Notes under the pieces: model-generated
Database searches by the model: none
What the model was told of the DNA's origin: nothing
Seen by the model: only the letters and a program-made list of their open reading frames with translations
Translations under genes and position numbers: made by a program
Origin: Rhizobiales bacterium 64-17
Lineage (GTDB): Bacteria; Pseudomonadota; Alphaproteobacteria; Rhizobiales; Xanthobacteraceae
Reading direction: 5' to 3'
DNA length: 64,000 bases
Assembly (NCBI GenBank): GCA_001899285.1
Contig: MKWA01000022.1
Coordinates: forward strand, 134,713 to 198,712
Shown here: piece by piece, positions 1 through 64,000 of the stretch
How positions within the stretch are numbered: position 1 is the stretch's first letter
Layout: each line of letters starts with the position of its first letter

Positions 1-206
1 AAACCCCGCGCACGCGCCGACAGGCCCGCGGGCCGGGTTGGTTCTTGTTGTGGTGTGCGCCGGAACCGCCGTTCCGTCTTCATGGCGCGCGCCCAGCGCG
101 CCATCGGCCTCGGACGCACCTTCCGTGCGCCCTTGGTCCTTTGCACACTACCAACGGGGGCACGCCGAGGTAAAGTCGAGCCGGGACAGGAAACGCGCGG
201 CAAAAA
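1..206. other. Left-edge region without a supported gene
   Basis: I see no gene in this stretch. The open frames crossing it have the Arg/Ala/Pro-rich composition typical of out-of-frame translation of GC-rich DNA and match no family I recognise. It presumably carries the promoter of the oxidoreductase gene that starts at 207; I could not pick out convincing -35/-10 boxes. Confidence 0.5.
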
Positions 207-1841
207 ATGGCGCAGAGTGCGGCGGAGACCCCGGTCGAGGGCGAATTCGACTTCATCATCGTCGGCGCGGGCTCGGCCGGCTGCGTGCTGGCCAACCGGC
301 TGTCGGCCGACCCCGGCCGCCGCGTGCTGATCCTCGAAGCCGGCGGCCGCGACAACTGGATCTGGTTTCACATTCCAGTCGGCTATCTGTTCGCCATCGG
401 CAATCCGCGCGCCGACTGGATGTTCAGGACCGAGCCGGAGCCGGGCCTCAACGGCCGCAGTCTCGGCTATCCGCGCGGCAAGGTGATCGGCGGCTCCTCG
501 GCGATCAACGGCATGATCTATATGCGCGGGCAGGCCGCGGACTACGACCACTGGCGACAACTCGGTCTGCCGGGCTGGTCGTGGGACGACGTGCTGCCGT
601 ATTTCAAGAAGCACGAGAACAATTTTCTCGGTACCGGCGATTATCACGCCGCGGGCGGCGAATGGCGCGTCGAGGAACAGCGGCTGCGGTGGGATCTGCT
701 CGATGCCTTTCGCAAGGCCGCCATCGAAGCCGGCATTCCGCCGACCGGCGACTTCAACACCGGCGACAACGAGGGCGTCGGCTATTTCCACGTCAATCAG
801 CGGCGCGGCCGGCGCTGGTCGGCGGCGCGAGGCTTTCTCAAGCCGGTGCTGCACCGGCCGAATCTCAAGCTGGAAACCGGCTGCCTTGCTGAAAGCCTCA
901 TTCTCGACGGCACGCGCGTCACTGGTGTCCGTTGGCGGCAGGATGGCGTGACGCGCAGCGCGCGGTGTCGCGGCGAGGTGATTTTGGCCGCTGGCGCGAT
1001 CGGCTCGCCGCATCTGATGATGCTGTCCGGCATCGGTGCCGCCGTTGATCTCGCCGCGCATGGCATCAAGCCGGTCGTCGATCGCCCCGGCGTCGGCGCC
1101 AATCTGCAGGATCATCTGCAACTGCGCACGATCTACAAGGTCAAGGGCGCACGCACGCTGAACACCGACTATGCGCGGCTCATCGGGAAGCTCGGCATGG
1201 GGATGGATTATGTGTTCCGCCGACGCGGTGCGTTGACCATGGCGCCGTCGCAGCTCGGCCTGTTCACGCGGTCGAACCCGCGCTACGAGCGCGCCAACAT
1301 CCAGTATCACGTGCAGCCGCTGTCGCTGGAGAAGTTCGGCGATCCGCTGCACGCGTTCCCGGCATTCACCGCGAGCGTCGCCAATCTGCGGCCGACCAGC
1401 CGTGGCGCGATCACGCTGAAATCGTCCGATCCGGCGCAAGCCCCGGCGATCAAGCCGAATTATCTGGCGACGCCGGAGGACAGGCAGGTGGCGGCGGATT
1501 CGCTGCGGATCACGCGCCGCATCGTCGCGCAGCCGGCGCTTGCGTCGTACCGGCCGCAGGAATATCTGCCGGGCGACAGCATCGGCGACGATGAAACCTC
1601 GCTGGCGAAGGCGGCCGGCGACATCGGCACGACCATCTTCCATCCGGTCGGCACCGCGCGCATGGGCCGCGCTGGCGATGCCAACGCCGTCACCGATGCG
1701 CGGCTGCGGGTGATCGGCGTCGACGGTTTGCGGGTGATCGACGCGTCGGTGATGCCGGTGATCACCTCCGGCAACACCAATTCGCCGACCATCATGATCG
1801 CCGAGAAAGGTGCGGCGATGGTGCTGGAGGATGCGAAGTAG
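207..1841 (+). CDS. GMC-family FAD-dependent dehydrogenase (choline/alcohol dehydrogenase type)
   Basis: A 544-residue flavoprotein of the glucose-methanol-choline family, which oxidises alcohols with FAD and usually passes electrons to quinone or another acceptor. The N-terminus has the Rossmann motif GAGSAG (residues 20-25) followed by the acidic end of beta-2 (LILEAGG, 41-47). The middle shows the GMC signature with [15 protein letters not shown]. The C-terminus has the catalytic pair in [10 protein letters not shown] (His479) and SGNTNSP (Asn523). Length is normal for choline-dehydrogenase-like members. There is no signal peptide, so it should be cytoplasmic. The ATG at 207 lies 15 bases after an AGGAAA; the ribosome site is weak. 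It converges on the AceE-like gene with 12 bases between. The substrate cannot be told from sequence; calling it BetA would be overreach. Confidence 0.93.
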
Positions 1842-1853
1842 GCGGCCGCCAGC

Positions 1854-4241
1854 TCACATCGCCCGCAAATGCCGGATCGGACGGCCGGGCGTCATCGCCT
1901 GCGCGGCGGCGATGATGGCGGCGCTGTCGATGCCGTAGTGGCGATAAAGTTCGGCGAGCGAGCCGGTCTGGCCAAAATGCTCGACACCGAGTGCGCGGGT
2001 GCGGTGGCCGTTGACGGCACCGAGCCAGCCGAGCGTCGCCGGATGCGCGTCGCACACCGTCACCAGCGCGCAATGCGGCGGCAGCCGGTCGAGCAGGCGT
2101 TCCACGTGCGAACGCGCATGAACGAGGCCGCGCTCGCGCAGGCGCTGCGCCGCCGTCCATCCGGCATTGAGCCGGTCGGCTGACGTCACGGCGAGCACGC
2201 CGATGTCGCGGCGGTCCTCGCCCATCAGTCCTGCGGCGGCGATCGCTTCCGGCGCGATCGCCCCGGTATAGGCGATCACCACCTGCGCGTTCGGCCCCGG
2301 CTCGCGCAGCCAGTAGCCGCCATCGACGATGTCCTGGCGCAGTTGCGGCGTCATCGCCCGCTGCATCTGCTCGACCGGTCGCGTCGACAGCCGCAGATAG
2401 ACGGAGCCGCCGGTCTCGTCGCGCAGCCAATTCCTTTCACTATGCGTGTCGTCGCTGCTGTCCTTCTGAATGTAGGCGAGCGACCACGCCATGATCGCCG
2501 CAAGCTCGTCGACGAAGGCCGGCTCGAATGCGGCGAGGCCGTCCTGCGCCAGCCCGATCAGCGGCTCGGAGATCGACTGGTGCGCACCGCCTTCGCCGGC
2601 CAGCGTAATGCCGGATGGCGTCGCGACGACGATGAAGCGTGCATCCTGATAGCAGGCATAGTTCAGCGCATCGAGACCGCGGGCGATGAACGGATCGTAC
2701 AGCGTACCGATCGGCAGCAGCCGCTCGCCGTTGATGCTGTGCGACAGGCCGAGCGCGGACAGCGCGATGAACAGATTCATCTCCGCGATGCCGAGTTCAA
2801 GATGCTGGCCGTGCGGCGCGAATTCCCAGTTGAACGTGGAGGGAATGCGCTCGTTCTTGAAGGTGTCGGTCTGTGCGGTGCGGGCGAACAGCTTGCGGCG
2901 GTTCACCCACGGCCCGAGATTGGTCGAGACCGTGACGTCCGGCGAGGTGGTGACGATGCGCTCCGCGAACGTCGCCTCGCTCTTGCCGATCTCATTGAGG
3001 ATCGCGCCGAAGCCCGCTTGCGTCGACATGACCGGCTGGATCGTCACCGGCAGGTCCGCGGGAATGTCGAACCGCGCGGCGTCGCGCCGCCGCGTGCCCT
3101 CCTGCACGAACGGCACGCGCTTGAGGAACGCTTCGATCTCGCCTTCCGGCGTCGCCAGCCCCTCGAATCTGTCCCACTCGTGGCCGGGACGAATGTTCAT
3201 CGCGGTGCGCAAGGTATCGATCTGTGCCGGCGTCATCAGCCCAGCGTGGTTGTCCTTGTGGCCGGCGAGCGGCAGCCCCGCGCCTTTCACCGTGTAGCAG
3301 ATGAAGCAGGTCGGCTTGTCGCCGGTGACGCCGTTGAACGCTTCGCGCAACGTCGCGATGTCGTGGCCGCCGAGATTGTTCATCAGCGCGGCGAGTTCGG
3401 CGTCGCTGCGCTTCTCGATCAGCGCCGTCACCGGTCCCTGATCGCCGATTTCGTCGGTGAGGCGCTTGCGCCATGCCGCGCCGCCGGCGAACACCAGCGC
3501 CGAGTAGAGCGGGTTGGGGCAGGTGTCGATCCAGGCTTTCAGCTTGTCGCCGCCCGGCTCCTTGAAGGCGGCCTGCTGCAGCGCGCCGTATTTGAGGATG
3601 ACCACGTCCCAGCCGAAATTGCTGAACAGTTGTTCGTAGCGTTCCCACAAACCCTCGCGGATCACCGCGTCGAGACTCTGGCGGTTGTAGTCGATGACCC
3701 ACCAGCAGTTGCGCAGGCCCTGCTTCCAGCCTTCCAGCAGCGCCTCGAAGATGTTGCCTTCGTCCATCTCCGCGTCGCCCATCAGCGCAATCATCCGGCC
3801 TTCCGGATGCTGTCCGCCCCAGCCGTGCGCGCGCACATAGTCCTGCACCAGCGAGGAGAACAGCGTCTGCGCCACGCCGAGGCCGACCGAGCCGGTGGAG
3901 AAATCCACGTCGTCGGTGTCCTTGGTGCGCGAGGGATAGCTCTGCGCGCCCTTGTAGCCGCGGAACGCCTCGAGCTTGTCGCGGATCTGGTTGCCGAACA
4001 GATACTGGATCGCGTGGAAGTTCGGCGCCGCGTGCGGCTTCACCGCGACGCGATCCTGCGGCCGCAACACCTCGAAATAGAGCGTCGTCATGATCGCGGC
4101 GAGCGAGGCGGACGACGCCTGATGTCCGCCCACCTTCACGCCGTCACCGGTGTCGCGCAGGTGGTTGGCGTTGTGGATCATGTAGCTCGCGAGCCACAGC
4201 ACTTTGCGTTCGAGATCGCGCAGAATGTCGAGGTCGGCCAT
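1854..4241 (-). CDS. Homodimeric-type 2-oxoacid (pyruvate-like) dehydrogenase E1 component
   Basis: A 795-residue thiamine-diphosphate enzyme of the AceE/transketolase superfamily, which decarboxylates a 2-oxoacid. The TPP/Mg motif is GDAEMDEGN (155-163) ending at Asn186, followed by the transketolase pyrimidine domain ([13 protein letters not shown] in the second half) and a C-terminal domain. It is about 90 residues shorter than E. coli AceE. I chose the ATG at 4241 ([13 protein letters not shown]) because homology begins there; the open frame upstream runs through the intergenic operators. No E2 (lipoyl acyltransferase) or E3 gene lies nearby. The divergent partner is an Lrp-type regulator, the layout known for Pseudomonas mdeB/mdeR (2-oxobutyrate from methionine). 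A 2-oxobutyrate or branched 2-oxoacid substrate is therefore possible, but this is inference. Confidence 0.88.
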
Positions 4242-4288
4242 GGCGAGGAAAGTCCTGATCCGGGTCGGCATCAGGATAACGCCGGAGG

Positions 4289-4307
4289 ACTGGCAGAAAC
4301 GGCCAAT
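4289..4307. promoter_or_regulatory. Degenerate copy of the Lrp-type operator
   Basis: ACTGGCA-GAAAC-GGCCAAT has the same 7-5-7 layout as the perfect inverted repeat at 4330-4348, with one mismatch per arm. The centres are 41 bp apart, close to four helical turns, as expected for an oligomeric Lrp/AsnC regulator wrapping DNA. Confidence 0.6.
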
Positions 4308-4329
4308 CTGCGCCACTGTAAGGCGTACG

Positions 4330-4348
4330 ATTGGCATATTCTGCCAAT
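4330..4348. promoter_or_regulatory. Perfect inverted repeat, probable operator of the Lrp-type regulator
   Basis: ATTGGCA-TATTC-TGCCAAT is a perfect 7-bp inverted repeat with a 5-bp spacer. It lies 23 bases upstream of the Lrp-family start codon and between the two divergent genes, so it probably controls both. The protein-site assignment is inferred from position. Confidence 0.7.
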
Positions 4349-4371
4349 TTCTGTTGCCGGGAGAGTGGATC

Positions 4372-4839
4372 ATGCCGACGGAGCTGGACGCCATCGACCG
4401 CAAGATCCTGCACCATCTGCAGCAGGACGGGCGCATGAGTCTCGCCGATCTGGCCGATCAGGTCGGGCTGTCGCCGTCGCCGTGCCTGCGGCGCATCCGC
4501 ATCCTGGAAAAAGCCGGCGTGATCGCCCGCTATGCCGCGGTGCTGAACCAGCAGGCGGTCGGCCTGCCGGTCAGCGTGTTCATTTCCGTGAAGCTGGAAA
4601 AGCAGAAGCAGGATGCGCTCGACCGTTTCGCCAAGACCATCGCGCGCTGGCCCGAGGTGATGGAATGCTACCTGATGACTGGGCCGCGCGATTACTGGCT
4701 GCGTGTGGTGGTGCCCGATCTCGCCGCCTATGAGCGCTTCCTCAAGGAAAAGCTGACGCGGCTCGACGGCGTCGCGTCGATCGAATCGAGCTTCGCGCTG
4801 GAGCAGGTGAAGTATTCGAGCGTGTTGCCGGTGGGGTAG
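4372..4839 (+). CDS. Lrp/AsnC-family transcriptional regulator
   Basis: A 155-residue DNA-binding regulator. The N-terminus (MPTELDAIDRKILHHLQQDG) and the helix-turn-helix with SLADLADQVGLSPSPCLRRI are the classic AsnC-type domain; the rest is the RAM (AsnC ligand-binding) domain, which usually binds an amino acid and drives octamer formation. Start chosen at 4372, where the family N-terminus begins, rather than upstream in the operator region. It is transcribed away from the AceE-like E1 gene, and two matching inverted repeats lie between them. The likely role is amino-acid-responsive control of that E1 gene and of itself. Confidence 0.95.
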   Translation: MPTELDAIDRKILHHLQQDGRMSLADLADQVGLSPSPCLRRIRILEKAGVIARYAAVLNQQAVGLPVSVFISVKLEKQKQDALDRFAKTIARWPEVMECYLMTGPRDYWLRVVVPDLAAYERFLKEKLTRLDGVASIESSFALEQVKYSSVLPVG

Positions 4840-4863
4840 GCGAGACGGCTCCCTCTCTCCGCC

Positions 4864-4953
4864 GTCATGCCCGCATTTATTGCGGGCATCCACGTCTTTG
4901 ACGCTGTGAGAGAAAAGTAAGCCGTGGATGCCCGGCACAAGGCCGGGCATGAC
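4864..4953. repeat. Imperfect long palindrome (intergenic REP-like element)
   Basis: GTCATGCCCGC...GCGGGCATCCACG on the left is mirrored by CGTGGATGCCCG...CGGGCATGAC on the right, with about 28 bases between the halves. Each half also contains its own small hairpin (CCCGC/GCGGG; CCCGGC/GCCGGG). Such elements are common between genes in Bradyrhizobium-like genomes. There is no T-run, so it is not an ordinary intrinsic terminator, though it may stabilise the 3' end of the upstream mRNA. Confidence 0.75.
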
Positions 4954-4988
4954 GCGGAGGGGGGCGTTAGCGACCGGAAAATAAGGGG

Positions 4989-5024
4989 TTGACTCCTGCC
5001 CTTCATTTAACGTATCTGTTAAAT
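4989..5024 (+). promoter_or_regulatory. Promoter with overlapping ArsR-type operator
   Basis: A -35-like TTGACT (4989-4994) is followed after 17 bases by a weak -10 region (GTATCT, 5012-5017). A perfect inverted repeat ATTTAAC-GTATCT-GTTAAAT (5005-5024) sits exactly over that -10. Bound repressor would block polymerase. Autoregulation by the ArsR-family protein encoded from 5066 is the natural reading. Confidence 0.65.
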
Positions 5025-5065
5025 AACAGATTGGCTAAATAAGACATCCGCCCCGGACCCGTGTC

Positions 5066-5479
5066 ATGACCGACCGCCTCAGTGCCACCTTCGCCGCCCT
5101 GGCCGATCCGACGCGTCGCGCCATCCTGGCGCGGCTCGCGCTCGGCGAAACCACGGTCGCGGAACTCGCCAAGCCATTCGACATCAGCGGCCCCGCCGTG
5201 TCGCGGCATCTCAAGGTGCTGGAGGGCGCGGGGCTGATCATCCGCGGCCGCGAGGCCCAGTGGCGGCCCTGCAAGATCGAGCCGAAGGCGCTCAAGGAAA
5301 TTGACGACTGGCTCGAGCGTTATCGTCAGTTCTGGGAACAGAGCCTCGATCGGCTCGAGGACTATCTGCGCGTCCTGCAAAGCGGCGAAGCCGATGCGGA
5401 CACGCAGAAGGCCAAATCCGGCAAGCGCGCCAAAAAATCCGACAAGAAATCCGACAAGAAATCCGATCCCTCCCTCTGA
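5066..5479 (+). CDS. ArsR-family winged-helix repressor
   Basis: A 137-residue repressor. The N-terminal ALADPTRRAILARLALGE and the recognition-helix segment DISGPAVSRHLKVLEGAGLI are typical of the non-metal ArsR branch that sits next to SRPBCC (AHSA1) genes. No CxC metal site is present, so the signal is probably not a metal. The C-terminal tail is lysine-rich, made by a 12-bp tandem repeat (5435-5467) that encodes repeated K-S-D-K units. It is the first gene of a nine-gene same-strand run (5066-10318) and has an operator over its own promoter. Confidence 0.92.
   Translation: MTDRLSATFAALADPTRRAILARLALGETTVAELAKPFDISGPAVSRHLKVLEGAGLIIRGREAQWRPCKIEPKALKEIDDWLERYRQFWEQSLDRLEDYLRVLQSGEADADTQKAKSGKRAKKSDKKSDKKSDPSL
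5435..5467 (+). repeat. In-frame 12-bp tandem repeat
   Basis: AAATCCGACAAG is repeated exactly from 5435 and 5447, with a third partial unit from 5459. It encodes the KSDK tail of the ArsR-family protein. Being a multiple of three, copy-number change would alter tail length without a frameshift. Confidence 0.85.
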
Positions 5480-5497
5480 TTGCTCCAGGAGCGTGCG

Positions 5498-5920
5498 ATG
5501 CAAATGAACAAACTGGCGAAAGACGTTTTGGGCAGTTGGACGCTGGTCGCCGCCAAGATGCAGTTCGAGGATGGCGCCGCGATCGACATGCACGGTCCCG
5601 ACCCTTTGGGGTCGGTGGTGTTCGCCGACACGCGCATGACCGCGATCATCACCCGCAGGTCACGGCCCGCGCGGACGGACGACAGCCTCGGCGATCTGTT
5701 CAACACGATGCTCGCCTACAGCGGCACGTACAGCATCGACGGCAACGAACTCGCCACCGCCGTGGATGTGGCCTGGGTTCCGGAGTGGGTCGGAACGACG
5801 CAAAGACGTGGAATCGAGATCGCGGGGGACACGCTGTCTCTTCGCACGGCCAGACAACCCAATCCCATGCAGCAGGGGAAGATCATGACCGGCGTGCTGA
5901 CATGGCAAAGGGATCGATAA
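5498..5920 (+). CDS. Lipocalin-like domain protein
   Basis: A 140-residue protein resembling the small lipocalin-like family (L-G-S-W-x-L-V-A near the N-terminus, residues 10-19, and alternating beta-strand pattern throughout). Members are predicted small-molecule binders of unknown function. The ATG at 5498 has AGGAG (5487-5491) six bases upstream; an in-frame TTG at 5480 is less likely. There is no signal peptide. It is the second gene of the ArsR-led operon, 18 bases after the repressor gene. The biochemical role is not known. Confidence 0.75.
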   Translation: MQMNKLAKDVLGSWTLVAAKMQFEDGAAIDMHGPDPLGSVVFADTRMTAIITRRSRPARTDDSLGDLFNTMLAYSGTYSIDGNELATAVDVAWVPEWVGTTQRRGIEIAGDTLSLRTARQPNPMQQGKIMTGVLTWQRDR

Positions 5921-5969
5921 GCCGACCGAGCAATCCCGCATACCGACATCTTTGACCAAGGAGACTGCC

Positions 5970-6383
5970 ATGCAACTGACACCGTATCTGTTCTTCAACG
6001 GCCGCTGCGAGGAAGCGATCGAATTCTACAAGAGCGCACTCGGCGCCAAGGTCGACATGCTGATGCGCTTTTCCGAGTCGCCGGAGAAATCCCAGAATCC
6101 GGAATGCGTGCCGTCCGATCCGAACAAGATCATGCATGCGTCGTGGCGTGTCGGCGATGCGGTAATGATGGGCTCCGACGGCATCACCGGCGACAAGCCG
6201 GAGTTCAAGGGCTTCGCGCTGTCGCTGACGGCGAAGAGTGAGGCCGAGGCCAAGACCATGTTCGAGGCGCTGGCCAAGGGCGGCAAGGTGACTCAGCCGC
6301 TGGTCAAGACGTTCTTCTCGCCGGCGTTCGGCATGCTGCAGGACAAGTTCGGCATCGGCTGGATGATCATGGCGACGGCGTAA
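5970..6383 (+). CDS. VOC-superfamily protein (PhnB/glyoxalase-like)
   Basis: A 137-residue protein of the vicinal oxygen chelate fold, PhnB-like branch: it opens with LTPYLFFNGRCEEAIEFYKSALG and continues with SDPNKIMHASWRVGDAVMMGSD and a C-terminal DKFGIGWMI. PhnB-like proteins are often annotated as 3-demethylubiquinone methyltransferase domains, but their reactions are mostly unproven. AAGGAG at 5958-5963 places the start at 5970. It sits inside the ArsR/SRPBCC operon, where VOC proteins are frequent companions. A role in handling an electrophile or small metabolite is inference. Confidence 0.88.
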   Translation: MQLTPYLFFNGRCEEAIEFYKSALGAKVDMLMRFSESPEKSQNPECVPSDPNKIMHASWRVGDAVMMGSDGITGDKPEFKGFALSLTAKSEAEAKTMFEALAKGGKVTQPLVKTFFSPAFGMLQDKFGIGWMIMATA

Positions 6384-6422
6384 ACGCCTGCCTGCGACAA
6401 ACGGTTTGTACAGAAGGAGTAT

Positions 6423-6947
6423 ATGATGTCCGTCACCGAAACCGCTGCTCCCAGCAAGGAATTCGTCATCTCGCGCGATCTCGATGCGCCGCGCGATCTG
6501 GTCTGGGCCTGCTTCACCGATCCCGCGCATATGAAACAATGGTGGGGCCCGAAGGGCTTCACGGTGCTGGCGTCGAAGATGGATCTGCGCGCTGGCGGCA
6601 TGTACCACTACGGCATGCAGGCGCCGGACGGCACGCCGATGTGGGGCCGCTTCATCTTCCGCGAAGTCTCGCCGAAGGACCGGATGGTGTTCATCAACTC
6701 GTTCTCCGATGAAGCCGGCGGCGTGACGCGCCACCCTATGGCGCCGACCTGGCCGCTGGAAATGCTCTCGACCTTCACCTTCGAGGATCTGCCTGGCGGC
6801 AAGACCCGGTTCACCGTGCGCTGGAAGCCGCACAATGCGACCGAGACCGAGACCAAGGTGTTCAACGAGAGCTTCGCCAGCATGCAGCAGGGCTGGGGCG
6901 GCACCCTGGAGAAGCTCCAGGCCTATGTGGCCGAGGCGAAGAAGTAG
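6423..6947 (+). CDS. SRPBCC (AHSA1/START-like) domain protein
   Basis: A 174-residue protein of the Bet v 1-like fold, AHSA1 branch. It shows FVISRDLDAPRDLVWACFTDPAHMKQWWGP near the N-terminus and the usual C-terminal helix ending with GWGGTLEKLQAYV. These proteins form a hydrophobic cavity for lipids or aromatic ligands. GAAGGAG lies just upstream; either of the two adjacent ATG codons (6423, 6426) could start it. It is the fourth gene of the ArsR-led operon; the ArsR-SRPBCC pairing is one of the commonest contexts for this family. Confidence 0.92.
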   Translation: MMSVTETAAPSKEFVISRDLDAPRDLVWACFTDPAHMKQWWGPKGFTVLASKMDLRAGGMYHYGMQAPDGTPMWGRFIFREVSPKDRMVFINSFSDEAGGVTRHPMAPTWPLEMLSTFTFEDLPGGKTRFTVRWKPHNATETETKVFNESFASMQQGWGGTLEKLQAYVAEAKK

Positions 6948-7018
6948 CGACGACAGGGCCGGCCGCGACGGTGGCCGGCCCGCTACCAGGATTCTTTCAT
7001 TCAAGATTGGATCGTTCG

Positions 7019-7426
7019 ATGCAGGATCTTTCCTTGCCGTCTACGACCCCGGCCATGGTGTGGACGGGGCGTATCGTCAGCGGACTGGTGGCTCTGTTTC
7101 TGCTGGTCGATGGCGGTATCAAGCTGGTGCCGCTCGATATCGTCATCGAGACGTCGCGGCAGATGGGCATTCCAGAACATCTGGCGCGGACTCTTGGCGT
7201 CCTCACCCTCGTCGGCACGCTGCTCTATATCTTTCCGCGGACCGCGGTGCTCGGCGCCATCCTGCTGACCGGCTATTTCGGCGGCGCGATCTACGCGCAT
7301 GTACGGATCGACAGCCCGTTGCTCTCGCACACGCTGTTCGGCGTCTATCTCGGCATCCTGATGTGGCTCGGTCTGTGGCTGCGCGATGCGCGGCTGCGCG
7401 CGCTGCTGCCATTCGTCCGCTCGTGA
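7019..7426 (+). CDS. DoxX-like integral membrane protein
   Basis: A 135-residue protein with four predicted membrane segments (about residues 15-35, 57-75, 80-98, 108-125). The pattern W-T-G-R-I-V-S-G...F-L-L-V-D-G-G-I-K and GVLTLVGTLLYIFPRTAVLGA fits the DoxX-like family found beside SRPBCC genes. The start at 7019 (MQDLSLPS) is preferred because the upstream in-frame region is unlike the family. Its function is unknown; location should be the inner membrane. Confidence 0.82.
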   Translation: MQDLSLPSTTPAMVWTGRIVSGLVALFLLVDGGIKLVPLDIVIETSRQMGIPEHLARTLGVLTLVGTLLYIFPRTAVLGAILLTGYFGGAIYAHVRIDSPLLSHTLFGVYLGILMWLGLWLRDARLRALLPFVRS

Positions 7427-7442
7427 AGCACAAGAGGGTCTC

Positions 7443-7967
7443 ATGCTGACCACCATCCTGATCGTCGTTGTCGTCGTGATCGTGGCCACGCTCATTTATG
7501 CGTCGCTGCAGCCCGACACCTTTTCCATCACCCGCTCGATCGCCATCACGGCACCGCCGGAGCGCATCTTCCCGCTGGTGAACGACCTGCGGTCGCACCG
7601 GCAATGGTCGCCGTTCGATCAGGACGCGGCGATGAAGCGCGCCTATTCCGGACCCGAGAGCGGGCCGGGCGCGACGTTCGCGTTCGACGGCGGCAACAAA
7701 TCCGGCGTCGGAACGCTGGCTGTGACCGATGTTCAGGCGCCGTCGCGCGTGATGATGTCGTTGAAGATGACCAAGCCTTTCGCTTGCGACAATGTTGTCG
7801 AGTTCGCGTTCGTCCCGCACGGTGCAACCACACAGACGAGCTGGACCATGCGCGGCCCGCAGCCGTTCATCGCCAAGGTCATGAACAGCATCTTTCGCTG
7901 TGACAAGATGTGCGCGCGGCAGTTCGATCAGGGCCTTGCCGCGCTCAAGGCGGCGGCGGAGCGTTGA
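7443..7967 (+). CDS. Membrane-anchored SRPBCC family protein
   Basis: A 174-residue protein with a single N-terminal hydrophobic segment (about residues 3-20, TILIVVVVVIVATLIYASL) followed by a polyketide-cyclase-like SRPBCC domain (FSITRSIAITAPPERIFPLVNDL...). The segment probably anchors the ligand-binding domain at the membrane. It begins 17 bases after the DoxX-like gene and ends 4 bases before the next SRPBCC gene, so the three are surely co-transcribed. It is a different subfamily from its two SRPBCC neighbours, not a recent duplicate. Confidence 0.88.
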   Translation: MLTTILIVVVVVIVATLIYASLQPDTFSITRSIAITAPPERIFPLVNDLRSHRQWSPFDQDAAMKRAYSGPESGPGATFAFDGGNKSGVGTLAVTDVQAPSRVMMSLKMTKPFACDNVVEFAFVPHGATTQTSWTMRGPQPFIAKVMNSIFRCDKMCARQFDQGLAALKAAAER

Positions 7968-7971
7968 GGTC

Positions 7972-8433
7972 ATGCCGATCGCGCCCGCGTCCGCCGCGCC
8001 ACCGCGCAGTCTCGCCATCACGCGCATCTTCAAAGCGCCACGCGATCTGGTATGGCGCGCCTGGACCGATCCGGCCCTGGCGGTGCGCTGGTGGGGCCCG
8101 AAGGAGTATCCCGCGAGCGATGTGGTGATGGACGTGCGCGTCGGCGGTGTGTGGCACGGCCGGCTCGACGGCGTTGACGATGGCAAGGTGCTGACCCATC
8201 GCGGCGTGTTCCGCGAGGTGCGCGCGCCGGAGCGACTCGCTTTCACCTTCGCCTGGGACGAGGATGGCGAGCGCGGGCTGGAAACGCTGGTCACGATCGA
8301 CTTTTACGAACTGGCTGGCGACCGGACCCGCATGGAGTTCCGCCAGACGCCGTTCCAGTCCGACAACGAGCGCGACGGACACACCTATGGTTGGAACAGC
8401 GCATTCGATCGGCTCGATGCCGCGCTCCCATAG
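7972..8433 (+). CDS. SRPBCC (AHSA1-like) domain protein
   Basis: A 153-residue soluble Bet v 1-fold protein with LAITRIFKAPRDLVWRAWTDPALAVRWWGP, the hallmark opening of AHSA1-like proteins, and a C-terminal HTYGWNSAFDRLDAAL helix. It starts 4 bases after the stop of the preceding gene, indicating translational coupling. Third SRPBCC protein of the operon; closest in pattern to the one at 6423. Ligand unknown. Confidence 0.9.
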   Translation: MPIAPASAAPPRSLAITRIFKAPRDLVWRAWTDPALAVRWWGPKEYPASDVVMDVRVGGVWHGRLDGVDDGKVLTHRGVFREVRAPERLAFTFAWDEDGERGLETLVTIDFYELAGDRTRMEFRQTPFQSDNERDGHTYGWNSAFDRLDAALP

Positions 8434-8449
8434 CCCCGAAAGTCTTCTC

Positions 8450-9649
8450 ATGATTACGCCCTATACCCGCAACGCGATCGTTCTTGGCCTGTTGTCGGCC
8501 ATCGGTCCGTTCGCCATCGACATGTATCTGCCGGCGCTGCCGACCATTGCCGCCGATCTCAAGGCGTCGCCGGCGGCGGTGCAGATGACGCTGATGTCGT
8601 TCTTCGTCGCTTTCGGTGTGTGCCAGATCGTCTATGGCCCGGTGTCGGACATGGTCGGCCGCAAGCCTCCGCTTTATGTCGGCCTCGCGCTGTTCATCGC
8701 CGGCTCCATCGGTTGCGGCCTGGCGCCGAGCATCGAATGGCTGATCGCGTTCCGTTTCGTGCAAGGCATCGGCGCGTCGTCGGTGATGGTGATCCCGCGC
8801 GCGATCATCCGCGATCTGCACACCGGCACCGAGGCGACGCGGCTGATGGCGCTGGTGATGCTGGTGCTCAGCGTCTCGCCGATCCTCGCGCCGCTCACCG
8901 GCAGTGCGTTGATCGTGCCGTTCGGCTGGCGCGCGGTGTTCGCGGCGGTGACGCTGGTGGCGGTGATCGGTCTCGTCCTGCTGACTGTGTGCCAGCAGGA
9001 GACCCATGCGCCGGAGCATCGTGTCGTGGTCAGCGTAAGGAACGTGCTGGCGAGTTTCGGCCAGCTCATGACCCATGGCCGTTTTCTCGGTCTCACCTTC
9101 ATCGGCGGCCTCGGCATGGCGAGCTTCTTCTCGTTCCTCGCCGGATCGTCGTTCGTCTATATCGAGCATTTCGGGTTGACGCCGACCCAGTTCAGCGTTG
9201 CCTTCGCCGTCAATGCGGTCGGGTTCATCGGCGCATCGCAATTCGCCGCGCCGCTCGGTGAGCGGATCGGCATGGCGCGCATGGTGGTGATCGCCACCGC
9301 GCTCTATGCGGCCTTCACCGTGGCGCTGCTCGTCGTCACGCTGATGGGCGTCGACAGCCTGCCGATGATGATGGCCCTGCTGCTCGCCGGCTTCACCGCC
9401 ATGGGCGTGGTGATCCCCTCGACCATGGTACTGGCGCTCGAGGAGCACGGCCCGATCGCCGGCATGGCTTCGGCGCTCGGCGGCACGCTGCAGATGATCA
9501 CCGGCGGCGTGATGATCGTCATCGTCAGCCTGGTGTTCGACGGCACGCCGCTGCCGATGGTGGCGGCCATTGCCGGTTGCGCGATCGGTGCGCTGATCGT
9601 CAGCATCGTCACGCTCGGCTTCGCGCGTGCTCTCCCGCACGGCGCATAG
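8450..9649 (+). CDS. Bcr/CflA-type MFS drug-efflux transporter
   Basis: A 399-residue 12-helix major facilitator. The opening LGLLSAIGPFAIDMYLPALPTIAADL is the diagnostic first helix and loop of the Bcr/CflA drug-resistance branch, and the loop 2-3 motif appears as YGPVSDMVGRKPPLYVG. Substrates of this branch include bicyclomycin, chloramphenicol and sulfonamides; here unknown. The start at 8450 gives the normal N-terminus. It begins 16 bases after the SRPBCC gene and is followed by a glutathione transferase gene, so the operon joins sensing, binding, conjugation and efflux genes. Confidence 0.93.
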   Translation: MITPYTRNAIVLGLLSAIGPFAIDMYLPALPTIAADLKASPAAVQMTLMSFFVAFGVCQIVYGPVSDMVGRKPPLYVGLALFIAGSIGCGLAPSIEWLIAFRFVQGIGASSVMVIPRAIIRDLHTGTEATRLMALVMLVLSVSPILAPLTGSALIVPFGWRAVFAAVTLVAVIGLVLLTVCQQETHAPEHRVVVSVRNVLASFGQLMTHGRFLGLTFIGGLGMASFFSFLAGSSFVYIEHFGLTPTQFSVAFAVNAVGFIGASQFAAPLGERIGMARMVVIATALYAAFTVALLVVTLMGVDSLPMMMALLLAGFTAMGVVIPSTMVLALEEHGPIAGMASALGGTLQMITGGVMIVIVSLVFDGTPLPMVAAIAGCAIGALIVSIVTLGFARALPHGA

Positions 9650-9667
9650 AAACAACCGGAGAAGATT

Positions 9668-10318
9668 ATGGCGTTGACGCTCTACTACCATCCGCTCTCG
9701 TCATTCTGCCACAAGGTGCTGATCGCGCTTTACGAGAACGACGTTCCTTTCACGCCGCAGAGCGTCAATCTGGGCGACGAAGGCGAGCGTGCGGCGTTCT
9801 ATAAAATGTGGCCGGTCGGAAAGTTTCCGGTGCTGCGCGATGACGTGCGCGACGTGCTGGTGCCGGAATCGACGCCGATCATCGACTATCTGCAGATGTA
9901 TCATCCGGGCCCGGCGCGGCTCATTCCCGACGACGCGGAACAAGCGCGCCGCGTGCGGCTGATCGACCGCAACGCCGACGTCAACCTGCACATCCACATG
10001 CAAAAGGTGATCACCGACCGCATCCGCCCCGAGGGCCAGCACGATCCTTATGGCGTCGAGGATGCGCGCAAGAAGGTCCATGCCATGCTCGGTCTGTTCG
10101 AGCAGGAGATATCGGGCAAGACCTGGCTGGCCGGCGAAGCGTTCACGCTTGCCGACTGTTCGGCCGCGCCGCCGCTGTTCTACTGCGATCTCGCGGTCGA
10201 CCCGCTCGCCGGTCGCTATCCGAACCTCGCGGCCTATCTCGGCCGGCTGAAACAGCGCCCGTCTTATGCGCGCGTGCTCAAGGAGGCCGAGCCGTTCATG
10301 GGCTGGGTGCCGCGGTAG
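9668..10318 (+). CDS. Glutathione S-transferase family protein
   Basis: A 216-residue protein with the N-terminal thioredoxin-like half (LTLYYHPLSSFCHKVLIALYEN, then VGKFPVLRDD and VPESTPIIDYL, the glutathione-binding cis-Pro and E-S motif) and an all-helical C-terminal half with WLAGEAFTLADCSAAPPL. GST enzymes conjugate or isomerise electrophiles. GGAGAAG precedes the ATG. It lies 18 bases after the efflux gene and is the last gene of the ArsR-led run, which supports a detoxification role. Confidence 0.93.
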   Translation: MALTLYYHPLSSFCHKVLIALYENDVPFTPQSVNLGDEGERAAFYKMWPVGKFPVLRDDVRDVLVPESTPIIDYLQMYHPGPARLIPDDAEQARRVRLIDRNADVNLHIHMQKVITDRIRPEGQHDPYGVEDARKKVHAMLGLFEQEISGKTWLAGEAFTLADCSAAPPLFYCDLAVDPLAGRYPNLAAYLGRLKQRPSYARVLKEAEPFMGWVPR

Positions 10319-10415
10319 CCTCGGTTTCCGACGCGGCGATGGCAGTAGTCCCGCGTCGTCATGGCAAGCCCGTGCCAAATCGGATATGGGGATTCCGTTC
10401 AACGGGCTATCCACC

Positions 10416-11489
10416 ATGACGTCGGTCTATCGCCGGTTCGGGGTTTTACGACTCATCCTTGCGATGATGGTCGTCGTCAGTCACGGGGTACCGGCCTCGG
10501 GATTTGAGGGCTTTCTCGCCCGGCTCGGAATCGGCAGCGTGGCGGTGATGGGCTTTTTCGTGCTGTCCGGATTCATCATCACCGAGGCGATCGACGTCTA
10601 CTATCGCGAGCGGCCGGCAGCGTTCATCGCCAACCGCATGTTGCGGATTTTACCGCCGTATTGGCTGGCGCTGATCCTGTCGCTGATGGTCCATGCGCTC
10701 CTGCAGTGGGGCGGCATCCTGTCGATCCACGGCGAGAATCCCCGCGATATCTTTTCGGCGCAGAATATTGCCGCCAACACGTTTGCCGTCATTCCGCTGC
10801 AGGGGCTGCTCGGCGTCTTCGACCCCGCGAAATTCTACGGTTTCGTGCGCTATTATTGGGCCGTTCTCATCGAAGTGGACTTCTACATCGTCGCCTTCGC
10901 GATCATGCTGCCGGGCCTCGTGTTCAAACGCAAACGCGCGGATATCGCTGCTGCTTGTGTGGCCGCGTTGCTCCTATGCCATGTGGTCAACGACTATGTC
11001 CGGCCGATCCGGCATGAACTTTCCTACATTCCCTATTTTGCGCTCGGCGTCAGTCTCTATGCCTGGCGCAGCGGATATCGGCTGGCGTTAATTGGCGTGA
11101 TCGCGAGCGCGGCGGCGACTCTGGTTGCTTTCCTGCGCTATCTCAATCAGATGAAGCCGTTGTCGGCGCTGGCGTCGATTGATGACTGGCCGGTCGTCGC
11201 GACCAATATCGTGCTGCTGACGATTGTCTGCGTGGCGATCTTCCGGTTGAGCAATACGGATACCACCGGGCCTGCGCGCCGCATCGACCGTTGGTTCGGC
11301 GATCTGTCGTATCCGATCTATCTGAACCATTACACGGTGCTGACGCTGGTGTTTTCGCTGGCGCTGCCGCCGTGGCCATCGTTCCTGTTAATCGCGGCCG
11401 GTTCCGTTTTGGTCGCCTGGGGAGCGGCGACGACGCTGGAACGCCCACTGCGGCGATTGCGTGACGTCGTACGCGGCCAGACACTCTGA
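10416..11489 (+). CDS. Acyltransferase_3 family membrane protein
   Basis: A 357-residue multi-spanning acyltransferase of the OafA/NodX type, which acetylates or acylates surface sugars from the inner membrane. The signature is RFGVLRLILAMMVVVSHG (active-site His) with GFFVLSGFIITEAI and a NRMLRILPPYW segment; about ten membrane helices follow, ending with the family motif YPIYLNHYTVL. I prefer ATG 10416; ATG 10386 would add ten residues, and neither has a strong ribosome site. It stands alone on the plus strand, downstream of the GST gene. The acceptor is unknown. Confidence 0.88.
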   Translation: MTSVYRRFGVLRLILAMMVVVSHGVPASGFEGFLARLGIGSVAVMGFFVLSGFIITEAIDVYYRERPAAFIANRMLRILPPYWLALILSLMVHALLQWGGILSIHGENPRDIFSAQNIAANTFAVIPLQGLLGVFDPAKFYGFVRYYWAVLIEVDFYIVAFAIMLPGLVFKRKRADIAAACVAALLLCHVVNDYVRPIRHELSYIPYFALGVSLYAWRSGYRLALIGVIASAAATLVAFLRYLNQMKPLSALASIDDWPVVATNIVLLTIVCVAIFRLSNTDTTGPARRIDRWFGDLSYPIYLNHYTVLTLVFSLALPPWPSFLLIAAGSVLVAWGAATTLERPLRRLRDVVRGQTL

Positions 11490-11516
11490 CCGCGGCGTTC
11501 GCGCGATACGCCGATC

Positions 11517-12371
11517 TTACCCCGCGCGTACCTTCACCTGCATTGCGCCGACACCGGAGATGGTTGCGTCGATGGTGTCGCCCGGCGTCAGCGGGCCGAC
11601 GCCTTCCGGCGTGCCGGTGAGCAGCACGTCGCCCGGCATCAGCGTGTAGAACGACGACGCGAACACGATCAGATCGGCGATGCCGATGATCAGGTCGCGG
11701 GTGTTGGCTTTCTGCCGTGTCTCGCCATTGACGGTGAGATGCAGGTCGAGCGCGGACGGGTCCGCCACCTCGTCGGCGGTGATGAAATACGGCCCGAGCG
11801 TCGTATAGGTGTCGATCGACTTGCGCAGGCTGCGCTCCTCGGGGCCGCGCACCGTGGTGTCGAGGCCGATGCAATAGCCGGCGATATGGCTCATCGCTTC
11901 GCCGCGCGTCACCTTGTTGGCGCGCTTGCCGATCACCGCCGCAAGCTCGATCTCGTGGTCGGTGCGGCGGTCGGGGTGACGGATGATGATGCCTTCGCCG
12001 GGGCCGACCACCGACGAGGTCGCCTTGAGGAACAGGCCGACGCGCTGAATCTCCGCGACCTTGTTCTGGTAATGGATTTCCGGATCCTGCTGCGCTTCCT
12101 CGAGATGCTTCTTGTAGTTCACCGGCGCAGCGACGACCTTGCCGGGATTGGCGATCGGCGCCAGCAGGGTGAGATCCTTGAGCGCGTAGGACTTCGCGGT
12201 CTTTGCCGCCGCCGCGATCGGTGCGGCGAGCGCGGCGAGGTTCTCGATCATCATGTCGCTGCGTGGGAACGGATAGCGCTGCGGCGCCAGCGTATTCAGC
12301 GCGTCGGTGACGTCGAGCACCGTGTCGCCCGTGACCAGACCGAGGCGATCGTCAAACCGGCACAGCTTCAT
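11517..12371 (-). CDS. Fumarylacetoacetate hydrolase (FAH) family protein
   Basis: A 284-residue enzyme of the FAH superfamily, which hydrolyses, decarboxylates or hydrates beta-dicarbonyl compounds with a divalent metal. The C-terminal domain contains HEIELAAVIG (metal-binding Glu residues), GLDTTVRGPEERS and LLTGTPEGVGPLTPGD, all typical. The N-terminal part (MKLCRFDDRLGLV...VVAAPVNYKKHLEEA) fits the YcgM-like group. The start codon at 12371 lies two bases from the T-run of a terminator hairpin belonging to the upstream gene, an unusual arrangement. Substrate not predictable. Confidence 0.93.
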   Translation of the reverse strand: MKLCRFDDRLGLVTGDTVLDVTDALNTLAPQRYPFPRSDMMIENLAALAAPIAAAAKTAKSYALKDLTLLAPIANPGKVVAAPVNYKKHLEEAQQDPEIHYQNKVAEIQRVGLFLKATSSVVGPGEGIIIRHPDRRTDHEIELAAVIGKRANKVTRGEAMSHIAGYCIGLDTTVRGPEERSLRKSIDTYTTLGPYFITADEVADPSALDLHLTVNGETRQKANTRDLIIGIADLIVFASSFYTLMPGDVLLTGTPEGVGPLTPGDTIDATISGVGAMQVKVRAG

Positions 12372-12372
12372 G

Positions 12373-12404
12373 AAAAAACCCCCGCGAGATTGTCGCGGGG
12401 GGTT
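12373..12404 (-). terminator. Rho-independent terminator of the autotransporter gene
   Basis: On the minus strand a stem of about ten pairs (TCGCGGGGGTT paired with AACCCCCGCGA, 5-base loop 12388-12392) is followed by six T (12378-12373). It lies 33 bases after the autotransporter stop. The T-run ends one base before the FAH-family start codon, and the only purine-rich ribosome-site candidate for that gene (GGGGG, 12383-12379) is inside the stem. Confidence 0.88.
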
Positions 12405-12436
12405 ATATCAGCGGGGTTTGCCCAAGTATATCGGGG

Positions 12437-15400
12437 TTACCAGGTGTAGCGCGCCCCGCCGCTGAGTTGATGGCTCGCCGCATTGCTGCGGAATTCGCCG
12501 TTATAGGCGACGAATAGCCGGAAGTTCTGGTGCATCCAGCCGGCGAATTTGACGCCGACCAAAGCCGCGTCGCGGCCCGGCTGCGCGCCGTTGACGCTGA
12601 ACGGCTGGTCGAGCAGCGCCGCCTGCGTCACCAGCGTGCTGTCGCGCCAGTCGTGGCCCCAGCCGAGCTTGATCTCCGGCATCAGCGTGAAGCCGTTCTC
12701 GAACCGGGTCTGCGTGCTGGCGGCGATGCCGAGCGTGGTGGTGATTTTCTCGAAATATTGCGACGGGAAGGTCAGGCCGAACGGTTGCTGCGTTTCCGTG
12801 TAACCGTCGCGGCGGAAACCCTGCCAGGCGAGTCCTGCGAATGGCTTGAGCGTGGCAATACCAACCGGGATTCGATAGCCGGCCTCGACCGAAACCCCGC
12901 CACCGAACCCGCTGGCGTTGCCGGTCACGGGCGCTGGCGTCAGGATCAGATCGCGCGAGGTCTGAATCCGGCTCGGGCCGGCCGCGGCGCGCAGATCGAA
13001 TACCGCCGCGCCGGGCGTCCAGGTGGCATAGAGCGCGCCAGTGTAACTGTCGGCCGTCGAGCGTGTGCCCGTTGCCGTGCTGGTGGTGCGGGCGAAACCG
13101 AAAGCGAGGCCGCCGATCAGATCGGGAGCCAGCAATCGGTCGGCGCCGACCGTGAAGCCGCCGCTGCGGCTGGTCGAGCCGAGCAGACCGCCGTTGTCGC
13201 CGACGTTGCTCCAGCGACCGAAGCCCTGACCCCAGACGCCCCAGCCTTCGGACGACGGCGTCACCGGATTGAGGCTGGCGAACGCGGCTTCCGCCCGGCT
13301 CGCTTCCGCGCTCATGGTCCGGCTCGCATAGGCAAACGAAACCGATTGCGATGTCGCCGCCTGCACATTGCCGGTGCCGCCGCTCAATGCGTCTTGTCGG
13401 TCGGATACCGAGCCCATGAAGCCCTGCATGCCGAGCATTGGCGCGCTGGTGACGGCCGGTGCGCCGGGAGCGCCGAGCTGCCGGATGGCGGTGCCGTAGT
13501 CCGCTGCGCTGTTGAGGCCGTACAACGCATCGTACAGTGGCTTGGATTGCGCGGTCGGCGTGTTGCCGGCCGCGGTCCGGTTGCGGTCGAGAATGGCGCT
13601 GATCGCGTTGTCTGTCGGATTCGTGCTGCTCGCCATATTGGCGAAGCTCACCGGCGTCACATGCAGCGTGATCGCGCTCGGCGCGTAGATCAGGTCGAGC
13701 CGCGTGTTGGCGGCCATTCCGCTGTCCGGCTGGACCAGCGTGGCGAAGGTGCCGGTCGTCTGCGCCCCGTCGACGGCCTGGACGAAGTCGAAATGCGCAC
13801 CGACCGGAGGCGTGTAGTTGCTCGCCGTGCCGACGGTACCGCGCAGCACCGGAACCAGCGTGCCGTTGGCGGTGAAAACATTCCCCACGCCGGTGACGAC
13901 GATCTTGTCGAACGTACCGGGCCCGCCGGGCGTCTTGTTGCTGCCGTCGATGTCGATCAGCGTCGCTGAGTTTGCCGCCAGCGTGACGTTGCCGTTGAAG
14001 GTCAGCGTGCCGGCGGAGTTGCCGATCGCCTGCGAGACATTGGTGATCGAGCCGTTGGCCAGCAGGTCCGTCACGTTCGGCATCTTGCCCGGCGACAGCA
14101 GGCCGGAGATGGCGGTGTTGCCGTTGACGACGCCGATGCCGGCGAGCACGCTGCCAGCGTTGACGGTGAGCTGATTGGTGCTGACATCGAGTGTGCCGTC
14201 GACCGCCAGCGTACCCTGCGTGACGCCGACCGCGCCGCTCGCATAAGTGCGGCCGGCGATCGTCAGCACGCCGTCACCGCTCTTGGTGAACGCGCCGGCC
14301 ATCAGCGGCTGGCTCCAGTAGGTGGTGGTGTTGGCCGCCACGGTTTCGACGTGACCGGGGGCCAGCGTCGTCGGGCCGTCGGTGGCGCGATCGAGCCGGA
14401 TCAGGCCGTAGCCGTAAACCGCGTCAAGGCCAGGCAGGCCGAGGTCTTCGGTGGTTGAGAACAGGAGGCGGGCGAGATCGCGCGCATTGTATTGTGAGTA
14501 AGCCTGGATCAGCACGGCGATGGCGCCCGACACGGTCGGCGTTGCCATCGAGGTGCCATCAAGGAAACCGTAGGTGTTGCCGGGGAACGTCGAATAGATG
14601 CCGCGATCGGCCGGCGTGTCGCCGCCCGGCGCCGCGACGCACCAGCTCGCGGTGACGCCACAAAGATTGGAGTAGGTCGCGGCGGTCTTGCTCTTGGCGA
14701 CCGCCATCACCGCGATGACCATGCCCTCCTGCTGCTGCAGCGCCGAGTAATCCAGATTGGCGCCGCCATCGGTATAAGCGGCGGCGCCGAGATTGCCCGG
14801 CTGGACAAACGGCATCAGCGCCAGACCGGACGGATTCTTGGCGGCATCGGGATGGCCCTGGCGGTCGTTGCCGTTGGCCGCGACCACGAGTTTTCCGGCT
14901 TTCAGCGCATTGAGCAGCCCGCTGTATTCAGAGTTGTCGCTCGTATCGAAAGACCAGATCTTTTGCGGCGGGGCGCCATCCGGAATGTTCGGGCCGTAGC
15001 TGGCGTTATAGACCATCGTCCCCGCCAGATTGGCGAACGCGTTGAGCGCGCTGCCGCTTGGCTCGATGCCGGGCGCGACCACCGCATTGGGCGCGTCGTC
15101 GCCGGCCGCCAGAATACGGAACGGCGTGATGGTCGCGTTATAGGCGACGCCGTGCATCGCTACGTTGTCGAACTTGGTGGCGGCGATGATGCCGGCGACG
15201 TGGGTGCCATGCTTGTCGTTGGGCGATTCCAGCCCGACCTGGGTGGGATCGTAGGTGTCGGTCTTGTTGTTCAGGACGTAGTTTCGGCCCTGACCGGTGA
15301 TCAGCTTGCCGGCGAGCGCCGCGTTGGCGAGGTCGAAGCCGGTGTCGGCGACCGCCACGTTGACGCCCGCGCCGGTGTAGTTGCGGCCGTAAGCGACCGA

Positions 15401-15955
15401 GGCTTTGATCATGTCCAGATGCCAGGTCTGGTCGACCGGGTTCGGCTGCGGATTCGGCAGGTTTGGCGAGGGATTGTTGGCCATCGCCACTTTCTGGCTG
15501 TAGGCCGAGGCGCCGATGCCGCTGGCGGAAGCAGCGCTGCGCTGTTGCATCGCGGAGGCCGCGTTCGGCGCGAGCACCAGCGTCTGCCCCGCAGTCAGCA
15601 CGCCGAGATCGGCGGCGGTGGTCAGGTCGCGGTTGAGGCCGGGCGCCAGCGAGCGCGCATGCGCCAGCACGGCATCGCGCTGGCTGGGATGCTGGTGCGT
15701 GGCATCGAACACGCCGGCCAGCAGCCCGTTCTTGCCCTGGCGGATCGACCAGGTGAGCGCCGCCGCCACCGCGGGATCGAGCGCCGCCGGCTTCGCGTGC
15801 GCGCGGCGTTCCGTCCTGGTTTTGATCTTGCTGGGGGTGTCAGGCGTGCCAGCAAGACTGGCACCGGCCGGGAGGAAGACAAGTCCGGCGCCAAGCGCCG
15901 TCGAAGCAAGCAACAAGCCAACGCCGCGCGCAGTCTGCGCGTTCTTCCGATCCAC
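12437..15955 (-). CDS. Subtilisin-like (S8) serine protease autotransporter
   Basis: A 1172-residue secreted protein. Residues 1-36 look like a Sec signal peptide (basic start, long Ala/Leu stretch, ASLAG). The S8 peptidase domain (about 190-525) has the full triad: Asp204 in VAVADTG, His249 in DKHGTHVAG, Ser469 in LDGTSMATP. It is followed by a beta-helical passenger region with a passenger-associated repeat (GVTQGTLAVDGTL) and a C-terminal autotransporter beta-barrel (about 880-1172) ending in the outer-membrane signature ARYTW. The protease should be displayed or released at the cell surface. A strong terminator follows. It shares its strand with the porin gene upstream, 161 bases away. 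Confidence 0.95.
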   Translation of the reverse strand: MDRKNAQTARGVGLLLASTALGAGLVFLPAGASLAGTPDTPSKIKTRTERRAHAKPAALDPAVAAALTWSIRQGKNGLLAGVFDATHQHPSQRDAVLAHARSLAPGLNRDLTTAADLGVLTAGQTLVLAPNAASAMQQRSAASASGIGASAYSQKVAMANNPSPNLPNPQPNPVDQTWHLDMIKASVAYGRNYTGAGVNVAVADTGFDLANAALAGKLITGQGRNYVLNNKTDTYDPTQVGLESPNDKHGTHVAGIIAATKFDNVAMHGVAYNATITPFRILAAGDDAPNAVVAPGIEPSGSALNAFANLAGTMVYNASYGPNIPDGAPPQKIWSFDTSDNSEYSGLLNALKAGKLVVAANGNDRQGHPDAAKNPSGLALMPFVQPGNLGAAAYTDGGANLDYSALQQQEGMVIAVMAVAKSKTAATYSNLCGVTASWCVAAPGGDTPADRGIYSTFPGNTYGFLDGTSMATPTVSGAIAVLIQAYSQYNARDLARLLFSTTEDLGLPGLDAVYGYGLIRLDRATDGPTTLAPGHVETVAANTTTYWSQPLMAGAFTKSGDGVLTIAGRTYASGAVGVTQGTLAVDGTLDVSTNQLTVNAGSVLAGIGVVNGNTAISGLLSPGKMPNVTDLLANGSITNVSQAIGNSAGTLTFNGNVTLAANSATLIDIDGSNKTPGGPGTFDKIVVTGVGNVFTANGTLVPVLRGTVGTASNYTPPVGAHFDFVQAVDGAQTTGTFATLVQPDSGMAANTRLDLIYAPSAITLHVTPVSFANMASSTNPTDNAISAILDRNRTAAGNTPTAQSKPLYDALYGLNSAADYGTAIRQLGAPGAPAVTSAPMLGMQGFMGSVSDRQDALSGGTGNVQAATSQSVSFAYASRTMSAEASRAEAAFASLNPVTPSSEGWGVWGQGFGRWSNVGDNGGLLGSTSRSGGFTVGADRLLAPDLIGGLAFGFARTTSTATGTRSTADSYTGALYATWTPGAAVFDLRAAAGPSRIQTSRDLILTPAPVTGNASGFGGGVSVEAGYRIPVGIATLKPFAGLAWQGFRRDGYTETQQPFGLTFPSQYFEKITTTLGIAASTQTRFENGFTLMPEIKLGWGHDWRDSTLVTQAALLDQPFSVNGAQPGRDAALVGVKFAGWMHQNFRLFVAYNGEFRSNAASHQLSGGARYTW

Positions 15956-16116
15956 GATACGCCCCCGATACCCGTTCCCCGGCGGTATTCCGCCTTTGCA
16001 ACTTTCCTGCCGCAGTCGCCGCGCCGCGCGCTATTCACTTTGACATAGCGCGGCGCGATGGTGCTTTCGGTGTGTCGCGTTTGCTTAACGTCACCCGCGC
16101 GCCCCCTCGGGAGGCG

Positions 16117-16827
16117 TCAGAACCGGTAGTTCACGCCGCTCTTGAACTGGTGCACGTCCTGCTTGATCGTCACCTGCGTGGTCGCGCCGGCGCTGTCGGT
16201 CAAGGTCAGCGTCTTGTTGCCGAAGCCGACATAGCTGTATTCGCCGCGCACTGACCAGTTGGCGTTCAGCGCATATTCCACGCCGGCGCCGACGGTCCAG
16301 CCGGCCTGGCTGTAGCTGCTGCTGGCGGAAGCGCCGGTGACGAGATCCTGCGCATCGAACCGGAAGCCGCCGAAGGCGACGCCGCCCTTCACGTACAGCA
16401 GCGCGCGATCGAGCGCGTAGCCGGCGCGGGCGGTGACCAGCGACATCCAGCGCAGCTTTTCCGTGGCGCGGTCCGCATTGTTGGTGGCGGTGTTGATGAC
16501 GGTCTGCGACGCATCGGCGTTGGAGCCGCTGAGATCGGCCTCGAGGCCGAACACCCAGCTATTGATCTGGTAGTTGAAACCGATCTGGCCGCCGGCGAGG
16601 AATCCCTTGAGCGTGTCGCTCGCCGTGATGCCGGGCGTGGTCGGGTCGCCAAGCCTGGCGCGCGACTGCACATAGCCGAAATGGCCGCCCACATAGAGGC
16701 CGGTCCAGTTGATGGCGACGATCGGTGCGACGTGCGCCGGAGCTTTCACGGCCATGTCGGCCGCGGTGGCGTTGCCGGTCAGCGCGGCCACAGCCACGCC
16801 GGCGAGAACGAAGCGACGGAAATTCAT
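16117..16827 (-). CDS. Omp25/RopB-type outer-membrane beta-barrel protein
   Basis: A 236-residue outer-membrane protein. It has a clear signal peptide (MNFRRFVLAGVAVAALTGNATAAD, cleavage after about residue 23), then the family start INWTGLYVGGHFGY and alternating beta-strands, closing with the terminal aromatic signature GVNYRF. Such 8-stranded barrels are abundant in Hyphomicrobiales and help keep envelope integrity. Its promoter region, shared with a divergent AraC-type gene, holds a pair of 17-bp direct repeats, so expression is probably regulated. Confidence 0.94.
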   Translation of the reverse strand: MNFRRFVLAGVAVAALTGNATAADMAVKAPAHVAPIVAINWTGLYVGGHFGYVQSRARLGDPTTPGITASDTLKGFLAGGQIGFNYQINSWVFGLEADLSGSNADASQTVINTATNNADRATEKLRWMSLVTARAGYALDRALLYVKGGVAFGGFRFDAQDLVTGASASSSYSQAGWTVGAGVEYALNANWSVRGEYSYVGFGNKTLTLTDSAGATTQVTIKQDVHQFKSGVNYRF

Positions 16828-16925
16828 GAGTCATCCCCCCAATACAACAATGCGACCTGTCTCCCCGACGGCCGTCTCCGGGATCAATAGCTGCCATGGG
16901 GCCTGCGGCCGGTCACGCTTGCGGA

Positions 16926-16963
16926 CCGGTCCTGGCGTCTCAAAGTCCGGTTCTGGCGTCTCA
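16926..16963. promoter_or_regulatory. Tandem 17-bp direct repeats, probable AraC-type operator
   Basis: CCGGTCCTGGCGTCTCA (16926-16942) and CCGGTTCTGGCGTCTCA (16947-16963) differ at one base and are separated by four bases, a 21-bp period. This is the geometry of AraC half-sites at araI. It lies 98 bases from the porin start and 112 bases from the divergent AraC-family gene, so the regulator at 17076 is the likely binder. Confidence 0.7.
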
Positions 16964-17075
16964 GACCGTCATGATTTACGTGCTGTTTATTCCGGCATTC
17001 GGCGAGTGTTCATTCCTGTCGATGCAGGATGCGGATCGTGATTGATCCATCCGTCGGAACTCTTCGCCGCCGCTC

Positions 17076-18140
17076 ATGCCGAAACTGACGCGCCAGCACG
17101 CGCCTGACCAGTCCCGCATTCCGATGTCGCTGTTCACCACGCAGGGCTTGCCGGTGGCGGAGCGGTTCGCCGCGTGGTGCGAGAGCATCGGCGTGTTCCT
17201 GGAGGTGCGGCAACCTGACGCGACATCGCCCGCCGACTTCAGCGCGCAGGTGGAGGGCTATCTGCTGGAGGACGTGTTCCTGTCGCGTTGCACCACCCGT
17301 GCCCAGAAATTCGATCGGCACGCGGCGCGCATCGCTCAGGATTCCATCGACCATTACATGATTCAGGTGTTCCTCGACGGCGGTGTCGAGATGAACCGCG
17401 GGAACAGCCTGCAGCGGACCTCGCAGAACGGCGTGATCGTTTTCGATCTCGGCGAGGTGATGGACACCTTCAACACCGATTTCGATGTGCTGTCGCTGAT
17501 CATTCCACGCCGCCGGCTGGCGCCGCTGCTGACCTATCCGGACAGCCTGCAGGGCGCATGCGTCGATCCGGACAGCGGGGCGGGAATTCTGTTCTCGAAC
17601 TTTGTCGCAACCCTGTTCTCGGTGGCGCCGACGCTGACGCCGGTGGACGCCAGCCTGTCGGTGCGCACGCTGCTCGATCTCGCGGCGATGGCGTTCAACG
17701 GCATCGCGCTCAAGACCGGCGATCTGCCGGAACTGGCCCAGCAGGCCGAGCTGATGCGCGTGCAGAATTACATCAAGGAACGGCTGTCCTCGCCCGCGCT
17801 CGAACCCGACAGCGTCGCTGAAGGTGTCGGCATGTCGCGCGCGCGGCTGTACCGGCTGTTCGCGCCGATCGGCGGCGTCGCCGATTATATCCGCGAGCAG
17901 CGGCTGCGCCGCTGCCTCGCTGATCTCCTGTCGGCACAGCACGTGCACCGGCAGATCGCCGACGTCGCCTATCGCTGGGGTTTCAGCGATCCGGTCTCTT
18001 TCGCCAAGGCGTTCAAGCAGCGGTTCGGCCGCACGCCGTCAGACGCGCGCGAAGCGGCGGCGACGCTGATGCGCCGCGGCGGCGACGATCCGCGTCCCGG
18101 TGACCGGCTCTATGAACAGTGGATCACCGGCCTGGCGTAA
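17076..18140 (+). CDS. AraC-family transcriptional regulator
   Basis: A 354-residue regulator with an N-terminal AraC-binding-like sensor domain (about 30-210; LEDVFLSRCTTRAQKFDRH and SIDHYMIQVFLDGG are typical) and a C-terminal double helix-turn-helix (about 245-345; DSVAEGVGMSRARLYRLFAPIGG and RQIADVAYRWGFSDPVSFAKAFK). It is divergent from the porin gene, with two direct repeats of AraC geometry in between. Signal unknown. ATG 17076 is the first plausible start; MSLFTTQG at 17124 is an alternative closer to the domain. Confidence 0.94.
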   Translation: MPKLTRQHAPDQSRIPMSLFTTQGLPVAERFAAWCESIGVFLEVRQPDATSPADFSAQVEGYLLEDVFLSRCTTRAQKFDRHAARIAQDSIDHYMIQVFLDGGVEMNRGNSLQRTSQNGVIVFDLGEVMDTFNTDFDVLSLIIPRRRLAPLLTYPDSLQGACVDPDSGAGILFSNFVATLFSVAPTLTPVDASLSVRTLLDLAAMAFNGIALKTGDLPELAQQAELMRVQNYIKERLSSPALEPDSVAEGVGMSRARLYRLFAPIGGVADYIREQRLRRCLADLLSAQHVHRQIADVAYRWGFSDPVSFAKAFKQRFGRTPSDAREAAATLMRRGGDDPRPGDRLYEQWITGLA

Positions 18141-18143
18141 GAC

Positions 18144-19559
18144 TCAGGGCGCGTTGAGCACCGCTTTGCACGCGGCCGGCAAGTCGGCGAGCTTGATCTG
18201 CTTCGGCGGTTTTGGCGTGACTCCGAACGGCGGCGGTTTGCGCGGCTCGATCGCTTTGGTGAACCAGAATTTGAAATCGGCGTCGGCGCAGCCTTCGCCG
18301 GACCCGACAGGCGGCTGCTTCTTGCACTCGGTCGCGCCGGGCGGACAGGCGAGGCGGACGTGGATGTGGTCGTGATGCCCGTACCACGGCCGTACGTGGC
18401 TCAACCATGAGCGGTCGCCGGTAGCGGTCTCGCACATCTGTTTCTTGATCGCCGCGTTGACCAGCACACGCTCAACGCCCGGCATCTGCGCAGCGGTCTT
18501 GATGAAGGCCATGTGCTGCGGCGTGTAGACCTTCGGATTGATGTGCTTCCAGTCGGACGCGACCAGATTGTTGGCCGCCATGTCCTCACGCTGCTGCGCG
18601 GAGAGAATGTCCTTCGGCATCGGAATGAACCAGATGTCCACATCGAGACCGGTCTGATGGCTGACATGGCCCGACACTGCCGGACCGCCGCGCGGCTGCG
18701 CCATGTCGCCGACGAGAATACCGTTCCACCCGGTCGCCTTGGCGGCACGGTCGGAGAAGGTTTTGATGAAGCGCACCAGTTGCGGCGTGCCCCAGTTGCG
18801 GTTGCGCGACAGCCGCATCACCTGCCAGTGCGGACCGTTGATCGGCAGCGCGACCGCGCCCTGCAAGCAGCCCTTCGGATAGTAGCCGATCGGCTCGGAC
18901 GGGCCCTTGGTCGGCGTCCGGACGGCCGCGAATTTATACTTCACCGCATCTTCCAGGCCGGGCGGCGGTTTCGGCGGCTCGGCGAACTTCGGCGTGATCG
19001 TCGGCGCTGATGGCGCCGCGGTCGGTGACGATTCTTCCGGCGTTTCGGTGACGGGCGGGGACGCGGGCGCATCCGCTACGGCGGGCGGCGCTGTTGGCGT
19101 CGGAGCAGGCGGTGTTACGGCAACAGGCGGTGGTGCGGGTGGCGGCGTCATCGCTAGCGGCGGCTGTTGCGGTGGCGGCAATAGCGGCGAAGACGGTTGC
19201 GGTGCCGCCGGCGGGCCTGAGGGCAAAGTTGGCGGTTGTTGCGCGATTACCGGTGGCGGCGGTGCTGCTGGTTGCTGCGTCATCGCCGGTGGCGGCGGAG
19301 ACGGCGGCTTCGGTTGCACGGGGGCAGGCACCTGTGGCGCGGCTTGCTGTGTCACTGGCGGCGAGGGTGCCGGTGATGGCGGTGCAAGTGCGGGAGCAGA
19401 TGTCGGAGCCGGTTGCGACGGCGTTTGCACGGAGGATGCTGACGCGACCTCGGGCGCTTTCTGCTCGATGGCGTTGCGCTCGTAATGGCGCATGAGGGTG
19501 ACGCCGCCGGCCGCCGCCGCGGTCACCATCAACGCTATGAAAGGGCCGCGCGACAGCAT
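18144..19559 (-). CDS. mepA: Penicillin-insensitive murein endopeptidase with long Pro-rich linker
   Basis: A 471-residue periplasmic zinc peptidase that cuts D-alanyl-meso-diaminopimelyl crosslinks in peptidoglycan. A short N-terminal hydrophobic segment (about 5-22) serves as signal or anchor. Residues about 45-200 are very rich in Pro and Ala (runs such as QQPPLAMTPPPAPPP), probably a spacer through the peptidoglycan. The M74 catalytic domain (about 225-435) includes GPHWQVMRLSRNRNWGTP, the metal motif GHVSHQTGLDVDIWF and HDHIHVRLACP. E. coli MepA is about 274 residues, so the extra length is the linker. It converges with the AraC-type gene, 3 bases between stops. Confidence 0.93.
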   Translation of the reverse strand: MLSRGPFIALMVTAAAAGGVTLMRHYERNAIEQKAPEVASASSVQTPSQPAPTSAPALAPPSPAPSPPVTQQAAPQVPAPVQPKPPSPPPPAMTQQPAAPPPPVIAQQPPTLPSGPPAAPQPSSPLLPPPQQPPLAMTPPPAPPPVAVTPPAPTPTAPPAVADAPASPPVTETPEESSPTAAPSAPTITPKFAEPPKPPPGLEDAVKYKFAAVRTPTKGPSEPIGYYPKGCLQGAVALPINGPHWQVMRLSRNRNWGTPQLVRFIKTFSDRAAKATGWNGILVGDMAQPRGGPAVSGHVSHQTGLDVDIWFIPMPKDILSAQQREDMAANNLVASDWKHINPKVYTPQHMAFIKTAAQMPGVERVLVNAAIKKQMCETATGDRSWLSHVRPWYGHHDHIHVRLACPPGATECKKQPPVGSGEGCADADFKFWFTKAIEPRKPPPFGVTPKPPKQIKLADLPAACKAVLNAP

Positions 19560-19709
19560 AAGCGGAGGTCTATCCGACCCGCAGCGCCCTGTCAGGTTAA
19601 AACGGTGTGACGGTTAAATGGCGGGCCGTTAACGCCCGGTTCCATCGTTAACGGTGGCAGGCGGCCTCAGACGGCCACCTTGAGCGTGGCCATAGTCTGA
19701 CGCGAAGCG

Positions 19710-21521
19710 TCAGACGTCGACCTTCAGTGCCGCAATGAAGGCTTCCTGCGGAATATCGACCTTGCCGTATTGCCGCATCTTCTTCTTGCCTTCCTTCTGC
19801 TTGTCCAGAAGCTTTCTCTTTCTGGAGACGTCGCCGCCGTAGCACTTGGCGGTCACGTCCTTGCGCAGCGCGCGCACCGTCTCGCGGGCGATGATCTTGC
19901 CGCCGATGGCGGCCTGAATCGGCACCTGGAACATGTGCGGCGGGATTAGCTCCTTCAGCTTCTCCACCATGGCGCGGCCGCGCTGCTCGGCGCGCGAGCG
20001 GTGCACCAGCATCGACAGCGCATCGACCGGCTCGGCGTTGACCAGAATCTGCATCTTGACGAGGTCGGACGCGCGATAGTCGGTGAGGTGATAGTCGAAC
20101 GAGGCATAACCGCGCGACACCGATTTCAGCCGGTCGTAGAAGTCGAACACCACTTCGTTGAGCGGCAGCGCGTACTTCGCCATGGCGCGCGAGCCGACAT
20201 AAGTGAGTTCGAGCTGCTCGCCGCGGCGGTCCTGACACAGCTTGAGCACCGAGCCGAGATATTCGTCGGGCGTGAGGATCGTCGCCTCGATCCATGGCTC
20301 CTGAATTTCGAGGATCTGCATCACGTCCGGCATGTCGACCGGATTGTGAATCTCGATGTGCGAGCCGTCGCGCAGCGCCATCTTGTAGATCACCGACGGC
20401 GCGGTGGCGATCAGGTCGAGATTGAATTCGCGCTCCAGCCGTTCCTGGATGATTTCCAGATGCAACAGGCCGAGGAAGCCGCAGCGGAAGCCGAAGCCGA
20501 GCGCGGCGGAGGATTCCATCTCGAACGAGAAGCTGGCGTCGTTGAGCCGCAGCTTGCCCATTGCCGCGCGCAAATCCTCGAACGCCGCGGCGTCCACGGG
20601 GAACAGGCCGCAGAACACGACAGGCACCGCGGGGCGGAAGCCCGACAGCGGCTCTGCCACCGGCTTCTTCTCGTCGGTGATGGTGTCGCCGACGCGGGTG
20701 TCCGCCACCTCCTTGATCGAAGCGGTGAGCATGCCGATCTCGCCGGGGCCAAGCTCGGCCACCTGCGCGAGCTTCGGCGTGAACACGCCAACGCGATCCA
20801 CTTCGTAGGTGGCGTCGGTGCCCATCATCAGGATGCGCTGGCCCTTCTTCAGCGTGCCGTCGACGACGCGCACCAGCACGACCACGCCGAGATAGGCGTC
20901 GTACCAGCTATCGACCAGCAGGGCTTTCAGCGGCGCATCGCGATCGCCCTTCGGCGGCGGCAGGCGGGTGACGATCGCCTCCAGCACGTCGCCGATGCCG
21001 ATGCCGGTCTTGGCCGAGATCATCACCGCGTCGGAGGCGTCCAACCCGATCACGTCCTCGATCTGCTGCTTGATCTTGTCCGGCTCGGCGGCGGGCAGGT
21101 CGATCTTGTTGAGGACGGGGACGATCTCGTGGCCGTTGTCGAGCGCCTGATAGACGTTGGCGAGGGTCTGCGCCTCGACGCCCTGCGAGGCGTCGACCAC
21201 CAGCAGCGAGCCTTCGCACGCGGCCAGCGACCGCGACACTTCGTAGGCGAAGTCGACGTGGCCGGGCGTATCCATCAGGTTGAGGATGTAAGTCTTGCCG
21301 TCCTTGGCCGTGTAGTTCAGGCGCACGGTCTGCGCCTTGATGGTGATGCCGCGCTCGCGCTCGATATCCATATTGTCGAGCACCTGCTCCTTGCCGGCCA
21401 TTTCGCGCGCGTCGAGCCCGCCGGTCTGCTGAATCAGCCGGTCGGCGAGCGTCGATTTGCCATGGTCGATATGCGCGACGATGGAGAAGTTGCGGATATT
21501 GTCGATCGGGGCGGTCGTCAT
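19710..21521 (-). CDS. lepA: Elongation factor 4 (LepA), ribosome back-translocating GTPase
   Basis: A 603-residue translation GTPase. From the start: [21 protein letters not shown] (P-loop about 17-25), [12 protein letters not shown] (switch I), DTPGHVDF (G3), NKIDLP (G4), then the EF-G-like domains and the LepA-specific C-terminal domain ([17 protein letters not shown]). It should bind the ribosome and aid biogenesis or recovery of stalled ribosomes. I set the start at 21521 ([11 protein letters not shown]), the family N-terminus; the frame stays open far upstream only because it runs antisense to the glycosyltransferase gene. Length matches the family. Confidence 0.98.
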
Positions 21522-21670
21522 GCGGCGCGGGATAACATTGGCGTTGCGGGGCTTCAAGCTGCGCCTGCCGGGATAGGCGCCGGGGGGGAAGCTTGCCTCG
21601 CAGATGGGGTAAAGGTGGGGCGGCTGACGGACCCTCTCCCGGCTCGCCCTCGCTGGCGCTCGGCGATCCA

Positions 21671-21694
21671 CCCTCTCCCGTAAACGGGAGAGGG
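21671..21694. repeat. Short perfect hairpin (intergenic repeat)
   Basis: CCCTCTCCCG-TAAA-CGGGAGAGGG, a 10-bp perfect stem with a 4-base loop, lies in the 231-base gap between lepA and the divergent glycosyltransferase gene. The same CCCTCTCCC motif also occurs nearby (21630 region) in single form. No T-run follows on either strand. Probably a dispersed repeat of this bacterial group. Confidence 0.6.
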
Positions 21695-21752
21695 GAAAAA
21701 GAGCCAGCCTCCCGCCGTGGACGCCCCGGATCGGCCGTGCCATGAACCCGGC

Positions 21753-23309
21753 ATGACAGGTGCCAAGCCTTCCCGTCCTTTCCGCGCCATCGACACGTTG
21801 GGCGGCCGCCTGCGCGCGGCGCTGGCCGACCCGCGCCACGGCGACCGGCGCAATAACCGCAATATGGCGCTGGCGCTGGTGTTCTACACGCTGCTGTGGG
21901 CGCTCTATGGCGTGCTGGCCAAGGCCGGGCAGGACGTGCATCCGGACATGGCGGAGCTTGTCACCTGGGCGCGCGAGCCGGCGCTCGGCTATTTCAAGCA
22001 TCCGCCGCTCGCGGCGTGGCTGGTGGCCGGCTGGTTCCGCATCTTCCCGGTGGCCGACTGGTCCTATTACCTGCTGGCGGCGGCGATGCCGTCGCTCGCT
22101 TTGTGGATCGTCTGGCGCCTGAGCGCCGACTACCTGGATATCGACAAGCGCATCCTCGGCGTCGCGTTGCTGACGCTGACGCCATTCTTCGGCGTCATCG
22201 CGCTGAAATTCAACGTCAACACCGTGCTGTTGCCGCTGTGGGCGGCGACCGCGTTCGCGTTCCTGCGCGCATTCGAGCGGCGCAGCCTCCTCTGGGCGGT
22301 GTTGGCCGGGCTGTGCGCGGCGGGCGCGATGCTCGGCAAATACTGGTCGATGTTCCTGATCGCCGGGCTGGTGCTGGCGGCGCTGATGGATCGCCGCCGC
22401 TGGTCCTTCCTGCTGTCGCCGGTGGCGTGGATCATGGTCGTTGTCGGCGCGGCCGTGTTGGCGCCGCACATCGTCTGGCTGGTGCAGAACGATTATCCGC
22501 CGTTCCGCTATGTCGCCGCGGCGCATGCGCCGGCGACGTTGTTCGCGTCGGCGCGCAGCGCGGTGACATATCTTCTTGGCTCCGCGGCCTATGTAGCGCT
22601 GCCGGTCGTTCTCGTTCTGCTCGCGGCGCGGCCGGATCGCGCCACGGTGCACGACATGCTGTGGCCGCAAGACCCGGCGCGGCGGCTCGCGGCGCGCGCG
22701 TTCTTTATGCCGCTGCTGCTGCCGGTGTTCGGCGCCATCGCGTTTTCCGTCGAGGTGACGTCGCTGTGGAGCATGTCAGCTTTCGCGCTGCTGCCGGTGG
22801 CGCTGTTGTCGCCGCCGCGGCTCGCCGTGCCGCGCATCGCGGTTGATCGCATTCTGACGCTTGCGATTTTCATTCCGGTACTGATGACACTGGCCGCGCC
22901 GGTGATCGCCATCGTCATCCAGCGCAACGGCCTGCCACCGGACCAGACTCAAGGTAGCCTCGTAGCACCGTGGGTTGAGGCCACCTGGCGCGCGCGCACG
23001 TCCGCGCCGCTGCGCATCGTCGGCGGCGACAATGCCTATGGTACGGCGTTCTATCTGGCCGACAAGCCGACAGCGTTTCCGGATTTCAACAAGGCGGAAG
23101 CGATCTGGATGGACGAGGCGCGCGTGACGCGCGACGGCATGGCGATGGTGTGTCGTGTCGCCAATGCCGGCTGTATCGCCGAGGCGCAACGTCGTGCGGC
23201 TGTCGATCCGCGGGGCGGCGCACCGGTCGATGTCACGGTCGCGCGCATGCTCGCCGGTTATTCCGAAGCGCCGCAGCGTTATCGCATCTGGGTGTTGCCG
23301 CCGAAGTGA
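21753..23309 (+). CDS. ArnT/PMT-type membrane glycosyltransferase
   Basis: A 518-residue integral membrane protein with about ten to twelve helices. The first periplasmic loop carries the acidic motif in [31 protein letters not shown], the layout of PMT/ArnT-like (GT39/GT83) enzymes, in which a lipid-linked sugar is transferred to a lipid or protein in the periplasm. The C-terminal half is a soluble periplasmic domain ([19 protein letters not shown]). ATG 21753 is preferred; 21717 is possible. It is divergent from lepA. Donor and acceptor cannot be told from the sequence. Confidence 0.88.
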
Positions 23310-23335
23310 GTGATGCGGCGGCCTATCCCGCTGCG

Positions 23336-23944
23336 CTACAGCGACGGCTGATGCCGGATGATCACCTTGGTGCCGACATTGACCCGTTCGTAGAGGTCGA
23401 TGACGTCGTCGTTGACCAGCCGGAAGCAGCCCGACGACACCGCGCTGCCGATGGTCTGCGGCTGGTTGGTGCCGTGGATGCGGTACACCGTGGTGCCGAG
23501 ATACATGGCGCGCGCGCCCATCGGATTGCCGGGGCCGCCAGCCATGAAGCGCGGCAGATAGGGCTGGCGCGCGATCATCTCCGAGGGCGGCGTCCAATCC
23601 GGCCATTCCGCCTTGCGTGACACCTTGACCAGGCCGGCCCACTGGAAGCCTTCGCGGCCGACACCGATGCCGTAGCGGATCGCCCGCGTCGGCGACTGGA
23701 TCAGATAAAGGAAGCGCGTTTCGGTATCGACGATGATCGTTCCTGGCGCCTCGGTGTTGCGGAAGAACACCGGCTGGCGGCGATAGGCCGGGTCGAGCCC
23801 TTCCTCGCCTTCGGGAGCCATCAGGCCGGGCTGATCGTCGATCTGCATTTCGCCCGGGTGGTATTGCGCGTCGGCGCGCATGGGCGCGACAGTGGACGCG
23901 ATGACGATCGAAGCGAGCAGCAGGACACTTGCAGACAGGCGCAT
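23336..23944 (-). CDS. L,D-transpeptidase (YkuD domain)
   Basis: A 202-residue exported enzyme that forms L,D-crosslinks in peptidoglycan or attaches proteins to it. The signal peptide is residues 1-27 (MRLSASVLLLASIVIASTVAP...). The YkuD domain covers about 75-196 with the catalytic signature HGTNQPQTIGSAVSSGCFRL: His157 and the nucleophile Cys173. Size is that of the short ErfK-like Rhizobiales enzymes. It converges with the glycosyltransferase gene and is divergent from the SOS cassette. Confidence 0.95.
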   Translation of the reverse strand: MRLSASVLLLASIVIASTVAPMRADAQYHPGEMQIDDQPGLMAPEGEEGLDPAYRRQPVFFRNTEAPGTIIVDTETRFLYLIQSPTRAIRYGIGVGREGFQWAGLVKVSRKAEWPDWTPPSEMIARQPYLPRFMAGGPGNPMGARAMYLGTTVYRIHGTNQPQTIGSAVSSGCFRLVNDDVIDLYERVNVGTKVIIRHQPSL

Positions 23945-24262
23945 GAGATCATTCCAGCCGGAGCCGGTTTATTCTCACTTAACGCCGCGGGATTTGGCAA
24001 CCGCACGACGATGCGGGATCGCGGCATGGGAATACCAGCATCATCCTCGGGATAAATTTGGTGCGAGACGATCATACGCGCGATGCCGACGCTGTCGCAG
24101 CGGCGCGGCCGGCTTTTTCGTTCGCGCATCCGTGCTGCGATTTATGCTGCGCCCATGCTGCAGCATGCTGCACAAGGGGCGGATTTGTCGCTGGTTTATG
24201 CTGCAGTGACGAATTTCTATGTTGCGCGGTAAGATCATGATTTAATTTATCTTTTTCCGTGC
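23945..24262. other. Intergenic region with helically spaced ATGCTGC heptamers
   Basis: This gap, less GC-rich than its surroundings, holds no supported gene. ATGCTGC occurs at 24144, 24155, 24165 and 24198, and GTGCTGC at 24132; the steps (12, 11, 10, 33) are near whole helical turns. The longer TTTATGCTGC occurs twice (24141 and 24195), and 24154-24167 (CATGCTGCAGCATG) is a perfect palindrome. This looks like a protein-binding array between the L,D-transpeptidase gene and imuA, but no known factor is assigned. Confidence 0.5.
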
Positions 24263-24308
24263 TTGACTCTGGTGTGCCGCTCCGGAATGATGAGAACATA
24301 TCATGAAC
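24263..24308 (+). promoter_or_regulatory. SOS promoter: -35/-10 plus LexA box
   Basis: TTGACT (24263-24268), a 17-base spacer and AATGAT (24286-24291) form a plausible promoter. Immediately downstream GAAC-ATATCAT-GAAC (24294-24308) is the GAAC-N7-GAAC form, identical to GTTC-N7-GTTC on the other strand, of the alphaproteobacterial LexA box. It covers the expected transcription start and ends 4 bases before the first imuA ATG, so LexA would repress the whole cassette until DNA damage. Confidence 0.88.
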
Positions 24309-24312
24309 AAGG

Positions 24313-25116
24313 ATGATGCGCGTGACTGCTGGCAAACCAGCCACCCTTGACCGTCTGCGGCAGGAGGTGGCGCGGATCGAGGGGGTGCCGACGACAATGG
24401 AGACCGGCGACCGGCTCCGGCCGCTCGGCGTCGCGGCGATCGATGCCGTGTTGCAAGGCGGGCTGATGCCGGCCGCGCTGCACGAGATCGCCCCGGCACG
24501 GATGACGGACCTCGGCGCCACCTGCGGTTTTGCCGTCGCGCTCGCCGCCCGGCCGGCCCCGGCAAGAGGCGAGAAACGCCGCGAGGTCTTGTGGATTCAG
24601 ACCGACTTCGCGGCGCTGGAAAGTGGCCGTCCTTACGGGCCGGGCTGCGACCTGTTCGGCCTGCCGACCCGCCGCTTGCTGCTGCTCACCGTGCCGCGCC
24701 CGGTCGATCTGCTCTGGGCGATGGAGGAGGCATTGCGCAGCCGGGCGCTCGCCACCGTGATTGGCGAACTGCCGCAGGACGGCACGGCCGCCGACCTCAC
24801 GGCGACCCGCCGGCTGACGCTCGCCGCGCGCGAGGGTGACAGCCTCGGCCTGCTGCTGCGCCACCAGTCCTCGCCGCTGACCAGCTCTGCCGAGACGCGG
24901 TGGCAGGTGGCCGCCGCCCCCAGCCGTCCGGACCGGTTCGGCGGTCTCGGCTGCACCGCTTTCGCTTTGTCTCTCACCAAAAACCGCCGCGGCCCCACCG
25001 GCCGCTGGCTCGTAGCATGGGATCATCATGAGTGCGCTTTCTCGGCGCTATCTCTCGGTGTGGCTGCGGCGGCTGTCGACCGACCGGATCGAACGCCGCT
25101 CGTCCGCGCCGGGTGA
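24313..25116 (+). CDS. imuA: ImuA, accessory protein of the SOS mutasome
   Basis: A 267-residue RecA-like protein lacking a good Walker A motif. The N-terminal pattern GDRLRPLGVAAIDAVLQGGLMPAALHEIAP and the middle VLWIQTDFAALESGRPYGPGCDLFGL are typical of ImuA from alphaproteobacteria. It works with ImuB and DnaE2 in damage-induced translesion synthesis. Two ATGs (24313, 24316) and a GTG (24322) are possible starts; AAGGA at 24309-24313 fits the GTG best by spacing. It overlaps imuB by 89 bases in another frame. A LexA box sits on its promoter. Confidence 0.93.
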   Translation: MMRVTAGKPATLDRLRQEVARIEGVPTTMETGDRLRPLGVAAIDAVLQGGLMPAALHEIAPARMTDLGATCGFAVALAARPAPARGEKRREVLWIQTDFAALESGRPYGPGCDLFGLPTRRLLLLTVPRPVDLLWAMEEALRSRALATVIGELPQDGTAADLTATRRLTLAAREGDSLGLLLRHQSSPLTSSAETRWQVAAAPSRPDRFGGLGCTAFALSLTKNRRGPTGRWLVAWDHHECAFSALSLGVAAAAVDRPDRTPLVRAG

Positions 25117-26608
25117 TGCGCCGCTCATCGTCGTCGAACCGGTCAAGGGCGCGCTGCGCATCGCCGCGCTGAATGACGCGGCAGCGGCGCTCGGTCTGAC
25201 GCCGGGTCTGCCGCTCGCCGATGCGCGGGCGCGTTACACGTCGTTGCAGGTGGCACAGGCGGAGCTGGAAGCCGACCGCGCTTTGCTCGTCGCGGTCGCC
25301 GACTGGTGCGACCGCTACACGCCGCTGGTCGGCCTCGATGCGCCCGATGGTCTACTGCTCGACATCACCGGTTGCGCGCATCTGTTCGGCGGCGAACGAG
25401 CGATGGCGCACGATGTGATGTTGCGGCTGGCGCGACAGGGATTGCAGGCGCGCATTGGCATCGCCGGCACGGTTGGCTGCGCGTCAGCGGTCGCACGGTT
25501 CAGCAAAGGCGGGATCGTGCCGCCCGGCGAGGAAACAGCCACGCTCGCACCGCTGCCGCCGCTCGCGTTGCGCATCGACCCGGAGATCACGCGGCTCCTG
25601 GCGCAGACCGGCCTGCGCCGCATCGCCGACCTCGCGACGCGGCCGCGCGCACCGCTTGCCGCGCGCTACGGCCAGGATCTGCTGCGCCGGCTCGATCGGG
25701 CGTTCGGCATCGAAGATGAATCCATCACGCCGCGTCTGCCGGTGCCGCCCTATGTGGCGGAGCGCCGCTTTCCCGATCCGATCGGCCGCGAGGACGACGT
25801 GCTCGGTACCGTCGCGCAACTGGCGCAGGAATTATGCGTGCTGATGGAGCGGCGCGGCGAGGGCGCGCGGCATATCCAGACCGCGCTGTTCCGCGCCGAC
25901 GGCAAGGTCTACCGCATCGACGCCGGCGCGGGACAGCCGTTGCGCGACCCGGAGCGTATCCGCCGTCTGTTCCTCGAACGCTTCGCCGTGGTCGGCGACG
26001 CCTGCGATCCCGGCTTCGGCTACGACATGATCCGGCTGTCGGCGCTGGTCGCCGACCGCATGGATCCGGTGCAGAGCGGCCTCGGCGCGCCGGACCCGCA
26101 GGCGGCGCTCACGCATCTGATCGACCGGCTCGGCGCGCGGTTCGGCCGGCAACGAATCGCGCGGCTGGTCACACAGGACAAGCACATCCCGGAAGCGGCG
26201 GTAGCGATGGTGCCGGCGGCGCATCAGGCGTCGCCATCCACACCATGGGAGGACGAGCAGGACAGCCTCGCGCCGATCCGGCCGACCCGGATGCTTGCGA
26301 CGCCGGAACGGATCGACGGCGTCCTCAACGAAGTGCCGGACGGCGCGCCGGTCCGGTTCACGTGGCGTGATGCTTTTTATCATGTCGCTATCGCCGAAGG
26401 TCCGGAGCGGATCGCGCCGGAATGGTGGCGCGGCGAGAGCAATGTCCATCCGCGCGATTATTTCCGGATCGAAACCGGAGACGGTTTCCGTGCTTGGATT
26501 TTCCGGCAGGATAGGCTGTGCAAATTCAAGCAGATTCAGGATGACGGCACCGAGAAAGATGTTGTCGAACTGAAGGCGCACTGGTTCCTGCACGGCTTGA
26601 TGGCGTGA
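25028..26608 (+). CDS. imuB: ImuB, inactive Y-family polymerase homologue
   Basis: A 526-residue Y-family polymerase-like protein that acts as the clamp-binding hub of the ImuA-ImuB-DnaE2 mutasome. It opens with RRYLSVWLRRLSTDRIERR, where active Pol IV has acidic metal-binding residues, so the catalytic site is missing as in other ImuB proteins. Then come LVGLDAPDGLLLDITGCAHLFGGE and a little-finger-like region, and a C-terminal extension with FRIETGDGFRAWIFRQDRLCKFKQ that is typical of ImuB. The start lies within the 3' end of imuA; the stop is 9 bases before dnaE2. Confidence 0.95.
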   Translation: MSALSRRYLSVWLRRLSTDRIERRSSAPGDAPLIVVEPVKGALRIAALNDAAAALGLTPGLPLADARARYTSLQVAQAELEADRALLVAVADWCDRYTPLVGLDAPDGLLLDITGCAHLFGGERAMAHDVMLRLARQGLQARIGIAGTVGCASAVARFSKGGIVPPGEETATLAPLPPLALRIDPEITRLLAQTGLRRIADLATRPRAPLAARYGQDLLRRLDRAFGIEDESITPRLPVPPYVAERRFPDPIGREDDVLGTVAQLAQELCVLMERRGEGARHIQTALFRADGKVYRIDAGAGQPLRDPERIRRLFLERFAVVGDACDPGFGYDMIRLSALVADRMDPVQSGLGAPDPQAALTHLIDRLGARFGRQRIARLVTQDKHIPEAAVAMVPAAHQASPSTPWEDEQDSLAPIRPTRMLATPERIDGVLNEVPDGAPVRFTWRDAFYHVAIAEGPERIAPEWWRGESNVHPRDYFRIETGDGFRAWIFRQDRLCKFKQIQDDGTEKDVVELKAHWFLHGLMA

Positions 26609-26617
26609 GCGCTTATC

Positions 26618-29600
26618 ATGTTCGCTTATGCCGAACTGGCCGTGACCACCAATTTCTCGTTTTTGCGCGGCGCTTCCCACCCGGAAGAATTCATCGTGCA
26701 GGCGAAAGCGCTCGGCCTGGCGGGCATCGGCATTGCCGATCGCAACAGCGTCGCCGGGGTCGTACGCGCGCATGCGATGACGAAAGTGGTCGGCATCAAG
26801 CTTGTGGTTGGCGCGCGGTTGGTGTTCGCCGACGGCTCGCCGGATATCCTCGCTTATCCGTCGGATCGCGAAGCCTGGGGTCGGCTGACGCGGCTGCTGA
26901 CGGTCGGCAAGGATCGCGCCGAGAAGGGCGATTGCCTGCTCGGTCTGCCTGACCTCCTCGAGGAGATCGAAGGCCTCAATCTCATCGTCATGCCGCCGCG
27001 CCGGATCGACGCGGCCGCACTGACAAAGATTCTGCTGCGATTGAAGGAGAAAGCGTCGCCGCGCTCGGTGTGGCTCGGCGCGAGCCTGCTGTATCGTGGC
27101 GACGACCGCCGCCGATTGGCGCAAATCCGGGATCTGGCCGACGGCGCGCTGGTGCCACCGATCGCCGTCAACGACGTGCTTTATCATGTCGCCGAGCGGC
27201 GGAAGCTGCAGGATGTCGTCACCTGCATCCGCGAGCACCGCACGCTGGACGACGCCGGGCGGCTGCTGGAATTGAATGCCGAGCGGCACCTGAAAAAGGC
27301 GGCCGAGATGACGCGGCTGTTCCGCGACATGCCGAAAGCGGTGGGCCAGACCACGCGCTTCCTCAAGCGGTGCCGGTTCTCTCTCGACGACATTAAACCG
27401 CATTATCCGAGTGAATTCCGCGCCGGCTATGAGACGGCCCATGAGGCGCTGGTGGCGTTGACGGAAGCGGGCGCGCGCCGCCGCTTTCCCGATGGCCTCA
27501 CCGACGAGCAGCGCAAAACGATCGACAAGGAATTCGCCGTCATCAAGGAGATCGATTGCGCCGCTTATTTCCTGACGGTCTATGACATCGTCAAGTTCGC
27601 GGAGTCGCAGGGCATTCTCTGTCAGGGGCGTGGTTCGGCGGCCAATTCGCTGGTCTGCTATTGCCTCGGCATCACCGCGGTCGGGCCCGAACGTGCCGGG
27701 CTGTTGTTCGAGCGTTTCATGTCGCCGGAGCGAAAGGAGCCGCCGGACATCGACGTCGATTTTGAGCATGAGCGGCGCGAAGAGGTGATCCAGCACATCT
27801 ACGATCACTACAAGCGCCGCCACGCGGCGATGACCGGCGTTGTGATCAGCTATCGCAGTCGCAGCGCCTTGCGTGAGGTCGGCAAGGTGTTCGGCCTGTC
27901 CAAGGATGTGCTCGACCGGCTTACCAGTTCGATCTGGGGCTGGTCGATGGAGGGCGTGTCGGCGGATGAGGCGCGGCGCGCTGGTTTCGATGCGGCCGAT
28001 CCGCGACTGCGGCAAACGCTGGCGCTGGCACAGGAGCTGCACGAGACGCCGCGTCATCTATCGCAGCATGTGGGAGGCTTCGTCATCTCCGAACAACGGC
28101 TCGACGAGATCGTGCCGATCGAGAATGCGGCGATGGACGACCGCACCGTGATCGAATGGAACAAGGACGATCTCGACACGCTCAATATTCTCAAGGTCGA
28201 CGTGCTCGGCCTCGGCATGTTGTCGTGCCTGCGGCGCGGGCTCGATCTGCTCAAGCAGCATTACGGCGTGGCTTGCGGGCTGGCCGATATTCCGGAAGAG
28301 GAGCCGGCGGTCTATGCGATGCTGTCGCGAGCGGACTCCATCGGCGTGTTCCAGGTGGAAAGCCGTGCGCAGATGTCGATGCTGCCGCGGCTCAAGCCGG
28401 AAACCTTCTACGATCTGGTGATCGAGGTGGCGATCGTCCGGCCCGGTCCGATCCAGGGCAACATGGTGCATCCCTATCTGCGTCGCAAGGAAGGCATCGA
28501 GCCCGTCACTTATCCGTCGCCCGATCCGCGTTTCGGCAAGAAGGATGAGTTGGAGGCGATCCTCGCGCGCACGCTTGGCGTACCGCTGTTTCAGGAACAG
28601 GCGATGCGTATTGCGGTGGATTGTGCCGGCTTCACGCCGGCGGAAGCGAGCAGGCTGCGCCGCTCCATGGCGACGTTCCGACGGACCGGTCAGGTCAAGC
28701 TGTTCAAGGACAAGTTTATCAACGGCATGTGTGGTCGCGGTTATCCGCGAAAATTCGTCGAGGACTGCTTCAAGCAGATCGAAGGCTTCGGCGAATACGG
28801 ATTTCCGGAAAGCCATGCAGCGAGCTTCGCGCTGCTGGTCTATGCCTCCGCCTGGATCAAATGCCATTACCCGGACGTGTTCGCGGCGGCGCTCCTGAAC
28901 AGCCAGCCGATGGGCTTTTATGCGCCGGCACAACTGGTGCGCGATGCGCAGGAGCACGGCGTCCCGGTGCGGCCCGTCGACATCAATGCCTCATGCTGGG
29001 ATTGCGCGCTGGAACGCGCGACGCGAAACGAAGGCGTGCTGCATCCGCGCCACGCAACGATGAAAGACGACATCAGAAGCACGCAGGCGCTGCGGCTCGG
29101 TCTGCGGCAGATCAGCGGTTTTTCCAAAGAGTGGGGCGAGGCGCTGGAGCGCGCGCGCGACCGCGATTTCACGTCCGTGCGCGATCTGTGGCTGCGCAGC
29201 GGCCTGCCGCCGCAGGCGCTGGAGCGGCTGGCCCATGCCGATGCGTTCCGCTCGCTTGGGCTCACGCGGCGGCAGGCGCTGTGGGCGGTAAGGGCGCTGC
29301 GGCGCGCCGGCGACAAGGACGATCTGCCCTTGTTCGCGAGCGCGACGATGCCGGAACTGGAACCCGACGTCGCGCTGCCGCGCATGCTGCCCGGCGCGGA
29401 GGTGGTGGAGGATTATCGCCATCTGCATCTGTCGCTGAAGGCGCATCCGGTGTCGTTCCTGCGGCCGGTGCTGGCGGCGCGCAAGATCGTGCCGCATGAG
29501 CAACTGGGCACGTTGCGGCCGGGCACGCGCGTCACCATCGGTGGTCTGGTGCTGGTGCGCCAGCGTCCCGGCACCGGAAATGCGATCTTCATGACCCTGG

Positions 29601-29983
29601 AGGACGAGACCGGCATCGCCAACACCATCGTCTGGCCGCGCAAGTTCGAGGAGTATCGCCCGATCGTCATGGGCGCGCGGCTGATCAGCGTCAGCGGCGT
29701 GCTGCAGAACGAGAAGGGTGTGATCCATGTGGTCGCCGACCGTTTCGAGGATCTGACCTCGCTACTCGCCCGGCTGTCGGATTTCGAGGTGGTAGAGGGC
29801 GGCGCACAGCGTCCGCCACAAGCCAACCGTCAGCGCCATCCGCGCACCGGCGACACGCTGGTCACGCTGTTCCGCAACGGCGGGCAGGCGGCGCAAGATT
29901 TAGGACTGGAACAGCCGCAGGAGGCAGCGCGCGCGGTCGGCACCGTTCATGCGGTGATGCCGAAGGGCCGCAATTTCCATTGA
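26618..29983 (+). CDS. dnaE2: Error-prone DNA polymerase DnaE2
   Basis: A 1121-residue C-family polymerase used for translesion synthesis in the SOS response. The N-terminal PHP domain begins YAELAVTTNFSFLRGASHPEEF, in which several metal ligands of the replicative DnaE differ. The palm has GRGSAANSLVCYCLGIT and the catalytic PDIDVDF near residue 375. A helix-hairpin-helix region and an OB fold (TIGGLVLVRQRPGTGNAIFMTLEDE) follow. It lacks the tau-binding tail of replicative DnaE1. Third gene of the LexA-controlled cassette, 9 bases after imuB. Confidence 0.97.
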   Translation: MFAYAELAVTTNFSFLRGASHPEEFIVQAKALGLAGIGIADRNSVAGVVRAHAMTKVVGIKLVVGARLVFADGSPDILAYPSDREAWGRLTRLLTVGKDRAEKGDCLLGLPDLLEEIEGLNLIVMPPRRIDAAALTKILLRLKEKASPRSVWLGASLLYRGDDRRRLAQIRDLADGALVPPIAVNDVLYHVAERRKLQDVVTCIREHRTLDDAGRLLELNAERHLKKAAEMTRLFRDMPKAVGQTTRFLKRCRFSLDDIKPHYPSEFRAGYETAHEALVALTEAGARRRFPDGLTDEQRKTIDKEFAVIKEIDCAAYFLTVYDIVKFAESQGILCQGRGSAANSLVCYCLGITAVGPERAGLLFERFMSPERKEPPDIDVDFEHERREEVIQHIYDHYKRRHAAMTGVVISYRSRSALREVGKVFGLSKDVLDRLTSSIWGWSMEGVSADEARRAGFDAADPRLRQTLALAQELHETPRHLSQHVGGFVISEQRLDEIVPIENAAMDDRTVIEWNKDDLDTLNILKVDVLGLGMLSCLRRGLDLLKQHYGVACGLADIPEEEPAVYAMLSRADSIGVFQVESRAQMSMLPRLKPETFYDLVIEVAIVRPGPIQGNMVHPYLRRKEGIEPVTYPSPDPRFGKKDELEAILARTLGVPLFQEQAMRIAVDCAGFTPAEASRLRRSMATFRRTGQVKLFKDKFINGMCGRGYPRKFVEDCFKQIEGFGEYGFPESHAASFALLVYASAWIKCHYPDVFAAALLNSQPMGFYAPAQLVRDAQEHGVPVRPVDINASCWDCALERATRNEGVLHPRHATMKDDIRSTQALRLGLRQISGFSKEWGEALERARDRDFTSVRDLWLRSGLPPQALERLAHADAFRSLGLTRRQALWAVRALRRAGDKDDLPLFASATMPELEPDVALPRMLPGAEVVEDYRHLHLSLKAHPVSFLRPVLAARKIVPHEQLGTLRPGTRVTIGGLVLVRQRPGTGNAIFMTLEDETGIANTIVWPRKFEEYRPIVMGARLISVSGVLQNEKGVIHVVADRFEDLTSLLARLSDFEVVEGGAQRPPQANRQRHPRTGDTLVTLFRNGGQAAQDLGLEQPQEAARAVGTVHAVMPKGRNFH

Positions 29984-29998
29984 GGGGATTTAGCGGTG

Positions 29999-30514
29999 CT
30001 ACTTGTCCAGCATCACCGTAGCGAAATCCGCCGGCATGACGATCTCGAGCAGTTCGCAATCCTTGGAATAGCCGAGCACCGTATGCGCGATACGCGGCGG
30101 CTGGATCCAGCACGCGCCCTTGCGGAACGTGTGCGTACCTTGACCTGCGAAAGCGGTCTTGTACCAGCCTTTCAGCACATAGATCATCTGGAACGCCACA
30201 TCGTGATAATGCGGCGTCGCGACTTCTTCGGCGCGGAACGGCGGGATCATCCGGATTACATGCGCCTGTACCAGCCCTTGCGTCGCGGCGGCGATGCCGA
30301 GATCGCGGTAACGCGCATAGCGCCGCAGCCCGGCGCGAAAATCGGTCTTGCGCGGATGGCTCACGGTGAAGCGTTGCCGCCGCTTTTTGCCGAGGGCTGC
30401 CTGCGGATCGGCGCGCTTCGTCGCCTTGGCTTTCGCTTTCGTTTTTGCGGCCGGCCGCTTGCCTTTGTCTCTGCTCTTACGCGCGCGCGTGACAGACGTG
30501 GATTTTGTCATCAT
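29999..30514 (-). CDS. Cupin-domain protein with Lys-rich N-terminal tail
   Basis: A 171-residue protein. Residues about 1-50 are strongly basic and low-complexity (KTKAKAKATK), followed by an AraC-sensor-like cupin: a metal-type motif TPHYHDVAFQMIYVLKGWY and a second strand pair with GACWIQPPRIAHTVLGYSKDCELLEIVMP. I take ATG 30514 (MMTKSTS), preceded by AAGGAC, rather than 30553, which would overlap the amidase gene. It lies 20 bases after the amidase on the same strand and may sense or modify the amidase pathway compound. Function unknown. Confidence 0.82.
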   Translation of the reverse strand: MMTKSTSVTRARKSRDKGKRPAAKTKAKAKATKRADPQAALGKKRRQRFTVSHPRKTDFRAGLRRYARYRDLGIAAATQGLVQAHVIRMIPPFRAEEVATPHYHDVAFQMIYVLKGWYKTAFAGQGTHTFRKGACWIQPPRIAHTVLGYSKDCELLEIVMPADFATVMLDK

Positions 30515-30534
30515 GCCGTCCTTGGCGGTTTCCT

Positions 30535-31791
30535 CTACGCCGTGATCCCGCAATGCGGCGCGAGCTGCACCGCGAGGTCGAGCAGCGCTTCGTCACCACC
30601 GGCCCAGCCGATGAATGACAGGCCGATCGGACAGCCCGACGCGGTGCCGATCGGAATCGTGACCTGCGGCAGGCCGGTCAAACCGGAAATGCTGGTCATC
30701 CGCATGATGCTGGCGCGGAACGCATTGGCGGCATCGCCCGCGAGATCGGCGGGCGGCGCGATGCACGGCGCCGTCGGCAGCATCAGCACGGTGCCGGGCG
30801 GCGTCATCGCGGTGAGGCGCGCGCGCGCGGCATCGCGGATCACGTTGGCGGCGTCGACCTCGGCGGGGGTGATGCGCGCGGTCTCGGCCATGCGCTCGCC
30901 GACGCCGGGGCCGAACACCGGTTTCTGCTCCTCGACGAAGCGGCGATAGAGTTGCCAGATTTCGGCGAATTCCAGAACGCGGAAGACCTCGCGCCATTGA
31001 TCGAGCCCGTCAGGCGCGACGCGTGCGTGGCTCATGCGCGGCAGATGCGGCGCGAGCCGCGTGACTGCTTCGCGCATCACCGCGGCGACATCCGGTTGCG
31101 CCTCGGCAAAGCAGTCGTCGAGTTGGACCACATGGTCGATGGTCGCAGGAACGGTTTTGTCGTCGAGCCACAAGCCGCCCTTGTGGAAGACGCCGGGACT
31201 CGCGGCGAACCAGCCGCCCACGTCGAATGACGGCGCGAGCAGCATCATGCCGCTGTCGTCGAAGCGGCCCCAGGTCGGGCGCAGTCCGTAAAGTCCGCAG
31301 AAAGAGGCCGGAATGCGCACCGAGCCGCCAGTGTCGCTGCCGAGCGCGAGATCGCAGGCGCCGGACGCCGTGGCGGAAGCAGAGCCGCTCGACGAGCCGC
31401 CGGGAATGCGGCCGGGCGCGCGCGGATTGACTGGCATGCCGTAATGCGCGTTCACGCCCATGACACTGAAGAACAGTTCGTCGCAGACGGTCTTACCGAT
31501 GATCGTGCCGCCCGCGTCGAGCAATCTCTGCACCACGCCGGCATGGCGCGTCGCCGGCTTTTGCATCGCCAGCCAGGTTGGATTGCCGCCGCCGGTGCGT
31601 TCGCCGACGATGTCGTACATGTCCTTGACGGCGATAGTCAGACCGGCGAGCGGCCCGTGGTCGGCGCCGCGCAGCGGCTGGCGCAGGTCGTGCGGAACGA
31701 AAGCGGAGCGGTAAAGAGCCATGGCGTCGCCGTCATTGGGAACATCGAATGTGGAGATGCTTATAGCACCGGCACGCGGGCTGTCGTCCAT
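30535..31791 (-). CDS. Amidase-signature family amidohydrolase
   Basis: A 418-residue enzyme hydrolysing a carboxamide to acid and ammonia with a Ser-cis-Ser-Lys triad: Lys56 in IAVKDMYDI, the Ser cluster 133-135 in GGSSSGSA, and nucleophile Ser157 in GSDTGGSVRIP. The arrangement and size fit the compact AMI1/AtzF-like group. MALYRSAF at 31722 is an alternative start that would fit many relatives. It follows the Liv-type ATPase gene by 18 bases, so it is probably co-expressed with that uptake system; the imported substrate may be an amide. Confidence 0.93.
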   Translation of the reverse strand: MDDSPRAGAISISTFDVPNDGDAMALYRSAFVPHDLRQPLRGADHGPLAGLTIAVKDMYDIVGERTGGGNPTWLAMQKPATRHAGVVQRLLDAGGTIIGKTVCDELFFSVMGVNAHYGMPVNPRAPGRIPGGSSSGSASATASGACDLALGSDTGGSVRIPASFCGLYGLRPTWGRFDDSGMMLLAPSFDVGGWFAASPGVFHKGGLWLDDKTVPATIDHVVQLDDCFAEAQPDVAAVMREAVTRLAPHLPRMSHARVAPDGLDQWREVFRVLEFAEIWQLYRRFVEEQKPVFGPGVGERMAETARITPAEVDAANVIRDAARARLTAMTPPGTVLMLPTAPCIAPPADLAGDAANAFRASIMRMTSISGLTGLPQVTIPIGTASGCPIGLSFIGWAGGDEALLDLAVQLAPHCGITA

Positions 31792-31809
31792 CTTCGGATC
31801 GTGGGGCCG

Positions 31810-32520
31810 CTATTCGACGCGTAGGCCGACCAGACGATCCAGCGTCGCGGTGTCGGTGCTGAGCGCCGCGGCGGGTCCGCGATGGGCGATGCTGCCGCGC
31901 TCCAGCACCAGCGCCTCCTCGGTCATCGACAAAGCGATATCGGTGTGCTGCTCCACCAGGATGATGGCGGTGCGGTTGTCAGCCAGCATGCGTTGCGTCG
32001 CCGCGGTGATCTCGTCGACGATCACCGGGGCAAGACCCTCCAAGGGTTCGTCGAGCAGCAGTAGCGACGGATTGGTCATCAGCGCGCGGGCGAGCGCCAG
32101 CATCTGCTGCTCGCCGCCGGAGAGCTGGTTGCCCATATTGCCGCGCCGCTCGTTGAGGCGCGGAAACAGCGCATAGACGGCGGCGAGATCCCATGGTCCC
32201 GGACGGCAGGCGACGGTGAGGTTTTCCTCGACCGACAGCGACGGGAAGATTTCGCGTTCCTGCGCCACCCAGCCGATGCCGAGCCGCGCGCGCTGGTGCG
32301 GCGGCTGGCGCGAAATATCCTGGCCGCGCCAAATGATCTTGCCGGCGCGCAGTTGCGTATAGCCCATGATGGTTAGGAGCAGCGTCGACTTGCCGACGCC
32401 GTTGCGGCCGAGCACCGCGAGGCTGCCGTTTTCCGGCAGCGCGAACGAGATGTCGTGCAGCACCACGGCTTCGCCGTAGCCCGCGCGCACGCCTTCCAGT
32501 CTCAGGAGGGGTTCAGCCAT
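31810..32520 (-). CDS. LivF-type branched-chain amino acid ABC ATPase
   Basis: A 236-residue ATPase with Walker A GRNGVGKST, the signature LSGGEQQMLALARAL and Walker B SLLLLDEPLEGLAP, the last being typical of LivF. It starts at 32520 and overlaps livG-like by 8 bases. With the LivG-, LivM- and LivH-like genes and two binding proteins upstream it forms a full HAAT-family importer. The substrate in such systems may be amino acids, amides, urea or aromatic acids. Confidence 0.95.
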   Translation of the reverse strand: MAEPLLRLEGVRAGYGEAVVLHDISFALPENGSLAVLGRNGVGKSTLLLTIMGYTQLRAGKIIWRGQDISRQPPHQRARLGIGWVAQEREIFPSLSVEENLTVACRPGPWDLAAVYALFPRLNERRGNMGNQLSGGEQQMLALARALMTNPSLLLLDEPLEGLAPVIVDEITAATQRMLADNRTAIILVEQHTDIALSMTEEALVLERGSIAHRGPAAALSTDTATLDRLVGLRVE

Positions 32521-33268
32521 GATGCCGTTTCCCGAGATAGACCTCGCGTACTCGCGGATCGGCGGCGATCTCCTGCGGCGAGCCCTGCGCGAAGATCGCG
32601 CCGCCGACCATGACGATGATGTGGCTGGCGAAGCGGAACACCACCTGCATGTCGTGCTCGATGAACAGCACGGTGATGTCGCCGGAGAGTTCGGCGACCG
32701 CCTCGAAAATGTCGCCGCTCTCTTCCAGCGGCACGCCGGCGGCTGGCTCGTCGAGCAGCAGCACTTTCGGCCGGCTGGCCAGCGCGAGCGCGATCTCCAG
32801 CAGCCGTTGCCGCCCATAAGGCAGTTCGCGGGTCGGCTGATAGCAACTGTCGCCGAGCCGCAGCCGTTTGAGAATGTCGTAAGCTTCCTCGATCGCGTCG
32901 CGCTCCGATGACAGCCGGCTCCAAAACGTGCCGGCGATCTGTCGCCGTTCGCACACCGCGAGCGTCACCGCTTCGAGTGCATTGAGGCCGGGAAACAGTG
33001 TATTGATCTGGAAGGTGCGGGCGAGACCACGCCGCACGCGCTCCTCCGGCTTCAGTACAGTGACGTCCTCGCCGCCGAGCATGATCTGCCCGCCGTCCGG
33101 CGGCAGCATGCCAGTCATCAGATTGATCAGCGTGGTCTTGCCGGCACCGTTCGGCCCAATCAGCGCATAGCGCACGCCGGTCGGCAGCGTGATCTCGATA
33201 TCGCGGGCGACAGTGAGCGAGCCGAAATTCTTGACCAGGCCACGGGTGGCGAGCGCGATGCTGCTCAT
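32513..33268 (-). CDS. LivG-type branched-chain amino acid ABC ATPase
   Basis: A 251-residue ATPase with Walker A GPNGAGKTTL, the LivG-type FPGLNALEAVTLAV region and a degenerate signature LPYGRQRLLEIALAL before Walker B VLLLDEPAAGVP. LivG-like proteins have a longer helical insert than LivF. It overlaps the LivM-like gene by four bases (33265-33268, ATGA), indicating coupled translation. Confidence 0.95.
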   Translation of the reverse strand: MSSIALATRGLVKNFGSLTVARDIEITLPTGVRYALIGPNGAGKTTLINLMTGMLPPDGGQIMLGGEDVTVLKPEERVRRGLARTFQINTLFPGLNALEAVTLAVCERRQIAGTFWSRLSSERDAIEEAYDILKRLRLGDSCYQPTRELPYGRQRLLEIALALASRPKVLLLDEPAAGVPLEESGDIFEAVAELSGDITVLFIEHDMQVVFRFASHIIVMVGGAIFAQGSPQEIAADPRVREVYLGKRHHG

Positions 33269-34257
33269 GATCGGCTCCGCCAGCGGTTGATGAGCGCCGA
33301 CAGACCGCCGAGCACGCCGTTCGGCAGCAGCATCACCACCGCGATCAGCAGCAGGCCAATCCAGAAATACCAGTATTGCGGTGCGATACCGGAGAACTGG
33401 TCGCGCGCGATCATGAAGATCATCGCGCCGACGATGCCGCCGTACAGTCGTCCGGCGCCGCCGAGCACCAGCATCACCAGCACGTCGGCGGAGCGGCCGA
33501 AACTGATCGCTTCAAGCGACACCGTGCCGACGGTCTGCGCCAGCAGCGCGCCGGCGACCCCGGCCATGGCGGCGGCGATCGTGTAGATCTTGCGGATATG
33601 TGCCTGCCGGTTGGCGCCGATCGCCGGCATGCGCGTCCAGTTCTCGCGGATGCCACGCAGTGCGAGGCCGAACGGCGAATGGATCAGCCGCCGCGCCATC
33701 ACGAATACGATCAGCAGCACGATCAGCGAGTAGGTGTAGGCGGTGTAGCCGTAGAGGTCGAACTTGAACATGCCGAGCAGCGGCCAGACCTGCATGCCCT
33801 GCAAGCCGTCTGATCCGCCGGTCAGCCAGTGCGCGCTGTTGGCGATCTCGTGCAGCAGCAGGCCGAGGCCGAGCGTGATCATGATCAGCGCGAGATGGCG
33901 GAAGCGGGCGATGACGAGGCTCGACAAATAGCCGGCGAGGGCTGCGACGGCAGCGGAAATCAAAAGGCCGGTGATCGGCTCGCCCCAGCCGTATTTCGTC
34001 AGCACGCCGGCCGTATAGGCGCCGATGCCGAAGAATGCCGCATGACCGAGCGAGACGATGCCGGCATAGCCGAGGATCAGGTCGAGCGAGAGCGCGAACA
34101 GGCCGGTGATGGCGATCTGGCTCGCCAGCGTCAGATAATCCGGGAACAGGACAAACGGCAGCAGCGCCGCGAGCCAGAACACGATCTCGACAGGACGCCA
34201 GCGCTCCTGCGCGGCAAGGTAGCTTTGCGGATTTTGCGTCGGTGTGGCGATGGACAT
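33265..34257 (-). CDS. LivM-type ABC permease
   Basis: A 330-residue permease with about nine membrane helices. GYAGIVSLGHAAFFGIGAYTAG and the loop FGLALRGIRENWTRMPAIGAN (EAA-like contact with the ATPase) are typical of LivM. Start at 34257. It sits three bases from the LivH-like gene and overlaps the LivG-like gene by four. Confidence 0.95.
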   Translation of the reverse strand: MSIATPTQNPQSYLAAQERWRPVEIVFWLAALLPFVLFPDYLTLASQIAITGLFALSLDLILGYAGIVSLGHAAFFGIGAYTAGVLTKYGWGEPITGLLISAAVAALAGYLSSLVIARFRHLALIMITLGLGLLLHEIANSAHWLTGGSDGLQGMQVWPLLGMFKFDLYGYTAYTYSLIVLLIVFVMARRLIHSPFGLALRGIRENWTRMPAIGANRQAHIRKIYTIAAAMAGVAGALLAQTVGTVSLEAISFGRSADVLVMLVLGGAGRLYGGIVGAMIFMIARDQFSGIAPQYWYFWIGLLLIAVVMLLPNGVLGGLSALINRWRSRS

Positions 34258-34260
34258 GTC

Positions 34261-35124
34261 TTATCGCCTCCCGAACAGGCCGGTCGGCCGCCACATCAGC
34301 ACGCCGACCATCACCAGATAGATCAGGAACGCGCCGAGATCGGGCAGATAATATTTGCCGGTGATGTCGGCGATACCGATCAGGATCGCGGCGGCAAGCG
34401 AGCCACCGATCGAGCCAAGGCCGCCGACCGAGACCACGATCAGCACGAAAATGAGATAGGTGAAGCCGAAATAGGGATCGAGGCCGACGATCTCGATCGC
34501 CAGCGCGCCGCCGAGACCGGCAAGTCCGCTGCCGAGCGCGAAGGCGACCGCGAAAGTCCAGTCGACATTGATGCCGAGACCGCGCGCCATGCGCTGGTTG
34601 TCGACAGCGGCGCGCACCTGCGCGCCAAAGCGGGTGTGCTCGACGCCGTAGATCAGCACCACGGTGATCACCGCCGCGACCAGCACCAGGAACAGCCGGT
34701 AGCGCGCGAGATTGACGCCGAGCACCGAGATCGAGCCGCGCAGATAGTCCGGCACGCTGATCGGCTGCACTGTGGTGCCATACAGGTAAGCCGCGACCGC
34801 AACCGAGACGAAAACGATGCCGATGGTCAGCAGCACCTGATCGAGATCGCTGGCGCGGTAGAGCCGGCGATAGAGCGTGCGCTCCAGCACCACGCTGGCG
34901 GCGCCAGCGGCGACGAACGCGACCGGCAGCGTCGCGAAGAACGGCCAGCCGTAGCTGTTCATCAGCGTCACGGTGACGTAACCGCCGAGCATGGCGAAGG
35001 CGCAATGCGCCAGATTGACGAAATTCATCAGCCCGAGCGTCACCGACAGCCCGACCGAGAGCAGGAACAGCAGCATGCCATAGGCAATGCCGTCGAACAG
35101 GACACCGGCGATCGGCGCGATCAT
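34261..35124 (-). CDS. LivH-type ABC permease
   Basis: A 287-residue permease with eight or so membrane helices. It shows FDGIAYGMLLFLLSVGLSVTLGLMNFVNLAHCAFAMLGGYV, the LivH N-terminal pattern, and the cytoplasmic loop TRFGAQVRAAVDNQRMARGLGIN. Located between the first binding-protein gene (58 bases) and the LivM-like gene, as in most HAAT operons. Confidence 0.95.
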   Translation of the reverse strand: MIAPIAGVLFDGIAYGMLLFLLSVGLSVTLGLMNFVNLAHCAFAMLGGYVTVTLMNSYGWPFFATLPVAFVAAGAASVVLERTLYRRLYRASDLDQVLLTIGIVFVSVAVAAYLYGTTVQPISVPDYLRGSISVLGVNLARYRLFLVLVAAVITVVLIYGVEHTRFGAQVRAAVDNQRMARGLGINVDWTFAVAFALGSGLAGLGGALAIEIVGLDPYFGFTYLIFVLIVVSVGGLGSIGGSLAAAILIGIADITGKYYLPDLGAFLIYLVMVGVLMWRPTGLFGRR

Positions 35125-35182
35125 GTCAGTTCCGGCCGCCTGTCATGAGCTTCTGGGGCAATGCGCACTTCACCTCGACATT

Positions 35183-36361
35183 TCACTTGGACATCGCCGC
35201 CTTGACCGGATCTTTCACCCGCTCGGCCTTGTCGAATTCGACATTCTGCAACTTGCCGTTCACGGATTCGAGCCGGCGGATATACATGGTCTGGATGATG
35301 TCGCGCGTCTCGGGGTCGATCGCGATCGTGCCGCGCGGGCTTTCCCAACTCATGCCCTTGGCGGCGGCGATGAAGCTGGCGCCATCGACCTTGCCGCCGG
35401 TCTTCTTGATCACCTCATAGATGAGGTGCATGCCGTCATAGCCACCGACCGCGAGCAGGTTCGGATTCTCGCCCTTGTTGGCGGCGCGATAATCCTTCAC
35501 GAATGTCTCGTTCAGCGCCGATTTGTGCGAATGGTCGTAATGATAGGCGGTGATGACGCCGACCGCGCTGTTGTCGAGGTTCTTCAGTGCGCTGTCATCG
35601 GTCAGTTCGCCGGAGGCGAGTATCTTCACCTTGTCCGGGGTCATGCCGCGATCGACGAATGCCTTCATGATCGCGGCCGGCTGCGTTCCCGCCGGAATGA
35701 AGACGAACACCGATTGGGCGTTGGAATCCTTCGCCTTCTGCACATAGGGCGAGAAGTCCGGATTGTTCACCGGCATGCGGACGCTGCCGAGCACCTCTCC
35801 GTTCGCGGCCTTGAACGCTTTCTGAAATGCCTGCTCGGCATCGATGCCAGGGCCGTAGTCGGAAACCATCGTGAAGACATTCTTGATGCCCTGCTTCGCC
35901 GCCCATTCGCCGAGCGGCGTCACTACCTGCGGCAGGGTCATTGATACGCGGACGCTGTAGGGCGACTTGGTGGTAATGATCGAGGTCGCCGCGTTCATGA
36001 TCACCAGCGGCTTGCTGGCCTGCGCCGATACATCGGACGCCGCCATGGCGTTCGGCGTCAGCACGAAGCCGGCAAGGATATCCACCTTGTCTCGCACCAC
36101 CAGTTCCTGTGCCAGCCGCTTAGCGACATCGGGAGCCACGCCGCCGGCATCGCGGCGGATGATCTCGATCTTTTTGCCGGCGACGGTGTCGCCATGCTGC
36201 TGTAGATAAAGCTTCACGCCGCCGTCCATCTGCGTCGAGGTGTCGGCGAAGATGCCGGAATAGGGCATGATCAGGCCGATCTTGATGGTGTCGGCGGCTT
36301 GTGCGGTTGCCGTCGCAAGCAAGAGCGCCGCGCCGGCAGACAGAATGTGCGATCCGCGCAT
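35183..36361 (-). CDS. Liv-type periplasmic substrate-binding protein (copy 1)
   Basis: A 392-residue class I periplasmic binding protein. Signal peptide about residues 1-23 (ILSAGAALLLATATAQAAD). The mature part starts IKIGLIMPYSGIFADTSTQMDGG and contains VSDYGPGIDAEQAF and VGGYDGMHLIYE. ATG 36361 is preceded by GGAGAGGG. It is closely related (I estimate well over half identical by eye) to the protein at 37591-38775, and the two flank a MetE-like gene. Both probably deliver related ligands to the LivHMGF-like importer downstream. Confidence 0.95.
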   Translation of the reverse strand: MRGSHILSAGAALLLATATAQAADTIKIGLIMPYSGIFADTSTQMDGGVKLYLQQHGDTVAGKKIEIIRRDAGGVAPDVAKRLAQELVVRDKVDILAGFVLTPNAMAASDVSAQASKPLVIMNAATSIITTKSPYSVRVSMTLPQVVTPLGEWAAKQGIKNVFTMVSDYGPGIDAEQAFQKAFKAANGEVLGSVRMPVNNPDFSPYVQKAKDSNAQSVFVFIPAGTQPAAIMKAFVDRGMTPDKVKILASGELTDDSALKNLDNSAVGVITAYHYDHSHKSALNETFVKDYRAANKGENPNLLAVGGYDGMHLIYEVIKKTGGKVDGASFIAAAKGMSWESPRGTIAIDPETRDIIQTMYIRRLESVNGKLQNVEFDKAERVKDPVKAAMSK

Positions 36362-36375
36362 GGTGTTTCCCTCTC

Positions 36376-37491
36376 CTAAAGCGAGCCCCAGACCTCTTCC
36401 GCGACCGTGACGCACAGTTCGAGTTTCTTCTTTTCGATATCCTCGGTCACGCGGTTGCCATGGTGGCTCGACGCGAAGCCGCATTGCGGGCTGAGGCACA
36501 GATTCTCTAGCGGCACATATTTTGCCGCTTCGTCGATGCGCCGCTTGAGCAGATCCTTGCTTTCCAGGTCCGGCTCCTTGGAGCTGACCAATCCGAGCAC
36601 GACAGTTTGCGTTTTCGGCACGAAGCGCAACGGCTCGAAGCCACCGGCGCGTTCGGTGTCGAATTCCAGGAATAGTCCATCGACATCCGCCTGCCCGAAC
36701 AGGATCTCGGCGACGGGCTCGTAGCCGCCCTCGGCCATCCACATGCTGCTGGCGTTGCCGCGGCAGGTGTGCATCGTGATCGTCAGGTCGGCGCGATCTC
36801 TGGCGATGCGGTTGATGATCGAGACATAGAGCGAGACGAGGGCGTGCGGGTCTTCGCCGTCCTTGCGGATCTGCGCCTGGATGCCGGGATCGCACATGGT
36901 CGCGAAGGTGACGTCATCGAGCTGCAGATAGGTGCAGCCGGCCGCCTTGAGATCGGCGATCTCGGCGCGATAGCCGGCAACGATGTCGTCCCAGAACGTC
37001 GCGATCTCCGGATACGCCGCCTTGTCGATCACGCTGCGGCCGCCGCGCATGTGCAGATAGGTCGGCGAGGGGACGCAGAATTTCGGCGTCCGCGTCGCGA
37101 CCGACGCCAGAAAGCGGAAATGGTCGACCATGATCGGCCGCGTGCGGCGCACTGGGCCGTTGACCACCAGCATGGACGACGTGGTGGCGACGGCGCCGCC
37201 CTTGCCCTTGAAACTGACGGCATAGTCGCCGTGCGTCCATTCGATGCCGTCGAAGCCTTGCAGGAAATCGACATGCCAGAACGCGCGACGGAATTCGCCG
37301 TCGGTGATCCCTTGCAGGCCGGCGCTTTCCTGCAGCGCAACGGCCTCGCGGATCGCGGTGTCCTCGATCGCGCGCAAGTCCTGCGGCGAAATCCGGCCGG
37401 CTTCCGCCTGTTCGCGCGCATCCTTGAGGCGCTGCGGCCGCAGCAGGCTGCCCACCTGATCGGCGCGGAATGGAGGCTTGCGGGATGTCAT
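36376..37491 (-). CDS. MetE C-terminal-like zinc methyltransferase
   Basis: A 371-residue protein related to the catalytic half of cobalamin-independent methionine synthase. Possible zinc ligands are all present in order: His241 and Cys243 in TMHTCRGN, Glu276 in FLEFD, Cys337 in LSPQCGF. Stand-alone members of this family include methyltransferases and the epoxyalkane-CoM transferases, so it may move a methyl group or activate a thiol such as homocysteine rather than make methionine. It sits between two related Liv-type binding-protein genes in one operon, suggesting it acts on the imported compound. Confidence 0.88.
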   Translation of the reverse strand: MTSRKPPFRADQVGSLLRPQRLKDAREQAEAGRISPQDLRAIEDTAIREAVALQESAGLQGITDGEFRRAFWHVDFLQGFDGIEWTHGDYAVSFKGKGGAVATTSSMLVVNGPVRRTRPIMVDHFRFLASVATRTPKFCVPSPTYLHMRGGRSVIDKAAYPEIATFWDDIVAGYRAEIADLKAAGCTYLQLDDVTFATMCDPGIQAQIRKDGEDPHALVSLYVSIINRIARDRADLTITMHTCRGNASSMWMAEGGYEPVAEILFGQADVDGLFLEFDTERAGGFEPLRFVPKTQTVVLGLVSSKEPDLESKDLLKRRIDEAAKYVPLENLCLSPQCGFASSHHGNRVTEDIEKKKLELCVTVAEEVWGSL

Positions 37492-37530
37492 CTGGAAACG
37501 TGACTCTTCGCCGTTTGGCCGGCCGGCGGA

Positions 37531-37559
37531 CCGGTCCGTGCTCGGTGAGCACGAACCGG
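37531..37559 (-). other. Intercistronic hairpin between binding protein 2 and the MetE-like gene
   Basis: GTGCTC-GGT-GAGCAC with flanking CCGGTCC/GAACCGG forms a stem of about 13 pairs with one mismatch in the 99-base gap. No T-run follows. Such hairpins often protect the upstream binding-protein mRNA or damp downstream expression. Confidence 0.6.
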
Positions 37560-37590
37560 CGCCGCTGACAGCCCGGTCTTTGCGTGAGGC

Positions 37591-38775
37591 TTACTTCTTC
37601 ATCGCCGCAAGGATCGGATCCTTGACGTTCTCGACCTTGTCGAACTCGACGTTCTTGAGTTCGCCGCCGACCTTCTCGACGCGGCGGATATAGATCGTCT
37701 GCACGATGTCGCGGATTTCCGGATCAATGGTGATCTTGCCGCGCGGGCTTTCCCACGACATGCCCTTGGCGGCGGCGATCAGCGCATCGCCGTCGGTCTT
37801 GCCGCTGGTCTTCTTCAGCGCCTCGTAGATGAGGTGCATGCCGTCATAACCGCCGACGGCGAAGAAGTTCGGGTTGATGTTGTTGTTGTCTTTGCGGAAG
37901 CCGGCCACGAACTCCTTGTTCAGCTTGGAGTCGTGGTTGTGATCGTAATGCCACGCCGTGATGATGCCGAGCGCGGAGTCGCCCATGTTCTTGAGTGCGT
38001 CGTCGCCGGTCAACTCGCCGGTGCCGTAGATCTTGGTCTTCTTCGGGTCCATGCCGCGCTCGGCGAACGCCTTGGCGATCGCGGCCGGCTGCGCGCCGCC
38101 CGGAATGAAGGTGAACACCGACTGCGGATTGAGATCCTTGGCGCGCTGCACGAACGCCGAGAAGTCCGGATTGGCGACCGGCATGCGCACCGAGCCGACG
38201 ATCTCGCCGCCGGCGGCCTTGAACGATTTCTGGAAGCCGGCTTCGGCGTCGAGGCCGGGGCCGTAGTCCGAGACCATCGTATAGGCTTTCTTGGCTCCGT
38301 CCTTGGTGGCGGCCCACTTGCCGAGGGTTTCAGTGACCTGCGACTGGGTCAGCGAGACGCGCGCCGAATACTGCGACTTGGTCATGATCACCGAGGTCGC
38401 GGCGTTCATGATCACCAGGAATTTCTTGGCTTCCTGCGACACGTCGGAGGCAGCCATCGCATTGGGCGTCAGCACGAAGCCGGCGATGATGTCGACCTTG
38501 TCGCGGACCACCAGTTCCTGTGCGAGACGTTTTGCCACATCGGGTGCCGGGCCGCCGGTGTCCTTGCGGATGATCTCGATGGTCTTGCCGGCGACCTTGT
38601 CGCCGTGCTGCTTCATGTAGAGCTTGATGCCGCCGTCCATCTGGCGCGCGGCGTCGGCGAACTGACCCGAATAGGTCATGATCAAGCCGACTTTCACGGT
38701 ACCCTGAGCCTGTGCCGCAGAGATGCCAACCGTGCTGGCCAGCAGGCCGGCGGCGGCGATCCTGAGAAGTGTCAT
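37591..38775 (-). CDS. Liv-type periplasmic substrate-binding protein (copy 2)
   Basis: A 394-residue class I binding protein with a signal peptide (LLRIAAAGLLASTVGISAAQAQ) and mature start VKVGLIMTYSGQFADAARQMDGG. Long stretches match copy 1 exactly or nearly (for example PDVAKRLAQELVVRDKVDI, VLTPNAMAASDVS, AAKGMSWESPRG). GAGGACAACAGC precedes ATG 38775. This is the first gene after the terminator at 38834, so a promoter probably lies in 38776-38833. Duplicate binding proteins sharing one importer usually differ in ligand range. Confidence 0.95.
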   Translation of the reverse strand: MTLLRIAAAGLLASTVGISAAQAQGTVKVGLIMTYSGQFADAARQMDGGIKLYMKQHGDKVAGKTIEIIRKDTGGPAPDVAKRLAQELVVRDKVDIIAGFVLTPNAMAASDVSQEAKKFLVIMNAATSVIMTKSQYSARVSLTQSQVTETLGKWAATKDGAKKAYTMVSDYGPGLDAEAGFQKSFKAAGGEIVGSVRMPVANPDFSAFVQRAKDLNPQSVFTFIPGGAQPAAIAKAFAERGMDPKKTKIYGTGELTGDDALKNMGDSALGIITAWHYDHNHDSKLNKEFVAGFRKDNNNINPNFFAVGGYDGMHLIYEALKKTSGKTDGDALIAAAKGMSWESPRGKITIDPEIRDIVQTIYIRRVEKVGGELKNVEFDKVENVKDPILAAMKK

Positions 38776-38833
38776 GCTGTTGTCCTCCCTCGTGGTTTTA
38801 TTGGTTGGCGGCAGAATGCCCGAGCTTCGGCGC

Positions 38834-38867
38834 AAAGAAAAGCGCCGCGGACCAGGGTCCGCGGCGC
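38834..38867 (-). terminator. Rho-independent terminator after the PBP2-fold gene
   Basis: A perfect 12-bp stem (38842-38853 with 38856-38867, arms GCGCCGCGGACC) with a 2-base loop is followed on the minus strand by TTTTCTTT (38841-38834). It ends transcription of the gene at 38929-39801 and separates it from the Liv-type operon. Confidence 0.9.
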
Positions 38868-38928
38868 ATCAGACTTTGGTTTGGGCGTCAGGCCGGCAGC
38901 GGCCGGCGCGCGTCCCGCAACGCGGGCT

Positions 38929-39801
38929 TCAGCCCACGCTGACGGTGGCCTGATCGTATTGGCCGGCGCCCATCCCGCCTTCCGGGAAAATCTTGTGGGA
39001 GGCGATCCATTCGAAGGATTCCTCGTAGGTTTCCTTGCTGTAGCTCTCGAACACCAGCCGCTCGCCCGGACCCCAGCGCTTGACGTCCATCTTGGCGTGA
39101 TAGTGTTCAGGGAATTCCTTGAGATAGTAGTGCAGATAAAGGTCCGGCCGCAGGTCGAGGTCGCGCTGGGCGCGACGTAGCGCCTTGAAGAACTTGCGCA
39201 GATTTTCCGGGTCGGGGTCGTTGTGGATCATCATCGCGATCATGAAGGTGGTGTCGATGATCTTGCGATAGCCGAGTTGCTCGGCGAAGTAATACGGCCC
39301 GCTGAACAGGTTGACGGCGGGTGAGGAGCCGTCGAGCAGCTTGTCGATGCGCGCGAACAGCATGCCGTCGGCGAAGTTCAGTTTGATCTGGTCGGCCGGC
39401 ATGTAGGGCTCGAGCGCCTGCACCGTCGCGTAGTGGCTGCCGGACTGATAGCCGACCGAGATCGGCACGCCGGCGAGGTCTTCCGGCCGTTTGATCTTGG
39501 AATCCGGGTGCACGAAAATGCCGGCTGGCGCCACCGAATAAACGTCGCGCGACATGCGGCCGTGGCCGTTCGAGGCGGCAACATTGACGGTCCAGTGGCA
39601 GGCGCAGCTCACGTCGGCGGTGCGGCCTTTCTCGAACGACTGGAACGCGCCGACCTTGTCGCCCTTGTTGTGGTGCTTGCCGTCGCTGGAGCGCACCAAC
39701 TCGCGGAATTCGTAATCCAGACCTTCGTCGGTGAAATAGCCCTTCTCGTGGGCAACCCACTCCTGGAGGCGGAAGTGCGGCTCGATGATGAATTTGCTCA
39801 T
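38929..39801 (-). CDS. NMT1/PBP2-fold protein without signal peptide
   Basis: A 290-residue protein with the fold of type II periplasmic binding proteins of the NMT1/SsuA kind (FRLQEWVAHEKGYFTDEGLDYEF at the start; KRPEDLAGVPISVGYQSGSHYATVQAL in the middle). It begins MSKFIIEPHF with no hydrophobic leader, so it should stay in the cytoplasm, where a transporter binding protein would be useless. A Cys-x-Cys-His stretch (Cys66, Cys68, His69) lies in the ligand cleft region. PBP2-fold enzymes are known (THI5-type pyrimidine synthase; 4,5-dihydroxyphthalate decarboxylase), so an enzyme is possible. It has its own terminator and follows a FadR-type regulator gene by 38 bases. Confidence 0.8.
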   Translation of the reverse strand: MSKFIIEPHFRLQEWVAHEKGYFTDEGLDYEFRELVRSSDGKHHNKGDKVGAFQSFEKGRTADVSCACHWTVNVAASNGHGRMSRDVYSVAPAGIFVHPDSKIKRPEDLAGVPISVGYQSGSHYATVQALEPYMPADQIKLNFADGMLFARIDKLLDGSSPAVNLFSGPYYFAEQLGYRKIIDTTFMIAMMIHNDPDPENLRKFFKALRRAQRDLDLRPDLYLHYYLKEFPEHYHAKMDVKRWGPGERLVFESYSKETYEESFEWIASHKIFPEGGMGAGQYDQATVSVG

Positions 39802-39839
39802 GTTTCCTCTCCTCTGTTTGTTGTTCGCGGTCGTTTCAG

Positions 39840-40649
39840 TCAGCAGCAGGAATGACCTGCGGCATTAGGGGAATCGTGCTCGGAGACGCGCCGGTCGCGG
39901 ATCATCCGCACATGGTCGTCCATCAGCGCGCGGGCGGCGGTGCGGTCGCCGCGCTCGATCAGGTCCGCGAGTTGGGTGTGGATATCGAGGATGTGCTCGG
40001 CGAGCGCGCGTGTCGCGGTGCGATTGCGGCTCGGCCACGAGACGTGTTCGAGCGAGATGAGCTGCACCACCAGCACGCGGTTGTGCGAGGCTTCCGCGAC
40101 AGCAAGGTGGAAGTCGCGCGACAGGCGGGTGAAGCGGTCAAGGTCGTCCATTTCCCTGCGGGCGTCGTCGAGCAACTGGCGCAGACGCGCGATATCAACC
40201 TGCGTGGCGTTCTCGGCGGCGAGTTCAGCCGCGAGCGTTTCGACCGCACGCTGCGCGTCCATGATCTCGGCGGTGGATACGCCGGTGAGGTCGAGTTGCA
40301 CGGCGAGCGCTTCCGCGAACAGCCGGGGATTGCCGCGAGCAATGCGCGCGCCGCCGCCCTTGCCCATGCGGATTTCGACGATGCCGAGCGCTTCGAGCGT
40401 GCGCAACGCGTCGCGCGCAACAATGCGGCTGACGCCGAACCGCGCTGACAGATCCTTTTCGGTGCCGAGGAAATCACCCGGTGCGAGGCGACGGCTGAAT
40501 ACCGCTTCGCGCACGTCGGCGACGATCTGCGACGAGAGCGAGGCCGCCCGGCCCGGCAGGATGATCCGGTCAAGGCTCGCCCGTTCGCTCGTCGGCCCGT
40601 TTGTCGGCGCCCAAGTGGCACGCATCCGCCGTGCTCCCGCAGGTGACAC
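39840..40649 (-). CDS. GntR/FadR-family (FCD) transcriptional regulator
   Basis: A 269-residue regulator with an N-terminal winged helix (ADVREAVFSRRLAPGDFLGTEKDLSARFGVSRIVARDALRTLEALGIVE) and an all-helical C-terminal FCD sensor with metal-site pattern residues in RDFHLAVAEASHN and DDHVRMI. Such regulators respond to organic acids and usually control adjacent catabolic genes. It is first in a minus-strand run toward the PBP2-fold gene and the Liv/MetE-like operon. ATG 40625 is an alternative start. A palindrome 29 bases upstream is a probable operator. Confidence 0.94.
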   Translation of the reverse strand: MSPAGARRMRATWAPTNGPTSERASLDRIILPGRAASLSSQIVADVREAVFSRRLAPGDFLGTEKDLSARFGVSRIVARDALRTLEALGIVEIRMGKGGGARIARGNPRLFAEALAVQLDLTGVSTAEIMDAQRAVETLAAELAAENATQVDIARLRQLLDDARREMDDLDRFTRLSRDFHLAVAEASHNRVLVVQLISLEHVSWPSRNRTATRALAEHILDIHTQLADLIERGDRTAARALMDDHVRMIRDRRVSEHDSPNAAGHSCC

Positions 40650-40970
40650 GGGAAGACTAGCGCGGCGGATAAAATAGTAAAGATATCATCTTTTGAAAAC
40701 CGTATTGCACTGCAAAAGAAAATGCCGGCCGGGAAAAGGGAGAAACGAGCAGGAAAAGAAAAGGGCGGGCCTGAAAATGAAGAGAGGGCGATTAAAGGTC
40801 GGGACGGCGCGGGCTTTTCGGTGAGACGGGCCGTCGGACTGACAGGGCGGTCCAACGCGAAGGGTGCTGTTGATTTTACGGGGCCTGTCCAGCGCAGACT
40901 TCGACAACAGCGAAACGGCATTGCGTGGATCGCGAATTGCGCGGCGCTCTGGGGGCGATAAAGCTCGCCC
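40650..40970. promoter_or_regulatory. Divergent promoter region with a palindromic operator and a purine-rich tract
   Basis: This 321-base gap between the FadR-type and TauE genes holds a perfect inverted repeat AAAGAT-ATC-ATCTTT (40679-40693), a likely regulator site since it lies just upstream of the regulator gene in locally AT-rich DNA. From about 40709 to 40800 the plus strand is almost all purine (GGGAAAAGGGAGAAACGAG and similar runs). No gene is supported here. Confidence 0.6.
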
Positions 40971-41705
40971 ATGGATTCGTCCCTGCTGCCGATCGTCGCG
41001 ATCTTCATCCTCGCCGGTTTCGTCAAAGGTGTGGTCGGCCTTGGTCTGCCGACCGTGTCGATCGCGCTGCTGAGCGTGGTGATGATGCCGGCGCAGGCGG
41101 CGGCGCTGCTGATCGTGCCGTCCTTTGTCACCAATGTCTGGCAGGCGTTTGGCCGCCGTGCGTTGCTGCTGCTGCGCCGGCTCGGCGCGATGCTGGCGAC
41201 CATGGTCGCCGGCACGCTGCTTGGCGGCTGGTGGCTGCCGATCGACAATTCCGGTCGCGCCAGCATGGCGCTCGGCGTGATGCTGATCCTCTATGCGCTG
41301 ATCGGGCTGCTGCTGCCGCGCTTTCATGTCAGCCGCCGGCAGGAAATCTGGTTGGCGGCACCGGTCGGTCTTGCCACCGGCCTTGTCACCGCGATGACCG
41401 GCGTGCTGGTGATCCCCGTGGTGCCCTATCTGCAGGCGCTCGATCTCGAGCGCGACGATCTGGTGCAGGCGCTCGGGATCACCTTCACCGTCTCGACCGT
41501 GGCACTGGCGGCGGTGTTGATCGGCCAGCATCAGCTTTCGGCCGGCGTCGCCGGACCGTCGCTCGCCGCGTTGGTTGCCGCGGTGGCCGGCATGGTGGCG
41601 GGGCAGGAGGTGCGCAAGCGGATTGATCCGGCGCAATTCCGCATCTGGTTCTTCATCGCGCTCTTGGCGCTCGGCGCGCATCTGCTGCTGCACGGCCTGC
41701 TCTGA
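40971..41705 (+). CDS. TauE/SafE-family anion exporter
   Basis: A 244-residue membrane protein with seven or eight helices in two repeated halves. GFVKGVVGLGLPTVSIALL in the first helix pair and LATGLVTAMTGVLVIPVVPYL at the start of the second half are the twin motifs of the TauE/SafE family, which exports sulfite, sulfoacetate and other organic anions. It lies 90 bases before the cyclase gene on the same strand. Substrate unknown. Confidence 0.92.
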   Translation: MDSSLLPIVAIFILAGFVKGVVGLGLPTVSIALLSVVMMPAQAAALLIVPSFVTNVWQAFGRRALLLLRRLGAMLATMVAGTLLGGWWLPIDNSGRASMALGVMLILYALIGLLLPRFHVSRRQEIWLAAPVGLATGLVTAMTGVLVIPVVPYLQALDLERDDLVQALGITFTVSTVALAAVLIGQHQLSAGVAGPSLAALVAAVAGMVAGQEVRKRIDPAQFRIWFFIALLALGAHLLLHGLL

Positions 41706-41795
41706 CCGCACGCCCGCATGCGGTGGACGCGGCTCTCCATGCGAAATCCATGTGCTAGGCTCGGCTGGTCAGTGAACCAAACCCGGACGGCCGTG

Positions 41796-42650
41796 ATGAA
41801 GATTGTCGATCTCTCCCATGTGATGAACGTGCATACGCCCGGCTGGGTCGGTTATGCCGGCAACAAGATGTATTACGCGCAAAATCTGCAGACGGTCCGG
41901 ATCGTCGCGCAGCGGATCGACACGGCGCTGCATGTCGGCACGCATTTCGATGGCGCGATGCATGCGACCGACAATCCGACCGGCGACATGGCGCATCTCC
42001 CGCTCGACTATCTGTGCAATCGCGGCGTCGTCGTCGACATCTCCAAACACATGCACGACTGGGCGGTGATCACGCCGGAGATCATCGAAAGCGCCGGCGC
42101 GGATATCCGCGAGGGCGATATCCTGATTCTGCACACCGGCTGGCACAAGCACTATGAAGGGCAGCCGCAGCAGGATCTGGTGCGCTACTTCTGCTATCAC
42201 CCCGGCCCGAGCCTCGACACGCTGCAATGGATGCTCAAGAAGAAGATAAGGTGGTGGGGCATGGATACCGGCTCCTGCGACCACGCGATGAATACCTCGA
42301 TCCGCTATATGCGGCCCGATCTCGCCGAGGAGTTCACCAAGAAGCATGGCAAAACGCCAGGCGAGTTCTTCGGCACGTTCCATTACACGCACAAGCGGTC
42401 GGGCCGGAAAGTCTCCGCCGACGTGTTCCCGTTCCACAACTGGGGTTTTCAGGAAGGCTTGCTGCACGCCGAGAATATCGGCGGCGACATCGAACTGATG
42501 CTCAACAAGCGCTGCCTGATCGGCGCGTTCCCGTGGCGCTATGAAGGGCTCGAAAGCTGCCCGTGCCGCATCGTCTGCTTCGAGGATGCGGGCGAATCCG
42601 TCGAGGCGGTCGGTGATGCGGCGCGGGCGATCCTGTCGCCGCGCCGCTGA
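41796..42650 (+). CDS. Cyclase-family metal hydrolase (kynurenine-formamidase-like)
   Basis: A 284-residue enzyme of the cyclase/KynB fold. The metal signature HxGTHxDxxxH is present as HVGTHFDGAMH (His46, His50, Asp52, His56). Members hydrolyse amide or lactone bonds (N-formylkynurenine, isatin) using Zn or Mn. DLSHVMNVHTPGW at the start is typical; ATG 41796 is chosen for this reason. It converges with the ABC ATPase gene. Next to importers and an amide-type hydrolase cluster, hydrolysis of a cyclic amide or formyl-amide is plausible but unproven. Confidence 0.92.
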   Translation: MKIVDLSHVMNVHTPGWVGYAGNKMYYAQNLQTVRIVAQRIDTALHVGTHFDGAMHATDNPTGDMAHLPLDYLCNRGVVVDISKHMHDWAVITPEIIESAGADIREGDILILHTGWHKHYEGQPQQDLVRYFCYHPGPSLDTLQWMLKKKIRWWGMDTGSCDHAMNTSIRYMRPDLAEEFTKKHGKTPGEFFGTFHYTHKRSGRKVSADVFPFHNWGFQEGLLHAENIGGDIELMLNKRCLIGAFPWRYEGLESCPCRIVCFEDAGESVEAVGDAARAILSPRR

Positions 42651-42665
42651 ACCCGTCTCGTGACA

Positions 42666-43475
42666 TTACGGCGCGCGGATCAGCCGCGCGTCGGGACTGT
42701 TGCTTTGCAAGGTGGCCTGGATCGCCTCGCGCAGCAGGCCGTAGTCCTCCGGCTTCCATTGCGCGACGTGAATATCGGCGAGCAGCTTCGCCGATTTGCC
42801 GAACACGACGATGCGGTCGCCGACGGCGATCGCTTCCTCTAGCTGGTGCGTGATCAGGATCGCGGTGCTGCCGCATTCGCGCGCCAACGCGAGGAAGGTG
42901 CTGCGCAATTCCGCCGCCGTCACCTCGTCGAGATGCCCAAACGCTTCGTCGGCCAGCAGGATATCCGGCTGCAGCACGAAGGCGCGGGCGATGGCGACGC
43001 GCTGGCGCATGCCGCCGGACAGTTCGTGCGGATAGGCATTGGCGAAGTTTTCGAGGCCGAGGCGCTTGAGCCAGTGCATCGCGCGCTCGCGCTGGATCTT
43101 TTCGTCGACGCCCATCAGCTCCAATGGCAGGCGGGCGTTGTCGTAGCTGGTGCGCCACGGCAACAACCGGTCCTGCTGGAACACGGTCGCCATCTTGCCG
43201 CGGAAGGCATCGAAGTCGGCGTAAGGCGTCTTGCCGTTGATGCGGATCGCGCCCTCGCTCGGCTGTTCGAGGCCGATCATCATGTCGAAGAAGGTCGATT
43301 TGCCGCAGCCGGTCTGACCGACAATGGCGACCACTTCGCGCGGTGCGATGTGCAGGCTCAACCGGTCGATGGCGACCACCGATTGCCCGGTGGTCGCCTG
43401 CCGGAACACCTTGCGCAGGTTCTCGACCTCGATGGCGGTCGGCTCGCTCTTGGTTGTGCTCATGGTTGCGTTCAT
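42666..43475 (-). CDS. SsuB/TauB-type ABC transporter ATPase
   Basis: A 269-residue ATPase with Walker A GQTGCGKSTF, the Q-loop FQQDRLLPWRT (the LPWRT form marks the nitrate/sulfonate/taurine branch), signature LSGGMRQRVAIARA and a D-loop LADEAFGHLDEVT. The start ATG at 43475 overlaps the permease stop (ATGA, 43472-43475). Walker B ends in ADEAF instead of the usual DEPF. Third gene of a binding protein-permease-ATPase operon. Confidence 0.94.
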   Translation of the reverse strand: MNATMSTTKSEPTAIEVENLRKVFRQATTGQSVVAIDRLSLHIAPREVVAIVGQTGCGKSTFFDMMIGLEQPSEGAIRINGKTPYADFDAFRGKMATVFQQDRLLPWRTSYDNARLPLELMGVDEKIQRERAMHWLKRLGLENFANAYPHELSGGMRQRVAIARAFVLQPDILLADEAFGHLDEVTAAELRSTFLALARECGSTAILITHQLEEAIAVGDRIVVFGKSAKLLADIHVAQWKPEDYGLLREAIQATLQSNSPDARLIRAP

Positions 43476-44245
43476 GCGCGCCACCGCAGCACGCGCGCCT
43501 CGAACCGCACCAGCAGTGCTTCCAAAAGGAACAGAAGCACCACCAATACCAGCGTCCACGCGAACACGTCGGCGACCGAGAACAGTTCCTGCGCCACCGC
43601 GAGCTGATGGCCGATGCCGGTGACGGCGCCGACCAGCTCGGCGATGGTAACGACGCGGATCGCCAGACTGAGATTGATCTTCCAGCTGGTGATCAGGCTC
43701 GGCAGGATCGCTGGAAACATCAGCTTGGTGAAATACTGAAACGCCGTCGGTCGGAACGAGCGCATCATGCCGCGCAGATCTTTCGATACGCCGCGCATGG
43801 CATCGAGCGCATCGACCAGAAACACCGGTCCGCACACCGCGATCAGCACGAAGGCGATGCGGAATTCGACGCCGCGGAACCACAGTACCGCGAACAGGAT
43901 CCACGACACGACCGGCACCGCCATCAGGATGCGGACCAGTGGGTGCAGATAGTTTTCCAGGCTCGGCGAGCGGTACATGCCCATGGCGATGACGACGCCG
44001 CCGACGAACGACAGCACCAGCGCGCCGATCACCCGCGCCAGCGTGACGATCACGTCGAGCGGCGTGATCTTCATCAGGCTTTCCCCGATTCGCACGAAAC
44101 TCGGGATCGCGAATGGCGGGATGCCGAGCGATGGCGAGAGCCGGGACATGATCTCCCACAGCACGCAGAAGATCACGATCGAGACGAATGCCTGACGGGG
44201 AAAACGCCCCGTCAGCTCGTTCGCGTGAGCTTGGTCGGAGAGCAT
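43472..44245 (-). CDS. SsuC/TauC-type ABC transporter permease
   Basis: A 257-residue permease with about six helices. The EAA loop appears around FQYFTKLMFPAILPSLITSWKINLSLAI, characteristic of nitrate/sulfonate/taurine-type permeases. It starts 5 bases after the binding-protein stop and overlaps the ATPase gene by four bases. Confidence 0.94.
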   Translation of the reverse strand: MLSDQAHANELTGRFPRQAFVSIVIFCVLWEIMSRLSPSLGIPPFAIPSFVRIGESLMKITPLDVIVTLARVIGALVLSFVGGVVIAMGMYRSPSLENYLHPLVRILMAVPVVSWILFAVLWFRGVEFRIAFVLIAVCGPVFLVDALDAMRGVSKDLRGMMRSFRPTAFQYFTKLMFPAILPSLITSWKINLSLAIRVVTIAELVGAVTGIGHQLAVAQELFSVADVFAWTLVLVVLLFLLEALLVRFEARVLRWRA

Positions 44246-44250
44246 CGGCG

Positions 44251-45246
44251 TTACGGCGTATAGATGATCTTGTCGTCAGCCATCTTCGCGTAAAAACCGG
44301 CTTTCACCGCGCGCTCCATCATGTCGAGCAGCGCCTTTCGCGTCGACGCATCCCAGGCGTTGTCAGCAACGATGTTGAGTCGGTTGCTGCTGACGGCGGC
44401 CTTGAGGATACCGGGCGGCAGTTTGACGTTCTCGACCGCGATCTTGTCGGCCGCGTCGATGTCGGACTTGATGAAAGCCGCGACGTCCTTGAGCGCGGCG
44501 AGCAGCATCTTCGGTGCGTCGGGAACGCGCTTGATGGAATCCTCGCGCATGCCCATCACCAGCTCGTAGCCGTTTTGCCCGGTGATCTCCTTCCATGCAT
44601 CGGCGGCGTTGAAGATGACTTTCCAGGAAGGATTCTGCTTCTGGATAATGCTGGCGAGCGGCTCAATCACCATGGCGGCTTCGACGCGATCGGCTTCGAG
44701 CTGCGCGCGTGCCACCGCGAAGTTGGCGTTGACGACGGTGATGTCCTTGCCGAGGTCGAGCCCCTTGGCGTTGGCATAGATCTTGACGACCTGAAACTGG
44801 CCGCTGCCCATATCGGCGGCAAGCTGCTTGCCCTTGAGGTCGGCGAGCGATTTGATTTTGTCATCCTTCACGAAGATGACGAGGTCGGAGAGGGTCATCG
44901 CGGTGCCAACGATACGCGCCGGCACGCCTTCGATCCGCAGCTTCTGATAGACGGTCGGCCCGCCGACTTGCACGTCGACCTCGCCGGTCGCGAAGCCCGC
45001 GTAATAGGCAGCAATCGACGGATAGGGTTTCAGCTCGAGCTCGAAACCGTGCTTTGCATCGAAACCGCGTACCTTCATGATGTTCCACACGAGCGGCGCG
45101 ATCACCGGCAAGGTCAGGCTGGCGGCGACGATCTTCGGCTTGGTCTGCGCCGAACTCGGTGCGGCGCCACTGAAAACAAAGGCGCTGGCTGCGAGCAGGG
45201 CGATCACCGCGCGGCGCGCGAGGTGCGGACGGATGAAGGGGATCAT
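44251..45246 (-). CDS. NMT1/SsuA-type periplasmic substrate-binding protein
   Basis: A 331-residue type II binding protein. The signal peptide is in residues 1-34 (LARRAVIALLAASAFVFSGAAPSSAQ). The mature part (KPKIVAASLTLPVIAPLVWNIMKVRGF...GFATGEVDVQVGGPTVYQKL) fits the NMT1/SsuA group, which binds taurine, sulfonates, pyrimidine precursors or aromatic acids. ATG 45246 chosen for the signal peptide. It is divergent from the alpha/beta hydrolase gene, with a perfect operator-like palindrome between. Confidence 0.93.
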   Translation of the reverse strand: MIPFIRPHLARRAVIALLAASAFVFSGAAPSSAQTKPKIVAASLTLPVIAPLVWNIMKVRGFDAKHGFELELKPYPSIAAYYAGFATGEVDVQVGGPTVYQKLRIEGVPARIVGTAMTLSDLVIFVKDDKIKSLADLKGKQLAADMGSGQFQVVKIYANAKGLDLGKDITVVNANFAVARAQLEADRVEAAMVIEPLASIIQKQNPSWKVIFNAADAWKEITGQNGYELVMGMREDSIKRVPDAPKMLLAALKDVAAFIKSDIDAADKIAVENVKLPPGILKAAVSSNRLNIVADNAWDASTRKALLDMMERAVKAGFYAKMADDKIIYTP

Positions 45247-45421
45247 AGGACCGGTGCCTCCTTGTTTCTCGATGACGACGTTGCCCCGGTATGCCCGGTG
45301 TGCGCAATCCTCAAGGTAGCAGGACGCAGCGAATGGTGGCGTCGACCGGAAGCCCCATGCAAACCCCTTGCCATTACTGCAGCGCAAGAGGATTTGCTTT
45401 TGCTCGCGACGAAGTCTTGCC

Positions 45422-45470
45422 TTGCGGACCGAAAGCTACTCTACTAGCATTTCATATGTGTGCATATGAA
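45422..45470 (+). promoter_or_regulatory. Promoter with palindromic operator upstream of the hydrolase gene
   Basis: TTGCGG (45422-45427), 17 bases, TAGCAT (45445-45450), then directly the perfect inverted repeat TTCATATG-TGTG-CATATGAA (45451-45470), which would cover the transcription start. The operator ends 27 bases before the ATG at 45498. Its right part (45455-45470) matches 13 of 16 positions of the motif at 59424-59439. Confidence 0.7.
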
Positions 45471-45497
45471 TTTCAACGGCGCGAGTGAGAAGCGAAT

Positions 45498-46355
45498 ATG
45501 CCGCACGTCACCGCAAGCGATAGTACTCGTCTTTATTACGAGGAGGCCGGCACCGGCACGCCGGTCGTTTTCGTCCACGAATACGCAGCCGATTACCGCA
45601 CCTGGGAGCCGCAGATGCAGCGGTTCTCGCGGTCGCACCGCTGCGTCACTTACAGCCAGCGCGGCTATCCGCCGTCCGACATTCCGACCGATCCCGAACG
45701 GTACCTGCAAGACGTCTTCCGCGACGACGTGATCGCCGTCATGGATGCGCTCAAGATCGACAAGGCGCATGTGGTCGGCCATTCCATGGGCGCGGCGACC
45801 GCGCTGCATGTGGGCATCCGTTATCCGGATCGCTGTCTGTCGGTAACCGCGGCCGGCTGCGGCTACGGCTCAAGTCCCGATCCGGCCGTGGTTGAGCAGA
45901 ACCGTGCCGCCTCGCGCGAGACCGGCAAGATGTTCGCGAACGAGCCGATCTCGGTGACGGCGCCGCGCTATGCCAACGGCCCGACGCGGCAGACGCACAA
46001 GAACAAGGATCCGCGCGGCTTCGCGCATTTCGTGCAGATGCTGAGCGAGCATTCGGCGATCGGCCATTCGCTGACCATGATCAATCTGCAGGCGCGCCGG
46101 CCGACGCTCTATGAAATGGAAGCCGACCTCAAGGCGTTCAAGCCGCCGCTTCTCGTGATCGTCGGCGACGAGGACGACTGGTGCGTCGATGCCAGCATCT
46201 ATCTGCGTCGTACGGTGCCGACGGCCGGTCTGATGGTGATCCCGCGTTCGGGACACACCATCACCAGCGAGGAGCCGGACAAGTTCAACGCAGCGTTGGC
46301 CGAACTGTTCGCCGACGCCGAAGCGGGCCGCTGGCTCGCCCACAAACCCGCTTAA
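45498..46355 (+). CDS. Alpha/beta hydrolase
   Basis: A 285-residue serine hydrolase. Nucleophile Ser96 in GHSMGAA, the acid probably in VGDEDDWCVDA, and His253 in RSGHTI complete the triad; the oxyanion region VFVHEYAADYRTW has HE in place of the common HG. It belongs to the broad group of esterases, C-C hydrolases and amide hydrolases; N-formylmaleamate deformylase of nicotinate breakdown has this fold too, but I cannot assign it. It starts an operon with the SDR-fold gene, 17 bases on, and a Liv-type importer further down. Confidence 0.93.
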   Translation: MPHVTASDSTRLYYEEAGTGTPVVFVHEYAADYRTWEPQMQRFSRSHRCVTYSQRGYPPSDIPTDPERYLQDVFRDDVIAVMDALKIDKAHVVGHSMGAATALHVGIRYPDRCLSVTAAGCGYGSSPDPAVVEQNRAASRETGKMFANEPISVTAPRYANGPTRQTHKNKDPRGFAHFVQMLSEHSAIGHSLTMINLQARRPTLYEMEADLKAFKPPLLVIVGDEDDWCVDASIYLRRTVPTAGLMVIPRSGHTITSEEPDKFNAALAELFADAEAGRWLAHKPA

Positions 46356-46372
46356 CCGAGGAGAGACGGACC

Positions 46373-47185
46373 ATGGATCTCAAACTCAAGGGCAAGACCG
46401 CCGTTGTCACCGGCGGCAGCGAAGGCATCGGCAAGGGCATCGCGCTGACGCTTGCACGGGAAGGCGTCGATGTCGCGATCTGCGCGCGGCGCATGGAGCC
46501 GCTGAAGGCGGCTGCGGAGGAAATCGCCAAGGCCACCGGCCGCAAGATCGTGCCGATCACCGCCGATCTGCGCAGCGATGCCGACGCCAAGAAGTTCATT
46601 GCCGAGGCGCACAAGGCGCTCGGCCGCATCGATATCATGGTCAACAATGCCGGTTCGGCCGCCGGCGGCGTGATCGAGCATCTCAGCGAGGACGACTGGG
46701 AGAAGGGGCTGCAGCTCAAATTCATGGGCTATGTGCGCTGCCTGCGCTACGTGCTGCCGATCATGGTCAAGCAAAACGGCGGCCGCGTCGTCAATCTGAT
46801 CGGCAATGACGGCGTCAAGCCGTCCTATTGGGAAATCTGCCCCGGCGCGGCCAATGCCGCCGGCCAGAACCTGACGAAATCGCTCGCCGGACAATACGGC
46901 AGCCACAACATCAGCTTCTGCGCGGTCAATCCGGGCCCGGTGCGCACCGAGCGCTGGGCTGGCCTGGTGGACGCCATGGCGCGCGACATGAAGATTTCAC
47001 GCGAGGAAGCCGACAAGCTGGCGCCGGCGTCGATCCCGCTCGGCCGCATCGCCGAGGTGGAAGAGGTCGCCAATCTGGTGGTGATGATGGCCTCGCCGCT
47101 GATGCACATGGCCAACGGCACGATGATCGAGATCGACGGAGGCCAGGACAAGCCGCTGATGGATCGCTTCCGCGATAAAAAGTGA
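46373..47185 (+). CDS. SDR-fold protein with altered catalytic triad
   Basis: A 270-residue short-chain dehydrogenase fold. The cofactor site looks intact: TGGSEGIGKG (13-22) and NNAG (91-94). The catalytic residues do not: aligning to FabG, the Ser position is Gly144, the Tyr is Pro157 and the Lys is Asn161 (segment CPGAANAAGQN where YxxxK should be). The C-terminal part (VNPGPVRTERW, IDGGQ) aligns without gaps, so this is not a frameshift. It may bind NAD(P) but be inactive as a usual dehydrogenase, or use other chemistry. AGGAGAGACGGACC precedes ATG 46373. Confidence 0.92.
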   Translation: MDLKLKGKTAVVTGGSEGIGKGIALTLAREGVDVAICARRMEPLKAAAEEIAKATGRKIVPITADLRSDADAKKFIAEAHKALGRIDIMVNNAGSAAGGVIEHLSEDDWEKGLQLKFMGYVRCLRYVLPIMVKQNGGRVVNLIGNDGVKPSYWEICPGAANAAGQNLTKSLAGQYGSHNISFCAVNPGPVRTERWAGLVDAMARDMKISREEADKLAPASIPLGRIAEVEEVANLVVMMASPLMHMANGTMIEIDGGQDKPLMDRFRDKK

Positions 47186-47199
47186 CCGGCGCGGCCGGT
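47185..47199 (+). other. Hairpin immediately after the SDR stop codon
   Basis: ACCGGC-GCG-GCCGGT (47185-47199) overlaps the last base of the stop codon. A second imperfect GC-rich hairpin follows (about 47200-47219). There is no T-run, so this could be an mRNA 3'-end or attenuating structure rather than a classic terminator. Confidence 0.5.
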
Positions 47200-47238
47200 G
47201 TGGCGCGCGAGCGCCGCACCGCTGCGACGGACGACGAC

Positions 47239-47267
47239 TTGACAGGTTAGAAGACCGGTCGGACACT
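47239..47267 (+). promoter_or_regulatory. Candidate promoter of the second Liv-type operon
   Basis: A consensus -35 TTGACA (47239-47244) lies 17 bases before a poor -10 (GACACT, 47262-47267), about 95 bases upstream of the binding-protein ATG. The TTTGCGCACATACATT just after it resembles the shared motif of this region at 11 of 16 positions, which is weak. Confidence 0.4.
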
Positions 47268-47360
47268 TTGCGCACATACATTCGCCGGCCGGACGCGAAT
47301 TTCGGACCTTCACACGAGCATGCGTGCGCCGTCGTCGAGGCCACGCGGGGGATGTAACCA

Positions 47361-48587
47361 ATGGACAATCGTCATCTGCACAAGCGTTACCTGCTGACCG
47401 TTGCGCTCGCCGGTGCTGCCGCGATCGCGCTGTTCCGTCCCGCGTCCGCGCAGGACACCATCAAGATCGGCGAGTTGAACAGTTACAAGTCGCAGCCGGC
47501 GTTCCTCGATCCCTACAAGAAGGGCTGGGAACTGGCGATCGAGGAGATCAACGCCAAGGGTGGCGTGCTCGGCAAGAAACTCGAAGTGGTCTCGCGTGAC
47601 GACGGCGCCAATCCAGGCGAGGCGGTGCGTGTCGCCGAGGAACTCGTCACCCGCGAAGGCGTGCCGCTGATTTCCGGTACCTTCCTGTCGCATATCGGTC
47701 TGGCGGTGACGAATTTCGCAGGCCAGAAGAAGGTGTTCTTCCTCGCCGCCGAGCCGCTGACCGACAAGATCACCTGGCAGAACGGCAACAAATACACCTA
47801 TCGCCTGCGCTCCTCGACCTACATGCAGGTGGCGATGCTGATGCCCGCCGCGAAAGCGCTGAAAGCGAAGCGCTGGGCGCTGGTCTATCCGAACTTCGAA
47901 TATGGCCAGTCGGCGGCCGAGAACTTCAAGGCGCTGATGAAGAAAGCGCAGCCTGACGTGGAATTCGTCACCGAGCAGGCACCGCCGCTCGGCAAGATCG
48001 ACGCCGGCGCGGTGGCGCAGGCGATCGACGACGCCAAGCCGGACGCGATCTTCAACGTGTTGTTCGCCGGTGATCTCGCCAAGTTCGTGCGCGAGGGCAA
48101 CACCCGCGGCGTGTTCAAGAATCGCCCGGTGGTGAGCCTGTTGTCCGGCGAGCCGGAATATCTCGATCCGCTCAAGGACGAGGCACCGGTCGGCTGGATC
48201 GTCACCGGCTATCCGCAGGACAAGATCAATACGCCGGAGCACAAGGCGTTCCGCGACGCCTATATGAAGAAGTTCAACGACTATCCGCGGCTCGGCTCGA
48301 TCGTCGGCTACGCGACGATGAAGTCGCTCGCCGCCGGCATCGCCAAGGCCGGCTCGACCGACACCGAGAAGCTGGTGACGGCGTTCGCCGGTCTCAAGGT
48401 CGACAGCCCGTTCGGGCCGTTCATCTATCGCGCCAGCGACCATCAGGCGACCATGGGCGCCTATGTCGGCAAGATCGCGCTGGAGAACGGCAAGGGCACC
48501 ATGACCGACTTCAAATATGTCGACGGCGCGGATGTGCTGCCGCCCGACGATGAAGTGAAGAAGCTGCGCCCGGCGGGCGCGAACTGA
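47361..48587 (+). CDS. Liv-type periplasmic substrate-binding protein
   Basis: A 408-residue class I binding protein with a signal peptide (residues 1-30, ending RPASAQD) and mature start IKIGELNSYKSQPAFLDPYKKGWELAIEEINAKGGVLGKKLEVV. It differs clearly from the pair at 35183 and 37591. Found upstream of a fused LivH-LivM permease and two ATPases, forming a complete second HAAT importer. Ligand unknown. Confidence 0.95.
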   Translation: MDNRHLHKRYLLTVALAGAAAIALFRPASAQDTIKIGELNSYKSQPAFLDPYKKGWELAIEEINAKGGVLGKKLEVVSRDDGANPGEAVRVAEELVTREGVPLISGTFLSHIGLAVTNFAGQKKVFFLAAEPLTDKITWQNGNKYTYRLRSSTYMQVAMLMPAAKALKAKRWALVYPNFEYGQSAAENFKALMKKAQPDVEFVTEQAPPLGKIDAGAVAQAIDDAKPDAIFNVLFAGDLAKFVREGNTRGVFKNRPVVSLLSGEPEYLDPLKDEAPVGWIVTGYPQDKINTPEHKAFRDAYMKKFNDYPRLGSIVGYATMKSLAAGIAKAGSTDTEKLVTAFAGLKVDSPFGPFIYRASDHQATMGAYVGKIALENGKGTMTDFKYVDGADVLPPDDEVKKLRPAGAN

Positions 48588-48642
48588 TCGCTGACGTGAC
48601 GCATCGTCTCTCCCCGGCAGTCGGGGAGAGACACCGCCTCAC

Positions 48643-50529
48643 ATGAATGTCAGCGGATTCATTTTTCAGGCGCTCAACGGCCTGTCATCGGCATCCGGCC
48701 TGTTCTTCGTGGCGGCCGGCCTGTCGCTGATTTTTGGCGTCACCCGCATCGTCAATATCGCCCACGGGTCCCTCTATATGCTCGGGACCTATGTCGCCTA
48801 TTCGCTGGCGACGAAGATCGGCGGCGGCTTCGGCTTCTGGGGCGGCATTGTCATCACCGCGTGCCTCGTTGGTCTGCTCGGCGCGGCCATCGAATTCGTG
48901 TTGTTGCGGCGTATCTACCGCGCGCCCGAACTGTTCCAGCTGCTCGCCACGTTCGCGCTGATCCTGATCATCAACGACGCGACCCTGTGGCTGTGGGGAC
49001 CGGAAGACCTGCTCGGCCCGCGTGCTCCCGGCATGCGCGACGCCATTGAGATTTTCGGCCGGCGGCTGCCGACCTACGATCTGTTCCTGATCGTCATCGC
49101 GCCGGTCGTGCTGTGGATTCTGCATCTGGGACTGGCGCGCACGCGCTTCGGCCGGCTGGTGCGTGCGGCGACGCAGGACCGCGAGATGGTCGGCGCGCTC
49201 GGTGTCAACCAGGCGATGCTGTTCACCGCTGTGTTCGCGCTCGGCTCGTTCCTCGCCGGGCTCGGTGGCGCGCTGCAGGTGGCGCGCGAGCCGGCCAACC
49301 TGGCGATGGACCTCACCGTGATCGGCGACGCCTTCGTCGTCGTCGTGGTCGGCGGCATGGGCTCGATCACCGGCGCGTATCTCGCCGCCGTGATCATCGC
49401 CGAGGTCAAGGCGCTGTGCATCGCCATCGGCACGGTGTCGATGTTCGGCATGTCGCTCAATTTTTCAAAGTTCACGCTGGTCGCGGAATTTCTGGTGATG
49501 GCGGCGGTGTTGATCGCGCGGCCTTACGGACTGCTCGGCCGTCCGCAGGGGGCGGTGCGTGGCGTCGCCGACCCGGAAGACCCGATGCGCCCGGCGACGC
49601 CGGCGCTGAAATTCCTCGGCGTGGTCGTGTTGGGCGCGCTGATGGCGATGCCGTTGATGGCGCAAAGCTCGCCTTACGTACTGATCCTCGGCATCGACGT
49701 GATGATCGCGGTGCTGTTCGCGGCGAGCCTGCATTTCATCATGGGGCCGGGCGGCATGCACTCGTTCGGCCATGCCGCTTATTTCGGTCTTGGTGCCTAT
49801 GGTGCGGCGCTGCTGGTGAAATGGCTCGCCGCGCCCATGGGATTGGCGCTGCTGGCAGCGCCGATCACGGCGCTCCTCGGTGCACTGCTGTTCGGCTGGT
49901 TCGCGGTACGGCTGTCCGGTGTCTATCTGGCGATGCTGACGCTGGCCTTCGCGCAGATTGTCTGGGCCGCCGTGTTCCAGTGGGAAGACCTCACCGGCGG
50001 ATCGAACGGCGTGATCGGCGTCTGGCCGCCGGCGCCGTTCAGCAACAGCAGCGTCTATTTCATCCTGGTGCTGCTGCTCACGGTGATCGGCGTGCTCGCC
50101 TTGCGCCGTATTCTCTTTGCCCCGTTCGGTTATGCGATGCGCGCCGGACGCGACTCGCCGCTGCGCGCCGAGGCGATCGGCATCGATGTGAAACGTGTGC
50201 ACTGGCTCGGCTTTGCTATCGCCGGTCTTGTCTGCGGCGTCGCCGGCGGGTTGTTTGCGTTCGCCAAGGGCTCGATCTCGCCGGAGACAATCGGCGTCGG
50301 CCGTTCCATCGACGGGCTGGTGATGGTGCTGCTCGGCGGCATCCAGACGCTCACCGGGCCGATCGTCGGTGCCTCGGTGTTCGCGGTGCTGCAGGATACG
50401 ATCATGCGCCAGACCGAATATTGGCGCGCGCTGCTCGGCCTCATCATCCTGTTGCTGGTGATGGCGTTCCCGGCCGGCATCGTCGGTGGCGTCATCAATC
50501 TGCTGCGGCGGTGGAGGACAGCATCGTGA
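48643..50529 (+). CDS. Fused LivH-LivM ABC permease
   Basis: A 628-residue permease carrying two domains usually made as separate proteins. Residues about 1-300 are LivH-like ([56 protein letters not shown]). Residues about 320-628 are LivM-like ([47 protein letters not shown]). The linker is the hydrophilic stretch [19 protein letters not shown]. Its stop overlaps the LivG-like start (GTGA). Confidence 0.95.
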
Positions 50530-51311
50530 CCGATCTGTCGATCCGCTCACTGGCCAAGGCGTTCGGCGGTGTCCGTGCCGTCAACGACGTGAGCTTCGAG
50601 GTCGCGCGCGGCGAATTTCTGGCGATGATCGGTCCGAACGGCGCCGGCAAGTCGACCTGCTTCAACATGATCAACGGTCAGCTTCGGCCGGATTCTGGCG
50701 AGATCTGGTTCGAGCGCGCCAATCTGGCCGGGCTCGCGCCGCGCGAAATCTGGCGGCTTGGCGTCGGCCGAACCTTTCAGGTTGCGGCGACCTTCGGCTC
50801 GATGACCGTTGTCGAGAACGTACAGATGGCGCTGATCTCGCATGCCGGCGAGACGTATCGGCTGTGGAAGCCTGCGGCGTCGCGGTATCGCGCCCGTGCG
50901 CTCGAGCTGCTGGAACAGGTCGGCATGAAGGATGCCGCCGACCGCGCCAGCCGCGAACTCGCTTACGGCGATGTCAAACGTGTCGAACTGGCCATGGCGC
51001 TCGCCAACGATCCGCGTCTGCTGCTGATGGACGAACCGACCGCGGGCATGGCCCCGCGCGAGCGCAACGCGCTGATCGCGCTGGTGAAGCGGCTGGTGGT
51101 CGAGAAGGGGATTTCGGTGCTGTTCACCGAGCACTCCATGGATGTGGTGTTCGCCCATGCTGATCGCATCATCGTGCTGGCGCGAGGCCGGCTGATCGCC
51201 GACGGCGATGCGCGCACGATCCGCGAGCATCCCAAGGTGCAGGAGGTCTATTTCGGCACCGGCAAGACCTTCGCGCGTGTCGAGCCGAAGCCTTTGGAGC
51301 CGCAGCCATGA
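50526..51311 (+). CDS. LivG-type ABC ATPase
   Basis: A 261-residue ATPase: Walker [10 protein letters not shown], degenerate signature [15 protein letters not shown], Walker [16 protein letters not shown] place the start at the GTG at 50526, which overlaps the permease stop by four bases (GTGA); there is no ATG near the family N-terminus. It ends with a four-base overlap on the LivF-like gene. Confidence 0.94.
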
Positions 51312-52033
51312 CAGCGCCGCTCCTCAATGTCGAAAACCTCAACGCTTCGTATGGCGCAGCGCAAATCCTGTTCGATCTGTCGTTCGAGATCGGGCGCGGT
51401 GAGGTTGTCGCCCTGATGGGCCGCAACGGCGCCGGCAAATCGACGACCATGAAGGCGATCATGGGGTTGATGGCGCGGCGCGGCCGCACGACCTTCGACG
51501 GCGTGGATATTTCCCGGATGCGGCCCTACGAGATCGCGCGACGCGGGCTTGGTTTCACGCCGGAGGATCGCCGCATCTTCGTCGATCTGACGGTGATGGA
51601 AAATCTCGATATCGGCCGGCAGCCGCCGCGGCGGTTCGCGGACGGCACCGCCGCGCCGGTGTGGACGCCGCAGCGCCTGTTCACGCTGTTTCCCAATCTC
51701 GGCGAGATGCCGGACCGTCCGGGCGGCGGCATGAGCGGCGGCGAGCAACAGATGCTCACCGTCGCGCGCACGCTGATGGGCAATCCGCTGTTGGTGCTGC
51801 TGGACGAACCGTCGGAAGGCGTGGCGCCGCTGATCGTCGAGCAGATGGCCAACACCATCGTCGAATTGAAGAAGGAAGGGTTATCCATCCTCCTGTCCGA
51901 ACAGAACATGCACTTCGCCGAACTGGTGTCGGATCGCGTCTATTTGCTGGAAAAGGGCCAGATCCGCTGGAACGGCACGATGAAAGAGCTTGCCGGCAAT
52001 GTCGAAATCCAGCGCAACTATCTGACGGTTTGA
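51308..52033 (+). CDS. LivF-type ABC ATPase
   Basis: A 241-residue ATPase: Walker A GRNGAGKSTT, signature MSGGEQQMLTVARTL, Walker B LLVLLDEPSEGVAP, the last two typical of LivF. Its ATG overlaps the previous stop (ATGA at 51308). A MarR-type regulator gene follows 74 bases on, on the same strand. Confidence 0.95.
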   Translation: MTAPLLNVENLNASYGAAQILFDLSFEIGRGEVVALMGRNGAGKSTTMKAIMGLMARRGRTTFDGVDISRMRPYEIARRGLGFTPEDRRIFVDLTVMENLDIGRQPPRRFADGTAAPVWTPQRLFTLFPNLGEMPDRPGGGMSGGEQQMLTVARTLMGNPLLVLLDEPSEGVAPLIVEQMANTIVELKKEGLSILLSEQNMHFAELVSDRVYLLEKGQIRWNGTMKELAGNVEIQRNYLTV

Positions 52034-52080
52034 ATTGTGGCTGTTGTCCTCTCGTGCCGCGACCGACCGAGCCGAACCTG

Positions 52081-52104
52081 TCCATAGGTTGATCCATAGG
52101 TTGT
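52081..52104 (+). repeat. 12-bp tandem direct repeat before the MarR gene
   Basis: TCCATAGGTTGA (52081-52092) is followed directly by TCCATAGGTTGT (52093-52104), three bases before the MarR-type start codon. It covers the place where the ribosome site should be, so a protein bound to the DNA or a structure in the RNA could control the regulator gene. Confidence 0.7.
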
Positions 52105-52107
52105 TCA

Positions 52108-52566
52108 ATGCCCCGGCGTCCCCGGCTGAAACTGCTGCCTGAGGCGGATGCAGCGTCCGCCTATCTGCTCGACGACCAGATCGGCTTTCGCCTGCGGCTG
52201 GCGATGCAGCGACACACTGCGCTGTTCATGGCCGGCATTCCCGGCCGGTTGACGCAGACGCAATTCGCGGCACTGGCGAAGCTGCTCGAGGTCGGTGCCT
52301 GCTCGCAGAACCACCTGGGCCGGCTCATTTATCTCGATGCCTCGACCATCAAGGGCGTGGTCGATCGGTTGCGCGTGCGGGGGCTGGTGGCGATCTGCGA
52401 CGATCCCAACGACCGCCGCCGTCGTGCCGTCACGCTCACTGACAAGGGCCGCAAGGCCACCGAGGCGGCGATCAAGGTGGCGGCGGAGATCACCGCAAAG
52501 ACGGTCGCGCCACTGACGCCGCAGGAGCAGCGGCAGGTGATCACGCTGTTGCGGAAACTGAGTTAG
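52108..52566 (+). CDS. MarR-family transcriptional regulator
   Basis: A 152-residue winged-helix regulator. LTQTQFAALAKLLEVGACSQNHLGRLIYLDASTIKGVVDRLRVRGLV is the helix-turn-helix and DDPNDRRRRAVTLTDKGR is the MarR wing. MarR proteins of this type often respond to aromatic acids or their CoA esters and control adjacent degradation genes. It lies between the second Liv importer and the convergent molybdenum hydroxylase operon, overlapping the latter's stop by four bases. It is a candidate regulator of both. Confidence 0.94.
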   Translation: MPRRPRLKLLPEADAASAYLLDDQIGFRLRLAMQRHTALFMAGIPGRLTQTQFAALAKLLEVGACSQNHLGRLIYLDASTIKGVVDRLRVRGLVAICDDPNDRRRRAVTLTDKGRKATEAAIKVAAEITAKTVAPLTPQEQRQVITLLRKLS

Positions 52567-54833
52567 CGCGCGGCCAGCGCAGCCTTGAGCCGCTGCGGCG
52601 TCACCGGCAATCGCGTGATCAGCCCCGGCATGCCGAGCGCGTCATCGATGGCGGCGGCAATGGCCGCGCCGGCGGCGTTGACGCCGGCTTCACCCGAGCC
52701 TTTCAGGCCGAGCGGATTGAGCGGGCTCGGTGCATCCTCGGAGATCACGATATCCATCGGCGGGATTTCGTGTGCTGTCGGCATCAGATAATCGGCGAAG
52801 GTCACCGACAGCGGCTCGCCGCGCTCGTCGTAAAGAAATTCCTCGAGCAGCGCGCCACCGATCCCCTGCGCGATGCCGCCGGTGATCTGCCCCTCGACCA
52901 GCATCGGATTGACGGCACGGCCGATGTCATAGGCGACCAGATAGCGTTCGACGGTGACGCCGCCGGTCTCGCGGTCGACCTGCACCAGCGCGACATGGAC
53001 GCCGTAGGGATAGACCATGTGGCTCGATTCGAACGAGGCTTCGCTTGACGCACCGTGTGTGGCGTCGATGCTGCGCGCGACATCGGCGATGGCCATCGAC
53101 GGCCCGCTGCCGTCCGTGCGCGCGATCCAGCCGTCGCTGACGGTGAGTTGCGTCGCGTCAGTCTGCATCAGCGGCGCAGCGATGGCGAGCAGCCGCGCGC
53201 GCAGCGCCTCGGCCGCGCGCCGGGTTGCTTCGCCGGTCATCACCGTGACGCGGGAGGCGAAGGCGCCGAGGCCGCGCTCGATGCGATCGGTCTGGCCGTG
53301 GGTGACGCGGATCGTGTCGAACGCGGCGCCGAGCGTCTCCGCGCAGATTTGTGCGATCACCGTCTCGACGCCCTGGCCGATCGAGGCGGCACCGGTAATC
53401 ACCTCGATAGCGCCGGAGGGCGAGAGTTCGATCCGCACGTCGTCATAGGGACCAAGGCCGCTTTTCTCGACGAACATGGCGAGGCCGACGCCGACCGTTT
53501 CGCCGGCCTTGCGGCGCGTGGCAACGGCGTCGCGCAGCGTTTGCCAGCCGGTGGCGTCAATCGCCTTGCGCACCAAGCCGCCATAGTCGCCGGAATCGTA
53601 GACCACCTTGGTGCCGAGCGTATCGACCCGCAGGTCGTAAGGCATATCGGCTTTCTGCAGCAGATTGCGGCGGCGCGCTTCGACCGGGCTGATGCCGGCC
53701 TTGGCGGCGATGGCGTCGAGCAGCCGCTCGCGCGCGAAGGTGCTTTCGTAACGGCCCGGCGCGCGATAGGTGCCGCCTGGTGTCTTATTGGTCAGCCGGA
53801 TATGCCCGACCGCACGATAGGCCGGAATGCGATACGGTCCCGGCAGCATCGCCGCGGCGAGATCGGCGACGGTGGCGCCGTGGGTGCGCACATAGGCGCC
53901 CTGATCGTGGAAGAACTCGTCCTCGACCGCGAGGATATGTCCCTCGGCGTCGATGGCGGCGCGGATGCGGTGTGTCTGCTCGCGCGAATGATTGCAGGCG
54001 ACGAGATTCTCGCGCCGGTCCTCGATCCATTTCACCGGCCGGCCCAGCTTCAGCGCGGCATAGCAGGCGATCACGTCTTCCGGATAAAGCTCGCCACGCA
54101 CGCCGAAACCGCCACCGGTGTGGCCTTCGTAGAGATTGATTGATTTGCGCTCGCGCCCGAGCATGATGGCGATCTGGTCGCGATTCCAGTGCGGCACCTT
54201 GGCGGCGCCGTACATCTCCAGCATGTCATGCTTGGCATCGTAGCGGGCGATGGCGCCGCGCGTTTCCAGCGGCACGCCGGAATGCCGGCCGACGCTCAGG
54301 GTGAGCGAGACGACATGCTGCGCGGTCTTGAACGCCGCGTCGGCATCGCCGTAGCCCTTCTCGATGACAATGACTTCGGTCGGCAGGCCGGGGGCGAAGT
54401 CGCCGGTTTCGCCTGCGGCGTCGAGCACCGCCGGCAATTCCTCGATGTCGATCACAACGAGATCGGCAGCGTCCTCGGCAGTGTAGGCATCACTGGCGAA
54501 CACCACCGCGACCGGCTCACCGACATAGCGCACCTTGTCACGCGCCAGCACATATTGCCGGTAGGGCGCGAGCCCCTTGATATTGGTGAGCCGCACGTCA
54601 ATGGGCGGCAGGTCGGCGACGTCGTCGGCAGTCCACACCGCGAATACGCCCGGCAGCGCGCACGCCTCGCTGGTGTCCACCGAGACGATCCGCCCGTGGG
54701 CGTAGCCCGAGCGGACCACGCGCATCGCAAGCTGATCGGGAAACGAGATATCCGAGGCAAAGCGGCCCTGACCCGTCAGCAGCGGCGGGTCTTCGAGCCG
54801 CTTGCGCGATTGGCCGATGATGCGGCTGGCCAT
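52563..54833 (-). CDS. Molybdenum hydroxylase large subunit 1 (xanthine dehydrogenase/CoxL family)
   Basis: A 756-residue Mo-pterin subunit of the xanthine oxidase family, which hydroxylates aromatic heterocycles or aldehydes using water. It starts MASRIIGQSRKRLEDPPLLTGQGRF; GGGFGVRGELYPED and GTYRAPGRYE line the molybdopterin site, and the catalytic Glu is Glu715 in GSGEAG. The loop GTYRAPGRYE is unlike the form I CO dehydrogenase AYRCSFR, so CO is not the substrate. Last gene of the M-L2-S-L1 operon; its start touches the small-subunit stop. The paralogue at 55312 shares the same small and FAD subunits. Confidence 0.94.
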   Translation of the reverse strand: MASRIIGQSRKRLEDPPLLTGQGRFASDISFPDQLAMRVVRSGYAHGRIVSVDTSEACALPGVFAVWTADDVADLPPIDVRLTNIKGLAPYRQYVLARDKVRYVGEPVAVVFASDAYTAEDAADLVVIDIEELPAVLDAAGETGDFAPGLPTEVIVIEKGYGDADAAFKTAQHVVSLTLSVGRHSGVPLETRGAIARYDAKHDMLEMYGAAKVPHWNRDQIAIMLGRERKSINLYEGHTGGGFGVRGELYPEDVIACYAALKLGRPVKWIEDRRENLVACNHSREQTHRIRAAIDAEGHILAVEDEFFHDQGAYVRTHGATVADLAAAMLPGPYRIPAYRAVGHIRLTNKTPGGTYRAPGRYESTFARERLLDAIAAKAGISPVEARRRNLLQKADMPYDLRVDTLGTKVVYDSGDYGGLVRKAIDATGWQTLRDAVATRRKAGETVGVGLAMFVEKSGLGPYDDVRIELSPSGAIEVITGAASIGQGVETVIAQICAETLGAAFDTIRVTHGQTDRIERGLGAFASRVTVMTGEATRRAAEALRARLLAIAAPLMQTDATQLTVSDGWIARTDGSGPSMAIADVARSIDATHGASSEASFESSHMVYPYGVHVALVQVDRETGGVTVERYLVAYDIGRAVNPMLVEGQITGGIAQGIGGALLEEFLYDERGEPLSVTFADYLMPTAHEIPPMDIVISEDAPSPLNPLGLKGSGEAGVNAAGAAIAAAIDDALGMPGLITRLPVTPQRLKAALAAR

Positions 54834-55315
54834 CAGCTTGCGCCGCGCATCTCGGCGGCTGCGGCGCGCACCGCCTTGATGATGTTCTGGTAACCGGTGC
54901 AGCGACACAGATTGGACGACAGCACGTCAAGCAGATCGTCGTCACTGATCTGCGGCTCGCGCTCCAGCACGCCGACCGCGAGCATCAGGAAGCCCGGCGT
55001 GCAGAAGCCGCATTGCAGCCCATGGTGATCCATGAAGGCGCGCTGCATCGGGTGCAGCTCGTTGCCTTTGGCAAGCCCTTCGACGGTGCGGATCGCCTTG
55101 CCGTCGGCTTGCGCGGCGAACATCAGGCAGGAGCGCACCGGCTCGCCGTTGACGATCACGGTGCAGGCGCCGCACACGCCGTGCTCGCAGCCGATATGGG
55201 TGCCGGTCTGGCCGCAATCCTCGCGGATCGCGTCGGCCAGCGTGCGGCGCGGCTCCACGGCGATCTTGTGGTCGCGGCCGTTGATCTTGAGCGTGATCGG
55301 GGTTTTCTCGCTCAT
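54833..55315 (-). CDS. Molybdenum hydroxylase 2Fe-2S small subunit
   Basis: A 160-residue electron-transfer subunit with two [2Fe-2S] clusters: Cys43, Cys48, Cys51, Cys63 (plant-ferredoxin type, GCEHGVCGACTV) and Cys102, Cys105, Cys137, Cys139 (QCGFCTPGF...NLCRCTGYQNI). All eight ligands are present. It lies between two large-subunit genes, overlapping the upstream one by four bases and the downstream one by one. Confidence 0.97.
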   Translation of the reverse strand: MSEKTPITLKINGRDHKIAVEPRRTLADAIREDCGQTGTHIGCEHGVCGACTVIVNGEPVRSCLMFAAQADGKAIRTVEGLAKGNELHPMQRAFMDHHGLQCGFCTPGFLMLAVGVLEREPQISDDDLLDVLSSNLCRCTGYQNIIKAVRAAAAEMRGAS

Positions 55316-57651
55316 GCGGCGGTCTCCGTCTGTTGGCGCGCGCGCAGCGCGGCGCGGATGCGCTGCGGCGTCGCCGGCATTTCGTCGATGGCGACGCCGA
55401 ACGGCGACAGTGCATCGTTGATGGCGTTCATCACCGCGGCAGGCGAGCCGATGGCGCCGCCTTCGCCGAGGCCCTTGGCCTGAAGATTGGTCGCGGTGGT
55501 GTGGGTTTCAAGGTGATGCAGCTCGATCGGCGGGATTTCATGCGCGGTCGGCGGCAGGAAGTCGGCGAGGGTGGACGACAGGATCGTGCCGTTCTCGTCG
55601 TAGAGGATTTCCTCGAGGATGGCGTTGCCGATGCCCTGGGCGATGCCGCCATGCACCTGACCGTCGGCGATCATCGGATTGATGATGCGGCCGCAGTCCT
55701 CGGCGGCGATGAATTTCTCGACCTTGACCTGTCCGGTTTCGATATCGACCTCGACCATCGCCACATGGCACGCATTGGAAAAGGTGCCCGGCGGATCGTA
55801 GTGGCCGGCCTCGGTCATACCGGGTTCGATCTCACCCTTGAAGCGGTGCGTCTGGTGATAGGCGTCACGCGCGAGCGCGGCGATGGCGATGCTGCGGTCG
55901 GTGCCGGCAACGGTGGCGGCGCTGTCGCCCAGTACGATATCCTCGGGTGCGGCCTCCAGCATATGCGTCGCGAGCTTGATGATCTTGGCGCGCAGCTTCT
56001 GCGCGGCGATCAAGGTTGCGCCGCCGGAAATCACCAGCGAGCGGCTGGCAAAGGTGCCCCAACCGTAAGGCGAGCGATCGGTGTCGCCGTGGATCACCTT
56101 GATCCGCTGCGGCTCGATGCCGAGCTGGTCGGCGACGATCTGCGCCAAAGTAGTGCGCAGGCCCTGACCGTGCGGCGAGGTGCCGATCCGCAATTCGACG
56201 AAGCCGGATGGGTCCATGGTCAGCTCGACCATTTCCCAGCCGGGCGTGATCGCCATGCCGCGCGCTGCGAACGCGGGGCTGCCGTAGCCGGTGCGTTCCG
56301 AGAAGGTGCAGAAGCCGAGGCCGAGATAGCGGCCTTGCTTGCGCAGCGCCTGCTGGCGCGCGCGGAACGCCGGCACGTCCACATGCTTGACGGCAAGCTC
56401 CAACGTTTCCTTGTAGGTCGCCTCGTCGAACACAAGCCCCATGGCCGATGTGTAGGGAAACTGATCGATCAGGTTGCGGCGGCGGATATCGATCGGATTG
56501 ATGCCCAGCTCGACCGCGGCCTTGTCCATCAGCCGTTCCAGCGCAAAGGTGATCACCGGACGCGACACGCCACGATAGGGCGCCATTGGGCAGGTGTTGG
56601 TGGCGACGCCGCGCGCGGTGCACGCATAGTGCCGCACGTCGTAGGGACCGGGGATTTCCGCCATCGCCATCAAGGGTTCGACGCCGCAGGTGGTGGGGAA
56701 GCAGGAATAGGCGCCGATATTGGCGAGCACGTCGGCCGACAGCGCGATCAGCTTGCCGTCGGCATCGAACGCCCCGTCGAGCGCGATATATTGATCGCGG
56801 CTGTGGTAGCTGGCGATCAGGTTCTCGCGGCGATCCTCGGTCCAGGCAAAAGAGCTGCGGTGTTCGCGCGCCAGCCACGCGATCAGCACATATTCCGGCG
56901 GCAGCGACATCTTCTGGCCGAAGCCGCCGCCGACATCGGGCGCGATCACCCGCAGGTCGGATTCCGGCATGTCGAGCAGATCGGCAATGGCGGTGCGCGT
57001 GAGATGCGGCATCTGCGTGGTGCAGGTCAGCGTGATACGCCCGGTCGCCGGATCGTAAGCCGCGTGCGCGGCGCGCGGCTCCATCGGCGTCGCGTTCTGG
57101 CGGCGTGAGCGCGCTTCGAGGCGAACGATCCTGTGTGCGTTGCGCCAGGCGGTGTCGAACTCCGGCGTCTTCACCTGCGCGTTGACGATCACATTGTCCG
57201 GCGCCTCCGGATGCAGCGCCGCGCTTGACGCCGCGTCGCGTGCATCGATCAGCGGCGCCGTCTCGTCGATCTCGACCTCGACCGCATCGGCGATGTCCTC
57301 GGCTTCTTCCTCGCTCGCGGCGATCGCGGCGGCGATACACTCGCCGGTGAAGCGCACGACGCCGTCGGCGAGGATCGGCTGGCCGATCGGCCGGTAGTTG
57401 AACTTGTACAGCATCGGCTTGATCGGCTTCACGCCGGCAAGCTCCGCCGCGGTGACGACGAAGGCGCCGTCCGGCGGCTTGATCTTCTTGATTGTGCCTG
57501 CGGCGACCGGGCTGCGCACGAAGCGCACCCAGTGCGCGGCCGGCAGATCGGCGGTGAAGCGCCCGCGGCCGGTCACCAGCGCCGGGTCTTCCAGCCGCCG
57601 GATGGCGCGGCCGACCCAGGTTGTGCCCGATCCTTTGGTGGCAGCGCTCAT
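55312..57651 (-). CDS. Molybdenum hydroxylase large subunit 2 (xanthine dehydrogenase/CoxL family)
   Basis: A 779-residue Mo-pterin subunit with GGGFGQKMSLPPEY and APYRGVSRP in the active-site loops and the catalytic Glu730 in GEGGAIGSP. Complete, and clearly diverged from the large subunit at 52563. The loop is of the non-CO (form II-like) kind. Its ATG overlaps the stop of the FAD subunit by four bases (57648-57651). Two complete large subunits with one small and one medium subunit suggest either two enzymes sharing electron-transfer partners or a mixed complex. Confidence 0.94.
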   Translation of the reverse strand: MSAATKGSGTTWVGRAIRRLEDPALVTGRGRFTADLPAAHWVRFVRSPVAAGTIKKIKPPDGAFVVTAAELAGVKPIKPMLYKFNYRPIGQPILADGVVRFTGECIAAAIAASEEEAEDIADAVEVEIDETAPLIDARDAASSAALHPEAPDNVIVNAQVKTPEFDTAWRNAHRIVRLEARSRRQNATPMEPRAAHAAYDPATGRITLTCTTQMPHLTRTAIADLLDMPESDLRVIAPDVGGGFGQKMSLPPEYVLIAWLAREHRSSFAWTEDRRENLIASYHSRDQYIALDGAFDADGKLIALSADVLANIGAYSCFPTTCGVEPLMAMAEIPGPYDVRHYACTARGVATNTCPMAPYRGVSRPVITFALERLMDKAAVELGINPIDIRRRNLIDQFPYTSAMGLVFDEATYKETLELAVKHVDVPAFRARQQALRKQGRYLGLGFCTFSERTGYGSPAFAARGMAITPGWEMVELTMDPSGFVELRIGTSPHGQGLRTTLAQIVADQLGIEPQRIKVIHGDTDRSPYGWGTFASRSLVISGGATLIAAQKLRAKIIKLATHMLEAAPEDIVLGDSAATVAGTDRSIAIAALARDAYHQTHRFKGEIEPGMTEAGHYDPPGTFSNACHVAMVEVDIETGQVKVEKFIAAEDCGRIINPMIADGQVHGGIAQGIGNAILEEILYDENGTILSSTLADFLPPTAHEIPPIELHHLETHTTATNLQAKGLGEGGAIGSPAAVMNAINDALSPFGVAIDEMPATPQRIRAALRARQQTETAA

Positions 57652-58505
57652 TTGACCGAGGCTTCCAGCGCGCGCCGCACCACGGCGCGGACCAGATCGC
57701 GGCGATATTCGCCGGTGGTCTGGATATCTTCGAGCGGATCGATCGCGGCGCTGGCGGCTTCCGCCGCCGCGCGGAACGCGGCATCGCCGGGCATCTGGCC
57801 GTTGAGCGCCGCTTCTGCTTCGGGAATGCGGCGCGGGCTCGCTTCCGCGCCGCCGACTCCCACGCGCGCGTCGGCGATGCGGCCGTCAACGATGCGATAG
57901 GTGGCGAGCGCCGCCGACATGGCGAAGTCGCCGGCGCGGCGGCTGAATTCGTTGAAGCCGAACTTGGTCCCGGCCGGCAGCAGCATGTAGCGCGCCTCCG
58001 CCAGCAATTCGTCTTCCTTGAGCGCGGTCGACATCAGACCCTCGAAGAAGTCGCGCGCGGGGATGATGCGCTCGCCGCCCTTGCGTCGCGCCACCAGCTC
58101 GGCGTCGAGCGTCGCGGCGGTCAGACACCATTCCGAGGACGGGTCGGCATGCGCGAGGCTGCCGCACATGGTCCCGCGCATGCGGATCGGATAATGCGCG
58201 ATATTGTGCACGACCGATGCCAGCAGTGCGCCGAGCGGCCCCGGTTCGACCGGCTTGTGGAATGCGCCGTGGCGTACGCGCGCGCCGACGATCAGCATGC
58301 CGTTCTCGACAATGAGTTTATCGAGGCCGGCGACCTCGTTGATGTCGACGAGATGTGCCGGCCGCGCCATGCGGAACGCCATGATCGGCACGAGGCTCTG
58401 CCCGCCGGCCAGAACGCGGCCGTCCTGCGGTGCGACTTCGGCCAGAATCGCCAACGCCTCATCCAGGGTTCGCGGCGTGTGACGAACAAAGGGCGCTGGC
58501 TTCAT
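57648..58505 (-). CDS. Molybdenum hydroxylase FAD-binding medium subunit
   Basis: A 285-residue flavoprotein of the CoxM type. FAD motifs are GGQSLVPIMAFRM and the second loop GSLAHADPSSEW (commonly AGGSLAHADPAAE; here MCGSLAHADP). A C-terminal CO-dehydrogenase flavoprotein domain follows. It is the first of the four hydroxylase genes and begins 12 bases after nadC. Confidence 0.95.
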   Translation of the reverse strand: MKPAPFVRHTPRTLDEALAILAEVAPQDGRVLAGGQSLVPIMAFRMARPAHLVDINEVAGLDKLIVENGMLIVGARVRHGAFHKPVEPGPLGALLASVVHNIAHYPIRMRGTMCGSLAHADPSSEWCLTAATLDAELVARRKGGERIIPARDFFEGLMSTALKEDELLAEARYMLLPAGTKFGFNEFSRRAGDFAMSAALATYRIVDGRIADARVGVGGAEASPRRIPEAEAALNGQMPGDAAFRAAAEAASAAIDPLEDIQTTGEYRRDLVRAVVRRALEASVK

Positions 58506-58517
58506 GGTATTACCTCG

Positions 58518-59351
58518 TCAGGCGTCGTCGAGCCCGATATCGACGGCGGGCGCCGCCTGGATGGTCTTGCTGGTCGAAACATAATCGACGCCGGTCTCGG
58601 CGATCGGCCGCACGGTGTCGAAGCGCACGCCGCCCGACGCTTCCAGCGGAATGCGGCCGGCGACGAGCTTCACCGATTCGCGCATCTCGTCGAGCGGCAT
58701 GTTGTCGAGCATGATGATATCGGCTTTCGCCGCGATCGCATCGCGAACCTGTTCAAGCCGGTCGCATTCGACCTCGATCTTGATCAGACCCGGCACGCGC
58801 GCACGGGCGCGCTCCACCGCCTTGGCGATACTGCCGGCGACCGCGATGTGGTTATCCTTGATCATCACGCCGCCGTCGAGGCCGAGGCGATGATTGGCGC
58901 CGCCGCCGCAGGTCACCGCATGTTTCTCCAGCATGCGCAGGCCGGGCGTGGTCTTGCGGGTGTCGATCAGCTTCGCCTTTGTGCCCTTGATGGCGTCCAT
59001 CCAGCGCGCGGTCTCGGTGGCGATGCCGGAGAGGTGCTGGACGATATTGAGTGCGGTGCGCTCGACGGTGAGGAGGCTGCGCGCCCCGCCGGACACGGCC
59101 AGCAGCGTCGTCTTCGGCTTGCAGCGCGTGCCGTCCTGGGTCTTAACCTCGACCTTCACGGCCGGGTCGTAACGTTTGAAGCAAGCGGCGGCGACGTCGA
59201 TGCCGGCCAGCGACAAATCCTGTCGCGCATTCATATGGAAGGTAGCCTTCGCGTCTGCTTCGATCATCGACAGCGCGGTGAGGTCGCCGTGGCCGATATC
59301 CTCCTCGAGCCAGAGGTCGATCAGGCGATTGACGGAGTAGAGGTCCAGCAT
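58518..59351 (-). CDS. nadC: Nicotinate-nucleotide (quinolinate) phosphoribosyltransferase
   Basis: A 277-residue enzyme that makes nicotinate mononucleotide from quinolinate and PRPP. Catalytic and binding segments are intact: DTRKTTPGLRMLEKHAV, CGGGANHRLGLDGGVMIKDNHI and IMLDNMPLDEMRE, ending with VDYVSTSKTIQAAP. The close fit to NadC/QPRT argues against ModD, the molybdate-operon relative. No nadA or nadB is nearby, but nadX lies 3.5 kb upstream on the same strand. Located at the head of a molybdenum hydroxylase operon, it may serve a pathway for pyridine carboxylates rather than household NAD synthesis. Confidence 0.93.
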   Translation of the reverse strand: MLDLYSVNRLIDLWLEEDIGHGDLTALSMIEADAKATFHMNARQDLSLAGIDVAAACFKRYDPAVKVEVKTQDGTRCKPKTTLLAVSGGARSLLTVERTALNIVQHLSGIATETARWMDAIKGTKAKLIDTRKTTPGLRMLEKHAVTCGGGANHRLGLDGGVMIKDNHIAVAGSIAKAVERARARVPGLIKIEVECDRLEQVRDAIAAKADIIMLDNMPLDEMRESVKLVAGRIPLEASGGVRFDTVRPIAETGVDYVSTSKTIQAAPAVDIGLDDA

Positions 59352-59423
59352 GCGGATACTCGCTACAACAGGCGATCAGCCGATCCGCCGATGATAGCCC
59401 GCCCGGCCGCCAAGGCAAGATCG

Positions 59424-59439
59424 TTTGTGTGCATACAAA
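59424..59439. promoter_or_regulatory. Operator-like palindrome upstream of nadC
   Basis: TTTGTGTGCATACAAA is palindromic in 7 of 8 pairs and lies 72 bases upstream of nadC, just after the end of the permease gene at 59455. It matches the 45455-45470 site at 13 of 16 and the 62795-62810 site at 12 of 16 positions. The form resembles GntR/FCD-type sites (TTGT...ACAA). Confidence 0.6.
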
Positions 59440-59454
59440 AGCGGCCGAAAGAGC

Positions 59455-60183
59455 CTAACGCGCCGCCGTCCGGTCCAGCAGCAGCAACAGCGCATTGGCG
59501 GAGACGGCGAAAACCGACAGGAACAGGGCCACGGCCATGATGGTGGCGATGTCGCCCAGCCCCATGGCGCTGGTGATCATGAAGCCGAGCCCGCGCTGGG
59601 AGGCGAACATTTCGCCGATCAGCACGCCGAGCAGGGTCAGCGAGAAGCCGAGCCGCGCGCCGGCGAGCACTTCAGGGATCACAGCGGGCAGCGCGACATG
59701 CCATGCCATCTGGCCGGGGGTCAGCCGCATGGTCTCGGCGGTACGCCAGTACACCGGCTTGATCTGCAGGATCGCCTTCATGGTGAAGATCGTCACCGGG
59801 ATCAGGCCGTGCATGGCCCCGAACGCAATCTTGGCGGAGATGCCGAGGCCGAAGCACAGCAGCACCAGCGGGTAGAGCGTCACCTTCGGCAGCGAATAGA
59901 GCGCGATCAGGATCGGCTCGGAGACGATTGCCGAGGTACGGCTCAGGCCGAGCACGACGCCGAGTGCGACGCCGCCGATCAGCGAGATCAGCGCGGCGGC
60001 GACGAACGCGCGGGCGGTTTCCGCGACATTGAGCCAGAACCGCTCGGTGCCGAGCAGCTTGCCGAGATGCTCGACGGTGTCGAGCGGCGAAGTCAGCGCG
60101 ATGTCGCCGGCGATCCAGTGCAGGATTTGCCAGGCGGCAACGATGCCGACGAGAAGCAGGATGAAGTCGACAAGCCGTCTCAT
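59455..60183 (-). CDS. SsuC-type ABC permease (second of two)
   Basis: A 242-residue permease with about six helices. The ATPase-contact loop is in KPVYWRTAETMRLTPGQMAWHVALPAVIPEVLAGARLGFSLTLLGVL, typical of nitrate/sulfonate/NMT1-type transporters. ATG 60183 (MRRLVDF) fits the family. It begins 7 bases after a different permease of the same type, so the transport channel may be a heterodimer. Confidence 0.93.
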   Translation of the reverse strand: MRRLVDFILLLVGIVAAWQILHWIAGDIALTSPLDTVEHLGKLLGTERFWLNVAETARAFVAAALISLIGGVALGVVLGLSRTSAIVSEPILIALYSLPKVTLYPLVLLCFGLGISAKIAFGAMHGLIPVTIFTMKAILQIKPVYWRTAETMRLTPGQMAWHVALPAVIPEVLAGARLGFSLTLLGVLIGEMFASQRGLGFMITSAMGLGDIATIMAVALFLSVFAVSANALLLLLDRTAAR

Positions 60184-60190
60184 CGGCGCC

Positions 60191-60955
60191 TCACCGTCGC
60201 AGCCGGCTCTGCAGCCGGCGGTCGATGGTGTCGAGCACCGCATTGGCGACGGTCGCGACAATGATGACGAGCAGCATCAGCCCGTACATCTTGCGGTTCT
60301 CGAAATTGTTGTAGGCGTAGGCGATCTGGTAGCCGATGCCCTGGCCCGACAGGATGAATTCGGAGGCGATCACGCCGATGAAGGCATAGGCGAAGGCGAG
60401 CTTGATGCCGGTGAACAGATGCGGTGCTGCGGCCGGCAGATCGATCAGCAGTGCGCGGCGCGCAAGCCCCATCCGGTAGATCGCCGCGGTCTTGCGCAGC
60501 ACGCGCGGGATGCGGTCGAGCCCGGTCAGGGTCGAGGCGATCATGGCGACGATCGACAGCAGCACGGCGATGGCGATGATCGCGCGATCGCTCACGCCGA
60601 ACACGACGATGAACACCGGATAGAACATGAAGGTCGGGATCGCGTAATAGCTTGCAAGCAAGGGCTCCAGCGTCGCGCGCAATCGCGGAAGCGCGTGGAT
60701 GGCGATGCCGAGTGCAAAACCCAGCGCGATCGACAGCGCCGAGGCGATCGCCACATCCTGCAAGGTCGAGACGATATCGGCGGTGAACTCGCCGGTTTCG
60801 AGCAGATGCCACAGGCTGGTCGCCATCTCGGACGGCGGCAGCACGACGGTGCGCGGCAATACGCCGAGGCGGCACAGCAACTCGAAGGCCAGAACAAAGG
60901 CGACCACGACCGCGAGGCGAATCCAGCCTTCGCGGGTCAGGCCGCCGCGTTTCAT
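60191..60955 (-). CDS. SsuC-type ABC permease (first of two)
   Basis: A 254-residue permease, about six helices, with the contact loop in LRKTAAIYRMGLARRALLIDLPAAAPHLFTGIKLAFAYAFIGVIASEF. ATG 60955 overlaps the ATPase stop (ATGA, 60952-60955). It is only distantly similar to the neighbouring permease, so this is not a recent duplication. Confidence 0.93.
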   Translation of the reverse strand: MKRGGLTREGWIRLAVVVAFVLAFELLCRLGVLPRTVVLPPSEMATSLWHLLETGEFTADIVSTLQDVAIASALSIALGFALGIAIHALPRLRATLEPLLASYYAIPTFMFYPVFIVVFGVSDRAIIAIAVLLSIVAMIASTLTGLDRIPRVLRKTAAIYRMGLARRALLIDLPAAAPHLFTGIKLAFAYAFIGVIASEFILSGQGIGYQIAYAYNNFENRKMYGLMLLVIIVATVANAVLDTIDRRLQSRLRR

Positions 60956-61788
60956 GGCCGCGTGCCCATCAGCTTGAGCGATTCGACGCGCAACTTCTCC
61001 CACAGCCTTGCTGTCACCGCGCCGAAGCCGGGATCGGAGACGATGCGGCTGTCGCGGTCGCGCGGCCAATGTGTTTCGACGATATCGATGAAGCGGCCCG
61101 GTCTCGCCGACATCACGCCGACACGATCCGACAGCATCGCGGCCTCATCGAGCGCGTGGGTAATCAGCAGCACGGTCGCGCCGGTTTCACGCCACAGCCG
61201 CAGCAGTTCGTCGCCCATCAACAGCCGTGTCTGCTGGTCGAGCGCGCCGAACGGCTCGTCGAGCAAGATCAGACGCGGTTGCAGCACCAGCGTGCGGGCG
61301 ATGCAGACGCGCTGGCGCATGCCGCCGGAGAGTTGCGCCGGATAGGCGCGCTCGAAATCGCGCAGCCCCATGAAGCCGATCGCATAATCGACGCGCTTTT
61401 TGATCTCGGCCTCGTCGACGCCGGCGCGGCGCAGACCGAACGCGACGTTGTCGCGAACCGTCAGCCAGGGAAACGAGGCGTCTTCCTGAAACACGACGCC
61501 GACGCCGTCCGGCACGCCGTCGATCGGCTTGTCTTCGAAGGTGGCCGTCCCGTCGGTCGGTGGCGACAGGCCGGCGAGCACGTCGAGCAGGGTGGACTTG
61601 CCGCAACCGGAAGGTCCGACCACGGCGAAGAATTCGCCGTGATAGAGATCGAGGTCGATGGGTCCGAGCGCATGCAGGCCCGCGCCCGACGCCAGCGGGA
61701 ACACCCGCGTCACGCCGCGCAGTTGCGCGTGGACGTCGCGCGGGGCGATTTCTACGCCGGATGCGGCGCCGTCAGAGGCGGCCGTCAC
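60952..61788 (-). CDS. SsuB/TauB-type ABC ATPase
   Basis: A 278-residue ATPase: Walker A GPSGCGKSTL, Q-loop FQEDASFPWLT, signature LSGGMRQRVCIART, Walker B LILLDEPFGALD. The start is the GTG at 61788, overlapping the binding-protein stop (GTGA); no ATG fits. The first 30 residues are a short extension before the ATPase domain. Confidence 0.94.
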   Translation of the reverse strand: MTAASDGAASGVEIAPRDVHAQLRGVTRVFPLASGAGLHALGPIDLDLYHGEFFAVVGPSGCGKSTLLDVLAGLSPPTDGTATFEDKPIDGVPDGVGVVFQEDASFPWLTVRDNVAFGLRRAGVDEAEIKKRVDYAIGFMGLRDFERAYPAQLSGGMRQRVCIARTLVLQPRLILLDEPFGALDQQTRLLMGDELLRLWRETGATVLLITHALDEAAMLSDRVGVMSARPGRFIDIVETHWPRDRDSRIVSDPGFGAVTARLWEKLRVESLKLMGTRP

Positions 61789-62768
61789 AGCTTGCCTTGC
61801 AGATCCTTGGGCAGGAACGACTGATCGACCACCTTGTTCCAGTCGACGTCCTCTTTCAGTTCGCCGATCAGCTTCAAGCCTTCCGCCGTGCGGTCGAGCT
61901 CGGCGCGGTTGAAGTCGCCGAGACTCCACATCTTCGGGGCGATCATGTTGTGGACCGCTTCCTTGGAGATGGCCGGATCGAAGTTCCACATCTTGTGCAG
62001 GATCGCGGCGGTCTCGTCAGGGTTGGCGTAGATCGCCTCGACCGCGGCGCGGCGGCCGGCGATGATGGCGCGCAGCTTGTCGCCGTTGCTGCGGGCGAAA
62101 TCGCGCGTGGTGATGCCGACCGAGGTTGTCATCGGCGGCAGGATATCTTTCGCCGCGGCGACGGTGCGATAGCGATCCTTGCGGATAATCGACAGCGGTT
62201 CGATCAACGCAGCGGCTGACACCGCGCCCTGTTCGAGCATCGTCAGCGCCGGCGGATAACCGCCGGCGGCGACGCGCGTCACCTTGCCGGCGTCGATGCC
62301 TTTGGCCTTGAGCTCCATCAGGAAGATCATTTCCGACGACGACTTCGGCGAGGTGATCGCTACTTTCTTGTCGACCACGTCGGCGATGGTCTTCACGTCG
62401 GAATTCGGCATCGTCACCAGTGTCGATTCCGCAACGGTGCGCGTGCCGACATTGACGATGACAAGATCAAGCCCTTGCCGCACAGCGGCCAGCGCCGCCG
62501 GCAAGGCCACTTCGCCATAGGGCGTCGTATTGGCGAGAATATTGCGCACCGTGGTACCGCCGCCGGCGGAGCCGATGATGCCGGTGATATCGATGCCGGC
62601 CTTCTTGAACAGGCCCTTTTCCATTCCGACCGCGAACGGCGCGCCATAGAGGCTCTGGCCCCATTGCGTGACGGCGATTTCCTCGGTGTGGGCAGGTGTC
62701 TGGAATGCTGCGCAAGCGATGAGCAGCGGGGCGGCATAACGAAGCAAACGAGTCCTGATGTTGATCAT
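61785..62768 (-). CDS. NMT1-type periplasmic substrate-binding protein
   Basis: A 327-residue type II binding protein with a signal peptide (LLRYAAPLLIACAAFQTPAHTE) and mature start AVTQWGQSLYGAPFAVGMEKGLFKKAGIDITGIIGSAGGG. NMT1-type members bind pyrimidines, aromatic or heterocyclic acids. GGTGGAG precedes ATG 62768. A strong promoter with an operator lies just upstream. It begins the transport operon that runs into nadC and the hydroxylase. Confidence 0.93.
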   Translation of the reverse strand: MINIRTRLLRYAAPLLIACAAFQTPAHTEEIAVTQWGQSLYGAPFAVGMEKGLFKKAGIDITGIIGSAGGGTTVRNILANTTPYGEVALPAALAAVRQGLDLVIVNVGTRTVAESTLVTMPNSDVKTIADVVDKKVAITSPKSSSEMIFLMELKAKGIDAGKVTRVAAGGYPPALTMLEQGAVSAAALIEPLSIIRKDRYRTVAAAKDILPPMTTSVGITTRDFARSNGDKLRAIIAGRRAAVEAIYANPDETAAILHKMWNFDPAISKEAVHNMIAPKMWSLGDFNRAELDRTAEGLKLIGELKEDVDWNKVVDQSFLPKDLQGKL

Positions 62769-62794
62769 GATCTCCACCTGATCGCGGACTTGAG

Positions 62795-62843
62795 TTTGTT
62801 TGTACGCAAACGATAGGCTAGGGGCGTGCTTCCGGGGTGTCAA
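62795..62843 (-). promoter_or_regulatory. Promoter and operator of the binding-protein operon
   Basis: On the minus strand TTGACA (62843-62838), exactly 17 bases, TAGCCT (62820-62815), then TTTGCGTACAAACAAA (62810-62795) over the expected start point. The inner GTTTG-CGTA-CAAAC is a perfect inverted repeat. Read on the plus strand it matches 59424-59439 at 12 of 16 positions. It lies 26 bases from the ATG, nearly the same as at 45498. Confidence 0.72.
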
Positions 62844-62885
62844 GAAAGGGTTTTTGCGCGATACGGCACGCGCCGCGGTATTGTC

Positions 62886-63692
62886 TTACGTTCCGACTTT
62901 CAGTTCGGAGACAAGTCCGCGCAGCGTCGCGACCGTCGACAGCGCGACGATCCGACCGGTGCGGGGATTGTCCGACGGCACGTTCTCGATCGCCATGGAG
63001 AAACGCGCGGTGTCGGCATCCACCTCGATGCGATGCGTGTTCAGCGTCAGCGAGGGATCGGCCCAGATCTCGAGTTGCGTGCGGTCAGGTCCGATGCCGG
63101 CGAGACTGAGCGCCACGGCGACGTTCACATTGGCCGGAAAGCCCTTCACGCCGTCGCGGGCGCTGCCGGAAAACACCAGCAGCGGCTTGTCGAGATTTTT
63201 CACCGAGATCTTGTTGTCGACGAGATGCGGCGCGCCCTCGAGGCCGCCCGGCGGCTTGCGCGTGATCATCTTCACCGAGCGGATGTCGCCTTCGGCGGCG
63301 GCGCGCACGGCGTCGAGCGCCAGCAACGCGCCGGACGGCACCAGAATGCGTGCATCCTTCTCCTTGGCGCGCGCCACCAGATCCCAGTTCGGCAGCAGCT
63401 GCCCGACCGACAGTGGCATGAAGATGCGACCGCGATCGATCGCGCTGATGGCGATGTCACGGAACAGCACGGGCGGCAGCATCTCCACCACTACGTCGCA
63501 ATCCTCGGCCAGCGCCGCCGGGGCCTTGAAGGGGATCGTTCCAAGCTCCGGCAGGTTACGCCGCGCCTTGTCCTGGTCGTGCACCGAAACCGCGCCGAGC
63601 GCCAGACCGGGAACGCCCCGGATCAACCGCCGCGCCACGTCGAGGCCGACGCCGCCGAGACCCGCCAGTCCAATCCGCAATACCCGCGCCAT
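62886..63692 (-). CDS. nadX: L-aspartate dehydrogenase
   Basis: A 268-residue NAD(P)-dependent enzyme that oxidises L-aspartate to iminoaspartate, the first step of an alternative NAD pathway. The Rossmann motif is GLAGLGGVG at the N-terminus; the catalytic domain has VPSGALLALDAV, GFPANVNVAVALSLAGIG and NTHRIEV...IENVPSDNPRTG...LSTVATLRGL, all typical of NadX. The start ATG 63692 has GGAGGAG just upstream. It lacks a nadA partner here. It lies 79 bases after the enoyl-CoA hydratase gene and 117 before the transport operon, whose promoter is in between. Confidence 0.92.
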   Translation of the reverse strand: MARVLRIGLAGLGGVGLDVARRLIRGVPGLALGAVSVHDQDKARRNLPELGTIPFKAPAALAEDCDVVVEMLPPVLFRDIAISAIDRGRIFMPLSVGQLLPNWDLVARAKEKDARILVPSGALLALDAVRAAAEGDIRSVKMITRKPPGGLEGAPHLVDNKISVKNLDKPLLVFSGSARDGVKGFPANVNVAVALSLAGIGPDRTQLEIWADPSLTLNTHRIEVDADTARFSMAIENVPSDNPRTGRIVALSTVATLRGLVSELKVGT

Positions 63693-63771
63693 GCCGCTCT
63701 CCTCCGCTTGCAGAGGTGCCTTAGCGAGGTTCCGCACGCCGGTAAACCCGACTCTCCGGTAACCGGTGGTG

Positions 63772-64000
63772 TCAGCGTCCGCGGCCTGTGAAATTCGGCT
63801 TGCGCTTGTTCATGAAGGCGCTGACGCCTTCCTGATAATCCGGCGCGAGGCTGGCATCGCGCTGGCTGTCGCGCTCCAGATCGAGCTGTTGGTCGAGCGT
63901 GTTGTCGGCGGAGGCGTTCAGTGCGCGCTTGATCAGCGACAGGCCATAGGTCGGCGCATTCGCGAAATGCGCGCACAATTTGTGCGCTTCGTCCATCAGC
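63772..64000 (-). CDS. Enoyl-CoA hydratase/isomerase family, C-terminal part (cut by window edge)
   Basis: The last 75 or so residues of a crotonase-family protein; the N-terminal part lies beyond the right edge. AHKLCAHFANAPTYGLSLIKRALNAS, QLDLERDSQRDASLAPDYQEGVSAFMNKRKPNFTGRG is the usual C-terminus, close to PaaG-type isomerases or hydratases of aromatic-acid CoA pathways. The Met at 63996 is internal. Same strand as nadX. Confidence 0.9.
   Translation of the reverse strand, partial: LMDEAHKLCAHFANAPTYGLSLIKRALNASADNTLDQQLDLERDSQRDASLAPDYQEGVSAFMNKRKPNFTGRGR

Follow-up and report, generated by a model that had tools for sequence, protein, structure and literature searches.

Gene content and conservation of the island

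A gene island of 30 genes (~31 kb) begins at position 40971 of the window, the 64-kb stretch of DNA analysed here, and runs past its end to about 71915 (Table 1). A crotonase, a nadX-type gene, an ABC importer with two permeases, nadC and a Mo hydroxylase with the order M-L2-S-L1 occupy the minus strand, and they are faced on the plus strand by an alpha/beta hydrolase, an altered SDR protein, a Liv importer and a MarR regulator. Both sets had been named in an earlier reading of the letters alone (the sequence-only reading), and all of their members were recovered. The TauE/SafE-type exporter and the cyclase-family hydrolase are absent from that reading, which named only the binding protein of the second NMT1-type ABC importer.

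Table 1. Features of the island within the window, in order of position
Feature	Position	Strand	Basis
TauE/SafE-type exporter	40971-41705	+	TauE family match
Cyclase-family hydrolase	41772-42650	+	PF04199
Second NMT1-type ABC importer: ATPase, permease, binding protein	42666-45246	-	family matches
Alpha/beta hydrolase	45498-46355	+	family match
SDR-fold protein, altered catalytic motif	46373-47185	+	family match, motif by eye
Liv/Urt-type importer: binding protein, fused permease, two ATPases	47361-52033	+	family matches
MarR regulator	52108-52566	+	MarR family match
Mo hydroxylase large subunit L1 (Kdh-like)	52563-54833	-	MoCoBD_1/2 and Ald_Xan_dh_C
Mo hydroxylase [2Fe-2S] small subunit S	54833-55315	-	translation and Cys pattern
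Mo hydroxylase large subunit L2 (quinoline-oxidoreductase-like)	55312-57651	-	MoCoBD_1/2
Mo hydroxylase FAD subunit M	57648-58505	-	FAD_binding_5 and CO_deh_flav_C
NadC, quinolinate phosphoribosyltransferase	58518-59351	-	TIGR00078, 318.9 bits (cut-off 198.4)
ABC permease A, quinolinate importer candidate	59455-60183	-	BPD_transp_1
ABC permease B	60191-60955	-	BPD_transp_1
ABC ATPase	60952-61788	-	translation
NMT1/SsuA-type binding protein SBP61	61785-62777	-	NMT1
nadX-type dehydrogenase	62886-63692	-	PRK13302, 343 bits (cut-off 253)
Crotonase, PaaG-type	63772-~64563 (start outside window)	-	PaaG, 382 bits (cut-off 345)

Beyond the window the run carries an SDR, an FAD enzyme and a second Liv importer. 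Along the minus strand, from L1 through the FAD enzyme, neighbouring genes are spaced by -4 to 108 bp, and the genes of the run are presumably co-transcribed. Promoter and terminator scans gave scores near the shuffled mean, an Rfam scan of 38000-64000 returned no match, and the 64-kb window holds no tRNA. The usual catalytic motif of SDR enzymes is Y-x-x-x-K; by eye, it is not at its usual place in the SDR-fold protein of the facing set. The cyclase-family hydrolase scored 29.6 bits against an arylformamidase model, far below the cut-off of 223.

All 30 genes have same-order counterparts in two congeners and 26 of them in a third, while the parts of the island seen in two further congeners agree. 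Because the arrangement is conserved in this way, chance linkage can be excluded, and the conserved neighbourhood for which the sequence-only reading had asked is thereby established. Individual components diverge to different degrees: the cyclase-family hydrolase is 81-93% identical in G011, G020, G041 and G283, and the exporter 51-52% identical in G011, G020 and G041. The second NMT1-type importer also occurs in G283, where the fetched stretch holds no nadC.

NadC and the adjoining importer

NadC could be aligned over almost its whole length with the solved NadC structures 1x1o and 3gnn, and it retains ER..LN, DTRKTTPGLR, GGGxNHR, KDNH or KENH, and LDN, which we take to be the conserved substrate motifs of the enzyme. 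A genome-wide family search returned this single copy. The genus has 14 nadC loci, and in each of them nadC adjoins an importer of ABC or TRAP-TAXI type; among the Mo-type loci, those of G016 and G041 have a TRAP-TAXI pair at the position that the ABC importer takes elsewhere. SBP61, whose predicted structure was set aside at a mean pLDDT of 59, is 61-68% identical to nadC-linked binding proteins of five other organisms, and the ATPase shows 73-85% identity in ten other ABC-type accessory loci (see below) and 95% in that of G001. The Bordetella form, with a TctC (Bug) protein by nadC, was not recovered, one TctC query finding nothing up to 8 kb from the window nadC. That form also has a NadQ regulator by nadC; the regulator seen in the island is of the MarR family.

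The genome search found no nadA anywhere, confirming beyond the locus itself that NadA is absent. No second nadA/nadC set exists, and the possibility that nadA simply lies elsewhere alongside a sole nadC is excluded by its genome-wide absence. The genome thus has the combination that marks quinolinate salvage, NadC without NadA, and a de novo NAD operon of nadX, nadA and nadC is not present. Of the 43 genus genomes sampled (28 of them ≥90% complete and ≤5% contaminated), 42 lack nadA, this one included, and 13 of 16 genomes from other families possess it. The genome also encodes a nicotinate phosphoribosyltransferase, so that nadC would not be strictly needed where nicotinate is available, a point against salvage.

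A Mo hydroxylase with two large subunits

Among solved structures, the closest chain to L1 is 6-hydroxypseudooxynicotine dehydrogenase (Kdh; 616 bits) and the closest to L2 is quinoline 2-oxidoreductase (489 bits), both outranking nicotinate dehydrogenase (3hrd). The alignments run nearly end to end and cover the region of the Glu that we assume to be catalytic. Of the nine Cys in subunit S, eight fall into two sets of four, which we take to bind two [2Fe-2S] clusters, an assignment made by Cys pattern only. An alternative frame (54942-55415) gave no match in the family scan. Together with the Mo domains and the FAD subunit, the Cys pattern of S places the enzyme in the xanthine-oxidase family. 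The island differs from Kdh and quinoline 2-oxidoreductase in pairing two distinct large-subunit genes with one S and one M. Its suspected tie to pyridine-type pathways is supported by the nearest solved relatives of both large subunits, and, judged from sequence, the two-headed enzyme likely acts on nitrogen-ring compounds.

Within the stretches fetched, a Mo core with no accompanying nadC is present in a further genus of the family as well as in four genomes belonging to three other families; it is joined by the Liv importer and the cyclase in G283, and a looser form is seen in G038, G405, G278 and G118. The substrate of the Mo core thus need not be that of NadC.

Accessory NadC loci

The window NadC belongs to an accessory NadC group, whose support of 84 in a quick tree lies below the 95 mark. 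An importer stands within 8 kb at 26 of the 30 accessory loci and nadA at none, compared with 0/67 and 34/67, respectively, for the other NadC loci; permease A is found within 8 kb of nadC in 12/30.

At 20 of the 30 loci nadC is immediately next to PhnN and an AMP-phosphorylase-like enzyme; for three, probably four, of these hosts the genome has nadA and a further nadC as well. The nadC-linked phosphorylase is nearest to PDB 4ga5, which we take to be the AMP phosphorylase of T. kodakarensis; it resembles the archaeal enzyme of ribose-1,5-bisphosphate metabolism in this respect and differs in being fused to or standing beside PhnN and nadC. At L056, a locus of Bosea vaviloviae SD260, the phosphorylase forms a fusion with PhnN. 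We tentatively propose, as something that may well prove wrong, that the accessory group serves quinolinate-consuming catabolism, with PRPP as a recycled carrier at these 20 loci. NadC would convert quinolinate and PRPP to NaMN, CO2 and PPi, the phosphorylase would split NaMN with Pi into nicotinate and ribose 1,5-bisphosphate, and PhnN would use ATP to regenerate PRPP from the latter, closing the cycle. In the window-type island, the two Mo hydroxylase heads would stand in for the cycle as the downstream route.

Ten neighbouring proteins from four nadC-PhnN loci (L061, L056, L057, L038) include none of nicotinate degradation, a result that speaks against a dedicated route downstream. At L060 a Mo hydroxylase lies close to nadC-PhnN, but its neighbours resemble by eye a cox operon, and it was set aside as support. 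Some congeners hold a higher-scoring phosphorylase copy away from nadC, and in G011, G013 and G016 the neighbours of this copy differ from those of the nadC loci. Comparison of 20 linked with 7 unlinked phosphorylase rows (two of the latter being one G013 gene, and several rows partial), at positions assigned to the base site, is no more than suggestive. In the genome of the window, the two NMP phosphorylase matches (22.5 and 18.5 bits) are far below the cut-off, and we therefore do not claim a PRPP cycle for it. If the cycle operates in the sister loci, PRPP would serve there as a catalytic carrier in catabolism; we know of no described pathway of this kind, and none appeared among the open-licence papers listed for the enzyme set and for quinolinate uptake.

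Proposed function and alternatives

We read the island as a catabolic one for a candidate N-heteroaromatic compound, the compound and the order of steps being deduced, and as made of two units, an importer-NadC salvage unit and a Mo-hydroxylase catabolic core. In the salvage unit the ABC importer would take up quinolinate, and NadC would combine it with PRPP, releasing CO2 and yielding nicotinate mononucleotide for NAD synthesis where NadA is lacking. In the core, the Mo hydroxylase, with S and M shared by its two large subunits, would hydroxylate an N-heteroaromatic ring twice before the core opens it; the cyclase-family hydrolase, alpha/beta hydrolase, SDR and further importers would be added to this core. 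NadX may deaminate an aspartate-like fragment, and it probably serves the later catabolic steps together with the PaaG-type isomerase, the second SDR and the FAD enzyme, all situated upstream within the run. Taken whole, NAD feeding included, this explanation seems to us slightly more probable than not. The proposal of the sequence-only reading, a pyridine carboxylate pathway feeding NAD, is sustained by the linkage, the sole nadC, the lack of nadA and the importer by nadC; its substrate is still deduced, and we infer quinolinate as the importer's ligand.

The whole island could instead encode a single pathway for growth on quinolinate or a close pyridine dicarboxylate, which would pass through the Mo hydroxylase to 6-hydroxyquinolinate and onward, with NadC diverting a little to NAD. 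Within the run, 12 bp separate nadC from the longest M start. L1 and L2 resemble pyridine and quinoline hydroxylases, and three of the six islands have gained an amidohydrolase and an extradiol dioxygenase as insertions. In G047 the importer-nadC unit has another Mo hydroxylase ~5 kb away, with the order M-S-L and a large subunit nearest quinoline 2-oxidoreductase, so that the tie of nadC with such enzymes recurs; the neighbourhood also holds an enoyl-CoA hydratase, a UbiD decarboxylase and TctC. The neighbourhood in G009 is looser: at 10-12 kb from nadC it has a UbiD gene and one for a third Mo large subunit. The tight spacing of nadC with the Mo genes and the G047 neighbourhood point to one common pathway more than to two adjacent units, and the G047 finding makes us slightly less confident in the two-unit reading. 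However, the Mo core has its occurrences without nadC, and a Mo large subunit stands within 8 kb of nadC at just 7 of the 30 accessory loci; we regard the single pathway as rather unlikely, if worth keeping in view. Quinolinate might also arise inside the cell by a shortened kynurenine route, in which 3-hydroxyanthranilate dioxygenase (HAO) cleaves 3-hydroxyanthranilate, the product cyclises and NadC leads it to NAD, the importer carrying another compound. Two HAO genes exceed the curated cut-off, one directly following a Liv-type importer, and HAO occurs in 5/6 Mo-type nadC genomes vs 3/30 other congeners, an association that does not translate into a probability because the genomes are related. 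These genes could produce quinolinate internally, which counts against salvage. Yet the genome has no tryptophan dioxygenase (found in 4/43 of the genus, including the Mo-type G011), and 9 of the 14 nadC-bearing genus genomes lack an HAO match although all keep the importer; we consider this route improbable.

The sequence-only reading had also pointed to NadX as a supplier of iminoaspartate and to a Mo hydroxylase in the place of NadA, which together would make a new route to quinolinate. The missing nadA, and nadX and the Mo genes flanking importer and nadC, speak for such a route. Mo hydroxylases, however, add a water-derived hydroxyl to an existing ring and build none, and both the Mo core without nadC and the scarcity of Mo large subunits at accessory loci leave the substitution unsupported. 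Importer-nadC moreover lacks nadX in 24/30 accessory loci. The three nadX relatives examined, among 10 matches listed of 107 records, come from plasmids of Bosea, Azospirillum and Mesorhizobium. They belong to operons of the ectoine type or with RidA and amidase genes, and the listed products around them include no NAD genes. As iminoaspartate leads nowhere known without NadA, an NAD role was not our first choice for NadX, which is better read as catabolic, and we find a new quinolinate route very improbable.

Comparison with known salvage systems

Complete importers of two types accompany nadC in several genera and are direct candidates for quinolinate uptake, and in the island NAD-precursor uptake is physically joined to apparent N-heterocycle breakdown. 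Quinolinate salvage is itself already known: the excerpted text of PMC11452294 describes it, based on NadC without NadA, in Bordetella and Streptococcus, and the island resembles these systems in keeping NadC without NadA and in having a binding-protein gene by nadC. The same excerpts place phnN by nadC and bug27 in Variovorax, and report that no membrane domain was found near the quinolinate binders Bug69 and Bug27. Measured against that part of the published account, those systems comprise an orphan TctC protein, whereas the island has a complete ABC importer (TRAP-TAXI in sister loci) beside nadC, and its salvage unit is set amid Mo hydroxylase genes.

Gene content and conservation of the island

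The genes named by an earlier sequence-only reading were all found at the positions assigned to them, and its observation as a whole is confirmed; the additional genes are listed in the table. On the minus strand, nadX lies ahead of a run ordered SBP61-ATPase-permease-permease-nadC-M-L2-S-L1, where SBP61 is the importer binding protein and M, S, L1 and L2 are the FAD, small and two large subunits of a Mo hydroxylase. Intergenic gaps along this run range from -4 to 108 bp, and a PaaG-type isomerase, an SDR and a FAD enzyme are found ahead of nadX, beyond the window end.

Features of the island and of the compared loci
Feature	Location	Remark
Cyclase-family hydrolase (PF04199)	window 41772-42650	absent from sequence-only list
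TauE protein		absent from sequence-only list
Second NMT1-type importer	window 42666-45246	ATPase and permease absent from sequence-only list
Second importer-cyclase interval, G020	L151 6618-8745	relatives (35-71%) of several small window proteins (5066-9668)
nadX-type dehydrogenase runs, plasmids	L202 10923-16196; L201 13001-16255
ehuBCDA and nadX-type dehydrogenase	L203 6874-10735
nadA match, G015	G015:C39:3337-4221	possible contamination
Mo hydroxylase and importer-nadC, G047	L206 14618-19341; L043 1736-10411	same strand
Nicotinate phosphoribosyltransferase look-alike (by eye), G283	L186/L187, 35500 of joined stretch	beside cyclase, end of nadC-less island
nadC, fused PhnN-NMP phosphorylase	L056 10001-12908	fusion immediately after nadC; with TRAP-TAXI importer
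nadC, fused PhnN-NMP phosphorylase, TRAP-TAXI	L163 10725-16964	Pacificitalea manganoxidans plasmid; fusion immediately after nadC; four genes, one run
HAO after complete Liv-type importer	L142 4929-10368	window's genome; directly adjacent
HAO and another Mo hydroxylase large subunit	L143 9673-12512	window's genome; adjoining

The 30 genes called from window position 40971 to ~71915 were compared against congeners, and the expectation that this neighbourhood would recur was borne out. G011 and G020 hold all 30 counterparts in the same order, with a few additional genes interspersed, and G041 retains 26, with a TRAP-TAXI pair adjoining nadC in place of the four importer genes. The parts of the island seen in G001 (19/30) and G016 (11/30) are consistent with the window order. 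Protein identities, near-identical G001 excluded, are mostly 65-93%, with TauE lower at 51-52%. G016, G020 and G041, three of the six islands, have two additional genes between nadX and the crotonase, for an amidohydrolase and an extradiol dioxygenase.

Dehydrogenases of the nadX type also occur in two similar plasmid gene runs (L201, L202), together with a polysaccharide-deacetylase-family protein, an SDR, RraA and a sugar-type ABC importer, with RidA nearby; in L203 one directly follows ectoine importer genes.

NAD genes in the genome and the genus

The window's genome, rated 100% complete, has a single nadC and no nadA match anywhere, so that of the second NAD gene set envisaged elsewhere, neither another nadC nor a nadA was found. 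Across the genus, nadA was matched in 1/43 genomes (G015, itself without a nadC match); 28 of these 43 reach 90% completeness or more with contamination no higher than 5%, such that some single absences may be gaps; in the comparison set from other families it was found in 13/16. Above cut-off, nadC occurs in 14/36 genus genomes (weaker matches in G004 and G023 excluded), while a NAPRT-family match is present in 36/36, that of the window's genome being a nicotinate phosphoribosyltransferase above cut-off. Given these counts, the genus most likely lives by NAD-precursor salvage, with nadC as an accessory gene.

The Mo hydroxylase core

The nearest solved structures are quinoline 2-oxidoreductase for L2 (489 bits) and 6-hydroxypseudooxynicotine dehydrogenase (Kdh) for L1 (616 bits), and both alignments cover the region around the catalytic Glu. 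It is reasonable from these similarities that the two heads, with S and M in common, would perform the first and second ring hydroxylations, and the PF04199 hydrolase may open the lactam so formed. The abstract of PMC8305194 places Kdh at the second hydroxylation of nicotine breakdown.

This core needs no nadC nearby, since M-L2-S-L1 occurs without it in five genomes. G283, from another genus of the same family, retains M-L2-S-L1, MarR, the Liv importer, SDR, alpha/beta hydrolase, second importer and cyclase, with nadC, nadX and SBP61 all missing across 39.8 kb. G038, G405, G278 and G118, from three other families, keep M-L2-S-L1, a Liv importer and a cyclase, with nadC missing within the 25-40 kb fetched around the core.

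Conversely, G009 and G047, whose NadC proteins are the closest to the window's after G001 in a quick tree, have importer-nadC without window-type Mo genes. G047 carries a different Mo hydroxylase (M-S-L; 38%, 59% and 39% identical for M, S and the large subunit) ~5 kb upstream of importer-nadC; its large subunit is nearest, among solved chains, to quinoline 2-oxidoreductase (466 bits). IclR, enoyl-CoA hydratase, UbiD decarboxylase and TctC genes come next, likewise upstream of importer-nadC. In G009, a UbiD gene lies 10-12 kb from nadC, past pilus genes, as does a Mo large subunit standing on its own.

An accessory NadC group with importers

A quick tree built from 114 rows places the window's NadC alongside the proteins of Bosea, Bradyrhizobium, Caballeronia, Variovorax, Pseudomonas and others. 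The smallest fork holding all 30 accessory rows has a support of 84, under the 95 mark; two further rows fall within it, L073 on a long branch and L072, which duplicates one congener. We scanned 8 kb around nadC at these 30 loci and at 67 others. An importer part (SBP61, TAXI, TRAP or TctC) was found at 26/30 accessory loci versus 0/67, and nadA at 0/30 versus 34/67; Fisher values are tiny, but given the relatedness of the loci and the shortness of some, they serve only to rank the effect. Importers accompany nadC at all 14 loci in the genus and 12 of the 16 outside it, with no importer part within 8 kb in L059, L064, L068 and L164.

PhnN and an NMP phosphorylase, fused or adjoining, accompany nadC at 20/30 accessory loci, with PhnN 5-55 bp from nadC; elsewhere, PhnN alone occurs at 1/67 (L069). 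Both L056 proteins exceed their cut-offs (PhnN 190.6 versus 156 bits, TIGR02322; phosphorylase 590 versus 434 bits, PRK04350). The nearest solved chain to the phosphorylase is 4ga5, the T. kodakarensis AMP phosphorylase. Beside the conserved SIxSKK motif, linked phosphorylases have R452, W453 and S454 versus E, Q and M in unlinked ones, residues that could suit an acidic base.

Among 12 genomes searched outside the genus, nadA was above cut-off in G063, G065, G066 and G071, and in two pieces, each under cut-off, in G064. All five also hold a second nadC. In such genomes, NAD synthesis would be expected not to depend on the accessory nadC. The PhnN-phosphorylase set adjoins it in G063-G066; at the short G071 locus (L068) no neighbours were found.

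Discussion

We marginally favour a reading in which importer and NadC form a quinolinate salvage unit set in a catabolic island, the salvage unit and Mo core being partly separable. That both instead share one substrate in a single pathway is unlikely, although the association of the nadC unit with ring-hydroxylating Mo enzymes recurs with non-orthologous enzymes, as in G047; this recurrence speaks for a shared substrate, slightly raising the odds of one pathway and slightly lowering our confidence in two units. Import is the simplest source of quinolinate. An internal supply from 3-hydroxyanthranilate dioxygenase (HAO) is quite improbable: the window's genome has two HAO genes, and HAO occurs in 5/6 genomes with Mo-type nadC versus 3/30 other congeners, but nine nadC genomes of the genus lack it, which together with the G047 recurrence weakened this explanation further. 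Tryptophan dioxygenase was not found in the window's genome, making a full kynurenine route there unlikely.

For the window, a new variant of quinolinate salvage is the probable reading. The interpretation of the earlier sequence-only reading is partly supported: conserved linkage, a sole nadC and the absence of nadA held up, whereas the proposal of the Mo hydroxylase as a NadA stand-in did not. The phosphorylase is absent from the window's genome and from within 8 kb of nadC at all six Mo-type loci. At the sister loci, a cycle of NadC, phosphorylase and PhnN, converting quinolinate to nicotinate and CO2 with regeneration of PRPP, would fit the three enzymes; the sober alternative is that PRPP is simply being provided for NadC, the role that a passage in PMC11452294 suggests for phnN. 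The sister loci constitute a stronger, if still tentative, lead than the window itself.
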